The notes beneath the pieces are model-generated. The model saw only the letters and a list, made by a program, of their open reading frames with translations, had not been told where the DNA came from and did not search any database. This document shows positions 1 through 64,000 of a stretch of DNA of 64,000 bases, one piece after another. The stretch lies in contig CP126198.1 of assembly GCA_030272155.1 (NCBI GenBank), positions 2,976,001 to 3,040,000 of the forward strand, written 5' to 3'. The stretch comes from Tetradesmus obliquus. Its lineage: Eukaryota > Chlorophyta > Chlorophyceae > Sphaeropleales > Scenedesmaceae. The position numbers and the translations under genes are program-made. Each line of letters starts with the position of its first letter. The stretch's first letter is position 1.

Positions 1-92
1 TCTCGGATGGTGCCAGGGCCCACATGTAGATACCTTCTCTCTCCTGCACACTCGCAGCGCCCGCTGAACTGCTGCCTGTGCTTGCACTGCAG

Positions 93-798
93 AGTTTGAG
101 GGCCTGACCAGCTGCCACGTCAACAGGAAGTACATCACAAGCTGCATGGTGCTCAACTCGCCTCGTGCTGCAGCCGGCAGCAAGCCTGGCACGCTACGCG
201 GCTGGCTGGAGACGAGGTGGGCAGCATGCAGCTGCTTTTGCAGCAGCACATGGCAAGTACGTTTTCTGCAACGTACGGCAGTAGTGAAAGGATCAGTCTG
301 CGGACATGGCGACTTGCACAGCGCATGTGTTAGCCGCACGTCTTGTGGAGCTTCAAGTATGCCGCTGACTAGACTGGACCTGTAACGCCTCTTGTTGTGG
401 CCTTGCACCGCACTGCACAGGGTGTGGTGGTGCTGCACAGTAGCTGCTGGAGTGCTCTCTCTATGACGCCCGGCGCGCAACTGCACTCAGGCTTTCATCC
501 ACTGCTGTGTCACACCGCAGGTTTGGCAAAGGCACGAAGCTGGAACGCAAGCTCCACCCATACAAACGGGACGAACAGCGCATAGCCGCCGCTGCAGCAG
601 CTCGGCAGTTCAAGAAAGCAGAACGAGAAAGAAAAGCAGCAGATAGGATGCGCAAAAGAGCAGACCGCGAAGCAGCAGCAGCAGCAGCAGGCGGCCGGCA
701 GCCGTACCGGACAACATCAGCAGCGGCCAGGCGCCTCGCAGCATACACAGGCGGTGGCATGCCTGTCCCGGGGCACCTCGCAGCTCGCGCATTGGAGC

Positions 799-832
<34 letters not shown>

Positions 833-2205
833 AGGCAGCCCTGCCAGCTATGTGTGGCCTCCTGCAGATGCCCCACCCGCGCCGCTGCCAACAAAACTCA
901 ACATGCACAAAAATGTGATCGGACAGCGGCAATCCATCATAGACGCCATTGCAGCTGGCAGGGAGGGCTTGTCGCAGACGCATGTGCCGCTATCAGCGCT
1001 GCTGCCGCTGCCAGCAGGTAGCGCGCTGTTGCAGCAGCTGTCTGGGCTGCAGCCGAGGCAGCCGCTGGTTGCTGCAGCTGCTGCACAGCCTGCAGTGGCT
1101 GAAGCACCTGCTGCTGCTGCTGCTGGACTAGGCAATGTTACAATTGCCATGTGTGAGGGCAGTGACATGGCAGCTGCGCATGCTGCTGCAGCGGACGCTG
1201 CAGATGCCTCAGCGGCAGCAGCAGCAGCAGCAGCGGATGTGCATGTTCGTGCTGCTGCTGCAGGGCTGCAGGCTTTCAGGCTTGAGGAGCTGCAGGCTCT
1301 TGCTGAGTCAGCAGAGCAGACCCTGGCAGCAGGCGGCCAGCTGCAGCCCCAGCAGCATGCTGTGGTGCCAGATGCCTCAAGGCCCTTCACCATCACACTG
1401 CGCAGCGGTGCAGATGGGCGGGAGTATGTGGTGGCGCATTACGAGCCGCAAGCGCTGGCACATGACAGCAGCAAGATGGCGGCGCTGCTGTGTGAGGTGA
1501 GGTGCTGCTGCGGCTGCTTTGAGAGTCTTATGTGTTCATCATGTTGCATTGCTGGCGGCAGCGGCTGCGCTGCGGCGGCTTCTCAAGTCTACTAGGTTTT
1601 CACCATGCTGTGGCTGATATCGTCCAAAGATGATGCCAGCACCCACATGTAACTGCTTGGGCAGCACGGCAAGTGTGCATTGTGTTGGCCACATGGTTGG
1701 CATCACAGCGCAGTGTGCAAGCAGCCGCAGCAATGCCATGCATGCTGCGATCAGCAGCGCAGCGCTACCTGCAGCAGCCAGTAGCATGTTCTGCGTGCAT
1801 GTCTGCTGCTCAAGCTGCGCCTATTTTGTGCTGCTGATTGCTGCATGCTGCAGATTTTCCACTCGCGGCACGGCTCCCACCACATGCGCCGCACGAGCGC
1901 GCCGCAGCAGCAGCGCATGGTGATGGCCGGCATGCGGCTGCCGCGCCGCTTCAGCAGCAAGCAGGCCCTGCGCTTCGGGCGCTACGTGGGAGACACAGGT
2001 GCGCATGCATGCTGCGCTGTCGCGAGCGCAGCAATGCTGAGTGCTGCAACACGTGCGCATGCTGCGCTTCAATGCTGGGTCGAGATAGAGAACAGGCAGA
2101 GCGAGGGTGCGCGGCGCATCGGCTGTCGTTTGTGGTGCAGCATGTGATCGGATGTGGGCCAGGGGCTGCCAAGGTGGTTCAGCTTGTGCGCCGCCTTGCC
2201 TGACG

Positions 2206-2255
<50 letters not shown>

Positions 2256-4262
2256 GCATTGCCAGGCCCCGAGGCGGACCAGTTTGCGTTTTCCATGTGG
2301 CCGGAGCTGCGCACGGCTGGCGGCCTGCGCCAGGTCAGCCAGCTGTGGCTGGACACGCTGCCAGGTGAGGCTGGCTAATAGTAACATAACATAACAACAA
2401 TTACAATGTAACACACCGCATGGAGCATAACACACATGCTGGCTGTGGCTGGACATTCTGGGTACTTTGATTAACCAAATCATCCAAAGAAACATTTGGT
2501 GGAGCATCACACATATGCCAGCTGCCAGGTGGATGTTTGGGAGTGCTGCGCGGCAGCTTGCAGTGCATTGCTGCTGCAACACAATGCAAACACAATGCAG
2601 GGGCGGTTGCTGGAGGAATGCCGGAATGGCTGACAGCTTGCTGCAGGCATGTGGCAGGTACCTGCATGTCAGCCTTGGGTGAGTTGAAAGCTGTCACAGG
2701 CCCGTAGCGTGAGGCGCCAGGTCTCTTTTGAACACATGCCCCTGTGCTGCTGCTGCTGCTGCTGCTCTCTGCTCTGTCTTCTTTGCCTGCCAGGCTTGTT
2801 CTGCGCACAGCACAGAGAAGCGGCAGGCAAAGCTCGCAGCAGCAGTACGGCCTCTACCTCCAGCAGCAGCGACGGCAGCAGCAGCAGCAGCAGCAGCAGC
2901 ATCGACCGCGAGCGTCCTTGGAAGGGGCCCCCAGCCAACTTCCCCTCCCCTACCCTGCTGGGCAGCCCCTTCACCACGCTTGCAGTCACGCACAACTACA
3001 AAAGCTTTCTGCATGCGGAGCCATGGGAGCACCCCTTCAGCTACATCTGCTGGCTAGATGTGCTGGGGCCAGGCAGCGAGTTGCAGGTGGGTGCAGGTGG
3101 GTGGACAGGCTGTACAGCCTTGTCTCAGCTTCTGGAGGCTTGTATAGGCCTGCTCGAGTGCAAGTGAGTGAGGCCAAGTCAGTGCCAGTGGGTGCGTGCC
3201 AGTGCTGGAACTCGGTAGCGAGATGCAGGCGGGTGCACAGGGCAATGCTGCAGCAGTGTTGCTGTGAGAGGAAGTTCGTTGGCCTGGCAGCAAGATGCAG
3301 GTGGGTGCAGGGGTATGCTGTGGCTGTGCAATCTTGCTGTGAGAGGAGGTTCTTTGGCCTGGCAGCAAGATGCAGGTTGGTGGACAGACTTGTAAAAGGC
3401 TATGTAAAGAAGAACAGGCTTGTGTGTGGTGGGAAAAAGGGCTTCTGCAGGTCTGACAGTGTGGCTGAGCAGTACCGCCTCGGCACACCCCACGGCCGGC
3501 ATTATTCAGGCTAACCATTCAACCCTCGTAGTAAAGCACATGCAGAGTGCGCTGGTTGCTGTAAATGCGCCGGTGTCGATGCCTGTCTGTACTGCTGCTG
3601 ATGCTGCTGCTGCCGCCAGGTGGGCTAGATTTCTGGCTGACCCCGGCCCTGGCCTTCACGCCGCCCCTAGCGCACGCATGCCACTGTTCCAGCAGAGTAA
3701 CATGTGTGTCCTGCTGCTGCTGCCGCCAGGTGGGCCACTTCTGGCTGACCCAGGGCCCGGCCTTCAGGGAGTCACGCCAGTCGACGCTGCCTGTTTGTGC
3801 TGCTGCTGCTGCTGCTGCTGCCGCCAGGTGGGCCACTTCTGGCTGACCCCGGCCCTGGCCTTCACGCCGCCCCTAGCACATGCATGCCACTCTCCTAGCA
3901 GAGTAACATGTGTGTCCTGCTGCTGCTGCTGCCAGGTGGGCTACTTCTGGCTGACCCCGGCCCTGGCCTTCACGCCACGCAACGGCAGCGCGCTGTACAT
4001 CGATGTGCGGCTGGTGCCGCACTGCAGCGACCCCTGCAGCGTGGCTAACAGCAGCAGCGATCTGGAGGGCAGGTGAGCGGCGGGTTGGGCAGCAGTTGAG
4101 CTGGCACCGCCAGCCAGTGATCCCTGCAGCGTGGCCAGCAGCAGCAGCAGCAGCAGCATGGCCAGCAGCAGCAGCAGCTGTCAGGCAGGGAGTAGCACCA
4201 GGGTCAGCGGGAACCAAGCAGCAGCTGCAGTTGAGCTGGCACCGCCAGCCAGTGATTCTTGC

Positions 4263-4298
<36 letters not shown>

Positions 4299-4866
4299 TG
4301 GAAGGCAGGTGAGCAGCGGCAGGGTCAGCGGGCACCCAGCAGCAGTCGTCAGGGCCGGCAGTTGGGTCGGCACTCCCAGACGCATGTGCAAGCAGTGAGG
4401 CTGGTGTGCTGGGTGCAGCATATGCGTCCATGGAGTGCAGCAGATGTGCTGCGCGCGTGCTGTAGTGCATGCTGCAGTGTTTGTAGCTATAGTGGTGGCT
4501 GCTGCTGCTGCTGCTGCTGCATTCTCGCCAGTCCCGGCTGGGTCAGACTTGCACGGTGCTGGACGCAACTGTGCTTCCGCATCGTTGGTGCTGCTTCTGC
4601 TCTGCTGCCCTACAACGACACATCTTCACTGCCGCTGCTGCTGCTGCTGCTGCTGCAGGTATGGTGCCGCGCTGTTCATCAAGCCAGCAGTGGTGGCCGC
4701 CAACATCAAGCGCTGGGCGGAGTTTGATGCCTACCAGGCAGCACTCATTGGGGCCGGCAGCATGCCCAGCTTGGAGGAGGAGCAGGAGCAGGGGGGTGCG
4801 TCAGATGCTGAATCAGATGCAGGCAGCAGCACAGACTCTGACGACGAGCAGCGGCCACAGCGGTAG
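93..4866 (+). CDS. Unrecognised protein, 3' part of a seven-exon (visible) gene
   Basis: Seven exons join in phase with no stop: 93-216, 521-1496, 1854-1998, 2266-2364, 2794-3086, 3936-4072, 4659-4866 (TAG). All have GT donors and CAG acceptors. The first visible exon opens after an acceptor in mid-codon, so the 5' end lies outside the window. About 659 residues are visible. Exon 2 is basic and charged at its start (FGKGTKLERKLHPYKRDEQR), then very Ala-rich. The later exons look like a folded domain: HPFSYICWLDVLGP, then YFWLTPALAFTPRNGSALYI, then AALFIKPAVVAANIKRWAEF. The C-terminus is acidic and Ser-rich (EEEQEQ, then DAESDAGSSTDSDDEQ). I recognise no family, and see no signal peptide or transmembrane run. 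The splicing frame is well supported; the function is unknown. Confidence 0.72.
3087..3935 (+). repeat. Exon-edge copies filling an intron of the first gene
   Basis: The exon 2794-3086 ends GGCAGCGAGTTGCAG|GTGGGTG. Diverged copies of this end plus donor recur near 3205-3236, 3280-3311 and 3357-3378. The head of the next exon (3936, GTGGGCTACTTCTGGCTGAC) is copied upstream at about 3619-3665, 3730-3775 and 3827-3880, each after a CCGCCAG acceptor. Tail copies lie on the donor side and head copies on the acceptor side. Confidence 0.8.
4073..4330 (+). repeat. Copies of the preceding exon end and donor flank
   Basis: After the donor at 4073, the exon-end motif CCCTGCAGCGTGGC and the flank TTGAGCTGGCACCGCCAGCC recur around 4095-4140 and 4229-4320. 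They are interleaved with (CAG)n runs, and the second ends in a GGCAG|GTGAGC donor-like copy. Confidence 0.65.
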
Positions 4867-5588
4867 TAGGCCCTGCAAGGCTGGCAGCAGCATGCATGAC
4901 GCATGCATGGCGCTCAATGCAGCTAGTCTAGGTGTGCCTGATGTTTGTGGTTGTTGTTGTGGGTTGTCAGCGCTGAGTGCGTAAATTGCTATGCACTGCA
5001 TGGGCAATGCCTCTTGATTTGCCATTATCATTAACATGTGTCACCACAAAACTTGAGTGGCTGAGCCATTGCAACGTTGCCATCAGCGACGATTTGGATG
5101 CCGTGTTTTGTGCTGTGTTGTGGAGCATGTACACTCACAGGGTGATGCAGCTGGGTAGTGATGCTGCGCTACAACTGGGAGCAATGTTTGACCCGCAGTT
5201 GCATGGTCAAGGTTCTGTTGACAAGCAGCATAGCTCTGTGCCATGGCTCGTTTGAATCCAGCATTGACCCAGGCCTGACTATCAGGCTAACCAGGCTTTT
5301 CAAACTGCACTTGCATGGCTGGGCATAAACAGCGTCAGCAATTGACGGTTTTGCGCGGGTGATTTAGATCACCCGACACCAAAGGAATAAGCGAGCACAA
5401 TCACCATCACCCTCATTGGCGGAGAAGCAGCTTGCTGGGCTTGTGCATGGCACAGGTTTCAGTCCCCAGCTGTGATCGTGACAGAGAGTTTGCATATGGC
5501 ATGTAAGCATGTAAGTATCCTGAGCCCTCTCGATTAAAAGGGGCGTCGTGATGTGATATGTTGCACTGCATGGCGGGTGTGCGCCTTG
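4867..5588. other. 3' flank and intergenic DNA; no gene seen
   Basis: No convincing exon. Two TGTAA motifs (5502-5506 and 5510-5514), the usual green-algal polyadenylation signal, might end the first gene, but they lie about 640 nt past its stop. Confidence 0.4.
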
Positions 5589-6292
<704 letters not shown>

Positions 6293-6547
6293 GAGCTGAA
6301 CGCGCTAGACTTCACAGAGCCAGTGTCTCCCGCCTGACTGGGTGTTATCAGGAGAGGTTTAGCTCGTAGCGCTCGTACAAGGGTCCCAGTAAAGCAAACA
6401 GTAAATGAAGGAGTGTAAAAGGTTTTAGTTGGGAACATTTACGGCCTGCTGGCCGCACTGTGGCCGGTTTTGAAAACAAGAACTTTGTTCGTCCGGTCGA
6501 TCGTGTGTTATGATTATATGATGATACACGAACGCGATCACTGCTAG
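6293..6547. promoter_or_regulatory. Possible bidirectional promoter of TRA1 and the minus-strand ORF
   Basis: This 255-bp gap ends at the TRA1 ATG. It is AT-richer than its surroundings and free of CTG triplets. An imperfect inverted repeat (TCGTGTGTTATGAT against ATGATACACGA) spans about 6503-6533. No TATA box is certain. The regulatory role is inferred from position only. Confidence 0.35.
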
Positions 6548-7993
6548 ATGGAAGGCAGTGGAGCGCCAGGGGGCGCTCAGACGAGCATCATGGCTCAGCT
6601 GGAGTCTCTCACTCGGCTGGCGAACGTGTTCACAGACCCTTCATGCGGTATGTGATTGAACGTATGCGTAGATCATGGCGCAGCAGCGGCGCCAGCAGCC
6701 TCAGGACGCATGCAGCATGCTGTGCTGTGCTGCTGCTGCTGCTGCTCCTTGTGGTGCCATGCCTCGAGTGGTCGAAGTCGCATTCAAACTCTGCAACGAC
6801 AGCTGTGACATGCAGTTTCATGCACCTTGCATTCCCCTCACCCTCCGTTCTTGTACCTCCTCTCTCCTGCACCCACCCATAACCTCCCCAACCCCCACAA
6901 CACACACCCACCACCCTCCCTCCCCCCCTCCTCCCACCAATCCCCACCCACACCCTTTTCTTCTCGTTCTCTTCTTGTTCATCAACAGACATCGAGGCGC
7001 GCAAGAAGGCCACAGACTCCATCAAAGACAGTCAGGAGCTGTGGCACACAAAAGAGTACCGCCGCTTCCTGGAGGTCTTTTTTGACCCTTTGGTCCAGCA
7101 GCTCACCTCAACACCCCCGCAATTCGAAGACAGCGAGCTCCACAAGCTGCGCCACAGCGTGCTCGAGGTGCTTTCAAAACTCCCGCCAAATGAAGTGCTG
7201 CGGCCCTACATGCCGCGGCTGCTGGCGCTGTGTCTGGAGCTGCTGCGCAATGACAACCAGGCCAACGGCGTGCTGGCGTTCCATGTGCTGCTGGACCTGA
7301 ACAAGAACCTGGTGCGCAGCCAGGTGGCGGGCTTTGAGGGCCAGTTCACGGAGTGCGTGGCGTTCATTGAGAAGGTGCGCGGCTGGCAGAGCAGCAGCGT
7401 TTGAGTGTGGGTGCGGGTGACTAGGTGGGGCGGGCGGCCAGCGCACAGCAGCAGCGCGTGGGTGCGGTGCGCAGCGTAGCAGCGGTGCGGGGCAGTTCGG
7501 TGCAGAGCGCAGCAGCTGCAGTGCAGGGCAGCTGCATTGTGTTGCCGAGCAGCAGCTGCGGTGCAGAGCAGGGGCGTGGTGTTGCGGTGCAGCAGCTGGT
7601 GCAGCAGCAGTGCTGAGCAGCAGCTGCGTTCCGCTGCAGCAGCTGTGATACTGCCTGGAGCTGCTGGCTTGCTGCGTCTCCTGCAGCTTCTGCTGCTCAG
7701 GCTGGCATTGCATCAGCAATGCAGCTGTGCTGGTGCAAGTAAACAGGCAAGGGGCCCTCCAGTGCTGGCGCAGTGCAGGCGTAACTGTTGAGGGTGGTAC
7801 ATTGACTTGCAGCAGGCAGCAGGCAGCGTGAGGCAGCGCAGGGGAGGGAGCGTGTCAGCAGCATTGGGGGGCTGCACATGCAGCAGGCGGGGTACCACAG
7901 CTGTTGCAGCTGCATGCACATAGAGCACCGCAGCTGTCGCGGCCGTGTGCTGCACTGCGCTGCACTGATCCACGAAAACCTATGAACACACTC

Positions 7994-8057
<64 letters not shown>

Positions 8058-8189
8058 AGGTGTACAATGAGTTCCCTGCCACCTACAGCGAGGCCTTCAC
8101 CAGCAGCCCCCCGCGGCTGCCCAGCGACTTCTCGCCCACACACAGATCACTCAAGATGGTCTCAGAGTGCCCGCTGCCATGTGAGCGGC

Positions 8190-8222
<33 letters not shown>

Positions 8223-11200
8223 GGCTGGCAGGCGGGGGCGGGGCCGGCAGCGGCAGCAGCAGCGCAAGCATACCATGCAGTAACAGCAGCAGGCACCAGC
8301 AGCTGCACTGCGCCAGCAGCTGGACTGTAGGTTACAGCAGTGGAGCAGCGAAGCAGCGAGAGGTCATGTCAATGTCATCAGTAGCAATGGAAGGTTGCAA
8401 TTGTAGATTGATCTGCAGAATGCACAGCAGCACCTGCACATCCACCGACAACGGCACATGTGCCATTCTCTGCAATGCACAAGCCAGGAGAGCACGCATC
8501 TCAAACCCTGCACCACGTTCCTGTCTGAGCTGTCAACTTCACACCTGCCCCGCAGTGATGTTCATGATGCAGCTGTTCCCCCAGCTAGCCAAGGCCCGCG
8601 TGCCTGCATTGCTCCCAAGCATCGAAGCATGGTGGCAGCAGCATGCCTGTGCGGCCCTGAGCTCAATGCACTGCACTTTGCACTGCTTTCCCTTGCAATG
8701 CACATCCCATGCATTCCCTCTCCAATTCACCTGCTGTGCTGCACTCTGTCTCACCACTGCTCTGCTGCTGCCTGCTGCTGCCTGTTGCTGCCTGCATCCA
8801 CACCCTCACATCCGCCCCGCAGTGATGTTCATGATGCAGCTCTTCCCCCAGCTGGCCAAGGCCCGCGTGCCCGCACTGCTCCCAAGCATGGTGGCAGCAG
8901 CATGCCTGCGCGGCCCTGAGCTCAATGCGCTGCCAGGCGTGCCTGCTGCGCTGTGGGAGCGCGAGCAGCAGCGGCGCGACAGGGAGGCCAGTCAGCGTGC
9001 AGCAAGGGGCGGGGAGGGTCAGCTGCTGCCAGAGGAGAAGTGGCGGGAGCAAGTGAATGACAAGTGGCGGGAGCAGGTGTTGTCGGCAGTGGCGGATCTG
9101 AAAGTGGCGCAGGTGGGTTGTAGAAAAAGATGCGTAATGCACGCCACTCGCGTTGGTGTTACGTGTGCAAGATCATGATGATGCGCGCCTTCTCGGGCGA
9201 GCACGAGCCGCAAGTGGGCCAACATCAACCCACAATTATTGTGCAAACTTTCCAACAAACTTCCCGCCAAACTTCCCGCAGGTGCGCACACTGTACTTCC
9301 TGACCATGATGATGCGCAACTCTCCGGGCGAGCTGGAGCCGCACGCAAGCATCAACCTGCAATCTCACAACAAACTTCACCCCACACTCCTCACCAAACT
9401 TGCCGCCAAACTTCCCGCAGGTGCGCACGCTGAACTTCCTGACCATGATGATGCGCAACTTCCCGGGCGAGCTCGAGCCGCACGTCGGCCGCGTGTGCAG
9501 CGCACTCTTCTACCTCTTCCGCTCAGCGCCAGACTCCATTGCGGTGCGGCGCGAGCTGCTTGCTGCCACGCGCTACGTGCTGACCGGGCCTCAGAAAGCG
9601 GCGTGCTTTGCCGGCGTGATTGATGACGTGCTGGCTGAGGGCGTGCTGCTGGGCAGCAGCATGGCCAGCATGGAGGCGCTGCGCCCGCTGTCGGTGAGCT
9701 CATTGCGCTGCTTAAAATTGTGAGTTTTGGGGTTGGTGCTCATGTTTTTGGGGTGCGGCGCGTTGCTGATGGCCAGCATGGAGCCGCTGCGCCCGCGGTC
9801 GGCAAGGCCAGAGTGTAGGGTTCAGTTTCCTGCGCTGCTCAGATCGTGCAATCATTGGGTTGCGGCCCGCAGCAGCTTGGCCAGCATGGAGGCGCTGCGC
9901 CCGCTGTCGGTGAGTGCTTGTGGACTGTTGCCTTCTCTCGCGCTGCTGTGGATTGAGAGTTTCTGGTTTGCGGCATGCTGCTGATGGCCAGCATGGAAGC
10001 GCTGCGCCCATGATCGGTCAGCTCACTGCGCTGCTGGGGATCGTGAGTTTTGGGGTTGGTGCTCACGTTTTTAGGAGGGTTTTGGGGTGCGGCGCGTTGC
10101 TGATGGCCAGCATGGAGCCGCTGCGCCCGCTGTTGGCGAGGCCAGAGTGTAGGGTTCAGTCTGCTGCGTAGCTTGGGGTCTGCAATCGCTGGTTTAAAGC
10201 CTGCAGCAGCATGGCCAGCATGGAGGCGCTGCGCCCGCTGTCGGTGAGTGCTTGCGGACAGAGCATGCGTTCAGAGCTTCTGCGGTGCTTGGTGATTGGG
10301 TTGCGAGCGCTGCTGGTGGGTTCAACGCTGGGCAGGGCGGCTGCGATGCTTTTGGCGATTGCTTTGCGCCCACTGTCGGTGAGTCCGGTGCAGGGTTATG
10401 GTTACTTGCGCTGCTTGGGATTTAAATCCTTTTGTTGCGGCATGCTGCTGATGGCCAGCATGGAGGCGCTGCACCCGCTGTTGGTGAGTAGAGTATAGAA
10501 CTATAGGTGAGTGGAGTATAAAACTGTTATATACAAACAAATCAGAATCAGCGGTGTCAGTGCGTGCAGTGTTGAGCGAAGCCTGGACTGCGCCTTGTTT
10601 GAACGATTTTTCTTGCGGGGCTGGGGCTGCTCCTCCTGTCGGTGAGCGCAGCGAGCCTTGTTTGTGTGCGTAGCTACTGTGTTGCCTGGGTTTCGTCAGG
10701 TGCGCCCTGCTACTTAACGTGCCATTGATGCTGCTGCCCTGCTGTCGCTCGGTGGAGTGGTGTCGTACCTGGCCTGTTGTTCATGCAGTTTACAAACACC
10801 TGCTGTCGCCTGGTGTCCCTCCAACCCTCCACAGGTTATGAGGTTTTACGAGATCGTGCACCACAGGCGCTGCTGACGCTGCTGCCCTGCTGTCCCTGCT
10901 GTTGCCTCATGGCCCTCCTAATCCGCCGCAGGTGATGACCTTCTGCGAGATCGTGCACCACACGCGCAAGTCGTTCAGCTTGGAGCAGCTCGGGGGAGTG
11001 GTGTCGTACCTGGCCTGCTGCGTGGCGGACCGCTCGCTGCCCTTCAACACGCAGTCCACATGCGTGCGGCTGTCGCTCAACTTGGTGGAGTGCCTATACC
11101 AGGTGCGGGTTGTTATCTTGTTGTGACGCCTGCACTTGTTGTCTGCCCTGCTTTGCATCCCAAGTCACGCCTTCTCCCTGCGTCCTCACCCCCCAGCCTT

Positions 11201-14200
11201 GCGCTGCGCTGGTGTTATTGGATACCCGATCAACACATTCTCATATTCTTTTTCTTCTTCTCATGTTCCTCTGTGTGTGTTCCTACCACCATCTCTGCAC
11301 CGCCGCAGGCCTTCAAGCGCCCCGATGCCGACCTTGCTGCCAAGAAGCTGGCGCAGAGCCTGCTGTCCAAGATCCTGGGCAGCTTCGTGGCCAAGCTGAC
11401 GGCACTGGCACAGGTGGGAAATATCTGTGGGTGATATCTGAGGGGAATATCTGTGTGTATCAAGGGTATCTCTGCAGAGCCTGCTGTCCCAGAGTCTGGG
11501 CAGCTTTGTGGCCAAGCTCACCGCACTGGCGCAGGTGCGGCAATGGATTTAGCAATGGTTGTTGCCGGCGCTGTTGCATCAGAGGTTGACTTCGCAGACC
11601 TTGCTGTCCAAGATCCTGGGCAACTTCGTGGCCAAGCTCACCGCACTGGCACAGGTGGGCAATGAATGTGGCAGTGTTTGTGGCCAGCACTGTTGCATTG
11701 AGGTGATTTTGCGGAGCCAGCCGAGCCTGCTGTTCAAGGTCCTGAGCAACTTTGTTGCCAAGCCTACTGCGCTGGCACAGGTCAGAACATCCAGTTGTGC
11801 ATGTAGCATGCCTGAAACTGTCATTTCACATCCCTGGCATCATCGCTGCGGTGCAAGACGTGCGTGTTGTTCCGCATGTTCCTGCACCATGTTTGCCTTG
11901 TGCTGGGTTGTTTGCCCTGCAGGACGTTCCCGGCATCATCGCTGCAGTGCAAGACGTGCGTGTTGTTCCGCATGTTCCTGCACCATGTTTGCCTTGTGCT
12001 GTATTTTCTTTTTGCTCTGCAGGACATCCCCGGCATCATCGCCGCAGCTCACCGTAGCGCTGCTCTGCAAGAGCCGCATGGCTAAAGCAATATTTGCCTT
12101 GTGCGGTCCTTCTTGCAGGACATTCCCGGCATCATCGCTGCAGCGCGCGAGCAGCGCAACGAGCGGCTGTCTGTGCAGGGCAGCATGCGCGACGCGGCCA
12201 ACCCAGACACCCACGTGGTGCTGTACCTGCAGGTGCGGCTGTCGTGATACGCCGTACAACAACTTCTTTTATCTTTGCCCAATGTGCGCGTTATGCTCAG
12301 ATCCATCAGATTGGGAAACCGCTGTTTCTGAATCTCTGCCATACCGTACATCAGCTGGCAGCTGCCTTTGGTGTCATTTGGTGTGCGGCTGCAGCAACGC
12401 TGAGCATGTTCAGCCGGCAACGGCAGCGGGTGCCTTGGCTGATGTTGTGTGTGCTTGCCGCAGCTTCAGCTTGTTGTACGTCCAGTGCGCAGCCACACCA
12501 CGCATGCGCCTGCCATCTGCTGCTGCTGCTGCTCTGTCAAACCGTGCAATTTCACATCACAACAGCCTGTCAACCGGTCTGTTCACTAATCTATTGATAA
12601 ATGTTTCATTATTTTGTCACTTTGCGCGTGCAGGGCCCTGGTGAGAAGGAGAAGGAGATCAATGACTGCAAGCTCATCGTGCAGAACATCGTCTTTGGCG
12701 CCAAGACGCTGCTCTTCTCCATCCTCTACTGCACGCGCCACTACCACAACGTGCAGCAGCACGAGGCAGCAAAGGCAGCAGCGCTGGCAGCAGGGCAGCC
12801 GCTGCCTGCCATGAGCCACAGCCCGCCGCCTGTGGGCATGCCTGAGGAGGATGTGCGGACGTGTGCGCAGCTGCTGGTGGCGGGGCTGTCCTGCCTCAAG
12901 GTGGCAGCGTTTTTCGGGTGAGCGGGCTGGAAGCTATATTGGTTATGGTAGTGGGACGGCTGGCTTCATGAAGTGGAGTGTGCAGGAGGTAGGGTGTGCA
13001 TCATGTCTGCGCTGTTGCTGTGGAACGGCACTTCAGTTGCTCGTCCTGAGTTTGGGACAGTGTAACTTGTCTTGGTGATCATGCACCTGCGCAACTTCTT
13101 GAATGCTTGTTCTGTGTGAATGTTGATATACAACATAATATTACACACTCTTATCTGACCAACTTTACACCACGGTCTTCCCACCCTGAACTTCACCCTG
13201 CAGGGAGGGCAAGGAGTTCTGCGAGCACTTCGCGGAGATCTTCACGGTCATGGACCCGCGCGACTTCACGGACGTGTTCAGCGTGCGCATGGGCGTGCTC
13301 TTCGACATCATGGCGGGTGACGCTGATGCGCTAACTGTGGCGGCACACCTGGTGCAGAGCAGCAGCGTGGGGCGGGTGTTCAATGCGCTGCTGGCGCGTT
13401 ACCTCACAGAGCACAAACTGGCGCTGCTGGCAGACCATGCGAGCAACGTGAGTTGGCATTTGGGTGGCAGCAGGAGTGTCACCTGAGTTCTTTGTTATGC
13501 GCTAGGTGCCAGAAGCAGTTGGCAGGTACAGTTAGGGGTTTGACCAGGGGAGCATTGCGCATCCTTGCTGCCTCGAGCTGCCTCCAGAAGCAGCGCCGCT
13601 GGCTTTAGTCAGCTTGCATGGTTCAATGCGCTGGCACGGTACTTGGTTGAACATTCTCTGGCGCTGCTGGCGGACCATGCAAGCAACGCGAGTTCTGAGC
13701 AGCAGGAGTCACGGGAGTTGATTTTTATGCGCTAGTTGCCAGACGCTGTTGGGAAGTGCAGTTGGGGCTGGAAGGGTGGCGCTGCAATTTCGTCAGCTGG
13801 CTTCAGCTGCACGTCAGCTTGGATGGTTGAAATGACTGTGCCTTGCAGTGCACAGCATCTACCTTACCTGAGCAGGGTATCATGGCCGAATCAGTGCTCC
13901 ACGTGCTGTTTCCATGCCATATGCCACCATCCTGCATGCCCCTTGCAGGAGGCGCTGCTGGTGCAGAAGCTGTTCAGGCTGGTGTTCCTGGGCAACCGTA
14001 CTGGCAACCAAACAATGCAACCTCTTTCCTCATTTTTTATGTCATTTTCAACACGCACGTTTATGTTCTATGCATGCCCACCCCTGCAGGAGGCGCTGCT
14101 GGTGCAGAAGCTGTTCCGGCTGGTGTTCCTGGGCAACCCTACCTTCCAGCAACCAAACCTCCTATCTTACTCTTCTTATGCCAGCACTCCTGGCATGATG

Positions 14201-15033
14201 TCTGTATATTGCCACCCTGCAGGAGGCGCTGCTGGTGCAGAAGCTGTTCCGGCTGGTGTTCCTGGGCCTCACCCTGGCTGATGGCGAGGCGCTGCTGCTG
14301 CCCACGCTGGTGTCCCTGGTGGGCAAGTGCCTGACAGCAGCGCAGCAGCAGCGCGACCCGCTGGCCTACCTGCAGCTGCTGCGCATACTGTTCAAGCACT
14401 GCCACGCGAGCAGGTGCGTGGGGTTGAGGGATGTTAGGTGGTGATGATCGATGCTTGTTGGGCGGTAGCAGACGGCATGCGGTATGTGCGGAAGATGCGG
14501 CTGCAGCTGCTGCGCATCCTGTTCAAGCACTGCCACGCAAGCAGGTGCGTAGGGTTAGGTTTGTTAGGTGGTGATGTTCAATGCTTGTTGGGCGGTAGCA
14601 GACGGCATGCGGTATGTGCGGAAGATGCGGCTGCAGCTGCTGCGCATCCTGTTCAAGCACTGCCACGCAAGCAGGTGAGGCAGGTGGCCATGGGTTTAGG
14701 GACTTTGTTGGTGATGGGTGAAGGACTTTGTTAAAATCTGGGCAGGCGATGGGTGCGCTTGCGGCTGCAGCTGCTGCGCATCCTGTTCAAGCACTGCCAC
14801 GCGAGCAGGTGCGTGCTTTGATGTTGTGGTGTGAGACAGGCCTTTCTGGGCTGCGGGGACTGCTTCAAGACTGGGTTATCTGGGGTTATTTGGGGCCTGG
14901 GGCGATGGCAAGAGATGACGGTTGCATTAATGGCTGCAGAAATAAGCCCACTGCTGAACGCGCCATGCAAGTAGTTTCGGAAGATCTCACCTGGTTGTGT
15001 GGCGCACAGCGGCATGTATACACTGCGCCTCAA

Positions 15034-15079
<46 letters not shown>

Positions 15080-15234
15080 AGAGAGCCGCTGCAGGCGCTG
15101 TACCACGAGCTGGCGCCGCAGCTGTCGGGGGCGCTGCACACGCTGCTGGCCATACTGGAGGGGCCCAACTGCACCGAGGTGCGGCGCTGTGCATGGATGC
15201 TTGTACTTGTTTTTGTGGTGTTGACCTACACTGC

Positions 15235-15268
<34 letters not shown>

Positions 15269-18200
15269 GCCGCCTGTATCCACTGTTTCCCCACCCGCAG
15301 CAAGCACCTGCTGGTGCAGCTGTGCCTGCTGCGGCTGCTGCTAACACTGCTGCTGACACTGCTGCTGCCGCCTGTCTTGTATCCACTGTTCAATCCCGCG
15401 GCAGCTCAAGTACCTGCTGGTGGAGCTGTGCCTGCTGCTGTGTAGCTAACTCTGCTGCTGCTGCTGCTGCTGCTGCTCAACTGCCGCCTGCTGTCCCTAC
15501 TCGCAGCAGCTCAAGTACCTGCTGGTAGAGCTGTGCCTGCTGCTGCCTGCCGCGCTGCGGGTGCTGGTGGAGCTGGTGCTGCTGCCAAGGCTGGTCAAGC
15601 CGCTGGCTCTGGCTCTGCGGGGGCCTGATGAGCTGGTGGCACTGGGGCTCAGGACCTTTGAGGTGCGGTATAGTGTTGAGGGTCTGGGTTTTTGGGGTTT
15701 CAAAGGTTGGAGGCTGTGGTTAGGGCTTTAGGGCAGGGTTGGCGCTGTGTGGGCCTGATGAGCTGCTGGCACTGGGGCTCAGGACATTTGAGGTGAGGTT
15801 TACACACAGCAGCAGCAGAAGCAGCAGCAATTGACAGGCTCAGTGCTAGGCAGCCAGTAACGCCTGCCAGCGCCTTGCCTGCTGCATCTCTCGCCTGCTC
15901 AGGTGGCTAGTCCCCAGCTTCTGGTTTCCTGTCTTCGACCCCAATACGCTGCCTCGCTCCGGCTGCCACTCCCGCCGTGTGCCAAACCTCTGATGTTGCC
16001 CTCACTTGTTATGTCAAATAACAGGTGTGGGTGGACAGCCTGAACCCCGAGTACCTGGAGAATGCTCTGGCTGATGTGGTTGGTGACATCATGGGCGCGC
16101 TGTGGGCGCTGCTGCGGCCCAGCCAGCCGCTGCGCAGCCACGCCATGGCAGCCATGCAGCTGCTTGGGAAGCTGGGTGAGTGCTTGAGTGTTTTGTTGCT
16201 TTTTGTTTACGGATCTCACAGTTTGACATGATGTGTGTGCATAAACAGTGTCGTTGTGGGTGGACCAGCCAACCGATGCGCAGCCACGGCATGGCAGCAA
16301 TGCAGTTACTCGGCAAGCTGGGTGAGCGTTAGAGTGTTACTTTGCGACATATCTGCAATATGCATAAACTTTGAGTATCGGCTCTGTGCCTGTAGACTGC
16401 TGTTGTGGGTGGACCAGCCAGCCGATGCGACGCCACGCCATGGCAGCAATGCAGCTGCTTGGGAAGCTGGGTGAGCGTTGAAAAGCAATTTTCAATTTGC
16501 ACCTACAATCTGCATCAACAAGAGTCGGCTGCCACGCGAGCTCTTGTCGCGGCTTTGTATGTAGCCAGCTGCGGCGCGTCGTGATTTTAGTGGCAGCTGC
16601 TGCGTGGGTGTCTGCTGCCAGGCTGCTCCCAGCTGGTCTGCTGGACTCACACCACCTAACATGGCACATACCACAAACTCCAGTACAGGTCACGAAAGTC
16701 AGCTGGCTTGTACCACTGTACGCTCGTCCTACCGCAAGCGGGCGCAACCGCAAGTTCCTGGCGCACCCCGGCCCACACCCAACACGTAGCTCGACATACA
16801 CGAGTGCTTTGCCTCCTTGCATTCCACTTTTTACATCCGCAGGCGGGCGCAACCGCAAGTTCCTGGCGCACCCCGGCCCCCTCGACTACAAGGACAACTT
16901 CGAGCACACACAACATTCCACAGACCCAACATGGAGCTTACAACCACTGAACTGACTGCGTTGCCGCCTTTTACCCCTTTTCGTCCGCAGGCGGGCGCAA
17001 CCGCAAGTTCCTGGCTCACCCCGGCCCCCTTGACTACAAGGACAACCCAGAGCACGGCCTGCGCCTCATCCTCACCTTCAGGCCCAACACCAGCTTCCTG
17101 GTGCCCCTGGACAGGTGCGGTTTTGTTGGTTTTGGGGTGGAAAAACAGTAGACCCTGTGGTTGTACAGTCTGTGGTTTTAAACCCTTGAACCTGAACCTG
17201 CAAGCCTGCGCCTCATACTGACCTTCAGGCCCAACACCAGCTTCCTGATGCCGCTGGACAGGTGCGGGGCTGTGGTTTTGTTTCCGGATGTAAACCCTGT
17301 GGTTGTGTAATGCTGCGGTTCAAGACCCTCAGCCGCCAAATTCAAAAAGCTGCGCCTCATACTGGGCGTGAGGCCCAACACCAGCTCCTTGGTGCTAGAC
17401 AGGTGCGGCTTCGCTTTTGTTTGCCGCGCAGGCGTGTTTGCGCTGGCCAAGCACGGGCCCACCCCTGCAGGCGGCTGTAGCTGACACATCTGCGCTGCTG
17501 CTGCTGCTGCTGCTGCTGCTGTGTCGTCCCCAGGTGTGTGGCGCTGGCCAAGCACGGGCTCACCCCTGCAGGCCCCGGCCAGGCTGGCCCAAGCGGGCTG
17601 AGGGGCGCCGCCAACACCCCAGAGATGGACAAGTACTACAGGGGGCAGGTGTGTGCACTTTGGTATCAAACCCATCTCAAGCAAGTGTAGACATCACAGC
17701 AGCCTGGTGTCCCTGTTATGCTGGTGGTTCTGGTAATACAGACTATCATGGTTTTCAGGGCAGCTGGTGACATCCTCAGCGCGGCTTGTCTGCCTTGGCG
17801 CTGCAGCTCAGGCGCTGCAAAACGCTCAGCCGTTGACTGTACAGCAGCCTCCCTACCAGCACTTGTCCCACGCACAGCTTGCACCTATGACACCCTTGCC
17901 TCTTGCTCTGTGACTCTTTGTGTTTGGCTCGCAACTCACTCACATTGAACACAATGTGTTTTGGCCGCATGTTTTTCGGTTGAGCAGGCGCTGCAGTTCA
18001 TCCAGGTGTGCCTGGCTGCCGTGCTCAACCTGAGGGCCCCCGAGGACGCTCACAACGCGCCAGAGGACTGCAGGTGGGTTGGCAAGGAGGAGTGGCATTA
18101 TTGAAGCAGCGGCAGCACCGCACAAACTGCACATGAATGCAGCGGCAGCAGAAGGCGCACCATAGTACTGTGCAAGAGTTGACGCTTTCCAAGCTATGCG

Positions 18201-19954
18201 CAGCAACCACCATTCACCCGCTGCTGCTGCTGCTGCTGCTGCAGGGGCACTGCCTTTGAAAAGCTTGCCACAGTGCTGCTGGAGGGGCAGCACCCGCCAA
18301 TGGTCAAACCCGTACCATCACGCGTGGAGCTGGGTGTGAAAACCAAAACACAGCTGGTGGCAGAGCGCTCAGTGCTCACAAGCTTGCTGACAGCAGTAAT
18401 CTCCGCAGCAGGTGATGATTTGCTTGCAGATCAGGCAGTACCCTTCTGCCGAAGCATCTGCAGGCATTACGCGATGCTGTTTGCTGCGGGGGCGACGGCG
18501 CCGCCCCCCGCGCCGCTGATGTCGCGCGCAACAGGCCAGCAGCAGCAGCAGCAGCCGGCGCCGGCTGCAGCCCAGCAGCAGCAGCAACAGCAAGCTGGCG
18601 AGGGTGCAGCGCCAGCAGCAGCAGCTGCCAGCGGCAGCGAGACTGCTGCAGCCGCCGCCGCACCAGCAGCAGCGGCTGGCGCAGAGGCAACTCCACCTTC
18701 TGCCGCCCCCCAGCAGCAGCAGCAGCAGCCGTGTTCTACTATGCCTCAGGGCTTAGCAGAGCTGGATGTGCACTTGCTGCTGGATGCCCTCATCGAGGTT
18801 TTGTGTGATCCAAACCCTAGCAAGGCCCGTGCAGCAGTCGACTCGCTGTCTGTGTTTGTCGGCACGCTGCTGAAGCTGACAGCTGCGCGTAAGGAGTTCC
18901 GGGAGATGAAGGCAGCAGCAGCAGCGGACGCAGGTCCCTTTGGCGCAGCAGCAGCAGGCAGCGACGAAGCAGCAGCAGCAGCAGCTGATGCTGATGGCAG
19001 CAAGGGTGAGAAAGCTGCAGAGGAAGCAGATGGCGAGGCAGCAGCAGCAGCAGCAGCAGCACCAGCAGCCTCTGGTGCTGCTGCTGGCAGCGAGGCAGCA
19101 GCAGCAAGCAGCGGGCTCGCCCCCTCAGCTTCCGGCATCTCTGGCGGCGGCCGCCTCTCCTCCTCTGCTGAAGCTGCTGCTGCCGGCGCCAGCAGCAGCA
19201 GCAGCCTGGCACCGGCACTGCAGCATGATCTGCCTGCTGTGCTTGATGATCTGCTGCCTCGAGTACTGCACTGCTGCTGGGATGATTCCTGGCCAGCACG
19301 GCTCGGCGGAATGGCAGCACTCAAGCTGCTGCTGCACAAGCTGCCGGCAGCGTATCTGCGCTGCTACGGGCCGCAGCTGCTGCGTGCGCTGCTGGCGGTG
19401 GTGCGCTGGCTGCCGGATCACAGCACGGTTGAATTTGAGGAGGCGCAGCAGACGCTTGCACAGCTGCTGGCAAAATGTTACAGTGCGGATCAAGTGCCGG
19501 CAGAGCTGCTTGCAGCAGCAGAGGCAGAGGATGCGAGGGAGAGGCAGCGGGCTGAGCAGGAACTGAAGGAAAGTGAGGCCGCAGATGCAGCGGCAGCGGC
19601 GGCTGCAGCTGCGGAGGGGAGCGAGGCAGCTGCTGCTAAGAAGGCAGATGGCGACAAAGCAGCTGCAGCTGATGGAGATGCGTCCGCAGCTGCAGATGTG
19701 AAGATGGAGGACGCTTCCGCAGCAGCAGATGGCAGTGCTGCTCCTGCTGCTGCTGCTGCTGTCTCGCCAGCTGGCAGCAAGCCAGATCAGCCAGCTGGCA
19801 GCGAGCAGCAGCAGCAGCAGCCGGCCAAAGACAGGGAGCGCAGTGCAAGCGTGCTGGACCTTTCAGAGGGGCCTCCTCAGCAGCAGCAGCAGCAGCAGCG
19901 GCAGCAGGGAAAGGAGGGTGGCGATGCTATGGATGTTGATGTGAAGCAGGAGGG

Positions 19955-19985
<31 letters not shown>

Positions 19986-20647
19986 GACAAGAATGGCAAG
20001 GATGCTCAGGAGACTGCAGCAGCAGACAAGCCAGCAGCAGGTGCTGCTGGCGCAGCAGTGAAGCAGGAAGCTGACGAAGACAAGCCTCCTGCTGCTGCTG
20101 CTGCTGCTGCTGGGCCAGATGCAGCAGAGCAGCAGAAGGACAAGAGTGTGGCTGCTGGCAGCGAGCAGCAGCAGAAGGCTGAGGCTGACAAGGCAGCAGC
20201 AGCAGCAGCCAAGGAGAAGGAGGAGGCAAAGCGCCCCCAGAGGCCTGCTGTGTCAAATGTTGCTGCAGGTGGGGAGTGGCTGTGGTTTAATACGCACCTG
20301 TGCGCTGCATTTGCATGTCTGGGCGCTGCAGCGCGTGCAAACAGTGCCCCCCTAAACCTCGTACTGGTCGCCTGCTACAGCTGTCCATCGGCTGTGCCTC
20401 TCTGAGACCAGAGATCAGTAGCCTGCCTCTTTTGAAGGCTCACGTGCGCCTGCTCTGTTGGCCAGCCTGCCCCACGCCACGCTGCTGCCGTGTCGAGTTT
20501 TGTCCTGTCATGCGCTGCCGCTGCTGCTTCTGCTGCTGCTGCTGCAGCGCGTGCCAAGTGGACTCAGGAAGCGGCTCATTATGCCGATGATGCCCCCACA
20601 AACTAGGCACATGGGTGCTGCCGCTGGTTTCACCTCAATTCGACATG

Positions 20648-20680
<33 letters not shown>

Positions 20681-21379
20681 CACTCCTGCTGCTGCTGCTG
20701 CAGCGCGTGCCAAGTGGGCCCAGGAGGCCGCGGAAGTGCTGCTGGGCGTGGTGCTCAACCCCAACAACAGCCAGCGCAGCAGGCAGGCAGCCATTGGCGG
20801 CATGACCCTGCTGAGTCAGCAGCTGGATGTGGCGGTCAGTGTGTGGCTGGCGCCGGTGCTTGCGGCGATGTCGCCGCCGCTGATGTCGCGCCGCATCATC
20901 CCTGTGCGGGTGAGTTGGTTTCGTTGCTTGTTTCGTGTGCTTTGTAGCGTTTGGTGTGGGGTGTCCCTAGCCTCGCTGCAGCTGCTATCAGGCGTTGATG
21001 GCAGGGATTGAATGCATTCGATCACACTGGAACCCATGCACACACAACTTATGAAGCCACGCGGCAGCAGATCTTCGATGCGCGCGAGCGGCAAAAGAGA
21101 GAAAATTGTCAGTGCTGCCATCCGCGCCTCTCAGCGCGTGCCAGACCGCCATTGGCTTGCCGGATGCTGCCGCTGCTCCCTCCCCACACACCACCCTCAC
21201 ACCTCTACACCACCCAGAGTGTGCAGATGGTCATGGGCCAAGTATCTGCGCTGACCTGGGTGCTCAGTGTGGATTCAAGCTTGCTGCCGGGCGGCGCTGA
21301 AGTCCTGTCACCAGCAGAAAAAAAGGCCTTTGCACGTGTTTCTCTCGCATGTGCTAGACCACATCATTATTCACGCTTC

Positions 21380-21412
<33 letters not shown>

Positions 21413-23505
21413 ACTCCACACACACCACCCCTTGCAGAGCGTGCAAACCGTGATGGGCCAAGTTTCTGCGCTGACTTGGGTGCTCAGCGTGGACCCTAGC
21501 CTACTGCCAGGCGGCCCTGAGGTCCTGTCTGTGGCCAAAGAGGCCTTTGCACTGGCAGACAAAGAAGAGGCGCTGCTGCTGCAGCGGCTGCCGGGACGGA
21601 ACTTGAGCCTGGAGGTGCTGACGGCGCTGCGCGTGGCGTGCATTGACCTGCTGAACGTGATGATGGCGTGGGAGCCATTCCGCACGTACCCAGAGCCGGT
21701 GAGCGGGACAGGTTGAGGTTGTTGTGTGCTGGTTCAGCCTGTTTCGTTTGCCTTGGGTCAGTAGGACGGAACGTGCAGGCACCAATGCGCTGAATGTGAT
21801 GATGGCCTGGGAGCCGTTCAGGACGTACCCAGAGCCGGTGAGCGGGACAGGGGGCCTTCTGGACCAGCATTGCTTGCAGGTGAACGGTTGTGCATTTACA
21901 ATGCCTAATTCTGTCATATTACAGGGGCAGGACACAGAAGGGTCGGGACAACAACCTCCACTTGTATGCTGTTGTAGCCTCTTCCTTCTGCCTTGGGTCA
22001 GTGAGATGAGGGCAGGCGTGCATCGACTTGCTGCTGAATGTGGTGCTAGCGAGCCGTTCAGGATCCACTGAGACAGTGCACAGGACGGGGATTGAGACGG
22101 GGACATGTGAGGTTGGGGACAGAGGGCATGAACCCTGGGTGGGAACAGACTGGTTGGGGCTGTTGTGTGCTTGCTTGGCTTGTTGAGCCTTGTGCCAGTG
22201 GGGTGGAGGGCAGACGTGCTTCAACTGGTGTGCATGGCTTACACCTCATTGCATCTCCTCCCTCGACCCCTCATGTTGTGATTGCCACCAGGCTCAAGGC
22301 GCCGATGTTTACGGGACAACCTGTGCATGCCGATGTTACTGGACAACCTCTTAAAACTGTCACCAGGCTGACACGCTGCATGACAAGATGTTCCGCGCCC
22401 TTCGTCTCTTCACACCCCCCCTTGGCCTCACACAGCTCCCGCACTTCTCTCCTGCAGGCCAAGGCGCTACCTGCGGTGAATTCACCGCCGCTTGACCTCT
22501 GGCACTGTGTCTCGCACCCCATTTCGTCACCTCACGCACTTCCTTTCTGTCTGATCCTCTGTCTAAACCCCAGGCCGAGGCGCTGCGCGACGAGATCACC
22601 GCGATGATGTTCCGCGCGCTCGTGTCCGACACGCCTGCCATCCACGCTGCTGCGCGCCGGGCCCTGGAGCGCCTGATGAGCCTGGCCAAGATCCCCAAGC
22701 ACCTGCTGCAGAACAGCCTGCGGCCCATCCTGCAGAACCTCGGGGACTACCGGAGGCTCACGCTGCGGCTGCTGCACGGCCTGGGGCGCCTGCTGGAGCT
22801 GCTCAGCGACTGGTGCGTCGGCAAATCCACTGCAAGCTGTTTGTGTCAGCCTTGTGATTTTGTGTCTTTGTGGTGTTGCTGCTGCACGGCCTGGGGCTGC
22901 TGCTGGAGCTGCTCAGCGATTGGTGCGTTGGTGTTGTGGCGGGTTAGCGGCGTGCTGTTTGGCTCTGTTTGCTGCAGTGGCGGCTCACGCTGCGGCGGCT
23001 GCTGCACGGCCTGGGGCGGCTGCTAGAGCTGCTCAGCGACTGGTGCGTTAGTGTTTTTTACTGGGCTGTTGGCATGCTTTTTGTTGTGATTCAGTGCTTT
23101 GAGGTGTTGCTGCTGCACGGCCTGGGGCGCCTGCTGGAGCTGCTCAGCGACTGGTGCGTTAGTGTTGTGGCGGGTTGGTGGCGTGCTGTTTGGCTCTGTT
23201 TTCTGCAGTGGCTGCTGCGGCGGCGGCGGCTGCACGGCCTGGGGCGGCTGCTGGAGCTGCTGAGCGACTGCTGCGTGTGCGTGGCTTGTTGTGTGCGTGC
23301 ACCCGCTGCGGCTGCTGCACAGCTTGACATGCCTGCTGAGCTGCTCAGTGAATGGTGCGCTGGAATCTTGGGCGGATGAGGCTGCCTGCTGCTGCACGCA
23401 GCGGGCTGCATGTGGACACGGCCAGGGCGTGAGTTCCCAAGGGCGCTGCGCGGCTGGTGTGTTGCGCTGTTGCTGGCTTGCTGGGTGACCCAATACGCTC
23501 GCGCA

Positions 23506-23545
<40 letters not shown>

Positions 23546-24713
23546 TTCAACCTCACGCTGGGTGAGCGGCTCATTGAGCACCTCAAGAACTGGCTGGACC
23601 CTGACACGCTGCTGCAGGCGGGTCCCTTCCAGTGGAAGTCAGGTGCGTGAAGTTCACGTTGAAGTTCACACTGGTACCTTTGTTCTTGGTGAAATTCACG
23701 GTGAACCGCAGCTGGAAACTCGAGAGCTGTGAAGTTCAGCCTGATCTGGTGTACGTCGCGTGCAAAGTCCAGGGATGCGTACAGCACGCATCTCACAGTA
23801 GCGCCTGCCGCTTTGCATGATGCAAAACTCATCCTAGCTGCGCTGCTGCTGGACCCCAATGCAATGATCCCCTTACGTAATCATGCAGGCGAGGAGGTAG
23901 CCATTGCGGCAGCAGTGCTGGACCTCTTCTGGCGCCTGCCCAAAACAGCCGTCAAGTTTCTGGAAACGCAGCACCCGCCTGCGCTCCCTGCACTCCCCGG
24001 AGGCACGCCCCCTCTCACTGCTGCTGCACCGGGCGCCGCATCAGCAGCAGCACCGGCCACTTCAGCAGGTGCAGCCGGAGCTGTAGCAGGCACAGCAGCA
24101 GCAGCCGGCGGCAGCAGCAGCAGTGCGCCGCTGGGTCTGGTGGTGCTGACAATTCAGTTGGAGGAGCGGCTGTCCCGCATGCCTGCTGCCAGCAGCCCGC
24201 TGCCGCGCATTTTGACCAGCGAGTACCGGCAGCCGCTGCTCAAGTTCCTGGACAAGTGAGGACTCGGGGTTTGCCTAGTTTTGTGTGTTTGTATTTAGTT
24301 TTGAACACGCAGAAGTGTGCCTGCTGCAACGCATTTTGACCAGCGAGTACGGACAACTGCTGCTCAAGTTCCTGGGCAAGTGAGGGCTTGGCTGGTTTTG
24401 TGTGTTAGGTTTGTGTTTGAGAATATGGAAGTGCTGAACATGAACCAATGGCAGCCTGCCGTGCCCTACACCTTCCACCCCTGCACAAAGAGTTTGAAGC
24501 TTCCACTCACACATGCGCCATAATGTTACTTTCCTGTTACATCCAGGTACCCCCAAGAAGGCGTGGCGTATTTCCTGGAGCCGGGCCGCATCACCAACCC
24601 CTCCTACTTCAACACCTTCACAGCGCTGCTGGGCATGCCCCAGGCAGGCCCGCTGAGGGCACAGCTGGCCTCCTGCGAAGACAAGCTGCTGTCTCTGCTG
24701 GGGCAGAGCCCCA

Positions 24714-24745
<32 letters not shown>

Positions 24746-25257
24746 GGCCAGCCGGCGGCTGCAGAGCCAGCTGCTGCTGGTGGTGGTGGTGGCGCGGCTG
24801 ATGCGGGCAAGGAGCAGCAGCAGCAGCAGCAGCAGCAAGGGGCAGACAAGGATGAGGCAAAGCAAGAGCCAGGTGAGAGCAGCGGCAACTGCGCAGGTTT
24901 GAGCCTTTGTTGAGCAAGCATTGTTTGCTTTTAGAGCAGCAGCAGCAGCAGCAGCAGCAGCGGGTGTGCTGGAAGCTCACCAGTGCAGGCTGGAGCTGTG
25001 CAATCTTGAGGGACACAGGCTGTGCACATCGACAAACATGTCTAGCAGGGAGCTGGGACCTGCAGGTTGTTGCCTGCCTGCGTGCCTGCTTGCTTGCTTG
25101 CTTGAACTGCTGTCTGCAGACCTGCGGTCTTGCGCTCCTTTGTGACTTCGCTCAATCACTTGCTTCCTGGCCCGTGCGCCCGCAGGTGCCCCTGCAGACG
25201 CAGCCACGGCCATCACGCCTGCACAGCCGCAACCGCAGCAGCCGCCTGCAGGCGCTG

Positions 25258-25289
<32 letters not shown>

Positions 25290-28200
25290 GCCACTGCCTG
25301 CCGTGCTGTGCAGCTGATTGAGCTGCTGGTGCGGCACCAGCCCGACTGGCTGCCTGCCTGCCCTGCCGTGTTCAATGCGCTGTGGCGGCAGTGGAACCTG
25401 GTGGGCTCACAGCAGGTGAGGGGCCAGGTCTGCTTGAAAAGGCAGTTTAGTAAAGCAAATTGATGTGGCAATCACTGCTGCTGCCGCTGCTTGCAACTTG
25501 TTGCAACAAACCAGTTGCATATCCTCACCGCCTGCTGTCAAGCCAACCGCAGCGGCGCTCGCGGGGCTGCTGCTGTCACTTGCAAACACACCGTCGCCCG
25601 GACCACTGCCTGCTTGTTTGTTGAACTGCATGAGTGCCTCACTGCCTGCCGTTCAATGCGCTGTGGCGGCAGTGGAACCTGGTGGGCTCACAGCAGGTGA
25701 GGGCGGGCGCGGCAACCGCAGAGCGTGTAGTTGCTGTTGCCACTGCTGCATGAGGCCGCCCTGTGTAGCAGTTTTCTGACCTAATATTGTGAAGCAGGCG
25801 CATGTGGGTGGGAGTCGTTGCTCCATTTGGCGCCACCTTTTTGTCACGCATTCATGGTCTGCTTCTGCCGCCAGCGTCCCATAGGTTCCGTATCCCTGCA
25901 CTCATCTCTTGTGGCACGCCATGCCCACCACAACGCCCAACACCCTGCTTGCTGCAACCGCCTCATGCTGTGCCTGCCCGTCTTTCTGAAACATAGCAGC
26001 CCATTGCGCTGCTGCCGTCGCTGCAGCTGCTGGACAGCCAGCTGGTTTAGTTTCAACACGCTATCCCCTCAATGCCTGCTGCCTCTGCTGTGCTGCGTTT
26101 CCCACCTGCAGCGCCCGTCACTAATAACACACAAGTTGCTGTTCTCTTACCTGCATTACGCCCTCGTTGCAAACATATTGCTGCCTGCTGCTTTCAACTG
26201 CAGCGGCCCATGGCGCTGCAGCCGTCGCTGCAGCACAACAGCAGCTGACACCCTGCCTAATGCTAACCACCAAACTCCAACCGCTTCACTGCCTGCCATG
26301 CCTTGTTCTTCACCTGCAGCGGCCCATGGCGCGCGGGGCGCTGCTGCCGTCGCCATAAAAACACCAGCAGCTGACGCCCTGCTCACTGTAACCTGACCCT
26401 AGCCGCCTCATTTCTGCCATGTCTTGTTCGTCACCCGTCGCGTCCCGTGGCGCGCGAGGCGCTGCTGCCGTCACTTTTAACACACAAAGCGCCGGTCCCT
26501 TATATGCTGTATGACCTTGTCATATTGCTGCCTGTTCCCCACCTGCAGCGGCCAATGGCGCGCGAGGCGCTGCTGCCGTCGCTGCAGCTGCTGGACAGCC
26601 TGCTTGTCCCAACACGCTATCGCCTCACTGCCTGCTGCCTGCTGTGCTGCTTTCCCAATCTGCAGCGCCCCATGGCGCGTGAGGCGCTGCTGCCGTCGCT
26701 GCAGCTGCTGGACAGCCTGCGCATCGCGCGCTGCATGCTGAGCTACCTGGCCGCACACCACGAGCAGGTGGAGCCGCTGCTGGACCTGTTCTCCGCGCTG
26801 GGGGTGAGTTGTTAGTTGTTGCTTACTATGTTATGTGACAGTCAGCTGTGGTGTTATTTTTGTGATTACTCGGGTGGTGGGCAGGTGGAGCCGCTGCTGG
26901 ACCTGTTCTCCGCGCTGGGGGTGAGTTGTTAGTTCTTATTCGGTTGTGTTATGTGATTGTTACGTTATGTTATGTTTTGTTTGTGATCGCCCGTGTGGTG
27001 AGCCGGTGGCGCCGCTGCTGGACCTCTCCTCCGCGCTGGGGGTGAGTTTATTGTAAAAGTGCATCATTGTTGTTTGTGTTCTACTACCTACGGAGTGAGC
27101 CACTGCTGGACCTGTTTTCCGCGCGGGGGTGTTTTGATTTTAGGAAAAAAAAAGTGCTTTGGAAGTATGAGTTATGTCATGCTTGTGATGTGCCGGGCAG
27201 CCAGCACGTGGAGCTGCTGCTCGACCTGCTTTGCGCGCTGCACCCTCCAGCACTGCACCAGCGTGGACATGAACCTCATCCCCACCAACCCTCTTTCCAA
27301 TTCCCTTTCCATTTCCACATCCACTCCCTGCCAATCAGTGGCTGGTGTGCCTGTGTTCTTGCCTGTCTTCCACCCCACAGCACTGCACCAGCATGGACAT
27401 GATTGTCCTAGAGTACAATTGTCCATTCACACCCCGCCTGCTTCTGCGGCTGATCTTTGTCTGTGTCACCTGCATCCCCTCAGCGCTGCATCAGCGTGCA
27501 TTTCTCCCTCTCTCTAGTACTGCATCATTTGACCGACTCTGGTGCGTGCTGCTGCTGCCGTCGCCGCTGTCTCTTCATTCCTCCTGCAGCACTGCACCAG
27601 TGTGGACATGAACCTCATCCCTGAGTACATCACAGGCACTGTGGCCAGCAGCTACAGCATCGCGCACCAGCGCCGGCTGCTGCTGGCGTGGGCGGGGCGC
27701 TTCAAGGCCTTCTGCCACGCGCTGCCGCAGATCAGCAAGGCTGCCATTGACGCGGGCACGCCCAACATCTTCACGGCAGGTGCGGCTGGGCTGGGTGGTG
27801 GGCTGGGTGGCGGGCTGGGTGGTGGGCGGGGTGGCTGGCTAGGTGATGACGGTGCCAGCGTCACACCCAACATCTGTACAGCAGGTGTGGCTGGGCTGGG
27901 TGCGGGCTGGGTGGCGGGCTGGGTGGTGGGCTGGGTGACGGGCTGGGGGTGGTGGGCTTGATGGCTGGCTAGGTGATGACGGTGCCAGCAACACACCAAA
28001 CATCTTTACAGCAGGCGCTGGCTGGCTGATTGAGTGGGCAGGTGACTGGATTTGTTGTCAGGTGGCTTGGGTAAAAGGGGTCTTTGAGTACTATGCTTTG
28101 TTGCTGGCCGGCTGGCTGGCTGGCTAGCTGGATTGGATGTATAGATGGGTGCCGCTGCCACTTGCCTCCACTGATGTTATTTGCTCGCCTGCTGCTTACC

Positions 28201-31200
28201 GTCTTGTGAACCCAACTACGCAGGCACAGGCAGCCACGCGGAGCTGGTGCAGTGTGCGCTGCTGAGCCAGCTGGTGCTGCCGCTGCTGGCGGCTGCGCAT
28301 GAGGCTGGCAGGGCTGGCGAGGTGCTGAACACGGAGTGCCTGGAGGTGCTCAGCAGCGTGTTCAGGGTGTCCGACACGCACTCGGTGCTGTTTGGTGAGT
28401 GGCTGCGGCTGCATTGTGGGGAAGGGAGTATGTGCGTGTGCATGTGCGGAGAGTCTGGAGGTGCTCAGCAGCGTGTTCCGGGTGTCCGACACACACTCGG
28501 TGCTGTTTGGTGAGTGGCGTGTGTGTGCGGTGGGGTCGTGCGGGGAAGGGAGTATGCGCGTGTGCATGTGCGGAGAGCCTGGGTGGTGCTCAGCAGCGTG
28601 TTCCGGGTGTCCGACACACACTCGGTGCTGTTTGGTGAGTGGCGTGTGTGTGCGGTGGGGTCGTGCGGGGAAGGGAGTATGCGCGTGTGCATGTGCGGAG
28701 AGCCTGGGTGCTGCTCAGCAGTGTCTGGCGGGTGTCCGATACGCACTCGGTGCTGTTTGGTGAGTGGCCTGTGTGGTTGAGTTGTGCGACGAAGGGAGCG
28801 CGCGTGTGTGTTTTGCTGCTGCTGCATGCTGCAGGGTGACGCTGGTTTGGTACAGCCGGTAACCGGCTTTGTGTGCTGCTCTGCTGCTGCTTGTCTGGAC
28901 AGCTTTCATCAGCAGAAGCGGGCTGTTGTGGTGGTCACTGGACAGTTACAAGCAAACCAACTCACCAACGCTTCACCTGCTCGGCCCTGCTAGGCGAGTA
29001 GGCGAGTCGCTGCGCATCCGCATGCTGCAGCTGTGAGCATCAAGTTGTGCACGCTGCTCTGCGCCTGCTCGGCTACTGCGCTGTTGGCTCTGTGCTCGCA
29101 GGCGAGTCGTTGCGCATCCGCATGCTGCAGCTGTGTGTGGAGCTGTCCAAGGCCGCCACGCCCAGCATCGCTGCCAACAAGCCACTGCGCGACGTGCTCA
29201 TAAAGTACGCCTGGCGCCACCTGAAAGTGCCCGAGGAGTCCCCCTGCAGGTAATCTAACGTTTTGCAGGTTTTGCAGATTACTTATGAGACCAATGTCAT
29301 GCTTTACGGACAGATGTTCTCCTGGAGTTGAACGTCAGACAGTGCAGCTTCCTGTCTGATCAGGTGTCTGTCGCGGCATAGCCGCAGCAACACGCTGATG
29401 CTACCCCTGTGTCTGTAGTACCACGCCACTTGACAGTGCCCGAGGAATCGCCTTGTAGGTAACTCAACCAGTGAGAGGATAGTTACATGTGGGTCCTGAC
29501 ACCATCCACGATGGTGCGAGCCACACCAGGATGATGAATGCATGGTCTGAGACCAGGGCATGAGAATTTGGACACCATTGTCATGCTTTACGCCCAGAGT
29601 TTCTCCTGGGGCTGAACCTCAGAGTGACAGTCAGAGCTGAGCTGCTTGCAGCTTCCAGGTTGACCAGGTGTCCGTTGCGGCGTATCCGCTTGAACACACT
29701 GACATAACTGCTGTGTCTGTGCCCAACATACACCTTGCAGGCACTGGGCGTTCCTGGCAACCGTGCACCTGCTGCCGCTGGTTGATGCACGAGCCTCGCA
29801 AAGTGGGGAGGCACAGCGGCAGCGGCAGCAGCAGCAGCAGCTGCAGCAGCAGCAGTCTGACAAGGAGAAGCAGTCTGATGAGAAGGACAAGGAGAAAGAC
29901 AAAGACAGGCCAGAGCAGCGGCAGTCGACGGCTGGTGGCGGCGGCAGTACTGCTACAAGCATGGGTGCCGTGGTGCCCTCTGCTGGCGGCACTGCTGCTG
30001 CTGCTGCCGGCGGCGGCGAGCGCGAGCGCAGCAACGCGCGGCCTGCTGGCACGGAGCGCATGGTGGCGCAGGTGGGGACTGTTATAACATTGTTACCTTT
30101 GGATGTTATAACACTTGCTGCTGAACTCGTCTGTGCTGCGCCAGAGTGACGCACATGTAGGTAGTGTATGTGCATCACCCTTTGGCCGGCACTGCTCAGG
30201 CCGTTGGCACATGACCCGTGTGACTTGTCACTGCCTGCCACCTCTCTTGGCTGCTGCTGTGCTGCGCCTGCCGCAATGTGTGACGCAGGTGTGAGCCATC
30301 CTCGGACGATTCGAATCCTGCTCCCTGCCTCCTCTCTTCACTGCTGTGCTGTGCCTGCTGCCAATTCGTGCGCGCCTGCCGCAGGTGTGGGTGAGCCTGC
30401 TGCGCGTGACACTGCCTGTCACGTCTCTTGACTGCTGCTGCGCTGCGCCTGCCGCAACGTGTGCCGCAGGTGTGGGTGAGCCTGCTGCGCGTGACGCAGA
30501 TTGAGCCGCGCAAGGGGCTGATGCGTGAGGTGCTGGACTGCCTGGTGCCCACGCTGGTGGACAAGCTGGGCACGAGGGGGGATGATGGCAAGGTCATCTG
30601 GGTCAGGTGCGGCGCAATTTTGGCTGCAGTTGATTGATCGTTGTTTTGGATGATGGCAAGGTCGTCTGGGTCAGGTGCGGCGCAGGTTTGGTTTTTCTGC
30701 TCGTTGTGGTTTCAATGACTGCAAGGTCATCTGGGTCAGGTGCGGTACGCTGCTTGTTGGTTTGGCGAATTCAATTTGTCATGTGCGGCTGGCTGCTGGT
30801 TATGTTGGTGGTGGTGGGCGCTGCTGCTTGTGATGTTGGTGCTGTGCGGCGTGCTTCCGCACAGCATCCGCAGCTTGCGTATTACTTCCGTGCCCTTCCG
30901 CAACCTCCCCTGCCGGCGAAAGACGCTCCGTACAACTCACGCGATGTAGAAATGCTCAATATATGCACTCACGCATTGTGTATATGTCAAACATTCCTTG
31001 TGCCGCAGGTACGCCAAGAAGCAGGTGCTGGACGAGTCGGGCACGCTCTCCAACCTGCTGCAGCTGTGGCAGCTGGTGGTGCGCCACCCGGGCGTGTTTT
31101 ACGACAGCAGAGCGCAGTTCATGAGCCAGATGATTAACACACTCAGCCGCATCGGCATGCCGCAGCAGGCCAGCCTGGAGAACCGCAAGCTGTCATTGGA

Positions 31201-31718
31201 CTTGGCGGGGCTGCTGTTGGCATGGGAGGCCAAGCGGCGGCAAGGGCTGCCAGCTGCTGCTGGTGCTGCTGCTGCTGGTGCTCAGACGCCAGGTGGGTGG
31301 GCTGGTGGTTTACATTTACTATGTTTAGTTGGGGGCGCGGTGGATTGCGCGAGGTGGGATGTCGAGCGGCGGTGGGGGCTGCCATGTCGCAGCAGCAGCA
31401 GCAGCAGCAGCAGGCCAGCCTGGAGAACCGCAAGCTGTCATTGAACCTAGCCGAGCTGCTGTTGGCATGGGAGGCCAAGCGGCGGCAAGGGCTGCCTGCT
31501 GCTGCTGGCATTGGTGGTGCTCAGACGGCAGGTGGGTGGGTTGGCGGTGTGGTTGACGGTGTGTTTTGGGTGCGGTTCCAGTGCAGCTAGATTGCTTGAG
31601 CTGGTATGGACAACATTGCACCTGCCCTGCCCTGCCCTGCCCTGCACTTGGCTGGTGTGCCTGTGCTGCTGCAGGCTCCTCCCGCAAGCGCGCCAAGCCA
31701 GAGGCAGATGCAGAGGAT

Positions 31719-31750
<32 letters not shown>

Positions 31751-31924
31751 GGACACAGAGATGACTGATGCAGCGCCAGCAGCAGCAGCAGCAGCAGCTG
31801 GTGAGGCAAGCAGTGAGCAGCCAGCCAAGCTGATCAAGACAGAAGACGGCAGCCCAGCACCAGCTGCAAAAGCAGACACACCGGCAGCAGCAGCAGTGCC
31901 AGAGGCATCTGCAGCAGACGTGCC

Positions 31925-31956
<32 letters not shown>

Positions 31957-34900
31957 GTGGGACGTCGCTGCCGCAGCGTGCGAGCAGCCACAGCGGCGGC
32001 GTTGCCGCTGGCTGCAGCGGCAGCGGCGGCGGCGATGACTTTGTGCTAACTCCTGAAATGGAAAATGTGCTTGTGAACTTCTTGGTCCGCATGGCCTTCC
32101 TAATCGGGGAGAGCCAAGACAAGGACGCAGACATGCAGGTGCGGCGCTGTGTGTGGGGATTGTGTGGCGGTTTGCACAGTGACTGGCTATGCACTGGTGA
32201 GCGGCAGTGGGTTATCTGGGACTGCACTGCACAACAAGATCGACTTGAAGTGCACGTCCCCTCCACGTGTCCCCTTCCATACGTCCCATACGTCAGCCTG
32301 TGCTCTCACTATCTCCTTTCCTGCGTGTCGCATCTCTGCCTCTGCTGCTGCCTCCCTGCTGCTACCACTGCCAGACGCTGCACCAGCACGCATGAATGCG
32401 TCAGCCTGTGCACTCACTCTGTCTTCCCCTGCCTGCCGTATCTCTGCTTGTCGCCGCCTCTTTGCTGCTGCCCGCCAGGCGCTGCACCAGCACACGCTGA
32501 AGCTGCTGAGCCATTTTCAAAGCATGCAAATTGCTTCATCCATGTTGTGTCTGCCCCCCTGCTGCCCGCCAGGCGCTGCACCAGCACACGCTGAAGCTGC
32601 TGAGCCATTTTCAAAGCATGCAAATTGCTTCATCCATGTTGTGTCTGCCCCCCTGCTGCCTGCCAGGCGCTGCACCAGCACACGCTGAAGCTGCTGAGCC
32701 AGGCGCTGGCGCTGTTCCCGCATGTGAGCGTGAAGCTGAGCGCATTCCTGGAGCGGCTGCTGCAGGTGGGTCAGGGGTTGTTTGATGGTATTAATCTCCA
32801 ATTAAACGTCGTACGAGTCGTCCTTTCGGGTATTAAGGTGTTTTTCAATTTTATTTAGCTTGACCGTTGTTGGATGTAGGTTGAACTCAATGCATCTAGG
32901 TGTCTGCTGCACGCCTGGTTTAGACATGGCAGGCAGCCTGTGAGTCGGCTGTTCCCGCACGTGAGCGCGAAGCCGTCCGCCTTCTTGGAGCAGCTGCTGC
33001 AGGTGGGTCAGGGGTTGGGGTGATGAGCTTGAGTGCAGCACTCACACCATCGCATGTATGCCTGTGCTGCATGCTGCATTTGAATAGGTAGCAGCAGCTT
33101 TTGCGCAGCACAGCGCATGGGAGTATCTGGCTCTCAGCTTAGAGCTGTTGTCCGGGTGTGGCAGAAGGTGGTCGTACAGGTCATGAGTCCTACACCTTAA
33201 TAGTGTGCCGTGTGGCCTGAGTCCAAACATTGTGTTGCACTGCCTGCTCACACCTCCTTGCAGGCCCAGGCAGCCAACTCCCCAATGCCCGCCCTCATCA
33301 CCGGTCATGAGCCTTTGCCTTTGAGAGTTTGCCACGTGATTTTCAAACATCTTGTTGCGCTGCCTGCTCACATCTGCTCACAGGCCCAAGCATGTGCCGT
33401 TAACCTTTCAATGTTTGCCATGTTTTCTAACACAAGCTGTGTTTGCGCTGCCTGCTGCCGTCTTCTCGCAGGCCCAGGCAGCCAAGTCCCCAATGCCCGC
33501 CCTCATCACCGGCTGGGAAGTCATGAGCCGGGCACTCGATGCGCAGCCACACCTGCTCGCCAAAAATGCAGGCAAGGAGTTTGTGATGCTGCTGTCGCCC
33601 TGCTTCAAGCTGCGGCAGCAGCACGTGGTGGACCTCATTTGCAGCGTGGTCAAGAAGCTGTTCTCACTGCAGCCTTGGCAGGAGCAGAACCCGCGGCAGG
33701 CAGCAGCGCAGGCGCAGGCAGCGGCAGCAGCGGCGGCGGCGGCTGCCGGGCAGCAGCAGCAGCACGGTGTGGCAGCACCATTGGGGCAGATGCCGGCAGA
33801 TTCAGCAGCTGCAGCCGCCGCTGCTGCTGCTGGAATACCAATGCCAGGCGTAGTAAAGCAGGAACCTGGAATGCAGCAGCAGCAGCAGCGGCAGCAGATG
33901 ATGATGGGTGTTGGTGGCGTGCCAATGCCAGCAGCAGCAGCAGGGCTGCCTCCCGCCACTCCTGCAGCGGTACCTGCTGCTGCCATGCCAGCTGCAGGTG
34001 ACGCAGCAGCAGCAGGGGTGCAGCAGCCGGGTGCAGTAGCCGCACCCAACCCTGCGTCACCTACTGCTGCTGCGCTTGCGGCAGTAGCACCAGCTGCACC
34101 TGCTGCGCTGACGCCAGCAGTAGCACCAGCTACAGCCACCACACCGGCAGCAGCACCACCTGCACTTGTTGCTCCACCAGCAGCGGCAACGCCGCAGGCA
34201 CCCGCAGCTGCTGCTGCTGCTGCTGCCGGCCAGCAGCAGCCTGCAGCAGCAGCAGCAGCACCTGCGCCGGAGCAGGACGCTGCTGCTGCTGCAGCAGCAG
34301 CTGCAACAGCAGCGGCAGCAGCAGCGGCTGCTGCTGCTGAGCTGGATTCTGACATCTGGGACCTGCAGAGTGCGGTGCTGCAGCATGTGCGGCAGTGCCT
34401 GGCGCGTGGCACAGACCCGCAGATGAACCTGCTGGTGAGCTGTTGTGACATGAGCAAACGTCCCTGGCAGGTTTGGTGCTGCAATGGACAGCTTGATGCA
34501 TTGGCTGGCTTACGTTGTAGTGTCAGCTAGCATGCTATGCATGTGGACCCGCGGATCTGCACCTGCTGGTGAGCAGCTTGCTGCTTTTGCGCTGCAATTG
34601 TCAGGCTGCTTCTCTTGTGGGCTTTAGGGTTGCTGTTACCTGCTGTTTCATCAAGCTGCAACGAAATGCTTGATTTGCCAGCCAAGCAGCAGCTCGCCGC
34701 ATTGCTGCACACAGAACCCCGCAATGTCCACCACGCAAAGCTCACTGCGACGCGTCTACTGCCTGCTGATTTGCTTCAGGTGGTGGAGGCACCTCAGCAG
34801 CAGCAGCAGCAGGTGCAGCAGCAGCAGCAGCAGCAGCACACGTACGCCAGCAGCGAGCACCTGCTAGGCATCTGCTGCGCGCTGTCGCTGCTGTCAGCCA

Positions 34901-37900
34901 TTCATGAGGTGAGGTTAGAATTCGTGTATGTGTTTGTTTGTTGCTGCGCAAAAGGTTCAGCGGTGGCAGTACAGGCAGCGCCTGGGCAACAAGGGTTGTG
35001 CTGCAATTGGGTGGTGGTGCAGCTGCATGAGCAGGCATGGCCTGTCGTCAGCAGCAGCAGCAGCAGCTGTGTGGGCGTCTGCTCTCTCTCAATTGCTTGG
35101 AGCGCAGGCTGTTAATGAGGTTCAGGGGCCAGGGATTGCTGCTTTGCCTGCATCAGTCTTGATGCTGGTCACTTCTCATCACACATTGTGCGGTGCTCTC
35201 ACGTCACCGTGATACGCTCAGCGCGCCAGCTAGCTGCCATCTCTGTGACAGGGCGAGCAGCGCCATGCTATCACGTATCCCACCAACTGCCGCTGACATT
35301 CTGTCATCGCTGCTGCTGCTGCTGCTGCATCTGTGTGCCACCAGGTGTGCCCCGAGGCGCTGATTGGCGTGCACATGCCTCCGCTGGTGAAGCTGCTCAA
35401 CCGCTGCTCTCGCGACGTGTGCGCCAACGCGCAGAACGGCCAGATGCACCAGGCACACTACCAGCAGGTGGCCAAGCTCAACAGGTGCGCGTGAATTGAT
35501 ACCGAAAGCCAGCTGTGGCGCTGCGTTGACTAGTGGCTGGCTGCTGGTACGTGTTTGGCTGGGTGTTACTGCCTGTTATGGTGTGCTTGTGGGCATGCCG
35601 TGTCTGTGGCTGTCATGCGCAAGCTAAGCAAAAACGGTGTAAGCATAGCTTGTGGCTCAAGGCAGGCGGTCGAGGGCACTACCAGAAGCGTGGCCAAGCG
35701 CAACAGGTGCGGGGCAATATCACGAACAGCCGGCTGTGTTGCTGAGTATGACTTGTGGTTGGCTTTTGAATTTGGCGTTACTGCCTGTTATGTTGTGCAT
35801 GTGGTTTGGTGTCTGGGACAGTCCATGCATCGTTCATGCTGCGCCCAGCTGTTGACATGCAGACATTGTGAATCGCCCGACAATGTTATGCATGCGGCTG
35901 CCTGCTGCATCTGCGCCGCTGCAGGGAGGCTGCTGCAGCAGCAGCGCCGCAGGTGCCAGATGCAGCAGCAGGCAAGGATAGCAAGCAGGGCAGCAGCAAA
36001 GACGCAAGCAAGGACAGCAAACAAGGGACTACCAGCAAGCTAGATGCAGCCCCTGCAAAGGCCAGCAGTGCTGCCGCAGCAGCAAGCGGTGCTGCTGCTG
36101 CTCCCAACGCAGCAGGCCCGAGCGGTTTGACCCTGGAGCCTGCTGCTACTGCTGCTGACATCCCCACGCCGGAGTATGGCACTGTTGCCTGGGTGCTGAA
36201 TGCTGCTCTGCTGCTGATTGGCAGCAGGGCTTTCAGCAACAGCGAACTGAAGAAGAGCATGCTGCAGAGCATCATCATCATCATAACAGCGAATGGCGCA
36301 AAGTACAACGAGCCCGTGCTGTTCATGCGCATCATGGTGAGTCGGCTTTATATGGAGCTGGTTTGGGACTGGTTTCCAGCTGAAACTTGTCCTGCAAGAC
36401 ACTAGCATGTGCTGGGACATGAACAAGGAACTTCAACCGTCTCCATGCGTGCAGCTACTGCCTGCCTGCTGTACTTTGACAGGCGAGCCCTTGCCAGCCA
36501 AGACATATGCAGCACATGCCTGGGTGTCACAGCACAGCTATATTCTACCTTTCCGATCAACGATCCGCCAGGGCTGCTTTTGGGACAGCCCAAGTGCATT
36601 GAACCATGCTTTGCTTCTTCAGCACCGGATCTTGACTCTCTGCATTGCTGCTGTTGCCGCCCTGCCCCTGCCGCCTCTTCTATTCAACCTTGCTGCTGCA
36701 GCTGCTGTACCAGGACTGGCTGCAGCTGCCACCGCAGCTGATGACAGTCAAAGAAGCCGTGCTGCTGCTGCAGCGCCTGGCGTATGTGCAGGACAGGTTC
36801 GATGCTGACCCGGCCACGTGTGCCAAGTGGCACTGCCTGTTCCTGGACATCGTGTACAACATCTGCACCAGCAGCACGCTGCCTCCGGTGAGTCGGTCAA
36901 ACTTGGTCGAACCTGGTCAAACCTGGGCATACATGACTGCACCAAGGTCGCTGGTCAAACCTGGTCATATCTGTGTGCATGGGCTCTGCATAATCAGTCT
37001 CATGTGTGTTGCTGTGATCATTGCCGCATCAGCAAAATTGAATATCGATATAACATGATATAACATGTTATTTGTGATGTGCCTGCTGTGCTGCTGCAGG
37101 AGCTGTCTGACGAGGTGTTCAGCAAGGTGGAGCGGCTGTTCCTGCTGGGCCTGCGCGCTGCCGACCCTGTGAGGCGTGCGCGCTTCTTCAGCCTGTACCA
37201 CAAGCACATCGCTGCGGGGCTGTTTGAGCGGCTGCAGTTCATAATTTGCGTGCAGGTGCGTGGCGGCGGGGTTGTCCACCGTTGGCCTTGCTGCTGTACT
37301 GTTTGTTGCAACCAACAACCTGACCAGACCACAGAGGAAAGACCTCAACTAGCTGAGCGTGTGCATGTATGTCGTAACATGTAGAGTTAGGCAGAAGTGT
37401 GTATCTGCAGCAGCGGGAGCTGATCGCGGTGCCGCAAGTTGTGTTCACCACAGCGCTGCAGGACGCTACGACACGCATGCGGAACTCAGCCCAGTATCAG
37501 CGTTCTCCTCGGGTGTGGCTGCACACTTTGCTGGCTGTTGCCAAGCGCTATGTGCATCAACTATTCATGCATACAAACTGCGCGCTTGCAGGAGTGGCAG
37601 AGCATGAGCGGCAGCTTCTGGCTCAAGTCTGTACACAACCCATCCACTTTTGCTGTACTGTCTGGTGGTGCTCACGCTCCTATGCTGTGCGGTGTGCCGC
37701 TGCTGTTGACTGCTTGCAGGAGTGGCAGAGCATGAGCGGCAGCTTCTGGCTCAAGTCAGCACTGGACCTTATCCTGGCAGTGCTCAAGGAAGACGACCCC
37801 ATCATGCTGGCACCCAACAGCGCACAGGCGCCGCCGCTGCTGCCCGGCACACGCACCAACGTGTTCAACCCCAGCGTGCAGCACCCGCAGCAGCAGCAGC

Positions 37901-40900
37901 AGCAGGCTGCCGCACAGCAGGCTGCGGCACAGCAGCAGCAGCAGCAGGGTCAGCTGCAGCAAGGTCAGCCGGCTGGCGATGCCCCTGCTGCAAACGCTCA
38001 GCAGCAGCAGCCGGCTGCGGCTGCTGCTGGCGGTGATGCAGCTGCAATGGCTGTCAATCAGCCGGGTGCAGCTGCTGCTGCTGCTGCTCAAGCAGACCAG
38101 CAGCAGCCAGGTCAGGAGCAGCAGCAGCAGCAGCAGCAGCAGCGGCAGCAGAGCCAGCCTGGTGCCTCTGCAATGGAGGTGGATGCAGCACAGCCTGCAG
38201 CAGCAGCAGCAGCTGCTGCAGAGCAGCCGCCAGCGCAGCAGGAGCAGCTGCAGGGTCAGCTGTCTGCTGCACAGCTGCACCACTTGCCGCCTCAAGGCTC
38301 CCAGGGGGTGCATGCCATTGCACAGCAGGACAGCGAGCAGCAGCAGCAGCAGCAGCAGCAGGGCCAGGCGCAGCAGGAGCCAGCAGCCCCTGCTGCTGCG
38401 CCTGCAGCCGAACAGCAGCAGCAGCAGCAGGCAGGTGACAGCAAGCCGCCCCTCCCGCCCCCACAGCAGCAGCAGCAGCAGCCGCAGACGCCTCGCGCCC
38501 TTGCTGCTGCAGCTGGAACGGACAACCCCCAACAGCAGCAGCAGCAGGGTCAGGACGGCTGCAACGCTGCTGGCGGCGCTGCTGCGGCTTTCCCGGTGTC
38601 TGTGCGTGAGGCTGATGTGCCTGGCAGCATCAAGGGGCTGCTGGAAGGGCACCTGGAGTTCCTGGGCAGCACTGGCCAGCTTAGTGTGAAGCACATGATG
38701 GGGCCGCTGAGGGAGTACGCGCAGGTGGGCTGCTGCTGCTGCTGCTGTAGTGCTATATGTTATAATGTTTGTGGTGGTTCCTGGGCAGCACTGGCCAGCT
38801 GAGTGTGAAGGACATGATGGGCCCGCTGGGGGAGTACGCGCAGGTGGGCTGCTGCTGCTGCTGTAGTGTTATATGTTATAATGTTTGTGGTGGTTCCTGG
38901 GCAGCACTGGCCAGCTGAGTGTGAAGGACATGATGGGCCCGCTGGGGGAGTACGCGCAGGTGGGCTGCTGCTGCTGCTGTAGTGTTATATGTTATAATGT
39001 TTGTGGTGGTTCCTAGGCAGCACTGGCCAGCTGAGTGTGAAGGACATGATGGGCCCGCTGGGGGAGTACGCGCAGGTGGGCTGTGGCTGGGGCGTTGTGA
39101 ACGGTTCACTGTGTTGACATATGTGTGCTTGCAGGTGGACTTGAGCGGTGCGTGCCACCTGTGGGTGCTGTGCCCTCATGCTGCTTCTCTTGTCTCTGCT
39201 GCTGCCGCCGCTGCTGCTGCTGTTGCTGCTGCCGCTGCTGCTGCAGTTGCAGGTGGACCTGGGGTGTACCACCTGTCGGTACCTGCGACCTGTGAGTGTC
39301 CGCAACTTGAATTCAAACTAGTAGCACTCACCCTGTTCTTCTTCTATCTGCTGCTGCTGCAGGTGGACCCGTGTGTGGCGTACCACCTGTGGGTGCTGTG
39401 GCTTCATGCTGAATGCTGCTGCTGTTCCTGTCTGCTGCTGTTCCTGTCTGCTGCTGTTCCTGTCTGCTGCTGCTGCTGCTGCTGCTGCTGCAGGTGGACC
39501 CGTGTGTGGCGTACCACCTGTGGGTGCTGTGGCTTCATGCTGAATGCTGCTGCTGTTCCTGTCTGCTGCTGTTCCTGTCTGCTGCTGCTGCTGCTGCTGC
39601 TGCAGGTGGACCCGTGTGTGGCGTACCACCTGTGGGTGCTGTGGCTTCATGCTGAATGCTGCTGCTGTTCCTGTCTGCTGCTGTTCCTGTCTGCTGCTGC
39701 TGCTGCTGCTGCTGCTGCTTCAGGTGGACCCGTGTGTGGCGTACCACCTGTGGGTGCTGGTGTTCCCCATCGTGTGGGCCACGCTGGCCAAGCAGCAGCA
39801 GATCAACCTGGCCAAGCCCATCATCAGCCTGCTGTCAAAGGAGTACCACCAGCGGCAGGCCATGGCGCGGCCCAACGTGGTGCAGGTGAGGCGCAGGGTT
39901 GTCAGGCGTTTGTGTAGCAATTTTCAGACCAAGCGCATGCGTATTGCTTCAGGTGGAGGGTTTGACGGGTTGCATGGACTAGATTCTGTTGCCAAGGCAG
40001 TGAGTAGGGCCGTGGCACGGCCCAACGTGGTGCGGGTGAGGCCGCGGTGTTAGGACTTTGCATAGTGTCATGCGAGTTCAACGTATGCGCCTGGTGGAGG
40101 GTTTTGCAGCTTGCTTGGACAGCTGCACTGTCTGCTGCAAGTGCTACTGAATGCCATGGCACGGCCTAATGTGGTGCAGGTGGGCGCGCGTTGCTGCCAG
40201 GCTTTGAATTAACCGACTACTCAGTGGGGAAATGAGCATACTCGGCTGTTGGAGGGTATGGCAGGGTGCATGGACAGCTGCACTGCGTGCTGCAAGCACT
40301 TTTCAAACGCCAGGGCAGTAACTGCTCCTGGGGCCTGTCATGCCCGAACCTGCTGCCTGCAGTTGTTTACAGCTGTGCTTTTTTTACTCGTGTTACTTCG
40401 CCACCATGTTGCAACACATTTCAAATTCCTCCTGCAGGCGCTGCTGGAGGGCATCAGCCTGAGCCAGCTGCAGCCCAAGATCCCCGTCCTGCACTCATCT
40501 CTCTTGCTGGGAAAGGCCATCAACCTGAACGCTCACTATGTTATTTCTTTTGCTTTTGAAATTTCAAATTTCAAGTTTTAACATCTTCCTGCAGGCGCTG
40601 CTGGAGGGCATCAGCCTGAGCCAGCCGCAGCCCAAGATCCCCCCCGATCTCATCAAGTTCCTGGGCAAGGCCTTCAACCTTCTCCCTCACTGCGTTATTT
40701 CTGTCACTTCTGAAATTCAAATTCAAACCCTCCTGCAGGCGCTGCTGGAGGGCATCAGCTTGAGCCAGCCGCAGCCCAAGATCCCGCCCGAGCTCATCAA
40801 GTTCCTGGGCAAGGCCTTCAACGCGTGGCACATCGCCATCCCGCTGCTGGAGAGCCACGTGATCATCTTCCCTGACGAGACGCGCTGCTTCGACGCACTG

Positions 40901-41334
40901 GCAGAGCTGTACCGCCTGGTGAGAGCGTTTGTGGAAAGAGGAAAGAGCATGTGTAAAGGTCCATGCCAGCTGGCTAGCTGTATATGTGTGTGGGAGGTGT
41001 TTGCCCTGCTGCTGGTGTGAGCTGGACGAGGGTTGCCGTGCTGGCTGTTGCTCTGTTCTTGGCAAGTTGCAAGTCGCACTGCCATCCCGCTGCTGGAGGG
41101 CCACGTGATCATCTTCCCTGACGAGACGCGCTGCTTCGACGCGCTGGCAGAGCTGTACCGCCTGGTGAGATGAGACACGCTGCTGCTGTTGCTGCTGCTG
41201 TAAGCATAATCTGTCACGCTCAGACGCGCTGCTTGGACGCGCTGGCAGATCTGTACCGCCTGGTGGGATGAGACACGCTGCAGCTGTCACTGCATTACAT
41301 GCACCGCCGAGATGTGCAGGTGTACAGGCTGGTG

Positions 41335-41365
<31 letters not shown>

Positions 41366-44300
41366 TGCTGCTGCTGCTGCTGCTGCTGTGCTTTAGCCGA
41401 TGCTGCCTTGCTGGCATTGCTGCTGTTGCTCTGTGTTCTGCAAACCGCCAGCAGGTGTGGAGGGCATGATCTGGCTGGTCCATTCTGTACTGCTGAACAA
41501 CCAACATGCTGTGCTGCGGGAAAACCTCATGATTCTGTTATGTGTTACTACCATTGCACATTGTTGTTTCCACCTGCAGGTGGGCGCGGAGGACATGATG
41601 GCCGGGCTGTGGCAGTGGCGCTGCTGAGTGAACAGCATGCTGTACTGCTGTACTGCTGAACAACCAGTATGCTGTACTGTTGTACTGCTGCACTGCTTGC
41701 AGGTGGGTGAGGAGGACATGATGGCGGGGCTGTGGCGGCGGCGCTGCTGCCGGCAGGAGACGCGCACCGCGCTGAGCCTGCTGCAGCTGGGCATGGCGGA
41801 GAGGGCGCAGGCGCTGCTGGTGGAGCTGACCAGCCAAGTCTCATCCGGCGCGATTGTGGTGAGTGCATTGCTGCCCTCATTGCCGTGTGCACTTTGTGTT
41901 TGGGCTTGGTTGATATCAACAGCTGGGCATGGCTGAGAGGGCGCAGGCGCTGCTGGTGGAGCTGACCAGCCAAGTCTCATCCGGCGCGATCGTGGTGAGT
42001 GTGCTGCTGCCTCCACTGCCCTGTGCATTTTGTTCTGGGGCGGAGCTGATGCTACTGACAGGCTGTCTAACTTGCAGCGGCCATTGTGTTGTTCTGGGGA
42101 TCGGCTGGTGTCAGCAGCTGGGCATGGCGGAGCGCGTTCAGGCCCTGCTTGGGGAGCTGACCAGCCAAGTCTTCAACGGAGCGATTGCTGTGTTTGTGAG
42201 TAGTGCAATGTTGGCAGCAAGCATGCATGTAGCCCAGCGGTTCGCCGCAGGCCTCCACAAGCCCCAATCGTCCGCTCCCCAACCCGTGCGCAACCAACCA
42301 CACTGTTAGGTTTGCGGCCGTGTTTGCCGCAGACCTCTTCAATCTGTCGCTGTAATCTTTGTAGGACTGATCTCATGCATGCTTTTCATGTGTTTTGTTT
42401 TTCACTGCAGCCGTCTGCGCGTGGCGAGACGTCCAATGGCGAGGTGCCTCGCGGCGAGATCGTGCTGTGGGTGGAGTCCTGGGTGGGCTGCAGCAAGGCC
42501 CTCACGCAATGGGACGTGCTGGCGGACTACAGCCGTGCTGCTGACAACACGCCGCTGGCCATGGACTGCCTGTGGCGGCTGCACGACTGGGAGACACTCA
42601 GCGGCATGCTGGCCAACAACCAGGGACAGGTGGGAGCAAAGAAAAGGGCAGCTGGTCCGTTTTCTTCCAAAGGACTGCCATTGACAGCTGCATGCGCTTC
42701 TGGTCACCAGCCTTTTGCTTGCGTGCGACTGTTGGTGGTGTGTGTGGTGAGGCCTTAGCAGCCTGCTAGAGGCCGGCTTGCGCAGCTGCAGCAGCCACAC
42801 AACTGCATACATGCACAGAGCGCACAGCAATCCACCAACTGCCACTAACCTGCTGCTGCTGCTGCTGCTGCTGCCTTCGTGTGTGCAGATGGAGCCTGCC
42901 GTGTCGTCGTGCCTGCTGTCTGCGTATGCGGCGCTGCGGGAGGTCAATCAAGAGACCGCCAACACACAGATTGACAAAGGCTTCCAGTACGCACTGGCCA
43001 AGTGGTGGCAGGTGCGCGGATTTACTTTTTTCTTAAATATATGCGCCTGTGCTTGCAGATGCAGCACGATTGAGCCAAGGCCACGTAAGGATGCGGCTGC
43101 CGTTCTGCTGGTGCAGTGACATCCTGCTGCTGTTTCCCATATGATAGATTGCGGTGCACAGCTGCTAGATCTCCCTCTCATTTGTGCTGCCTGTTGCTGA
43201 CACCGGACTGCTTTATACTGCCCTTTGTTTTCTTTTTCCTGTCCCCCTGTAGCTGCCAGATACGGGCTGCGCGCCGCAGCTGGCGCTGCTGCAGGTGTTC
43301 CAGCAGCTTGTGGAGCTGCGGGAGTCGGGGCGCGTGCTGGCTGACGTGATGAACCAGCAGCAGCGCAGCGACCAGCAGTACAGCGACACCAAGGACATCC
43401 TGGAGACGTGGAGGTGAGGCGGAGAATGACGTGATGTTACATAATGTGACACAACATAAGATAAGCTAAGATAACATATGCCAACCAAGGACATCAAGGA
43501 CATCTTGGAGACTTGGAGGTGAGGGGTTACATACCCCACAGGTGTAACATAACACAGCATGACATCCCTCAACAGTTCCCAAACCAAAAACACCAAGGAT
43601 CCTAGAAACCGGGGAGGTGAGGCACAATAGACTCAACACAAGATACCTTAATGCTTACCTTAGAAGGGTGTGGTTGAGCTGTGAGGTGTGAGGGCTGTAA
43701 GATGGGAGTGGAGCCCGGTATTTTTATTGCGTTGAAAAACTTCCAAAATGTGAAATGTGAAGTGCTAATGTGTGCCCTAGGTTTGATTGCAGGGCTGGAC
43801 TGAGCCTGTTTGGTAGGTGCTGTGCTCTTGCGGGTCGTGTGTCGCTGGTTTGTGCTGTGCCATAGGAGCAGAAGCAACACCATAGGAGCAGAAGCAGGAG
43901 CTGCACATGCTAATATGAGGTTCAGCAGCCATGGTGGCCTTTCGGGGGACCACTTCTTGCCATGTGAGTACGCATTATGTTGCATTGTGCTTGTGCTTGT
44001 AATGAATGCAATTGGCAACTTTCTTTATATGTGCCTTGGAAACGACTCTCATGAGGTGTGCATGGCGTGGCTGAGTGTTGCCAGCCCTACATCATATACG
44101 CAGTTAGTGAGGGCATGTTTGCTGTTGCCGGCAGCACAGACGGCAGCTTTCTGAAAGCAGCAAATTCCAGGCCCTCGTTCTCGTTTGCTGCTGCATCCAG
44201 CAGCATATTCTCACTGGCGGCATCGACCTGCAGCCAGATGCAGTAGCAGCAGCGGTAGCGTGTTGAGGCGGTAAGGACAGCAGCAGTGTGAGCTAGAAAC

Positions 44301-47300
44301 ATGTCACAGCAAGCAGAGGCAGAGTAGCACGATGTCTCGCAGTTTTGAGGGTGTGTACAGAGAGCATGGCGCACTGGCGCAGTTACGGATGCAAGTCGAA
44401 GCCAATCTACCATGGAAGCTGAATCGACAAGAACTTGCTAGTGGGTCTATACAGGCTGCGCGCCTCAACAAACCGATTATTCTGATAATATATCTGCTTG
44501 AATAATACCATTGCTGTTTACTGCGGTAGCAGGCACACGTGCTGTGCAAGGGTGCGTCGCATGAGAACCCGTGCGATGTGAACTTGCGGCATTCCTCGCC
44601 AGCCAAGGCTCGGCAAGCCCAGCAGAGAAATCGATGTTATCATTTGAGCACGAAAAAGTTCATTACAAAAGTTTTTAGTCCAGCCGCGCAGCCTGTACAG
44701 ATCTCCCTGTGCAGAATTCGTTGTCGATTCAGCTTCCGCGTCAATTGGCTTTTCCTGGTATCCTTAACAGTAATTTCGACTACACAGCAAACACTTGTTT
44801 TGATTGGTTTGTTGGTTTAACTTATCTAACCTCTGGCAGCTTGGCCTGGAGTGCCTCCAAAATCTTAGCTGGGCCTCAGCCAGCATGAGCACACCATTGT
44901 GCCCCTTGTTCATCCTCAACTGATGACAATAACAAGTAAAAATTATGGGTGTGGCGCGGACATAAAATAACGCAGTTGGATAGCGTTGAGACATCCTGGA
45001 GACATGAAGGTGAGGCGCCACATGCCATGACACTTGGGCCACTGGCAGGACGCGGTTGGGTCACACCAACCCGTACAGCTACAAACTAACACCTGACCGT
45101 GCCTTTGCTTTCGTTGCACTGCAGGCTGCGCACGCCGAACGAGTGGGACAGCCTGGTGCACTGGCAGGACGTGCTGCTGTGGCGCAATCACATCTACAAT
45201 GTGGTGATTGGCGCCTTCAACAGCATGCAGGAGATTGCGCCGCAGCTGCACCAGATGGGCTACAGGGACAAGGCATGGAGCGTGAACAAGCTGGGACACA
45301 TCGCGTACAAGTGAGGCTGTGTACTGAATGTTTGGGTTCAGCAGGGTTCACACACACAAGCTTCAGCAGGGGCTGTATAGAGGTGCCCCGTGATGTATGT
45401 AAGGGGGTTGGTGTGATGTCTGTCAGTTGTTTTGGTTTTGTGTGTTGAGCCTGGGGCGTGAAGAAGCTGGCCCATATCACGTACAAGCCTCCTGTTATAT
45501 GTGTTTACGGCGTGTGCCCCTGATGTGTGTGAGCCAGTTCATCAGAGCTGCAATATCGTTGTGGTGCATGTCAATTTTGCGCTTTAACTAATTGGAGTCA
45601 GGTTTGACTGCACAGCTGGCAGTTGCGCCATTGCACACTTCGTTGCAGGAAACTCGACGCGAGGATGAATGTTTCCGTCCCTCCTTTCGTGCTTTACCTC
45701 CATTCTTCCACGCGCAGCCACGGCTGCCCGATCGCACATTGTAACACCACACCTTGCTGCAGAACAAGCACATCCAACCACCCTATCACACCACTGCTCT
45801 TGTCTGCCGCCCGTATTTCCCCTAATCTCAAATTCCCTCGCAGGCACGGCTGCCCCGACGTGTGCATCACTGTCATCAACAACATGTACGGCTACAACGC
45901 GATGGAGGTGCAGGAGGCATTCGTGAAGATCAAGGAGCAGGCACGGGCATACCTGGCGCTGCCGCTGGACCTGCGCGCAGGTGCGACGAAGGGCTGCATG
46001 TGTTTGGCAGCTCATTATGTTTAGGGATGTGTTGTTTGCTGTTTTTATGTTACGGTAAGTAGGTGTGTGCATGCCTTTGCTTGGCACTGCTGCTGGACCT
46101 GCGCGCAGGTCATTCGCATACTAGGCGAGGCTGCGTGGTGCTGTGCTTCACATGCTTGTGTCCATGTGTACTGCTTGCCGCTTGTTTTTTGTTTTGGGTG
46201 AGTGTGCGCACGCTCTCTTACAGCGTGTGCGAATCTCTGCACAAACCTGCCCTATGACTTTCGATTTGTTGCTGCCGCGCCGCAGGCCTCAACATGCTCA
46301 ACACCACCAACCTGGACTACTTTGCAGCGCACCACCAGGCAGAGATCTTCAGGCTGAAAGCACTGTTCATGGCAGAGCCAGGCATGGGCGACCTAGATGG
46401 GGCCAACAGCGCGCTGAGCACCGCGCTGTGCCTGTGGCGGCAGTGCCCTGACGCGTGGCTGTCGTGGGGGCAGCTGTGCGACGCACGCTTTGAGGCAGAC
46501 CCTGCGGTGCGTTTCGGGGCGTGCTGGGATAAGTGATGGAATTTACTGGGTTCATGTACATTCACAGCAACAGCCAGCTACCCTCCTGACTTGCACATGA
46601 CGTTTTTCTCTTGTTACATGGCCTGACTTCTTACTTGGTTGTTGCCTGACTTGTTTGTAATGTTTTGTGCTCTTCCTCCCGCTGCCAACGGTCCTCAACC
46701 CCCTGCAGGGTCCCGCCTCGCAGCAGCTGCTGCAGTACGCAGCGCACTGCTACGTGCAGGGCATCAAGCTGTCCACTGCGCCCCTGGCAGCAAGCGGCAT
46801 GAAGGCACGCAACGAGGAGGCGCTGCAGGCCAGCATCGACCTGCTGCCGCGGCTGCTGCACCTGCTCAGCTTCGACGACAGAGACGGTGAGCAATAGCAG
46901 CGCAGCTGAAGAGCCTCTATGTTCTGTACTGCTATTTGACAAAGATGCAGGTTGCTTGGTTTTCTTGCGTAACAGCTAGGGCATATTATTCAGCCGCCGC
47001 GGTGCAATGTCTATCATCGTCTGCGGCTGTATCCACACCGGTGTGCATCACCAATGCTTGGTCAACATGGTCAAACAGCGACCGGTCAAACCTGGTCAAA
47101 CTTGCGCCGCAGGTGTGGTGGGCGAGGAGCTGCAGAAAGCTGTTGATGAGCGCAGCCTGCCGCCCTGGATCTGGTTCATGTGGATCCCTCAGCTGCTGAC
47201 CAGCCTCACACGGCCCGAGACGCACCGGGTGAAGCCCATCCTGAAGCAGCTGGCTGAGGTGCGCGGTCAAGTCTGGTCAAACATGGTCAAAGTTTGACCG

Positions 47301-47441
47301 GCAGCGCAGCGGCAGCTGCAAAGAGGCTACGGCAGCTGCTGGTGCATGCTCAAGTTGTACAACTGCCGCTGCATCTCAAGATACAAACGACGGATTATCG
47401 CTTGACCCACTGTGCGTTCCTTGCCTGCTTTCCTGCGGCGC

Positions 47442-47472
<31 letters not shown>

Positions 47473-47882
47473 TTCTGCAGGTGCACCCCCAGTCCATCTA
47501 CTACAGCCTGCGCACCTTTGTGCTAGGCCTGCGGGAAGCAGCGCAGCGCGCGCTGCAGGAGCACAGCAAGCACCGCGCAGGGCTGGAGGCAGCCATCGCA
47601 GCAGCGCTTGAGGCGGCGGGTGGCGATGAGCAAAGTGAGCTGCTGCTGCTGCTGCTGCTGCTGCACGCCTGTGCTGGCGGCTGTGGGGTTCTGGCGGATA
47701 TAATTGTGAATTTGTGAATGGGGTGCGATGGATGTAATCCTGTGCACAGCCAGCAAGGCATGGCTGGCAAGCTTGTCACTTATGTGGCAGGGAGAAGCAC
47801 AGAAGCATACATATGTTTGGATGGCCCCCTAGGTTTAGATACAGAGGTGCAATGTTGACTGGCAGCTCATTTGTTGTGTCCC

Positions 47883-47917
<35 letters not shown>

Positions 47918-49321
47918 AGCAGACGAGGCTGTGCGCAATGCGCGTGCTGCACTGGCAGCGCTGGCACCCTCCTCAGACACCACTGCCTTTGATGGAGGCA
48001 AGGAGGTGAGCCGGCTCAATGGCGCATCCAGCACCCAGCCCCAGGCAGCACCATCGCCTTGGTCACAGAGTCAACAAATGTCATTCTTCTGCTTTGTTCT
48101 GTCCTGTAATGCGCTGCTCTGGGCTAACCTCGTGCAGGTCATGGGGCGGCGGTGCCAGGGTCAAGCACACCGCTGCATCACAAACGTGCATATGCTCGAC
48201 CGCTGCTTGCTGTATCGTACTGTTGTCAATGTGAATCCAAGTATCTTGCTCTGTTGCGCTGCGCCGCACTGTTTTGTATCCTGTGCAGGTCATGGAGCGG
48301 CTGCGCAGCCAGCACCCCGTGCTGGGCAGCACCATGGAGGGCCTGCTGGCGGAGGTGGGCTCAAAGTTTGTGCCGCGCCCACTGGAGCGGCTGCTGGCGG
48401 TGGTGACGGCGCTGCTGCACAGGTGAGACCGCAGGCAGTGCGGCGCTGCGATTGGCAATGCAGACGTACTTGCTCGTTTATTGTGCGTGTAAGCATTGCT
48501 TTGTTGCTGTCTGTGGTGGGCGTGGTTGTGTGCCCTGCCTACTGGAGCGGCTGCTGGCGGTGGTGACCGCGCTGCGGCACAGGTGAGGCGGCAACACCAT
48601 TTGAGGTGCATGCATGACGCTGCGACGCGTTTTGTGGTGTGTGTGTCTGTGCGCGTGTGCGTGAGCGTGGCCGCTGCTGGCTGTGGTGACCGCGCTGCTG
48701 CACAGGTGAGGCGGCAGGCAGTACGGCGCTGCAGGTGTTGGACAACAGCGGCGGTGCAGGTGTTAGACAGCAGCGGGCCACAGGACCCGTACGTGTTGGG
48801 GCATGTTGCTGCATTGCTGTGTGCAGGGTGTTGTATGCAACACCTGCCAACCTCTGTCAGTTTGCACCTCACCTGTCAAGCTGTGGTAGCATCTCAGTTA
48901 CTGTTCTACATGTTGTGAGTAATAAAACAACGGTGCTGCTGCCCTGCAGGTGCTACAAGCTGCCTGTCGCCAACAGCAGCGCGGTGCCGGACCACATGCG
49001 GCGCGAGATGGCTGGCGTATGCAGAGCCTGCTTTGCATCAGAGACCAGCAAGCTGCAGGCGCGCAACATGCAGGTGGGCTGCGTGTGTGGCACACAGCTT
49101 GACATGGCTGCTGCAGCAGCGTATGGCTGCCGTGTGTTGAGGCTTGCTGCAGGTCCTCAACTGCTCACAAGCCACCTGCCCTGCAACACGACATCACCGT
49201 GCTTTGCACCTTGTCCACCCTGCGTGCTGTTGCTGCTGCTGCTGCAGCCTGTGGAGCTGCGTGAGGGCTTCCTGCACGACGCCAACCCCAAGAGCCGCGG
49301 CTTCCCACCCAGCATACTAAC

Positions 49322-49353
<32 letters not shown>

Positions 49354-52300
49354 CGCAGCCTGTTGAGCTGCGCGAGGGCTTTCTGCACGACCTGAACCCC
49401 GAGAGCCGCGGCTTCCCTCACACGCTGGGCGAGCTGGCGGAGCGGCTCAAGGCGTGGCGCAACAGGCTCACCACGGAGCTGGAGGCAGCCATGCCGCACA
49501 GCCTGAGGCTGGAGGAGGAGTGCCGTGCGCTGCAGGTGCGTGCTTTTGGGTGTTGTATGCAGCACTCTGTAATGCTATGTTGCACCAACCAGCGAAAGGC
49601 GGTCATGCGTGCGCAGTGAAGGCAACGCTAGCAGGTAAGTTCTGTTTGGTTAGAGATGGTGGTGATCTTGGTGTCAACAAGTCGCAACAGGCTCACCACG
49701 GAGCTGGAGGCAGCCATGCCACACAGCCTGAGGCTGGAGGAGGAGTGCAGGGCGCTGCAGGTGCATTCTTGGTCAAGCTTGTTTGTGGATGCATGATTGG
49801 GTGTGCAGCACAATTGACGGCTCGACATGCAGTACTGCGCGCTGCATGTGCGGTTGTTGATGAGTGGGCGGCTTGTGCAGCTGTGGTGTAAGCTGCAGCC
49901 TTTGCTTCTTCCACTGCTCCTGCTCACTGTTTTGCTGGCTCGTGTGTTGTTGTTGGCACGGCATTACCAGACGCAAAACTACTGCTCAGTGAGTGGGTAA
50001 GTAGCTACCCAGGCAGCTCTGCAGCTCCTGGGTAATGCTGGCGAGGGTGTGTGTACTGCTCAGATATACTGTCCCTGCTTTCTTCACCCTTGCAGGACAT
50101 CCAGCTCTCGGAGGTGCAGCTGCCTGGGCAGTACCTTGCGGGCCTTGTTATCATACCAGAAGCTGCTGCTTGTCTCACTTCTTTTTTTGTTGCTCATCGC
50201 TTGTGCTGATTGTTTTCCTTTTACTATTTCATCAATCCCACCATTGCAGAACATCCAGCTGTCAGAGGTGGAGCTGCCAGGGCAGTACCTTGCGGGCCAC
50301 GAGGTCACGCCAAACTCCAGCAGCAATGCTCATAACTTGTCTTGCTTCTTTCTTGCTGTCCTACTGACATCCAAAACATGCACAACAGGCTGCTTTGCCT
50401 CCCTTTCACCTATTTGCCCTGCTGCTGCTGCCTCATTGTCCTGTTTGGTCTTTTCACCCTTGCAGGACATCCAGCTGTCGGAGGTGGAGCTGCCGGGGCA
50501 GTACCTTGCGGGCCACGAGGTCACGCCAAACTCCAGCAGCAATGCTCATAACTTGTCTTGCTTCTTTCTTGCTGTCCTACTGACATCCAAAACATGCACA
50601 ACAGGCTGCTTTGCCTCCCTTTCACCTATTTGCCCTGCTGCTGCTGCCTCATTGTCCTGTTTGGTCTTTTCACCCTTGCAGGACATCCAGCTGTCGGAGG
50701 TGGAGCTGCCGGGGCAGTACCTTGCGGGCCACGAGGTGACGCCAGACTCCAGCATCTACCTGGAAGCCATCTCCAGCAACGTGGCCATCGTGCGCCGCAG
50801 CGCCAGCAGCTTCAGGAGGCTGTCCCTCATCTGCAGCGACGGCATCACGCGACACATGCTGGTGCAGGTGCGCGGGGGTTTGCGTGTGTTGTGTGTTAGC
50901 TGGGTTTTTGACGGTGATTTGTTGTTGCATGCGTCTGCAGCGATGGCATCACACGCCACATGCTGGTGCAGGTGTGCGCGCCAGCCGATGTTTTGTGTGT
51001 GTTGTGCGTTGCCCAGCTTCGTGATGGTGTGGTTGTGCAAATGTCGGCGCAGCGCCAGCTGCTTGGGGCGGCTGTCCCTCATCTGCAGCGACAGCATCAC
51101 GCGCCACATGCTGGTGCAGGTGCGCTTTTTTATTTGTCCTTCCCGTAATCTCAACAAGACGCTGCACATGCTTGCGCCGGCAGTTTGCTGCCTACGAATG
51201 CATGCTGTGGCAGAGCGTGCATATGCACATGTGCTGGCGGTGCCTAACCGCGTCCCCATGCACATCACAACACCAGTGCATGATCCCGTACACAACCGCC
51301 ACAGCAAACGGGCGCATCACAAGCCTTCCTTCACACTCACTCCTGCTCCGCTCTCACCCTTTCCCACTGCGCTGCTGTCTTCCACGTTCCCTCCGCAGAC
51401 CGGCCAGAACAGCACGCAGGGCGCCGCTGACGAGCGCATGATGCAGCTGCTGCGGCTGCTTAACAGGCTGCTGGAGCGCAGCCCTGAGAGCAGGCGGCGG
51501 CTGCTGGCCTGGCACACGCCCATCATCGTGCCAGTCTGGCCGCAGGTGAGCGCCGCGGCTGTGGTTTGATGTGTGTTTTGATTGTAGGTAGAGTGCTGCT
51601 GCTGGCCTGGGCACGCCCATCATTGTGCCGGTCTGGCCGCAGGTGATTAATGTGTCATCTTGTATGTTACTTCTGTGGTGCTGAGCCATATGCATGCTTT
51701 GCCGTGTGTCACCTGGCCTTGCACACGCCCATAATCATGCCTTGATTGTTGTCAAGCCATACGCATGCCAGTTTGTCAGATTTCGACCACTGCTAGTCAG
51801 CCGCTTTGCGTCACCTGCATCATGCATATTTCCTTGCCTTGCAGGTGCGCTTGTTTGAGGAGGAGGCGATCCTATCACAACCACGCTGCTACTGTGCTGC
51901 TTGATCACTGTTAACCAGCCATATTGCGTCACCGGCATCATGTATTGCAGGTGCGCCTGTTTGAGGAGGAGGCCTCCTACTGCAGCTACGGCGAGGCGTA
52001 CGACATCAACTGCGCGCGATTCGGGCGCGAGCCTGACATGCCCATCGCGCACTTCAAGAAGCGCCTCGCAGCGCCAGATGGCAACTACGACAAGGTGCGT
52101 GTGTGTGCGACATGCAGGAAGCTTGCAGGAAACTTGCAGGAAGCTTGCAGGAAGCTTGCAGGAAGCTTGCAGGAAGCTTGCAGGAGGCTTGCAGGGAACT
52201 TTGTGGTGTAGTACAGCTGCTGGTGGCTTTGTTGGCTCCCTGTGGTATAGTTTGGTATTTTACACAACAAGCGTGAGGCTTGAGAGTATTGCAAGAAGCA

Positions 52301-52724
52301 GCTCCCTGGCGAGCTCAAGATCAGCGCAAGCATGGTGCTGCACATGTGCCGCAGAGTCCTCATCTGTACCACAGCTGCTAGCAGTAGCACATGACAAGGT
52401 GGCCATTGTTGTCCTGCAACTCTGTCACACGTGTTACGTGTGGCATGAGGCAGCCGCTGTGTTACACACCTCTCATGTAACGCTTGTTCTTTGTCATTTT
52501 GTCATTTTCAATAACGCAGGACCCTGACGGCAGCCTGCGGCTGGGTGCGTTCAACGAGATCTGCGACAAGGTGGTCAGCGAGAACATCTTCAGCCAGTAC
52601 ATCTACAAGACGCTGCCCACCTGCAACCACCTGTGGCTCTTCAAGAAGCACTTCTGCAGCCAGATGGCGCTCAGCGGTGAGGGCCTGGCAGGCAGTCATT
52701 TGTCAAGTTGCTGCTTTGTGTGTG

Positions 52725-52759
<35 letters not shown>

Positions 52760-54779
52760 GGGCATGAGCTTCTAACAGCGTGGCTGTTGTATAGCGCGCT
52801 GCTGCTGTGGGTTGGAGTGCCGCTTGCTTGTGTTGTTGCACAGCGGTTACAACAAGGATACGGTTGTGCATGTCAGTGGTGACGCGGCCGGCGGGCAGCG
52901 TACACTATGCTGCTAGCATCAGCTACTGTATGCCTGTGCCGCAGCGTGCTTCTGTGCGTGTTGCGCAAGGGGCTAACGGCCCCTGCTTGCATGCAAGCAG
53001 GTCATTGAGATCGGCAGCACCAGCAGTTGACGGCTGCTTCGTTTCTCGCACTTGGCTAGCGTGCAGCTGCAAACCATAACGTCTGCTGCCTTGCACCGCC
53101 TGCCGCACCCTTCCTGCAGGCCTGCTGTGCTACATGCTGCTGCTGTCGGGCCGCTCGCCCAGCAAGATCCTGTTTGCAAAGGACAGCGGGCGGCTGTTCC
53201 AGCTGGACCTGCTGCCCCTGTACAATGACAAGGGCATGGTGGAGCGTATCGAGGTGGTGCCTTACAGGCTCACGCGCAACCTGGCCACCTTCTTCACAGC
53301 CTTTGGCGTGGAGGTGAGTTGGATGTTGTTTAACTGTTTGATGCTTGTGATGTTGGGCTTTGACGTGGTGCCCTAGGGGCTCACGCGCAACCTGGCCACC
53401 TTCTTCACAGCCTTTGGCGTGGAGGTGAGTTGGCTGCCTTTAGCGTTGTTATAGACTGGTATGACGCTTGTTATGTTGTGCATAATGCAGTGGTGCCATA
53501 TTGGCTCACATGCAACCCGCAAGGACAGCTGTACATCAACCCAGTTTAGTGCTGTTTTGAGGTCGTCGTACTCGCGCTTGGCATGTCAAATTCCGCTGCG
53601 GTGGTCACAATTTTGCGGAGATGCACCGCTGCAAGCTGTCGCACATATTTCTTATCACGCGTGTGTTCCCAGCTGTTGCTGTGCTGTTGCTCCTGTGGTG
53701 ATGCGTATCATCGCTGCTGCTGCTGCCCGGCTGTCTCGCAGGGCGTGTTCATCCCCGCGCAGGTGGCTGCCGCCGCTGCGCTGCTGGCGCGCAACAGCAA
53801 CCTGGCTGCTGTGCTGTGCCAGTTCTTCAGGGAGGACCTGCTGGCCTGGACCAGCCGCAAGGGCAAGGGCAGCAGCGGCGGCGTGCACCTGCCCAGCGAC
53901 ACACTGAAGGGGCTGGTCGTGAAGAACACGCAGCAGGTGGGGTTTGCGACGCAGTGCACGGTGTTAGGTTTGAGTGTTATGTCTTGGTTATTCACTGTTA
54001 CTTTTGTATGATTATTGTTAATTTGTGTGGGCAAGGGCAGCAGCGGCGGCAGCACCTGCCCAGCGACACACTCAAGGCTCTGGTCGTGAAGAACACGCCG
54101 CGGGTAAGGGTTCAGAGCGCAACGCAGCCTGCTGAAGGTCGAGGTTGTCATTGATTGTTATTCTCGTTATTCTGTATGATCTGTTGTTACTTTGTAGGGG
54201 CAAGGGCAGCAGCGGTGGCAGCACCTGCCCAGCGATACTTTGAAGGGCGTAGTTGTGAAGAACACGCAGCAGGTGAGGGTTGAGAGCGCAGCGCGGCCTT
54301 CAAGGGTCGATGTTGTCATTGATTGTTTTCCCCTGTTACTTTGTAAGACTTATTGCTACTTTGTATGGGCAAGGGCAGCAGCAGTGGCAGCGCATGCCCA
54401 GTGACACGCTCCAGGGCCTGTTGGTGAAGAACACGCAGCAGGTGGGGCTCAGGGCTTGCAACCCCCGAGGTGCAATTGCGGGCGCCGAGGGTTGGTGTCA
54501 TGAGTTATTGTTGTTCACCAAGGGCAAGGGCAGCAGTGACGTTGTGAACCTGTCCAGCGGCTGCAGCGCACGCAACTGCACGGCTGCCACTGCCACCTAA
54601 GTTTCGCGCTTTCTGCCCCGCAGGTGCTGGAGCGTGTGCGGCACTTTGCTCCCGAGCCCGTGAGCGAGGATATGCTGCCTGCCAGGCCTGTGCACCACGG
54701 CGCGCTGGAGCTGTCTGATGCGGCCATGAGCCCCAAAACCCTTTGCAGGATGGACCCCACCTGGATGCCCTGGTACTGA
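6548..54779 (+). CDS. TRA1: TRA1/TRRAP: giant PIKK-family pseudokinase scaffold of SAGA and NuA4
   Basis: Tra1/TRRAP is the activator-binding subunit of the nuclear SAGA and NuA4 histone acetyltransferase complexes. I placed 64 exons (listed by block below). Their phases agree throughout and their sum, 15,432 nt, is divisible by three with no internal stop, giving 5,143 residues. The match to plant and animal proteins runs along the whole length: LRHSVLEVLSKLPPNEVLRP near the N-terminus, IPKHLLQNSLRPILQNLGDY, KVERLFLLGLRAADP, PPWIWFMWIPQLLTSL, VELPGQYLAGHEVTPD, GRSPSKILFAKDSGRLFQLD and a terminal LCRMDPTWMPWY. The start ATG at 6548 is upstream of the first conserved exon and joins it in phase. 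The extra length comes mainly from Ala/Gln inserts in exons 18, 24, 30, 33, 35, 38 and 41. A TGTAA (55237-55241) may be the poly(A) signal. Confidence 0.95.
7994..8059 (+). repeat. (CTG)n of about 21 units abutting the exon 3 acceptor
   Basis: An uninterrupted CTG run ends in CTGCAG at the splice acceptor. It takes the place of a polypyrimidine tract and is the longest pure triplet run in the window. Confidence 0.9.
8555..8670 (+). repeat. Upstream copy of the TRA1 exon 4 head
   Basis: About 115 nt closely matching the start of exon 4 (8823), with its CGCAG acceptor. The copy is interrupted after GGCCCTGAGCTCAATG. Confidence 0.88.
9161..9345 (+). repeat. Two upstream copies of the exon 5 head
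   Basis: Segments 9161-9218 and 9282-9345 repeat GTGCGCACGCTGAACTTCCT and the following ATGATGATGCGC stretch of exon 5 (9421). The second keeps TTCCCGCAG before it. The flank CCAAACTTCCCGCAG is repeated too. Confidence 0.88.
9694..10870 (+). repeat. Six downstream copies of the exon 5 tail, plus copies of the exon 6 head
   Basis: The exon 5 end ATGGCCAGCATGGAGGCGCT and its donor recur at about 9770, 9880, 9983, 10103, 10211 and 10450, roughly every 105-240 bp and variably decayed. Nearer exon 6, pieces of its head (GTGGTGTCGTACCTGGCCTG at about 10758; ACGAGATCGTGCACCACA at about 10848) appear before the real exon at 10932. Confidence 0.87.
11474..12047 (+). repeat. Three exon 7 tail copies, then three exon 8 head copies
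   Basis: Tail copies lie at 11474-11534, 11594-11654 and 11712-11780, each ending CTGGCRCAG|GT. Head copies of GACATTCCCGGCATCATCGC lie at about 11833, 11922 and 12021. The stretch between successive head copies (GTGTTGTTCCGCATGTTCCT and so on) is itself repeated about every 93 bp, so the duplicated unit spans exon head plus intron tail. Confidence 0.88.
13617..14140 (+). repeat. Exon 10 tail copy and two exon 11 head copies
   Basis: The exon 10 end recurs at 13617-13687, but its donor has become GCGAG. Two copies of GAGGCGCTGCTGGTGCAGAA with CTTGCAG or CCTGCAG acceptors lie at about 13950-14000 and 14090-14140, ahead of the real exon at 14223. Confidence 0.87.
14414..14808 (+). repeat. Exon 11 tail copies in near-identical tandem units of about 130 bp
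   Basis: CTGCTGCGCATCCTGTTCAA and its donor recur at about 14505-14543, 14635-14676 and 14770-14808. The first two sit in almost identical units of about 130 bp that include the intron start and TTGTTGGGCGGTAGCAGACG. These duplications look young. Confidence 0.9.
15298..15445 (+). repeat. Two upstream copies of the exon 13 head
   Basis: CAGCTCAAGTACCTGCTGGT-like segments at 15298-15330 and 15399-15445 precede the real exon at 15507. A tail copy of the same exon (CTGGCACTGGGGCTCAGGAC) lies at about 15750-15791. Confidence 0.85.
16256..16905 (+). repeat. Exon 14 tail copies and exon 15 head copies
   Basis: Tail copies with GCTGG|GTGAG donors lie at about 16256-16321 and 16408-16471. Head copies of GCGGGCGCAACCGCAAGTTC lie at about 16738 and 16843, ahead of exon 15 at 16991. 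Confidence 0.87.
17203..17470 (+). repeat. Exon 15 tail copies and an exon 16 head copy
   Basis: CTGCGCCTCAT...AGGCCCAACACCAG plus GACAG|GTGCGG recurs at 17203-17261 and 17349-17401. A piece of the exon 16 head (GCGCTGGCCAAGCACGGGC) appears at about 17438 before the real exon at 17534. Confidence 0.85.
18245..20268 (+). other. TRA1: TRA1 exon 18: long exon with Ala/Gln-rich insert
   Basis: This is the longest exon (2,024 nt, residues about 1003-1677). A HEAT-like start (RGTAFEKLATVLLEG) is followed by Gln/Ala/Ser tracts. A conserved helical island then appears around 18745-18910 and 19215-19500 (LPRVLHCCWDDSWPARLGGM). After it comes a long Ala, Gln and Lys/Glu-rich stretch encoded by CAG/GCA repeats, ending with KEKEEAKRPQRPAVSNVA. 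The low-complexity parts have no counterpart in plant or animal TRRAP. They are probably disordered loops between solenoid helices. Two short intronic gaps could hide inside, but the frame is open throughout. Confidence 0.8.
21221..22470 (+). repeat. Copies of exon 20 head and tail and exon 21 head
   Basis: A head copy (about 21221-21330) precedes exon 20. Tail copies with ACGTACCCAGAGCCG|GTGAG lie at about 21790-21838 and, more decayed, at 22020-22065. Decayed exon 21 heads (CAGGCCAAGGCGCT, GATGTTCCGCGCCCT) appear around 22288, 22362-22415 and 22457. Confidence 0.78.
22865..23362 (+). repeat. Four to five downstream copies of the exon 21 tail
   Basis: CTGCTGCACGGCCTGGGGCG followed by CTGCTCAGCGACTG|GTGCG recurs at about 22874, 22990, 23110 and 23230, with a decayed fifth at about 23310-23357. 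Spacing is about 110-125 bp. Confidence 0.9.
25997..27417 (+). repeat. Exon 26 head and tail copies and exon 27 head copies
   Basis: Heads (GCGCGAGGCGCTGCTGCCGT) lie at about 26000, 26205, 26322, 26446 and 26551 before exon 26 at 26666. Tails (GTGGAGCCGCTGCTGGACCT) lie at about 26885, 27003, 27098 and 27207 after it. Exon 27 heads (CACTGCACCAGCGTGGACAT) lie at about 27251 and 27381 before the real one at 27590. Confidence 0.87.
27780..28014 (+). repeat. GGGCTGGGTGG minisatellite with exon 27 tail copies
   Basis: A GC-rich GGCTGGGTGGYGG minisatellite follows the exon 27 donor. Decayed copies of the exon end (ACACCCAACATCTGTACAGCAG and a third version) sit at about 27850-27883 and 27980-28013. 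Confidence 0.8.
28445..28760 (+). repeat. Three tandem copies of exon 28 tail plus intron start
   Basis: Units of about 125 bp contain CTCAGCAGCGTGTTCCGGGT...CTCGGTGCTGTTTG|GTGAGTGG followed by GGGAAGGGAGTATGCGCGTG. They repeat the exon-intron border of exon 28 (ends 28394). The copies are highly similar. Confidence 0.92.
29250..29735 (+). repeat. Border duplication after exon 29
   Basis: The exon 29 end plus donor recurs at about 29425-29462 (AGTGCCCGAGGAATCGCC, now ending TAG|GTAACT). The following intron piece ATGTCATGCTTTACG to about 29420 recurs at 29585-29735. One large border-spanning duplication followed by small insertions explains both. Confidence 0.8.
31405..31532 (+). repeat. Downstream copy of the exon 32 tail
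   Basis: About 125 nt repeats GCCAGCCTGGAGAACCGCAA through GGGCTGCC and a GGCAG|GTGGGT donor from exon 32. Confidence 0.88.
32372..33004 (+). repeat. Exon 34 head copies upstream and a tail copy downstream
   Basis: GGCGCTGCACCAGCACACGC recurs at about 32477 and 32571 in near-identical units of about 95 bp, with a decayed copy at 32372. These precede exon 34 (32667-32765). The tail plus GTGGGTCAGGGGTTG recurs at 32944-33018. Confidence 0.9.
38755..39080 (+). repeat. Three tandem copies of the exon 41 tail
   Basis: Units of about 117 bp carry GGGCAGCACTGGCCAGCTGA...GAGTACGCGCAG|GTGGGC and then GTTATATGTTATAATGTTTG. They are nearly identical to each other and slightly diverged from exon 41. 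Confidence 0.92.
39135..39723 (+). repeat. Five tandem copies of the exon 42 head and its acceptor
   Basis: GTGGACCCGTGTGTGGCGTA preceded by a (CTG)nCAG acceptor occurs at about 39361, 39494 and 39606, with two older versions at about 39135 and 39252, before the real exon at 39724. The last three units are almost identical and carry (TGCTGCTGTTCCTGTC)n between them. Confidence 0.92.
40005..41264 (+). repeat. Copies of exon 42 tail and exon 43 head and tail
   Basis: Exon 42 tails (GCACGGCCCAACGTGGTGC) lie at about 40015 and 40155. Exon 43 heads (GCGCTGCTGGAGGGCATCAG) lie at 40438 and 40595 before the real exon at 40739. Exon 43 tails (GACGAGACGCGCTGCTTCGA) lie at about 41120 and 41222. Confidence 0.88.
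41455..42196 (+). repeat. Copies flanking exon 44 on both sides
   Basis: Head copies (GAGGACATGATGGCCGGGCT) lie at about 41588 and a decayed one at 41455. The 41588 copy runs into TGA. Tail copies (CAGCTGGGCATGGCGGAG...GACCAGCCAAGTC) lie at 41920-41996 and 42115-42196. Confidence 0.88.
44381..44774. mobile_element. Inverted-repeat element in TRA1 intron 47 (possible MITE or foldback)
   Basis: Two imperfect arms of about 85-90 bp face each other: 44381-44465 and 44686-44774. They share a perfect 17-bp core, GGAAGCTGAATCGACAA at 44414-44430 and its complement at 44721-44737. Matching stretches on either side include AAGCCAAT and ACAGGCTGCGCG. The spacer and arms are AT-richer than the rest and lack CTG triplets. 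No coding capacity and no clear target-site duplication are visible. It lies in the longest TRA1 intron (1,711 nt). Confidence 0.55.
49248..50540 (+). repeat. Copies around exon 57 and three copies of the exon 58 head
   Basis: A head copy of exon 57 lies at 49248-49312 and a tail copy at 49683-49759. Exon 58 heads (GACATCCAGCTGTCGGAGGT) lie at about 50096, 50252 and 50467 before exon 58 at 50682. The last two intervals are near-identical units of about 215 bp. Confidence 0.9.
50938..51122 (+). repeat. Two downstream copies of the exon 58 tail
   Basis: CACGCCACATGCTGGTGCAG|GT with the preceding GCAGCGAYGGCATCA recurs at about 50938-50972 and 51055-51120. Confidence 0.85.
52111..52198 (+). repeat. 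12-bp minisatellite GCTTGCAGGAAG
   Basis: Seven imperfect copies of a 12-bp unit lie just after the exon 60 donor. Each contains an AG acceptor-like TTGCAG. Confidence 0.9.
52725..52758 (+). repeat. (TCTG)n microsatellite
   Basis: About eight TCTG units in intron 61. Confidence 0.92.
53367..53424 (+). repeat. Downstream copy of the exon 62 tail with an in-frame stop
   Basis: GTGGTGCCCTAGGGGCTCAC and the rest of the exon 62 end, with its GTGAGTTGG donor, recur 111 bp downstream. The copy reads TAG where the exon has TAC. Confidence 0.9.
54030..54560 (+). repeat. Four copies of the exon 63 tail
   Basis: GGGCAAGGGCAGCAGCGG through GAAGAACACGCAGCAG|GT recurs at about 54030-54103, 54201-54271 and 54367-54441, with a shorter copy at 54525-54560. 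Spacing is about 170 bp. Confidence 0.9.
54624..54779 (+). other. TRA1: TRA1 exon 64: FATC domain and stop
   Basis: The last exon gives 51 residues and a TGA at 54777-54779. The terminal LCRMDPTWMPWY matches the invariant FATC ending of Tra1/TRRAP (LCRMDPxWxPW followed by an aromatic or Leu). This fixes the C-terminus. Confidence 0.95.
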
Positions 54780-54847
54780 GGAGGCAGATGGTGTGCGGCT
54801 CTGGCAGAGGGTGTTGTGGTGCTGTGTTGGCGGTGCCGATCCGGCTT

Positions 54848-54900
54848 AAGGCCAAGACCCTCTGCAGGATGGACCCCACCTGGATGCCCTGGTACTGAGG
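54848..54900 (+). repeat. Copy of the TRA1 terminal exon end beyond the stop
   Basis: AAGACCCTCTGCAGGATGGACCCC-type sequence through the TACTGA stop and a GAGGA flank recurs about 121 bp after the real end. The duplicated unit includes the stop codon and the start of the 3' UTR. Confidence 0.92.
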
Positions 54901-56525
54901 AGACAGGCGGCACTGGAGGTTGTTGTTGTGTAGCGTTGATGGGTGCTGTGTGGGGATGTCGTGTGTGTTGTTTAGGAAGTGTGGGACACCCCTATTCACT
55001 TCACTCTGGAGGTGGTTGCATCTGCACGCCTTGTCTCCAGCGTGCAGCTGCTCCGGTTCCATTCTGCTGGGGGCAATGAGTACCGAATGTACTGCAACCA
55101 GCAGGGATCCTTGCTTGTTTACACAATGACGAGCAATGGCACAAGTTACCTTTCGTATCGGTGGTGTTGTTCATAAGTGCAACTTGCACACTGCCTTGAC
55201 GATTCAGGTGGTGCTGTGCATAGCCATAACACATCATGTAAGCTTTCTGTATCTGGTCGACAGCACTCTGTCGTGACCCAGCTGCACTGCGTTGTGATGA
55301 GTGGGTGGCGACGTATTGTCTGCAGAGTGGTCTCTCTGCACTTGTTTGTTGGATTGAGCAGTCCCGCGGTGCGTGCCTTGCTAAGCGGCCAGACGCTGTC
55401 CATCATTATGGCATACTTGCAGCTCGCACTGCAGATCAATGCTGCAAGCTGAGGTTTTGGCTGTTGAACCATCAACAGGGTGGCTGCCACCACCATACCA
55501 TGCAGCAGTGGTTTGCTGTTGTTTTGGCACTCCCGGCTGTGCATGCATGCAGTGCTACCTTGCGCGTTCAAAGCGCACAAGTTATGCATGCATCACAGCT
55601 GTTGGACCTACAGCAATCATCATATGTTGATGCTGTGGCTTGATGGGTAACATGATTGACACCTATTCCAGAGTAGAGGGAGAGGGGAGGAGAGGCAGAT
55701 TGCTGTATTGCGATATTGCGATAGCGACAGGGACCACCATCGCGGCCGGAAAATGACGAATTCTAGACAAAGCCAGGATCCCAAAGGACATGATGATGCT
55801 GAGCAACCATCATAGCCCTGAGCGGCACCAGGCTGCAGAATGTGCGCACGTGGTTGCCGGTAAAGCTGGCAGTTGCATCGCCTTCGCAATAGCAGTGCTG
55901 TAGCAGCGGCTACCATGCTCTGTTGTGCGGTAAACGCTGTACAGCGGTTAGATATGTGCTGCAGTAGTTTCTTCATGTTCTGAATGATGTTAACATGGAG
56001 TTTGCAGAGTTTGATGTGCTTCGAATAGCCAGTGTGGCGTGTGCAGCATCTCCCTGCCACTCGTATGTCACGGCTGCTGTCAGGCCTGTGTATCAGGCAT
56101 CACGGTTCCTGAGGTCATGATGACCCTCAAGGCCTGCATCCAGGGTTTCAGACATCTGGGGTCCAGGGTCGCACGAAGCAAGGCAGAACCTGGAGTTTGT
56201 GTTGGAGGCTGGTGGTAAATCATATACACTGTTTCGCCCGTGCCATTGCGACCACTTCCTTGCAAGGTTCCTGATCGCAGCAGCAAAGTGCGCTGTGCGT
56301 GCGAAGCAGGGACGTGCTTTTTCGACAGTCGCAATGACTCTAGCGCTACGCTGACGTCAACACTATACTTCTGTTCTGGGTAAGCTGCATCCTACATGCA
56401 GATCACACTACTTGGAGCGATGTGGCGTGAGCATTCATCTCCTCGTTGGGACTGGCATGTTTTGGCTGGGTCCGAGCAGCTCAACTCAGGCGTAATGCAT
56501 TGATCACTGTTACCGTTTACCTATA
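54901..56525. other. Intergenic flank; no supported gene
   Basis: It holds only short unsupported reading frames. A TGTAA at 55237-55241 may be the TRA1 poly(A) signal. I see no tRNA, rRNA or conserved exon on either strand. Confidence 0.4.
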
Positions 56526-59500
56526 ATGTGCAGAAGGCGGCTAGTCCGCGACACCAAGGGTGGCAACCCAAGTAACAGCAGCGGCAGTCTACTGCTGCTG
56601 GCCAGCAGCAACCAGCTGGTGCAGAGCAGCTCAACAGGCAGAAGCATGGGCGATCCTGACACCTCTGACAGAGTAGATGACAGCCATTCTTCTGGAGGCA
56701 GCAGCACCAGCGACTGTGCGAGCGAGCACTCATCTGGAAGTGACGCAGCAGGCCGCCAGCGCCGCCGCAGCGCCAGTAGGGCCCGCAACTCAACAGCAGC
56801 AGGAGTCAGCAAGCGGCGCAAGCGGGCAGTTGACAGCAGGGCCGCATCTGCGTCAGCAGCTACGGCAGAGCAGCCTGCACCGAGCCACAGGCGCGGCCGG
56901 CAGGTTCCTTAAGTTGGCAGGAGGCGTCATTTGTGTTGAAGGCATGGTGAGCACCTGCTTAGGCGTTGTGTGCGAGCTGCAGCTGACTTTGGTACCTGGC
57001 GAGTGCATTGTCACGCAATCCACGCAATCCACGCCTGTGCTGTTGAACTTCAGTACAATACGGCTGAAGTTGGTATCCTGGATATGCCCTGCTGTATTTG
57101 TGTAAATGATTTGTTGACCCAGAGTTGAACCACCATGATGCAATGCATTGACTTAGGGAATGCACAGTCGGGCTTCAACCAGTCTTGAGAACCTATGTTT
57201 GCAAAGCAATTGTGCAAGCTCTTGCATGCAGCGAGCAGAGCTGTGGCAGCTGCATAGTCACGGGTGCCCTGTCTGCAGCAACCGCTCCATAGTTGAGTGG
57301 CTGGCATGTTGCTGTGCTGCGCACTGCAGGCAGTAAAAATCAAGGAGCCAACAAGAAACAAGCCATCATGCCGCTTGCATGTCTCCCCAGCTTTCCTGGC
57401 CAAGTGCTTCCCTGACCTGCAGCAGCAGCATGGGCAGCGGCAGCAGGTGCAGCTGCGCTTCTCTGTGGATGGGGCAGACAGCACACCAGCAGGTGCGAGT
57501 TCTGTGCTATGTTGCTGCTGGCACATGCTGCAATGCTTGCGCTTGTTCTTAAACTGCAACAGCACCGCACGTGCTACCAGCTCTGTCTTGGCGCACGCAA
57601 TACTTGGCGAGCCACGTTGCACATGGTTATGTTACTTTACGTTATGTTACATACTCACTCAACCAAGGAGTGGGCCTGATTAAAATGCATCGTTCCGAGT
57701 TCACAAGGCGATTGAGAACAAGAATCAAACAGGTTCCGGTACTGTGGAACTGATCCAGCAGCAGCATTGCCCTGGTGTGCATCCTTTGTTGGTGTTACGG
57801 CGAGCATCTGCGGATATGCTGACAGCACCCCAGTCCCTGCACAAATGCTGTTTTGCAGATGGAATCGAGGCGCATGCAGGCATCGGTGGTTACCACTGTT
57901 GCCGGAGCAGCGGCAGCGGTGCTCTGCGGTTCATCATGAGTGCAGCTGAGCCAGTCCTGCAACGCTATGCTGGCCACACCGTGACTGGCATGTCGGGTGT
58001 CAGGGGCAGCACGCAGCTCACGCTGCACCTGCAGTCGCCAGCTGCTGCAGCAGCAGCACAGCAGGCAGCAGAGGCAGCAGCTGCAGCAGCAGAAGCTGTT
58101 ACCACCTGCTGGCAGGATCATGAGGTAAGCTTGCTGTGCATTCCAGCAAATGCTGGCACAGCGGGGTTTCCCAGAAACCCTGTGTGTGAGAAGTATATAT
58201 TCATGATCTCAGTCTTGTCTTGTGTTTTCAGCCTTCTGTTGGTGGGCCAGTGCAAAGCAGATGCTAGATCTGCAATCTGCACTCCGTCACATTCAGCAGC
58301 ATTCAACTCAAGGCTTGCACTCCTACCTGCGCTCCTGATCTGCCGCACGCACCTAGGCACCTGGCGGCAGTACAAGCCACGAGCGCGACGTCAGAGGAAG
58401 CCGCTAATGTTCATAGTGCCGCCCACCCTGCTGGCCTCAGCGTGTGATGGCGCCTGGCAGCAGCCTGGCTTCACGGTGCAGCTGTCAGTGCACAGGGACA
58501 GCGCCTGCATTGCAGGTGCGCATGTTGGCGAGTTCAGCACAGATCAAGTTGCATTTCTGTAGGCAGTGCTGGCAGCAGACAGCCTCGATGCCGCTGTCAC
58601 GTGAAGCTTGAATTCAGACTGCCTGGTTTGCCACGTACAACCCACGCCACACTGCATGACTGGCGTTGCTGCTGTTTGTTTCTAGGATGCTCTGTGGCTG
58701 GGCTTTCCAACAGAATGACCAACATGTGGGGAGACCAACATGTGCTGGTTTGTTGGAGGTCCCACGCTGACCCTTGATGGCCTACAGCAAGGGCATGCAA
58801 CAAGCAATGCAAAAGACCACTTATAATCATGCCGATGTCTTGCAGGCGGGCCAGGAGAGCGTGTGCAGCGCAGCCCGAGCAGTTACGGCGACCAGCATCG
58901 TGTGTAAATTTCGAGGACCGCCATGCCGCAGCTATCAGGCTGCCGCCTGACCAAGATCAGAGCAGCACCGCCCAACTTCATGCAGGTGGGCGCAGCCAGG
59001 GTGGGTTAGCAAAGTCACTACCCGCCAGCAGCAGTGACTCCCAGAACCGACGTGAAATCATTTGTGGGTGTATGCATAAGTTAAACTATTCATACCAGTA
59101 GTGGTGAGGTGCTGCTGACATCACCAGCCTGCCCCTTCCCGCATTTGTGAGAGGATAGTTGTAAGAGGAGATAGTTGCGAGAGGAAGTTGTGGGTCTTAC
59201 ATTGCCAGTGCATTTGTTGCTGTGCCCCATCACGGGCATACCCTTGAACTGCCACACGGTCACGTGTGCATGCATTTGTCAGTAAGAGGCTGGCGTGCTG
59301 GAGGTTCAACCCTGTCAGGGCTGGGGCCGGGTTGACATGTCACTGTTACCTTCAGCTGCTTGCGCTGCTGTGAGCTCCAAACGCACGCACACGCTTGAAC
59401 CCACGTCAGCGCCCGTGGGGCTGCTGCACTGCAGGCGGGTATGAGGCAACAGCTGCAACAATCACCGGCATGCACAACAGCAATGGGGTAGCCTTCGTTC

Positions 59501-61993
59501 TGACTGGTGCTGGCCCAGTCTGGCGGCGCTATCAAGACCACACACTGACTGGCATGTCAAGTGTCAGGGGCAGCACGCAGCTCACGCTGCACTTGCAGTC
59601 GCCAGCTGCAGCAGCAGCAGCGCAGCAGGCGGCAGACGCTGCAGCTGCAGCAGCAGAGGTTGATCCTGCATGCTGGCAGGTGCATGAGGTGAGCTGGCTG
59701 GTGGGTCAGGCCAAAGCTGTGGCAGCCGTGCTGTGTGGGGAACCATTTTTAATGGCGACTGTGGAATTGGTTTGTCACATCGGCATTGCACAGCTGGTTG
59801 TGGCATGTGAAAGGCTTGCACAATCATGTTCTGGATTATTGATGACTACAGAATGTGTAGCTTAACCACTCGTTACAGCTTGATGTGCTGCACCTGTGCT
59901 GCTTGTCTGCTGTGCTCTCCTAGGCACCTGGCGGCATCAGCTGCCGTGAGCACAGAAATCGCAGCGGAAGCCGTTGCTTCAAGTTTGCTGTGCCCACCCT
60001 GCTGGCCGCAGCGTTTGGTTGCGCCTGGCAGCAGCCTGGCTTCAAGGTGCAGCTGTCAGTGCACAAGGACGGCACCTGCATTGCAGGTGGGTTCTGATAC
60101 AAGTCTGATTTACAGTGGTGCTGCGGGCATCGACTGTGTACCAGGGAGCTTCTTATGATCTCAGAACATACAGCAGCACGGCTGCCACACAACCCACCCT
60201 ATTTCCCTCACCAGCTTTGTCAGCCTAAGAGTCAAGACACACTTCTAATGATCAGGTTAGCTGTCAGTCAGGTTGCCTGTGTTGTCAACTATTGTGTATG
60301 CTGCTTTTTCTCCCTGGCTGGGCCCTGACTTGCTCGCAAGCCCTCAACAGGTTACAATTGTGCATGCCTGTGGTTGCAGGGGGGCCAGGGGAGAGTCTGC
60401 AGTGCTGCCTGTTTTTTGCAACCAGCGCTGTGTATACACGCCCACAGGCGCTACGGGGCAGCTATCAGGCTGCGACTTGACCAAGATAAGAGCAGCACCG
60501 CCCAACTTCTTACAGGTGGGGGCAGTCGGGTGCTGTTGGTTGGGGTGTTGCAATATGGTTACAGGCAAGCACTGAATGCATCAGACATCGACTACAGCAT
60601 GTTGCATGACGAAAGGCTGCATTACTGCTGGTAACTCTTAGCAGTGCTCGCGCAGTGGCGGTGACTTCAGCAAGCACTCACATGCCACAGCAACAGTCAG
60701 CCACCTGAGGTTGTTGTCTCCACTCTGTTGTGACGTGCTCAAGCAGGCACATTTTACCAGCCACGCACCAACAGTAGGCGCACAGCCACCTGCTGCAGCG
60801 CAGAGCAGCGGTCAGCCAGCTGCAACTGTGCAGCCAGATGCTGCTGGCAGGTCACTCCCAGCCAGCAGCATGCAGCGGCGCCAGCATCACCTGCTGCAGC
60901 AGCACTTTTCACCAGCTTCTACAGCAGCAGCAGCAGCAGCAGCAGCAACAGGAACTGCAGCAGTGACAGATCCTGTGCTTGGTTTGTTAGAGACAGAGGC
61001 TGCTGCTGCCGCCTCAACAAGAGGCCGGGCTCGGCATGGGCAGCAGCAGCAGCTTGCCGTATTAGCAGCAGCAGCTGCCGTGGATTGTGATGAGGCAGTA
61101 GCTGGTGCTTCAGCTGAAGGCACAATGCAACAGCAGCGTTTGCACTGCTGTGCTGCAGATGCAGCAGCAGAGCCAGCAGCTGCAATGGAGCTTATGGCAG
61201 GCGAAGACGGGGCGGCTGTCCTGCCCGCGATGTCTGACAACACAGAGTCGATTGCAACAAGAGACGGTGATTATGACCGCTCAGCAGGCGGTGATGTTGA
61301 CGGTCAAGCTGCTGCTGCTGCTGCTGCTGCCACAAGCCAGCATCTGCTGCAGCTGCAGCAGAACGTGCAGTCAGACACTGCAGCAGCAGCAGCTGCAGCA
61401 GCAGCAGCAGCAACGGAAAGTGCAGCAGTAGCCATACCGGACGGTCATGCACCACCAGGAGCAGCAGCCGAAGCGCTGCGTGCAGCAGGCAGTGCAGCTA
61501 AGATTCTTCAGCGCAGCACGCACAATCGTCCAGCAGTAGCAGCTGCTGCTGCAGCAGCAGCAGCAGCAGCAGCAGACAATTGCGCAACAGCCCATGCTTG
61601 CACACCAGCTGTGAGCCAAGGGCAGCTGCCTGCACCACTGCCCCTGCAGGCAGCAGCAGATCCAGCAGCAGCAGCACATCCGGCAGGCCATCATGAAGAC
61701 TTTGATGAGTCGCTGATGCCTACAATCGATGCTGGACTATCGCCAGACACAGAAGGAGCAGCAGATGCAGCAGCAGCTGGTGAGGTGACGTCAGCACTTC
61801 AGCCAGCACTTCAGCCAGCAGCAGCAACAATTGCGGCAGCAGCTGTTGCTGCCGCAGCATCACCCGTGCAGGGCTTCAGCCTGGCGCCGTTCAACAGCAG
61901 CGTGCCAGCAACACTGGACCAGCTGATGCAGCTGCTGGATGCCACCTCAGCACCTGATGAGCTGGTTCAGCGGCTGGCGGCAGGCCTCACCCT

Positions 61994-62037
<44 letters not shown>

Positions 62038-62165
62038 GGCTGAGCAGTGAACAGCTGACCATGTTCAAGGCGTGCTACAATGTGCTGCGCTCGTGGGTGA
62101 GGCGGCAGCGAGTTGACAAGGTGTGGGGGGCAGCAGATGCTCTGCTGAAGGTGCTTGGGGTGTAG
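56526..62165 (+). CDS. Unrecognised 951-residue protein with repeated B3-like segments
   Basis: Eight exons agree in phase (2,856 nt): 56526-56903, 57330-57492, 57859-58124, 58371-58515, 59435-59688, 59924-60086, 60448-60515, 60747-62165 (TAG). The N-terminus is Ser/Arg-rich and basic (SKRRKRAVDSR). Five segments of about 40 residues share a pattern of a hydrophobic strand, LL or FL, then VQL-type strands: CRLHVSPAFL, ALRFIMS, KPLMFIVPPTLL, VAFVLTG and CFKFAVPTLL. This recalls the plant B3 DNA-binding fold, but only weakly. The last exon is Ala/Gln-rich and ends in a compact helical tail (TLDQLMQLLDATSAPDEL, then RRQRVDKVWGAADALLKVLG). The exon 1 donor (GTTCCT) is atypical. An alternative end at 56946 (GTGAGC, other frame) also keeps phase. 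A nuclear role is inference. Confidence 0.6.
57859..60515 (+). repeat. Two diverged tandem copies of a multi-exon block
   Basis: Block A (57859 to about 58985) and block B (59435-60515) align exon by exon. The shared GSTQLTLHLQSPAAAAAAQQ lies near 58009 and 59572. WQQPGF with VQLSVH occurs in both second exons. The third piece reads QLSGCRLTKIRAAPPNF in A and QLSGCDLTKIRAAPPNF in B. In A the third piece (about 58926-58985) does not fit the phase and is probably intronic relic. Confidence 0.85.
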
Positions 62166-62565
62166 GCTGCAGCCTGCTTGTTGTCAGGCCGGCCTCATAC
62201 GTATCTACTGCGCCGTATCCACATGCAATTACGGCGCTGTAGCACCGTGCAAGGGAGCAGCACTCAACGGCGGCAAGCAGAAAATGGTATCGCAACAGGC
62301 CACGGCTGTCTGCGTGCATTTCAAGCTGCTGCAGTCTTGCGGGGCGTAGGGGCGGGTTGAACTGGTGCACCCTGCAGCGTGAGTTGGTTTACGCTTCAGG
62401 GGTGAGCTGAAAGATTGATGTGTGTTGCATTTGTGACCATGCTTGCATGCGGCGTGTGCTGCAGCTGTATTGATGTGCACAGAGCGGCTTGATGTCACTT
62501 ACAAACATAACAGACAAGGGATGCTGATGCACTTGCCAGCAGTGAGGCCAGCAGCAATGCAAGGC

Positions 62566-62820
62566 TCGACCGACTCCGTTCAGCGGCGGTGCTGCAGCAG
62601 CCGGTGCAGCTGCTGGCTGCTGTTGCAGCGCCTGATGAGCTGCTGAAGCCGCTGCAGGCAGCAGCAGCGCTGCTGTCCTCAGGCTGGCTGCAGTTTGATG
62701 AGCAGCAGCGGGAGGAGTTGCGCCTGCACCATGCTGTGCTGCAGCTGTGGGTGGCTCGGGGGCGGGTTGACAAAGGTAGCTGGGGCACTGGGCCTGCTGC
62801 TGGCGATGCTGGGGGTGTGA
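62566..62820 (+). pseudogene. Frameshifted copy of the preceding gene's C-terminal tail
   Basis: PVQLLAAVAAPDELLKPL, then LHHAVLQLWVARGRVDK, parallels the end of the gene above (LMQLLDATSAPDELVQRL; LRSWVRRQRVDK). After VDK at about 62773 one extra base puts the matching ending (VAGALGLLLAMLGV, TGA at 62818) in another frame. No start or upstream exons are evident. An alternative 3' exon is less likely. Confidence 0.7.
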
Positions 62821-62910
62821 GAGGTTGGTTGATCAAGCACGATTGAATATAACATAGTTAGAGCGTGATGCCTGTATCGCCCACGGTACATGGGACAAAT
62901 GTATGCAACG

Positions 62911-62915
62911 TGTAA
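62911..62915 (+). terminator. TGTAA polyadenylation signal candidate
   Basis: A TGTAA lies 746 nt after the stop at 62165. Another lies at 63331-63335. TGTAA is the usual poly(A) signal in green algae; its use here is inferred. Confidence 0.35.
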
Positions 62916-63000
62916 TGTGGGATGCTGCTTTTTAAGTCGGCTCGGAGGTGTTGTTGTGTTGTATGTTCTGTGCAGTCCGTGGTGCTGCTGCCTCCGTGCG

Positions 63001-63050
63001 GGGCAGGGCGAGGTTTTTGGGAGAGGGGGGAGGGGGGGAGGGGGAGGGAA
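63001..63050 (+). repeat. G-rich tract with quadruplex potential
   Basis: Repeated runs of three or more G (GAGGGGGGAGGGGGGGAGGG and neighbours) in about 50 bp. Confidence 0.75.
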
Positions 63051-63921
63051 GCGCAGAGCCAGGTTTCCAGTGGAGTGCACCGGCTGTCGAGCATGGTGTA
63101 CACAGCACGTGCTGCGGCTGTTGCATATGGAGTGTGTTGATGTGCATGTGGCTGAAAGCTGCAATTGAGCTTGCAGGAAAGCTGCAAATCCGCTTGCAGG
63201 ATGGGTGGCCTTCTTGAGGGCCGCTTATGTCTCAGCTGCCGTGCGAACCTTGCTTTTGTCAGGGAGGTGAGGTGGCGAAGGCGGCTGGGGGTGGACTAAT
63301 GGAGCTGTGTTGCGCACTGCAACGCGTGTTTGTAAATGTTACTTAGATGAACTGCAGTACGGTGTGGTTTGCGCAGACTTGGCTGCAGTGCAGCTGGGTT
63401 GGTGGTATCGGCGGGGGCTTTGCATGCATGGTGCATGCGTGTGTCAGCAGCAGTGGCTTTGGTGACCAGTTTGACTGCAATGCAGTGCTTTGCGCACGCT
63501 ATCAGTCTGGCAGCAATTGCTTGGCACTTGCTTTGTTGATCGGCTGTAACGATCCGTTATGAACTACAGCAAGGTCACAGGCCATCACATCGCCGTATGG
63601 GCAAGTGCTGCACAGCTAGGCTGAGCCTGCAACTGACAGGGCAGGGTTTTTCCAGGTGCATTGCCCTGTGCTTGCCATCCGACGGGATAGATGGCACCCA
63701 ACCCATCGGTTTTGCGTCTCAAAAGGCAGATGCATGAAATTTTAGACGAATAGGTCATTGCCGCTCAGCGTATCAACGCTCGAAGGCGTACACGTCGCTG
63801 TGTTCGGTCCTGTCTTCGGTCCGTTGTGGGTCGCTTGCTCTCATACCGTACAGCATCTCACAAGACAATTGCATGCCACCATAAGAACCTGAACACTGCA
63901 GTACATAGAACTTTGAATACC
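63051..63921. other. Intergenic DNA before the last gene; nothing certain
   Basis: No supported exon. Its last part is probably the promoter and leader of the gene starting near 63922. Confidence 0.4.
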
Positions 63922-64000
63922 ATGGACGGGGCCGGCCCGCAGGAAACGGGCTTGCTGCAGCAGCAGCAACAGGATGCCATGGTGTGGCAGGTCTTGGTGC
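63922..64000 (+). CDS. Possible first exon of a gene running off the window
   Basis: An ATG at 63922 opens MDGAGPQETGLLQQQQQDAM followed by VWQ and stays open to the window end. A donor-like CAG|GTCTTG lies near 63991. The Gln-rich start resembles other exons here. The product cannot be named from 26 residues. Confidence 0.38.
   Translation, partial: MDGAGPQETGLLQQQQQDAMVWQVLV

Follow-up and report, generated by a model that had tools for sequence, protein, structure and literature searches.

Minisatellite arrays that undergo unequal exchange are made of head-to-tail units, and the interiors of such arrays are more alike than their ends. Large-scale change in intron content has been described in a green alga, Micromonas, where introners share sequence among many genes (PMC3488318). 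Duplications have been connected with introns in several other settings. In the potato RdRp gene, a tandem duplication across an intron-exon border made a new intron (PMC4974935). Partial exon duplications with AG/GY proto-splice sites were proposed as the source of some novel intron positions in Drosophila (PMC2891723). In polyubiquitin genes, introns lie inside tandem repeats and use dual-specific splice sites (PMC10809524). The potato intron is the one case of a border-crossing duplication that we found in the open-access literature, which yielded nothing similar as a general mode of intron growth and no description, in any alga or elsewhere, of introns built genome-wide from copies of their own exon edges.

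The introns of a TRA1/TRRAP-like gene (hereafter TRA1) of the green alga Tetradesmus obliquus contain copies of the edges of the adjoining exons. In each repeat unit, a core derived from the exon edge and its splice site can be told apart from a spacer. The comparison with these systems is as follows. As in potato RdRp, the duplication runs across the border of an intron and an exon, and it is the duplicated splice signals that determine which sequence is removed (PMC4974935); the potato case, however, is a single event that produced a new intron together with an extra exon segment, whereas TRA1 has dozens of copies that lengthen existing introns, with cores that do not age with their spacers. 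Drosophila likewise offers local duplications of exonic sequence hidden by splicing (PMC2891723), but in those cases the duplicated segment is exonic and supplies both new splice sites, while in TRA1 it straddles an existing site and does not call for a new intron position. The expansion of polyubiquitin repeats is thought to be tolerated since extra units can be spliced out (PMC10809524); these are coding repeats with AGGT sites and an intron length that is a multiple of the unit, in contrast to the partial exon edges, ordinary introns, and nonrepetitive protein of TRA1. Unlike introners, the TRA1 copies are local and resemble their own exon only. They share with minisatellites head-to-tail units of about 100 nt and array interiors more alike than the ends, but an exon edge under selection anchors each TRA1 array.

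The window, by which we mean the whole stretch of 64,000 nucleotides analyzed, covers bases 2976001–3040000 of contig 8, has a GC content of 58.6%, and belongs to an assembly of 104.66 Mb in 17 contigs. In the table of a published survey, the species is listed with 108 Mb, 57% GC, and a mean intron of 462 nt (PMC5966456). The TRA1 exon model was built with a purpose-written gene finder trained on seed exons and was then curated by hand; the joins at about 23.9–25.4 kb, 31.7–32.1 kb, and 34.8 kb are uncertain. With loose settings the gene finder took many repeats as short exons, most of which were removed by a short-exon penalty. As the copies mimic exons that carry good splice sites, many of them are called by a gene finder that takes no account of them, and the gene models of such genomes may be wrong in many cases. 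PDB chains of Tra1/TRRAP match the C-terminal 891 residues of the spliced copy-free model with E values down to 6e-98. Human TRRAP gives one unbroken match over residues 3–890 of this part, yeast Tra1 chains match too, and, judged by eye, the alignment leaves no space for copy peptides at the covered junctions. Pfam searches of the exons found FAT above its cut-off in one exon (27.0 vs. 24.2 bits), PI3/PI4-kinase 0.1 bit short of its cut-off in one exon (27.0 vs. 27.1), and a weak subthreshold match to Tra1_central in one exon. An exon of about 2 kb at 18245–20268 is rich in Q/A/K/E low-complexity sequence and CAG repeats; most other exons are shorter than 300 nt.

Self-BLAST of positions 6400–55000, with simple repeats masked and E values up to 1e-3, gave 139 direct HSPs, all at offsets below 3 kb and none at 3 kb or more. 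None of them joins two exons. Anchoring the copies on splice sites, we mapped 87 border copies, namely 53 tail copies from 30 exons and 34 head copies from 22 exons (table 1). They occupy 38 of the 62 introns, with one to six copies in each. The preliminary description had counted by eye about 43 of 63 introns with one to six copies; the pattern and the range hold, and the mapped count is lower. Because this mapping searched the predicted side only, direction was tested separately on the HSPs. Among the 102 in which one copy includes 15 or more exon bases, 38 place a copy of an exon head upstream of it and 64 a copy of a tail downstream, with no head copy downstream and no tail copy upstream; in the remaining 37, neither copy reaches 15 exon bases. 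The directional placement first noticed by eye is thus found without exception, and the self-comparison shows the repeats to be real, direct, and local. An exon border is included in 52 of the 56 TRA1 repeat families, against 25.6 ± 3.0 expected by chance (maximum 36 in 500 circular shifts). The copies are direct duplicates, within 3 kb, of an exon edge with its splice site, and TRF arrays and step statistics show head-to-tail units of similar length, as in minisatellites. The presence of exon-edge copies in TRA1 introns is confirmed as a real and strong observation.

Table 1. TRA1 gene, exon-edge copies, and other repeats of the gene region (positions in the window).
Feature	Positions	Strand	Details	Evidence
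TRA1/TRRAP-like gene	6548–54779	+	63 curated exons, 62 introns, mean intron 532 nt	gene finder, curation, PDB match
Head copy, exon 8823–9112	8539–8674	+	border 8556, 267 nt upstream	self-BLAST, border mapping
Head copy, exon 9421–9693	9282–9345	+	extra partial copy 9171–9220	self-BLAST, border mapping
Tail array, exon 9421–9693	9769–10488	+	ends 10016, 10135, 10243, 10483 (also ~9797, ~9909)	self-BLAST, border mapping
Head copy, exon 10932–11102	10799–10870	+	border 10835	self-BLAST, border mapping
Tail array, exon 11309–11413	11474–11782	+	~120-nt period; ends 11534, 11654, 11780	TRF, self-BLAST, border mapping
Head array, exon 12119–12232	11833–12048	+	96-nt period	TRF, self-BLAST, border mapping
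Tail copy, exon 13204–13447	13621–13767	+	intron flank alignable	self-BLAST, spacer alignment
Head copies, exon 14223–14413	13933–14134	+	at 13949, 14090	self-BLAST, border mapping
Tail array, exon 14223–14413	14501–14815	+	130-nt period; ends 14544, 14674, 14808	TRF, self-BLAST, border mapping
Head copy, exon 15510–15662	15397–15440	+		self-BLAST, border mapping
Tail copy, exon 15510–15662	15740–15802	+		border mapping
Tail copies, exon 16025–16175	16262–16479	+	ends 16321, 16470	self-BLAST, border mapping
Head copies, exon 16991–17114	16732–16907	+	at 16738, 16843	self-BLAST, border mapping
Tail copies, exon 16991–17114; head copy, exon 17534–17648	17204–17472	+	tails 17261, 17402; head 17432	self-BLAST, border mapping
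Head copy, exon 21438–21698	21207–21335	+	border 21218	self-BLAST, border mapping
Tail copy, exon 21438–21698	21789–21851	+	homology ends 14 nt beyond splice site	border mapping
Tail array, exon 22574–22812	22878–23359	+	ends 23042, 23153, 23270, 23354	TRF, self-BLAST, border mapping
Tail copy, exon with end 24255	24319–24406	+		self-BLAST, border mapping
Tail copy, exon with end 25415	25646–25703	+	97% identical, unrelated flanks	self-BLAST
Head array, exon 26666–26803	26006–26603	+	borders 26112, 26204, 26320, 26441	self-BLAST, border mapping
Tail array, exon 26666–26803; head copy, exon 27590–27779	26881–27282	+	tails 26920, 27041, 27128; head 27251	self-BLAST, border mapping
Tail copy, exon 27590–27779, and related spacer repeats	27862–28025	+		self-BLAST, border mapping
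Tail array, exon 28224–28394	28447–28808	+	115–125-nt steps; ends 28509, 28634, 28759	TRF, border mapping
Head copy, exon 29102–29249	29000–29035	+	homology starts at the AG itself	
Tail copy, exon 29102–29249	29424–29462	+		self-BLAST, border mapping
Head copies, exon 30470–30606	30226–30410	+		self-BLAST, border mapping
Tail copies, exon 30470–30606	30648–30745	+		self-BLAST, border mapping
Copy of tail region, exon 31009–31262	31414–31548	+	outside the 87 border copies	self-BLAST
Head array, exon 32679–32765	32288–32607	+	94-nt period	TRF, self-BLAST, border mapping
Tail copy, exon 32679–32765; head copies, exon 33472–34434	32948–33392	+	heads 33264, 33384	self-BLAST, border mapping
Tail copy, exon 35345–35484	35677–35804	+		self-BLAST, border mapping
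Head copy, exon 37720–38724	37584–37629	+	46/46 identical, unrelated flanks	self-BLAST
Tail array, exon 37720–38724	38777–39079	+	116-nt period	TRF, border mapping
Head array, exon 39724–39885	39133–39690	+	39363, 39494, 39606, weaker at 39133	TRF, self-BLAST, border mapping
Tail copies, exon 39724–39885; head copies, exon 40739–40918	40008–40678	+		self-BLAST, border mapping
Tail copies, exon 40739–40918	41081–41293	+		self-BLAST, border mapping
Head copy, exon 41703–41858	41575–41626	+		border mapping
Tail copies, exon 41703–41858	41920–42198	+		TRF, self-BLAST
Tail copy, exon 43295–43413	43490–43524	+	weak 28-nt match also at 44990–45017	self-BLAST, border mapping
Sole inverted repeat of the region	44382–44465 with 44682–44768		88 bp at 76%, within the longest intron	self-BLAST
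Tail copy, exon 45844–45980	46082–46110	+		self-BLAST, border mapping
Tail copies, exon 48289–48422	48529–48732	+		self-BLAST, border mapping
Head copy, exon 49359–49535	49246–49306	+		
Tail copy, exon 49359–49535	49683–49770	+		
Head array, exon 50682–50867	50083–50538	+	50096, 50250, 50466; 216-nt period	TRF, border mapping
Tail copies, exon 50682–50867	50934–51125	+		self-BLAST, border mapping
Tail copy, exon 51399–51545; head copy, exon 51951–52094	51595–51867	+		self-BLAST, border mapping
Tail copy, exon 53120–53313	53362–53517	+		self-BLAST, border mapping
Tail array, exon 53742–53936	54029–54559	+		TRF, self-BLAST
Coding-end echo	54733–54938	+	54733–54829 (stop codon 54777–54779) and downstream copy 54852–54938; not a splice border	self-BLAST

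An origin of these copies as an assembly artefact or a mobile element is highly improbable, and nothing was found in its favor. Only 11 of the 87 copies are exact across the aligned exon part, copies differ within arrays, and the pattern recurs on several contigs and both strands. The gene holds no distant direct repeats, and four of five spacer-containing queries had no other match in a genome search in which common words were skipped, so that a miss does not prove rarity; the fifth matched the genome in its CTG-rich part only. These results agree with the earlier statement that this growth of introns is unlike transposon insertion. Within the scope of these searches, the same sequence did not turn up at many unrelated positions, and a mobile element, an introner, or filler from elsewhere was rejected.

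Identity between copy and exon falls from about 0.9 beside the border to about 0.5 at roughly 50 nt inside the exon; by ungapped extension, none of the 87 copies spans a whole exon. The splice dinucleotide (GT or AG) is intact in 82 of them. Beyond the splice site, ungapped similarity extends over a median of 6 nt in tail copies (at most 10 nt in 41 of 53) and of 8 nt in head copies (at most 10 nt in 19 of 34). On the intron side of the tail copies, identity is 0.57 at the seventh base and near chance from the sixteenth. The copies thus carry the splice site as first described, but usually little of the intron flank said to accompany it. The further flank is significantly alike in 42 copies and unalignable in 45, although the exon part of these 45 is merely 8.9% diverged. 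Some exact or nearly exact cores (46/46; 97% over 60 bases) even occur where the sequences on either side are unrelated. Flank similarity is often missing from the most distant copy in an array, and many arrays therefore resemble (core-spacer)n-core. In the 42 alignable units, substitutions amount to 15.6% in the spacer and 7.2% in the exon part, and gaps per 100 bp to 6.4 and 0.5, respectively. The divergences of exon part and spacer are uncorrelated across these units (rho 0.04, P = 0.82), so that the cores fail to keep the time of their units; a model of constant core divergence fits better than a proportional one (chi2/df of 1.5 vs. 3.7).

One account of the copies is a plain tandem duplication spanning the border, after which the exon-proximal site is kept and the copy decays neutrally with no exchange. 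Direction, tandem geometry, length accounting, and frame consequences all fit it, as does the flank still alignable in 42 copies. Differences between copy and exon amount to 6.5%, 4.8%, and 13.1% at first, second, and third codon positions, and this third-position excess fits a neutral copy of a constrained exon. Under neutral decay, however, flank and exon part should age together. The 45 unalignable flanks next to little diverged exon parts, the missing correlation, and homology that mostly stops right past the splice signal make this account rather unlikely. The border-spanning duplication originally put forward is therefore partly supported: its geometry is right, including direction, length, and frame effects, while a joint neutral decay of exon part and flank is not supported and the dynamics are incomplete.

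Alternatively, unequal crossing-over between diverged haplotypes or hybrid parents could have joined a foreign but functional flank to the exon edge, leaving the edge alone recognizable. Such an origin would better explain unrelated flanks with intact polypyrimidine tracts: the 18 flankless head copies score 1.43, compared with 1.87 for real acceptors and −3.35 for other intronic CAG. On the donor side, flankless tail copies show no intron-like G+T excess relative to other GTGNG sites. The values of dS (0.20) and dN (0.052) between copy and exon also suit this origin, as does one tail copy at the AAA-ATPase locus L034 that, by eye, differs nearly only synonymously from its exon. A dS of about 0.2 is nevertheless too low for unalignable introns if introns change at the rate seen within arrays, where spacers at 15.6% are still alignable, and exact cores between alien flanks are unexpected. 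We regard this origin as unlikely.

Intron length roughly tracks the number of copies. Introns with copies have a median of 597 nt (n = 38) and those without of 322 nt (n = 24; P = 8e-7), as anticipated from the remark that nearly all long introns carry copies and copy-free ones are mostly short. Length follows 340 + 137 × copies (Spearman 0.75) or, with one intron of span 1596 excluded, 322 + 0.90 (± 0.06) × array span (r = 0.88). Once the arrays are removed, a mean of 270 nt remains in the 38 introns, compared with 340 nt for the 24 that lack copies (P = 0.03–0.05, 37 vs. 24). Each copy therefore seems to have brought its spacer; exon part and intron flank may have been duplicated together, the flank being alignable in 42 copies and not in 45. 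In a simple simulation, about 166 nt are left when a 60-nt core without its spacer is inserted at random. This is what would be expected if the edge and its splice signal were copied into the adjoining intron by transcription- or splicing-coupled repair, a process in keeping with the sharp end of homology at the splice signal and with perfect cores between unrelated flanks. Besides the residual length, the real-looking acceptors of flankless head copies speak against such templated copying, a stop-codon edge is echoed too, and the region holds a single inverted HSP, free of exon sequence, compared with 139 direct ones. We consider it quite unlikely. Insertion of the exon edge alone was rejected by length accounting and acceptor quality. 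The 86 copy-to-copy steps below 600 nt have a median of 129 nt (quartiles 111–178), with no clear bias toward multiples of three (34, 27, and 25 of 86), and whole units have been duplicated recently at 50239–50754 (98%) and 38658–39083 (97%). These data support growth of TRA1 introns by whole units, at about 130 nt per copy.

According to our computation, splicing at a copy would disrupt the frame in 78 of 86 cases (66 with a premature stop, 12 more with a frameshift) and would leave it open and intact in 8. It is very unlikely that the echoes are functional, as alternative exons, poison exons, or splice decoys under selection. The conserved GT or AG, a dN/dS of 0.26, and only 2 stops among 287 changed codons would fit such roles, as would acceptor-like signals (score >2) at the inner ends of tail copies, slightly above random (0.38 vs. 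0.26). However, 21 of 23 gaps are frameshifts, the stop depletion is not clear (4.9 expected, P = 0.13), the inner ends of head copies have fewer donors than random (0.15 vs. 0.22), and strong signals are not enriched (0.17 vs. 0.13 for tails, 0.00 vs. 0.13 for heads). The end-to-end alignment of the copy-free C-terminus with solved TRRAP argues in the same direction. Cassette or mutually exclusive exons were rejected, since no copy is a whole exon by ungapped extension and the inner ends lack strong splice signals beyond chance. Coding constraint on the copies was rejected on the strength of the frameshifting gaps; the dN/dS and the few stops are a residual signal.

We give about an even chance to a border-spanning tandem duplication that exon-proximal splicing makes tolerable and after which the exon edge and its echoes undergo exchange or conversion. 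A segment of about 100–250 bp spanning a splice site would be duplicated head to tail, as the geometry of the arrays suggests. The copy would survive if splicing keeps the exon-proximal site, the only consequence then being a longer intron, in line with the computed frame effects. Unequal exchange or gene conversion between the direct exon edges would then expand and contract the array. The decoupled ages of cores and spacers are read as the outcome of such exchange, in which the exon edge, held by selection, would be the partner that does not change: the exon-derived core would stay similar while spacers drift until little but the edge and its splice site aligns. Duplications that include no exon edge would have no constrained master, fade, and be rarely seen. 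In favor of this explanation count the uniform direction of the 102 HSPs, the excess of border-including families in TRA1 and in a sample from other contigs, the slope of intron length on array span, the recent whole-unit duplications, the decoupled divergences, the halt of homology at the splice signal, the computed frame disruption, the lack of whole-exon copies by ungapped extension, and the uniform direction at independent AAA-ATPase exons. Several observations count against exchange: no mosaic of converted and unconverted stretches was detected in the 55 cores tested (Stouffer z 0.26), the good polypyrimidine tracts of flankless head copies are odd if their flanks are old and neutral, the dN/dS is below the 0.5 expected for a wholly neutral copy, exact cores of about 50 bp between unrelated flanks would need very effective exchange, and no array polymorphism was seen in the single assembly. 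The echo at the coding end hints that something other than a splice site can serve as the anchor, which may be any constrained edge beside free DNA. A more far-reaching reading is that exon-intron borders are the replicating units of intron growth in this lineage, with selected edges that seed and homogenize their echoes, intron length that largely counts them, and purifying selection that drives noncoding expansion; we offer it tentatively, as somewhat more apt to fail than to hold. Transposon-free lengthening of introns is poorly documented, and TRA1 gives an unusually clear view of it. With 87 copies of many ages in one gene, birth, splicing tolerance, exchange, and decay could be directly measured.

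Outside this gene, we sampled 200 kb in five blocks from five other contigs. Near direct repeats occur in all five; each 40-kb block has between 17 and 103 HSPs (315 in total), and the offsets peak at 100–150 bp; 7 distant direct and 22 inverted HSPs were found. Without a gene model, donor-like sites are enriched 3–8 nt inside the outer end of the unit (144 sample HSPs). In the 88 sample families, good donors at the predicted versus the mirror end number 34 versus 6 (score >5) and 20 versus 2 (>7), and acceptors 41 versus 29 (>5), 35 versus 16 (>6), and 23 versus 9 (>7). The same scan is weaker in the 62 families of the window (donors 29 vs. 13 at >5, acceptors 19 vs. 14 at >6). With ab initio exons, 59 of the 88 sample families contain an exon border; circular shifts give 22.6 ± 4.3 (maximum 36). 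HSP direction is right in 119 and wrong in 37 of the sample, and, with exons of the same kind, right in 98 and wrong in 5 of the window. In our reading, the wrong calls in the sample arise mainly because some ab initio exons are themselves copies. The preferred duplication-and-exchange explanation has against it these 37 of 156 directions and the other 29 sample families, of which 24 have no predicted border (11 intron-like, 13 outside or unclear) and 5 are exon-internal.

As a cleaner check, based on exons recognized by protein homology, we also examined six of 26 AAA matches, from five contigs. Echoes flank five of these AAA-ATPase exons and were not seen at the sixth (L032). At E values up to 0.01, 10 direct HSPs include exon sequence (four head, six tail; three of them short, 21–31 nt), and every one has the predicted direction. 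The pattern also holds outside TRA1, at these AAA exons and in most of the sample, with the opposite directions given above as the exception. The samples from other contigs suggest that the 105 Mb genome is full of such copies. The FtsH-like AAA tail copy at L034:1643–2040 (+) shows, by eye, almost exclusively synonymous changes, including serine codon switches, and a 1-nt deletion; its sequence suggests that it may have been coding until recently. At L004:9320–9859, a head echo and a tail array of ~118-bp units with 97–98% identity accompany an exon whose peptide reads like a ClpP-type protease.

Other repeats were recorded along with these copies. Perfect or near-perfect young tandem duplications of 76 and 72 bp, with no predicted exon border, lie at L015:8011–8164 and L016:2715–2856, so plain duplications occur in this genome too. 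A 22-bp satellite array at L014:9796–10000 reaches the end of the fetched stretch, and a large tandem array of ~325-bp units with 96% identity (L017:6801–7976) overlaps predicted coding segments. Across the whole window, no tRNA and no Rfam match at the gathering score were found, and neither the ORF at 444–1592 nor the 507-codon open frame on the + strand at 60642–62162 has a Pfam match. The neighboring gene region upstream holds two tandem arrays, of 75 and 206 bp (3217–3387 and 3580–3972), that possibly represent the same phenomenon as the TRA1 copies. CAG/CTG microsatellites are very frequent across the window, in introns and in some exons.
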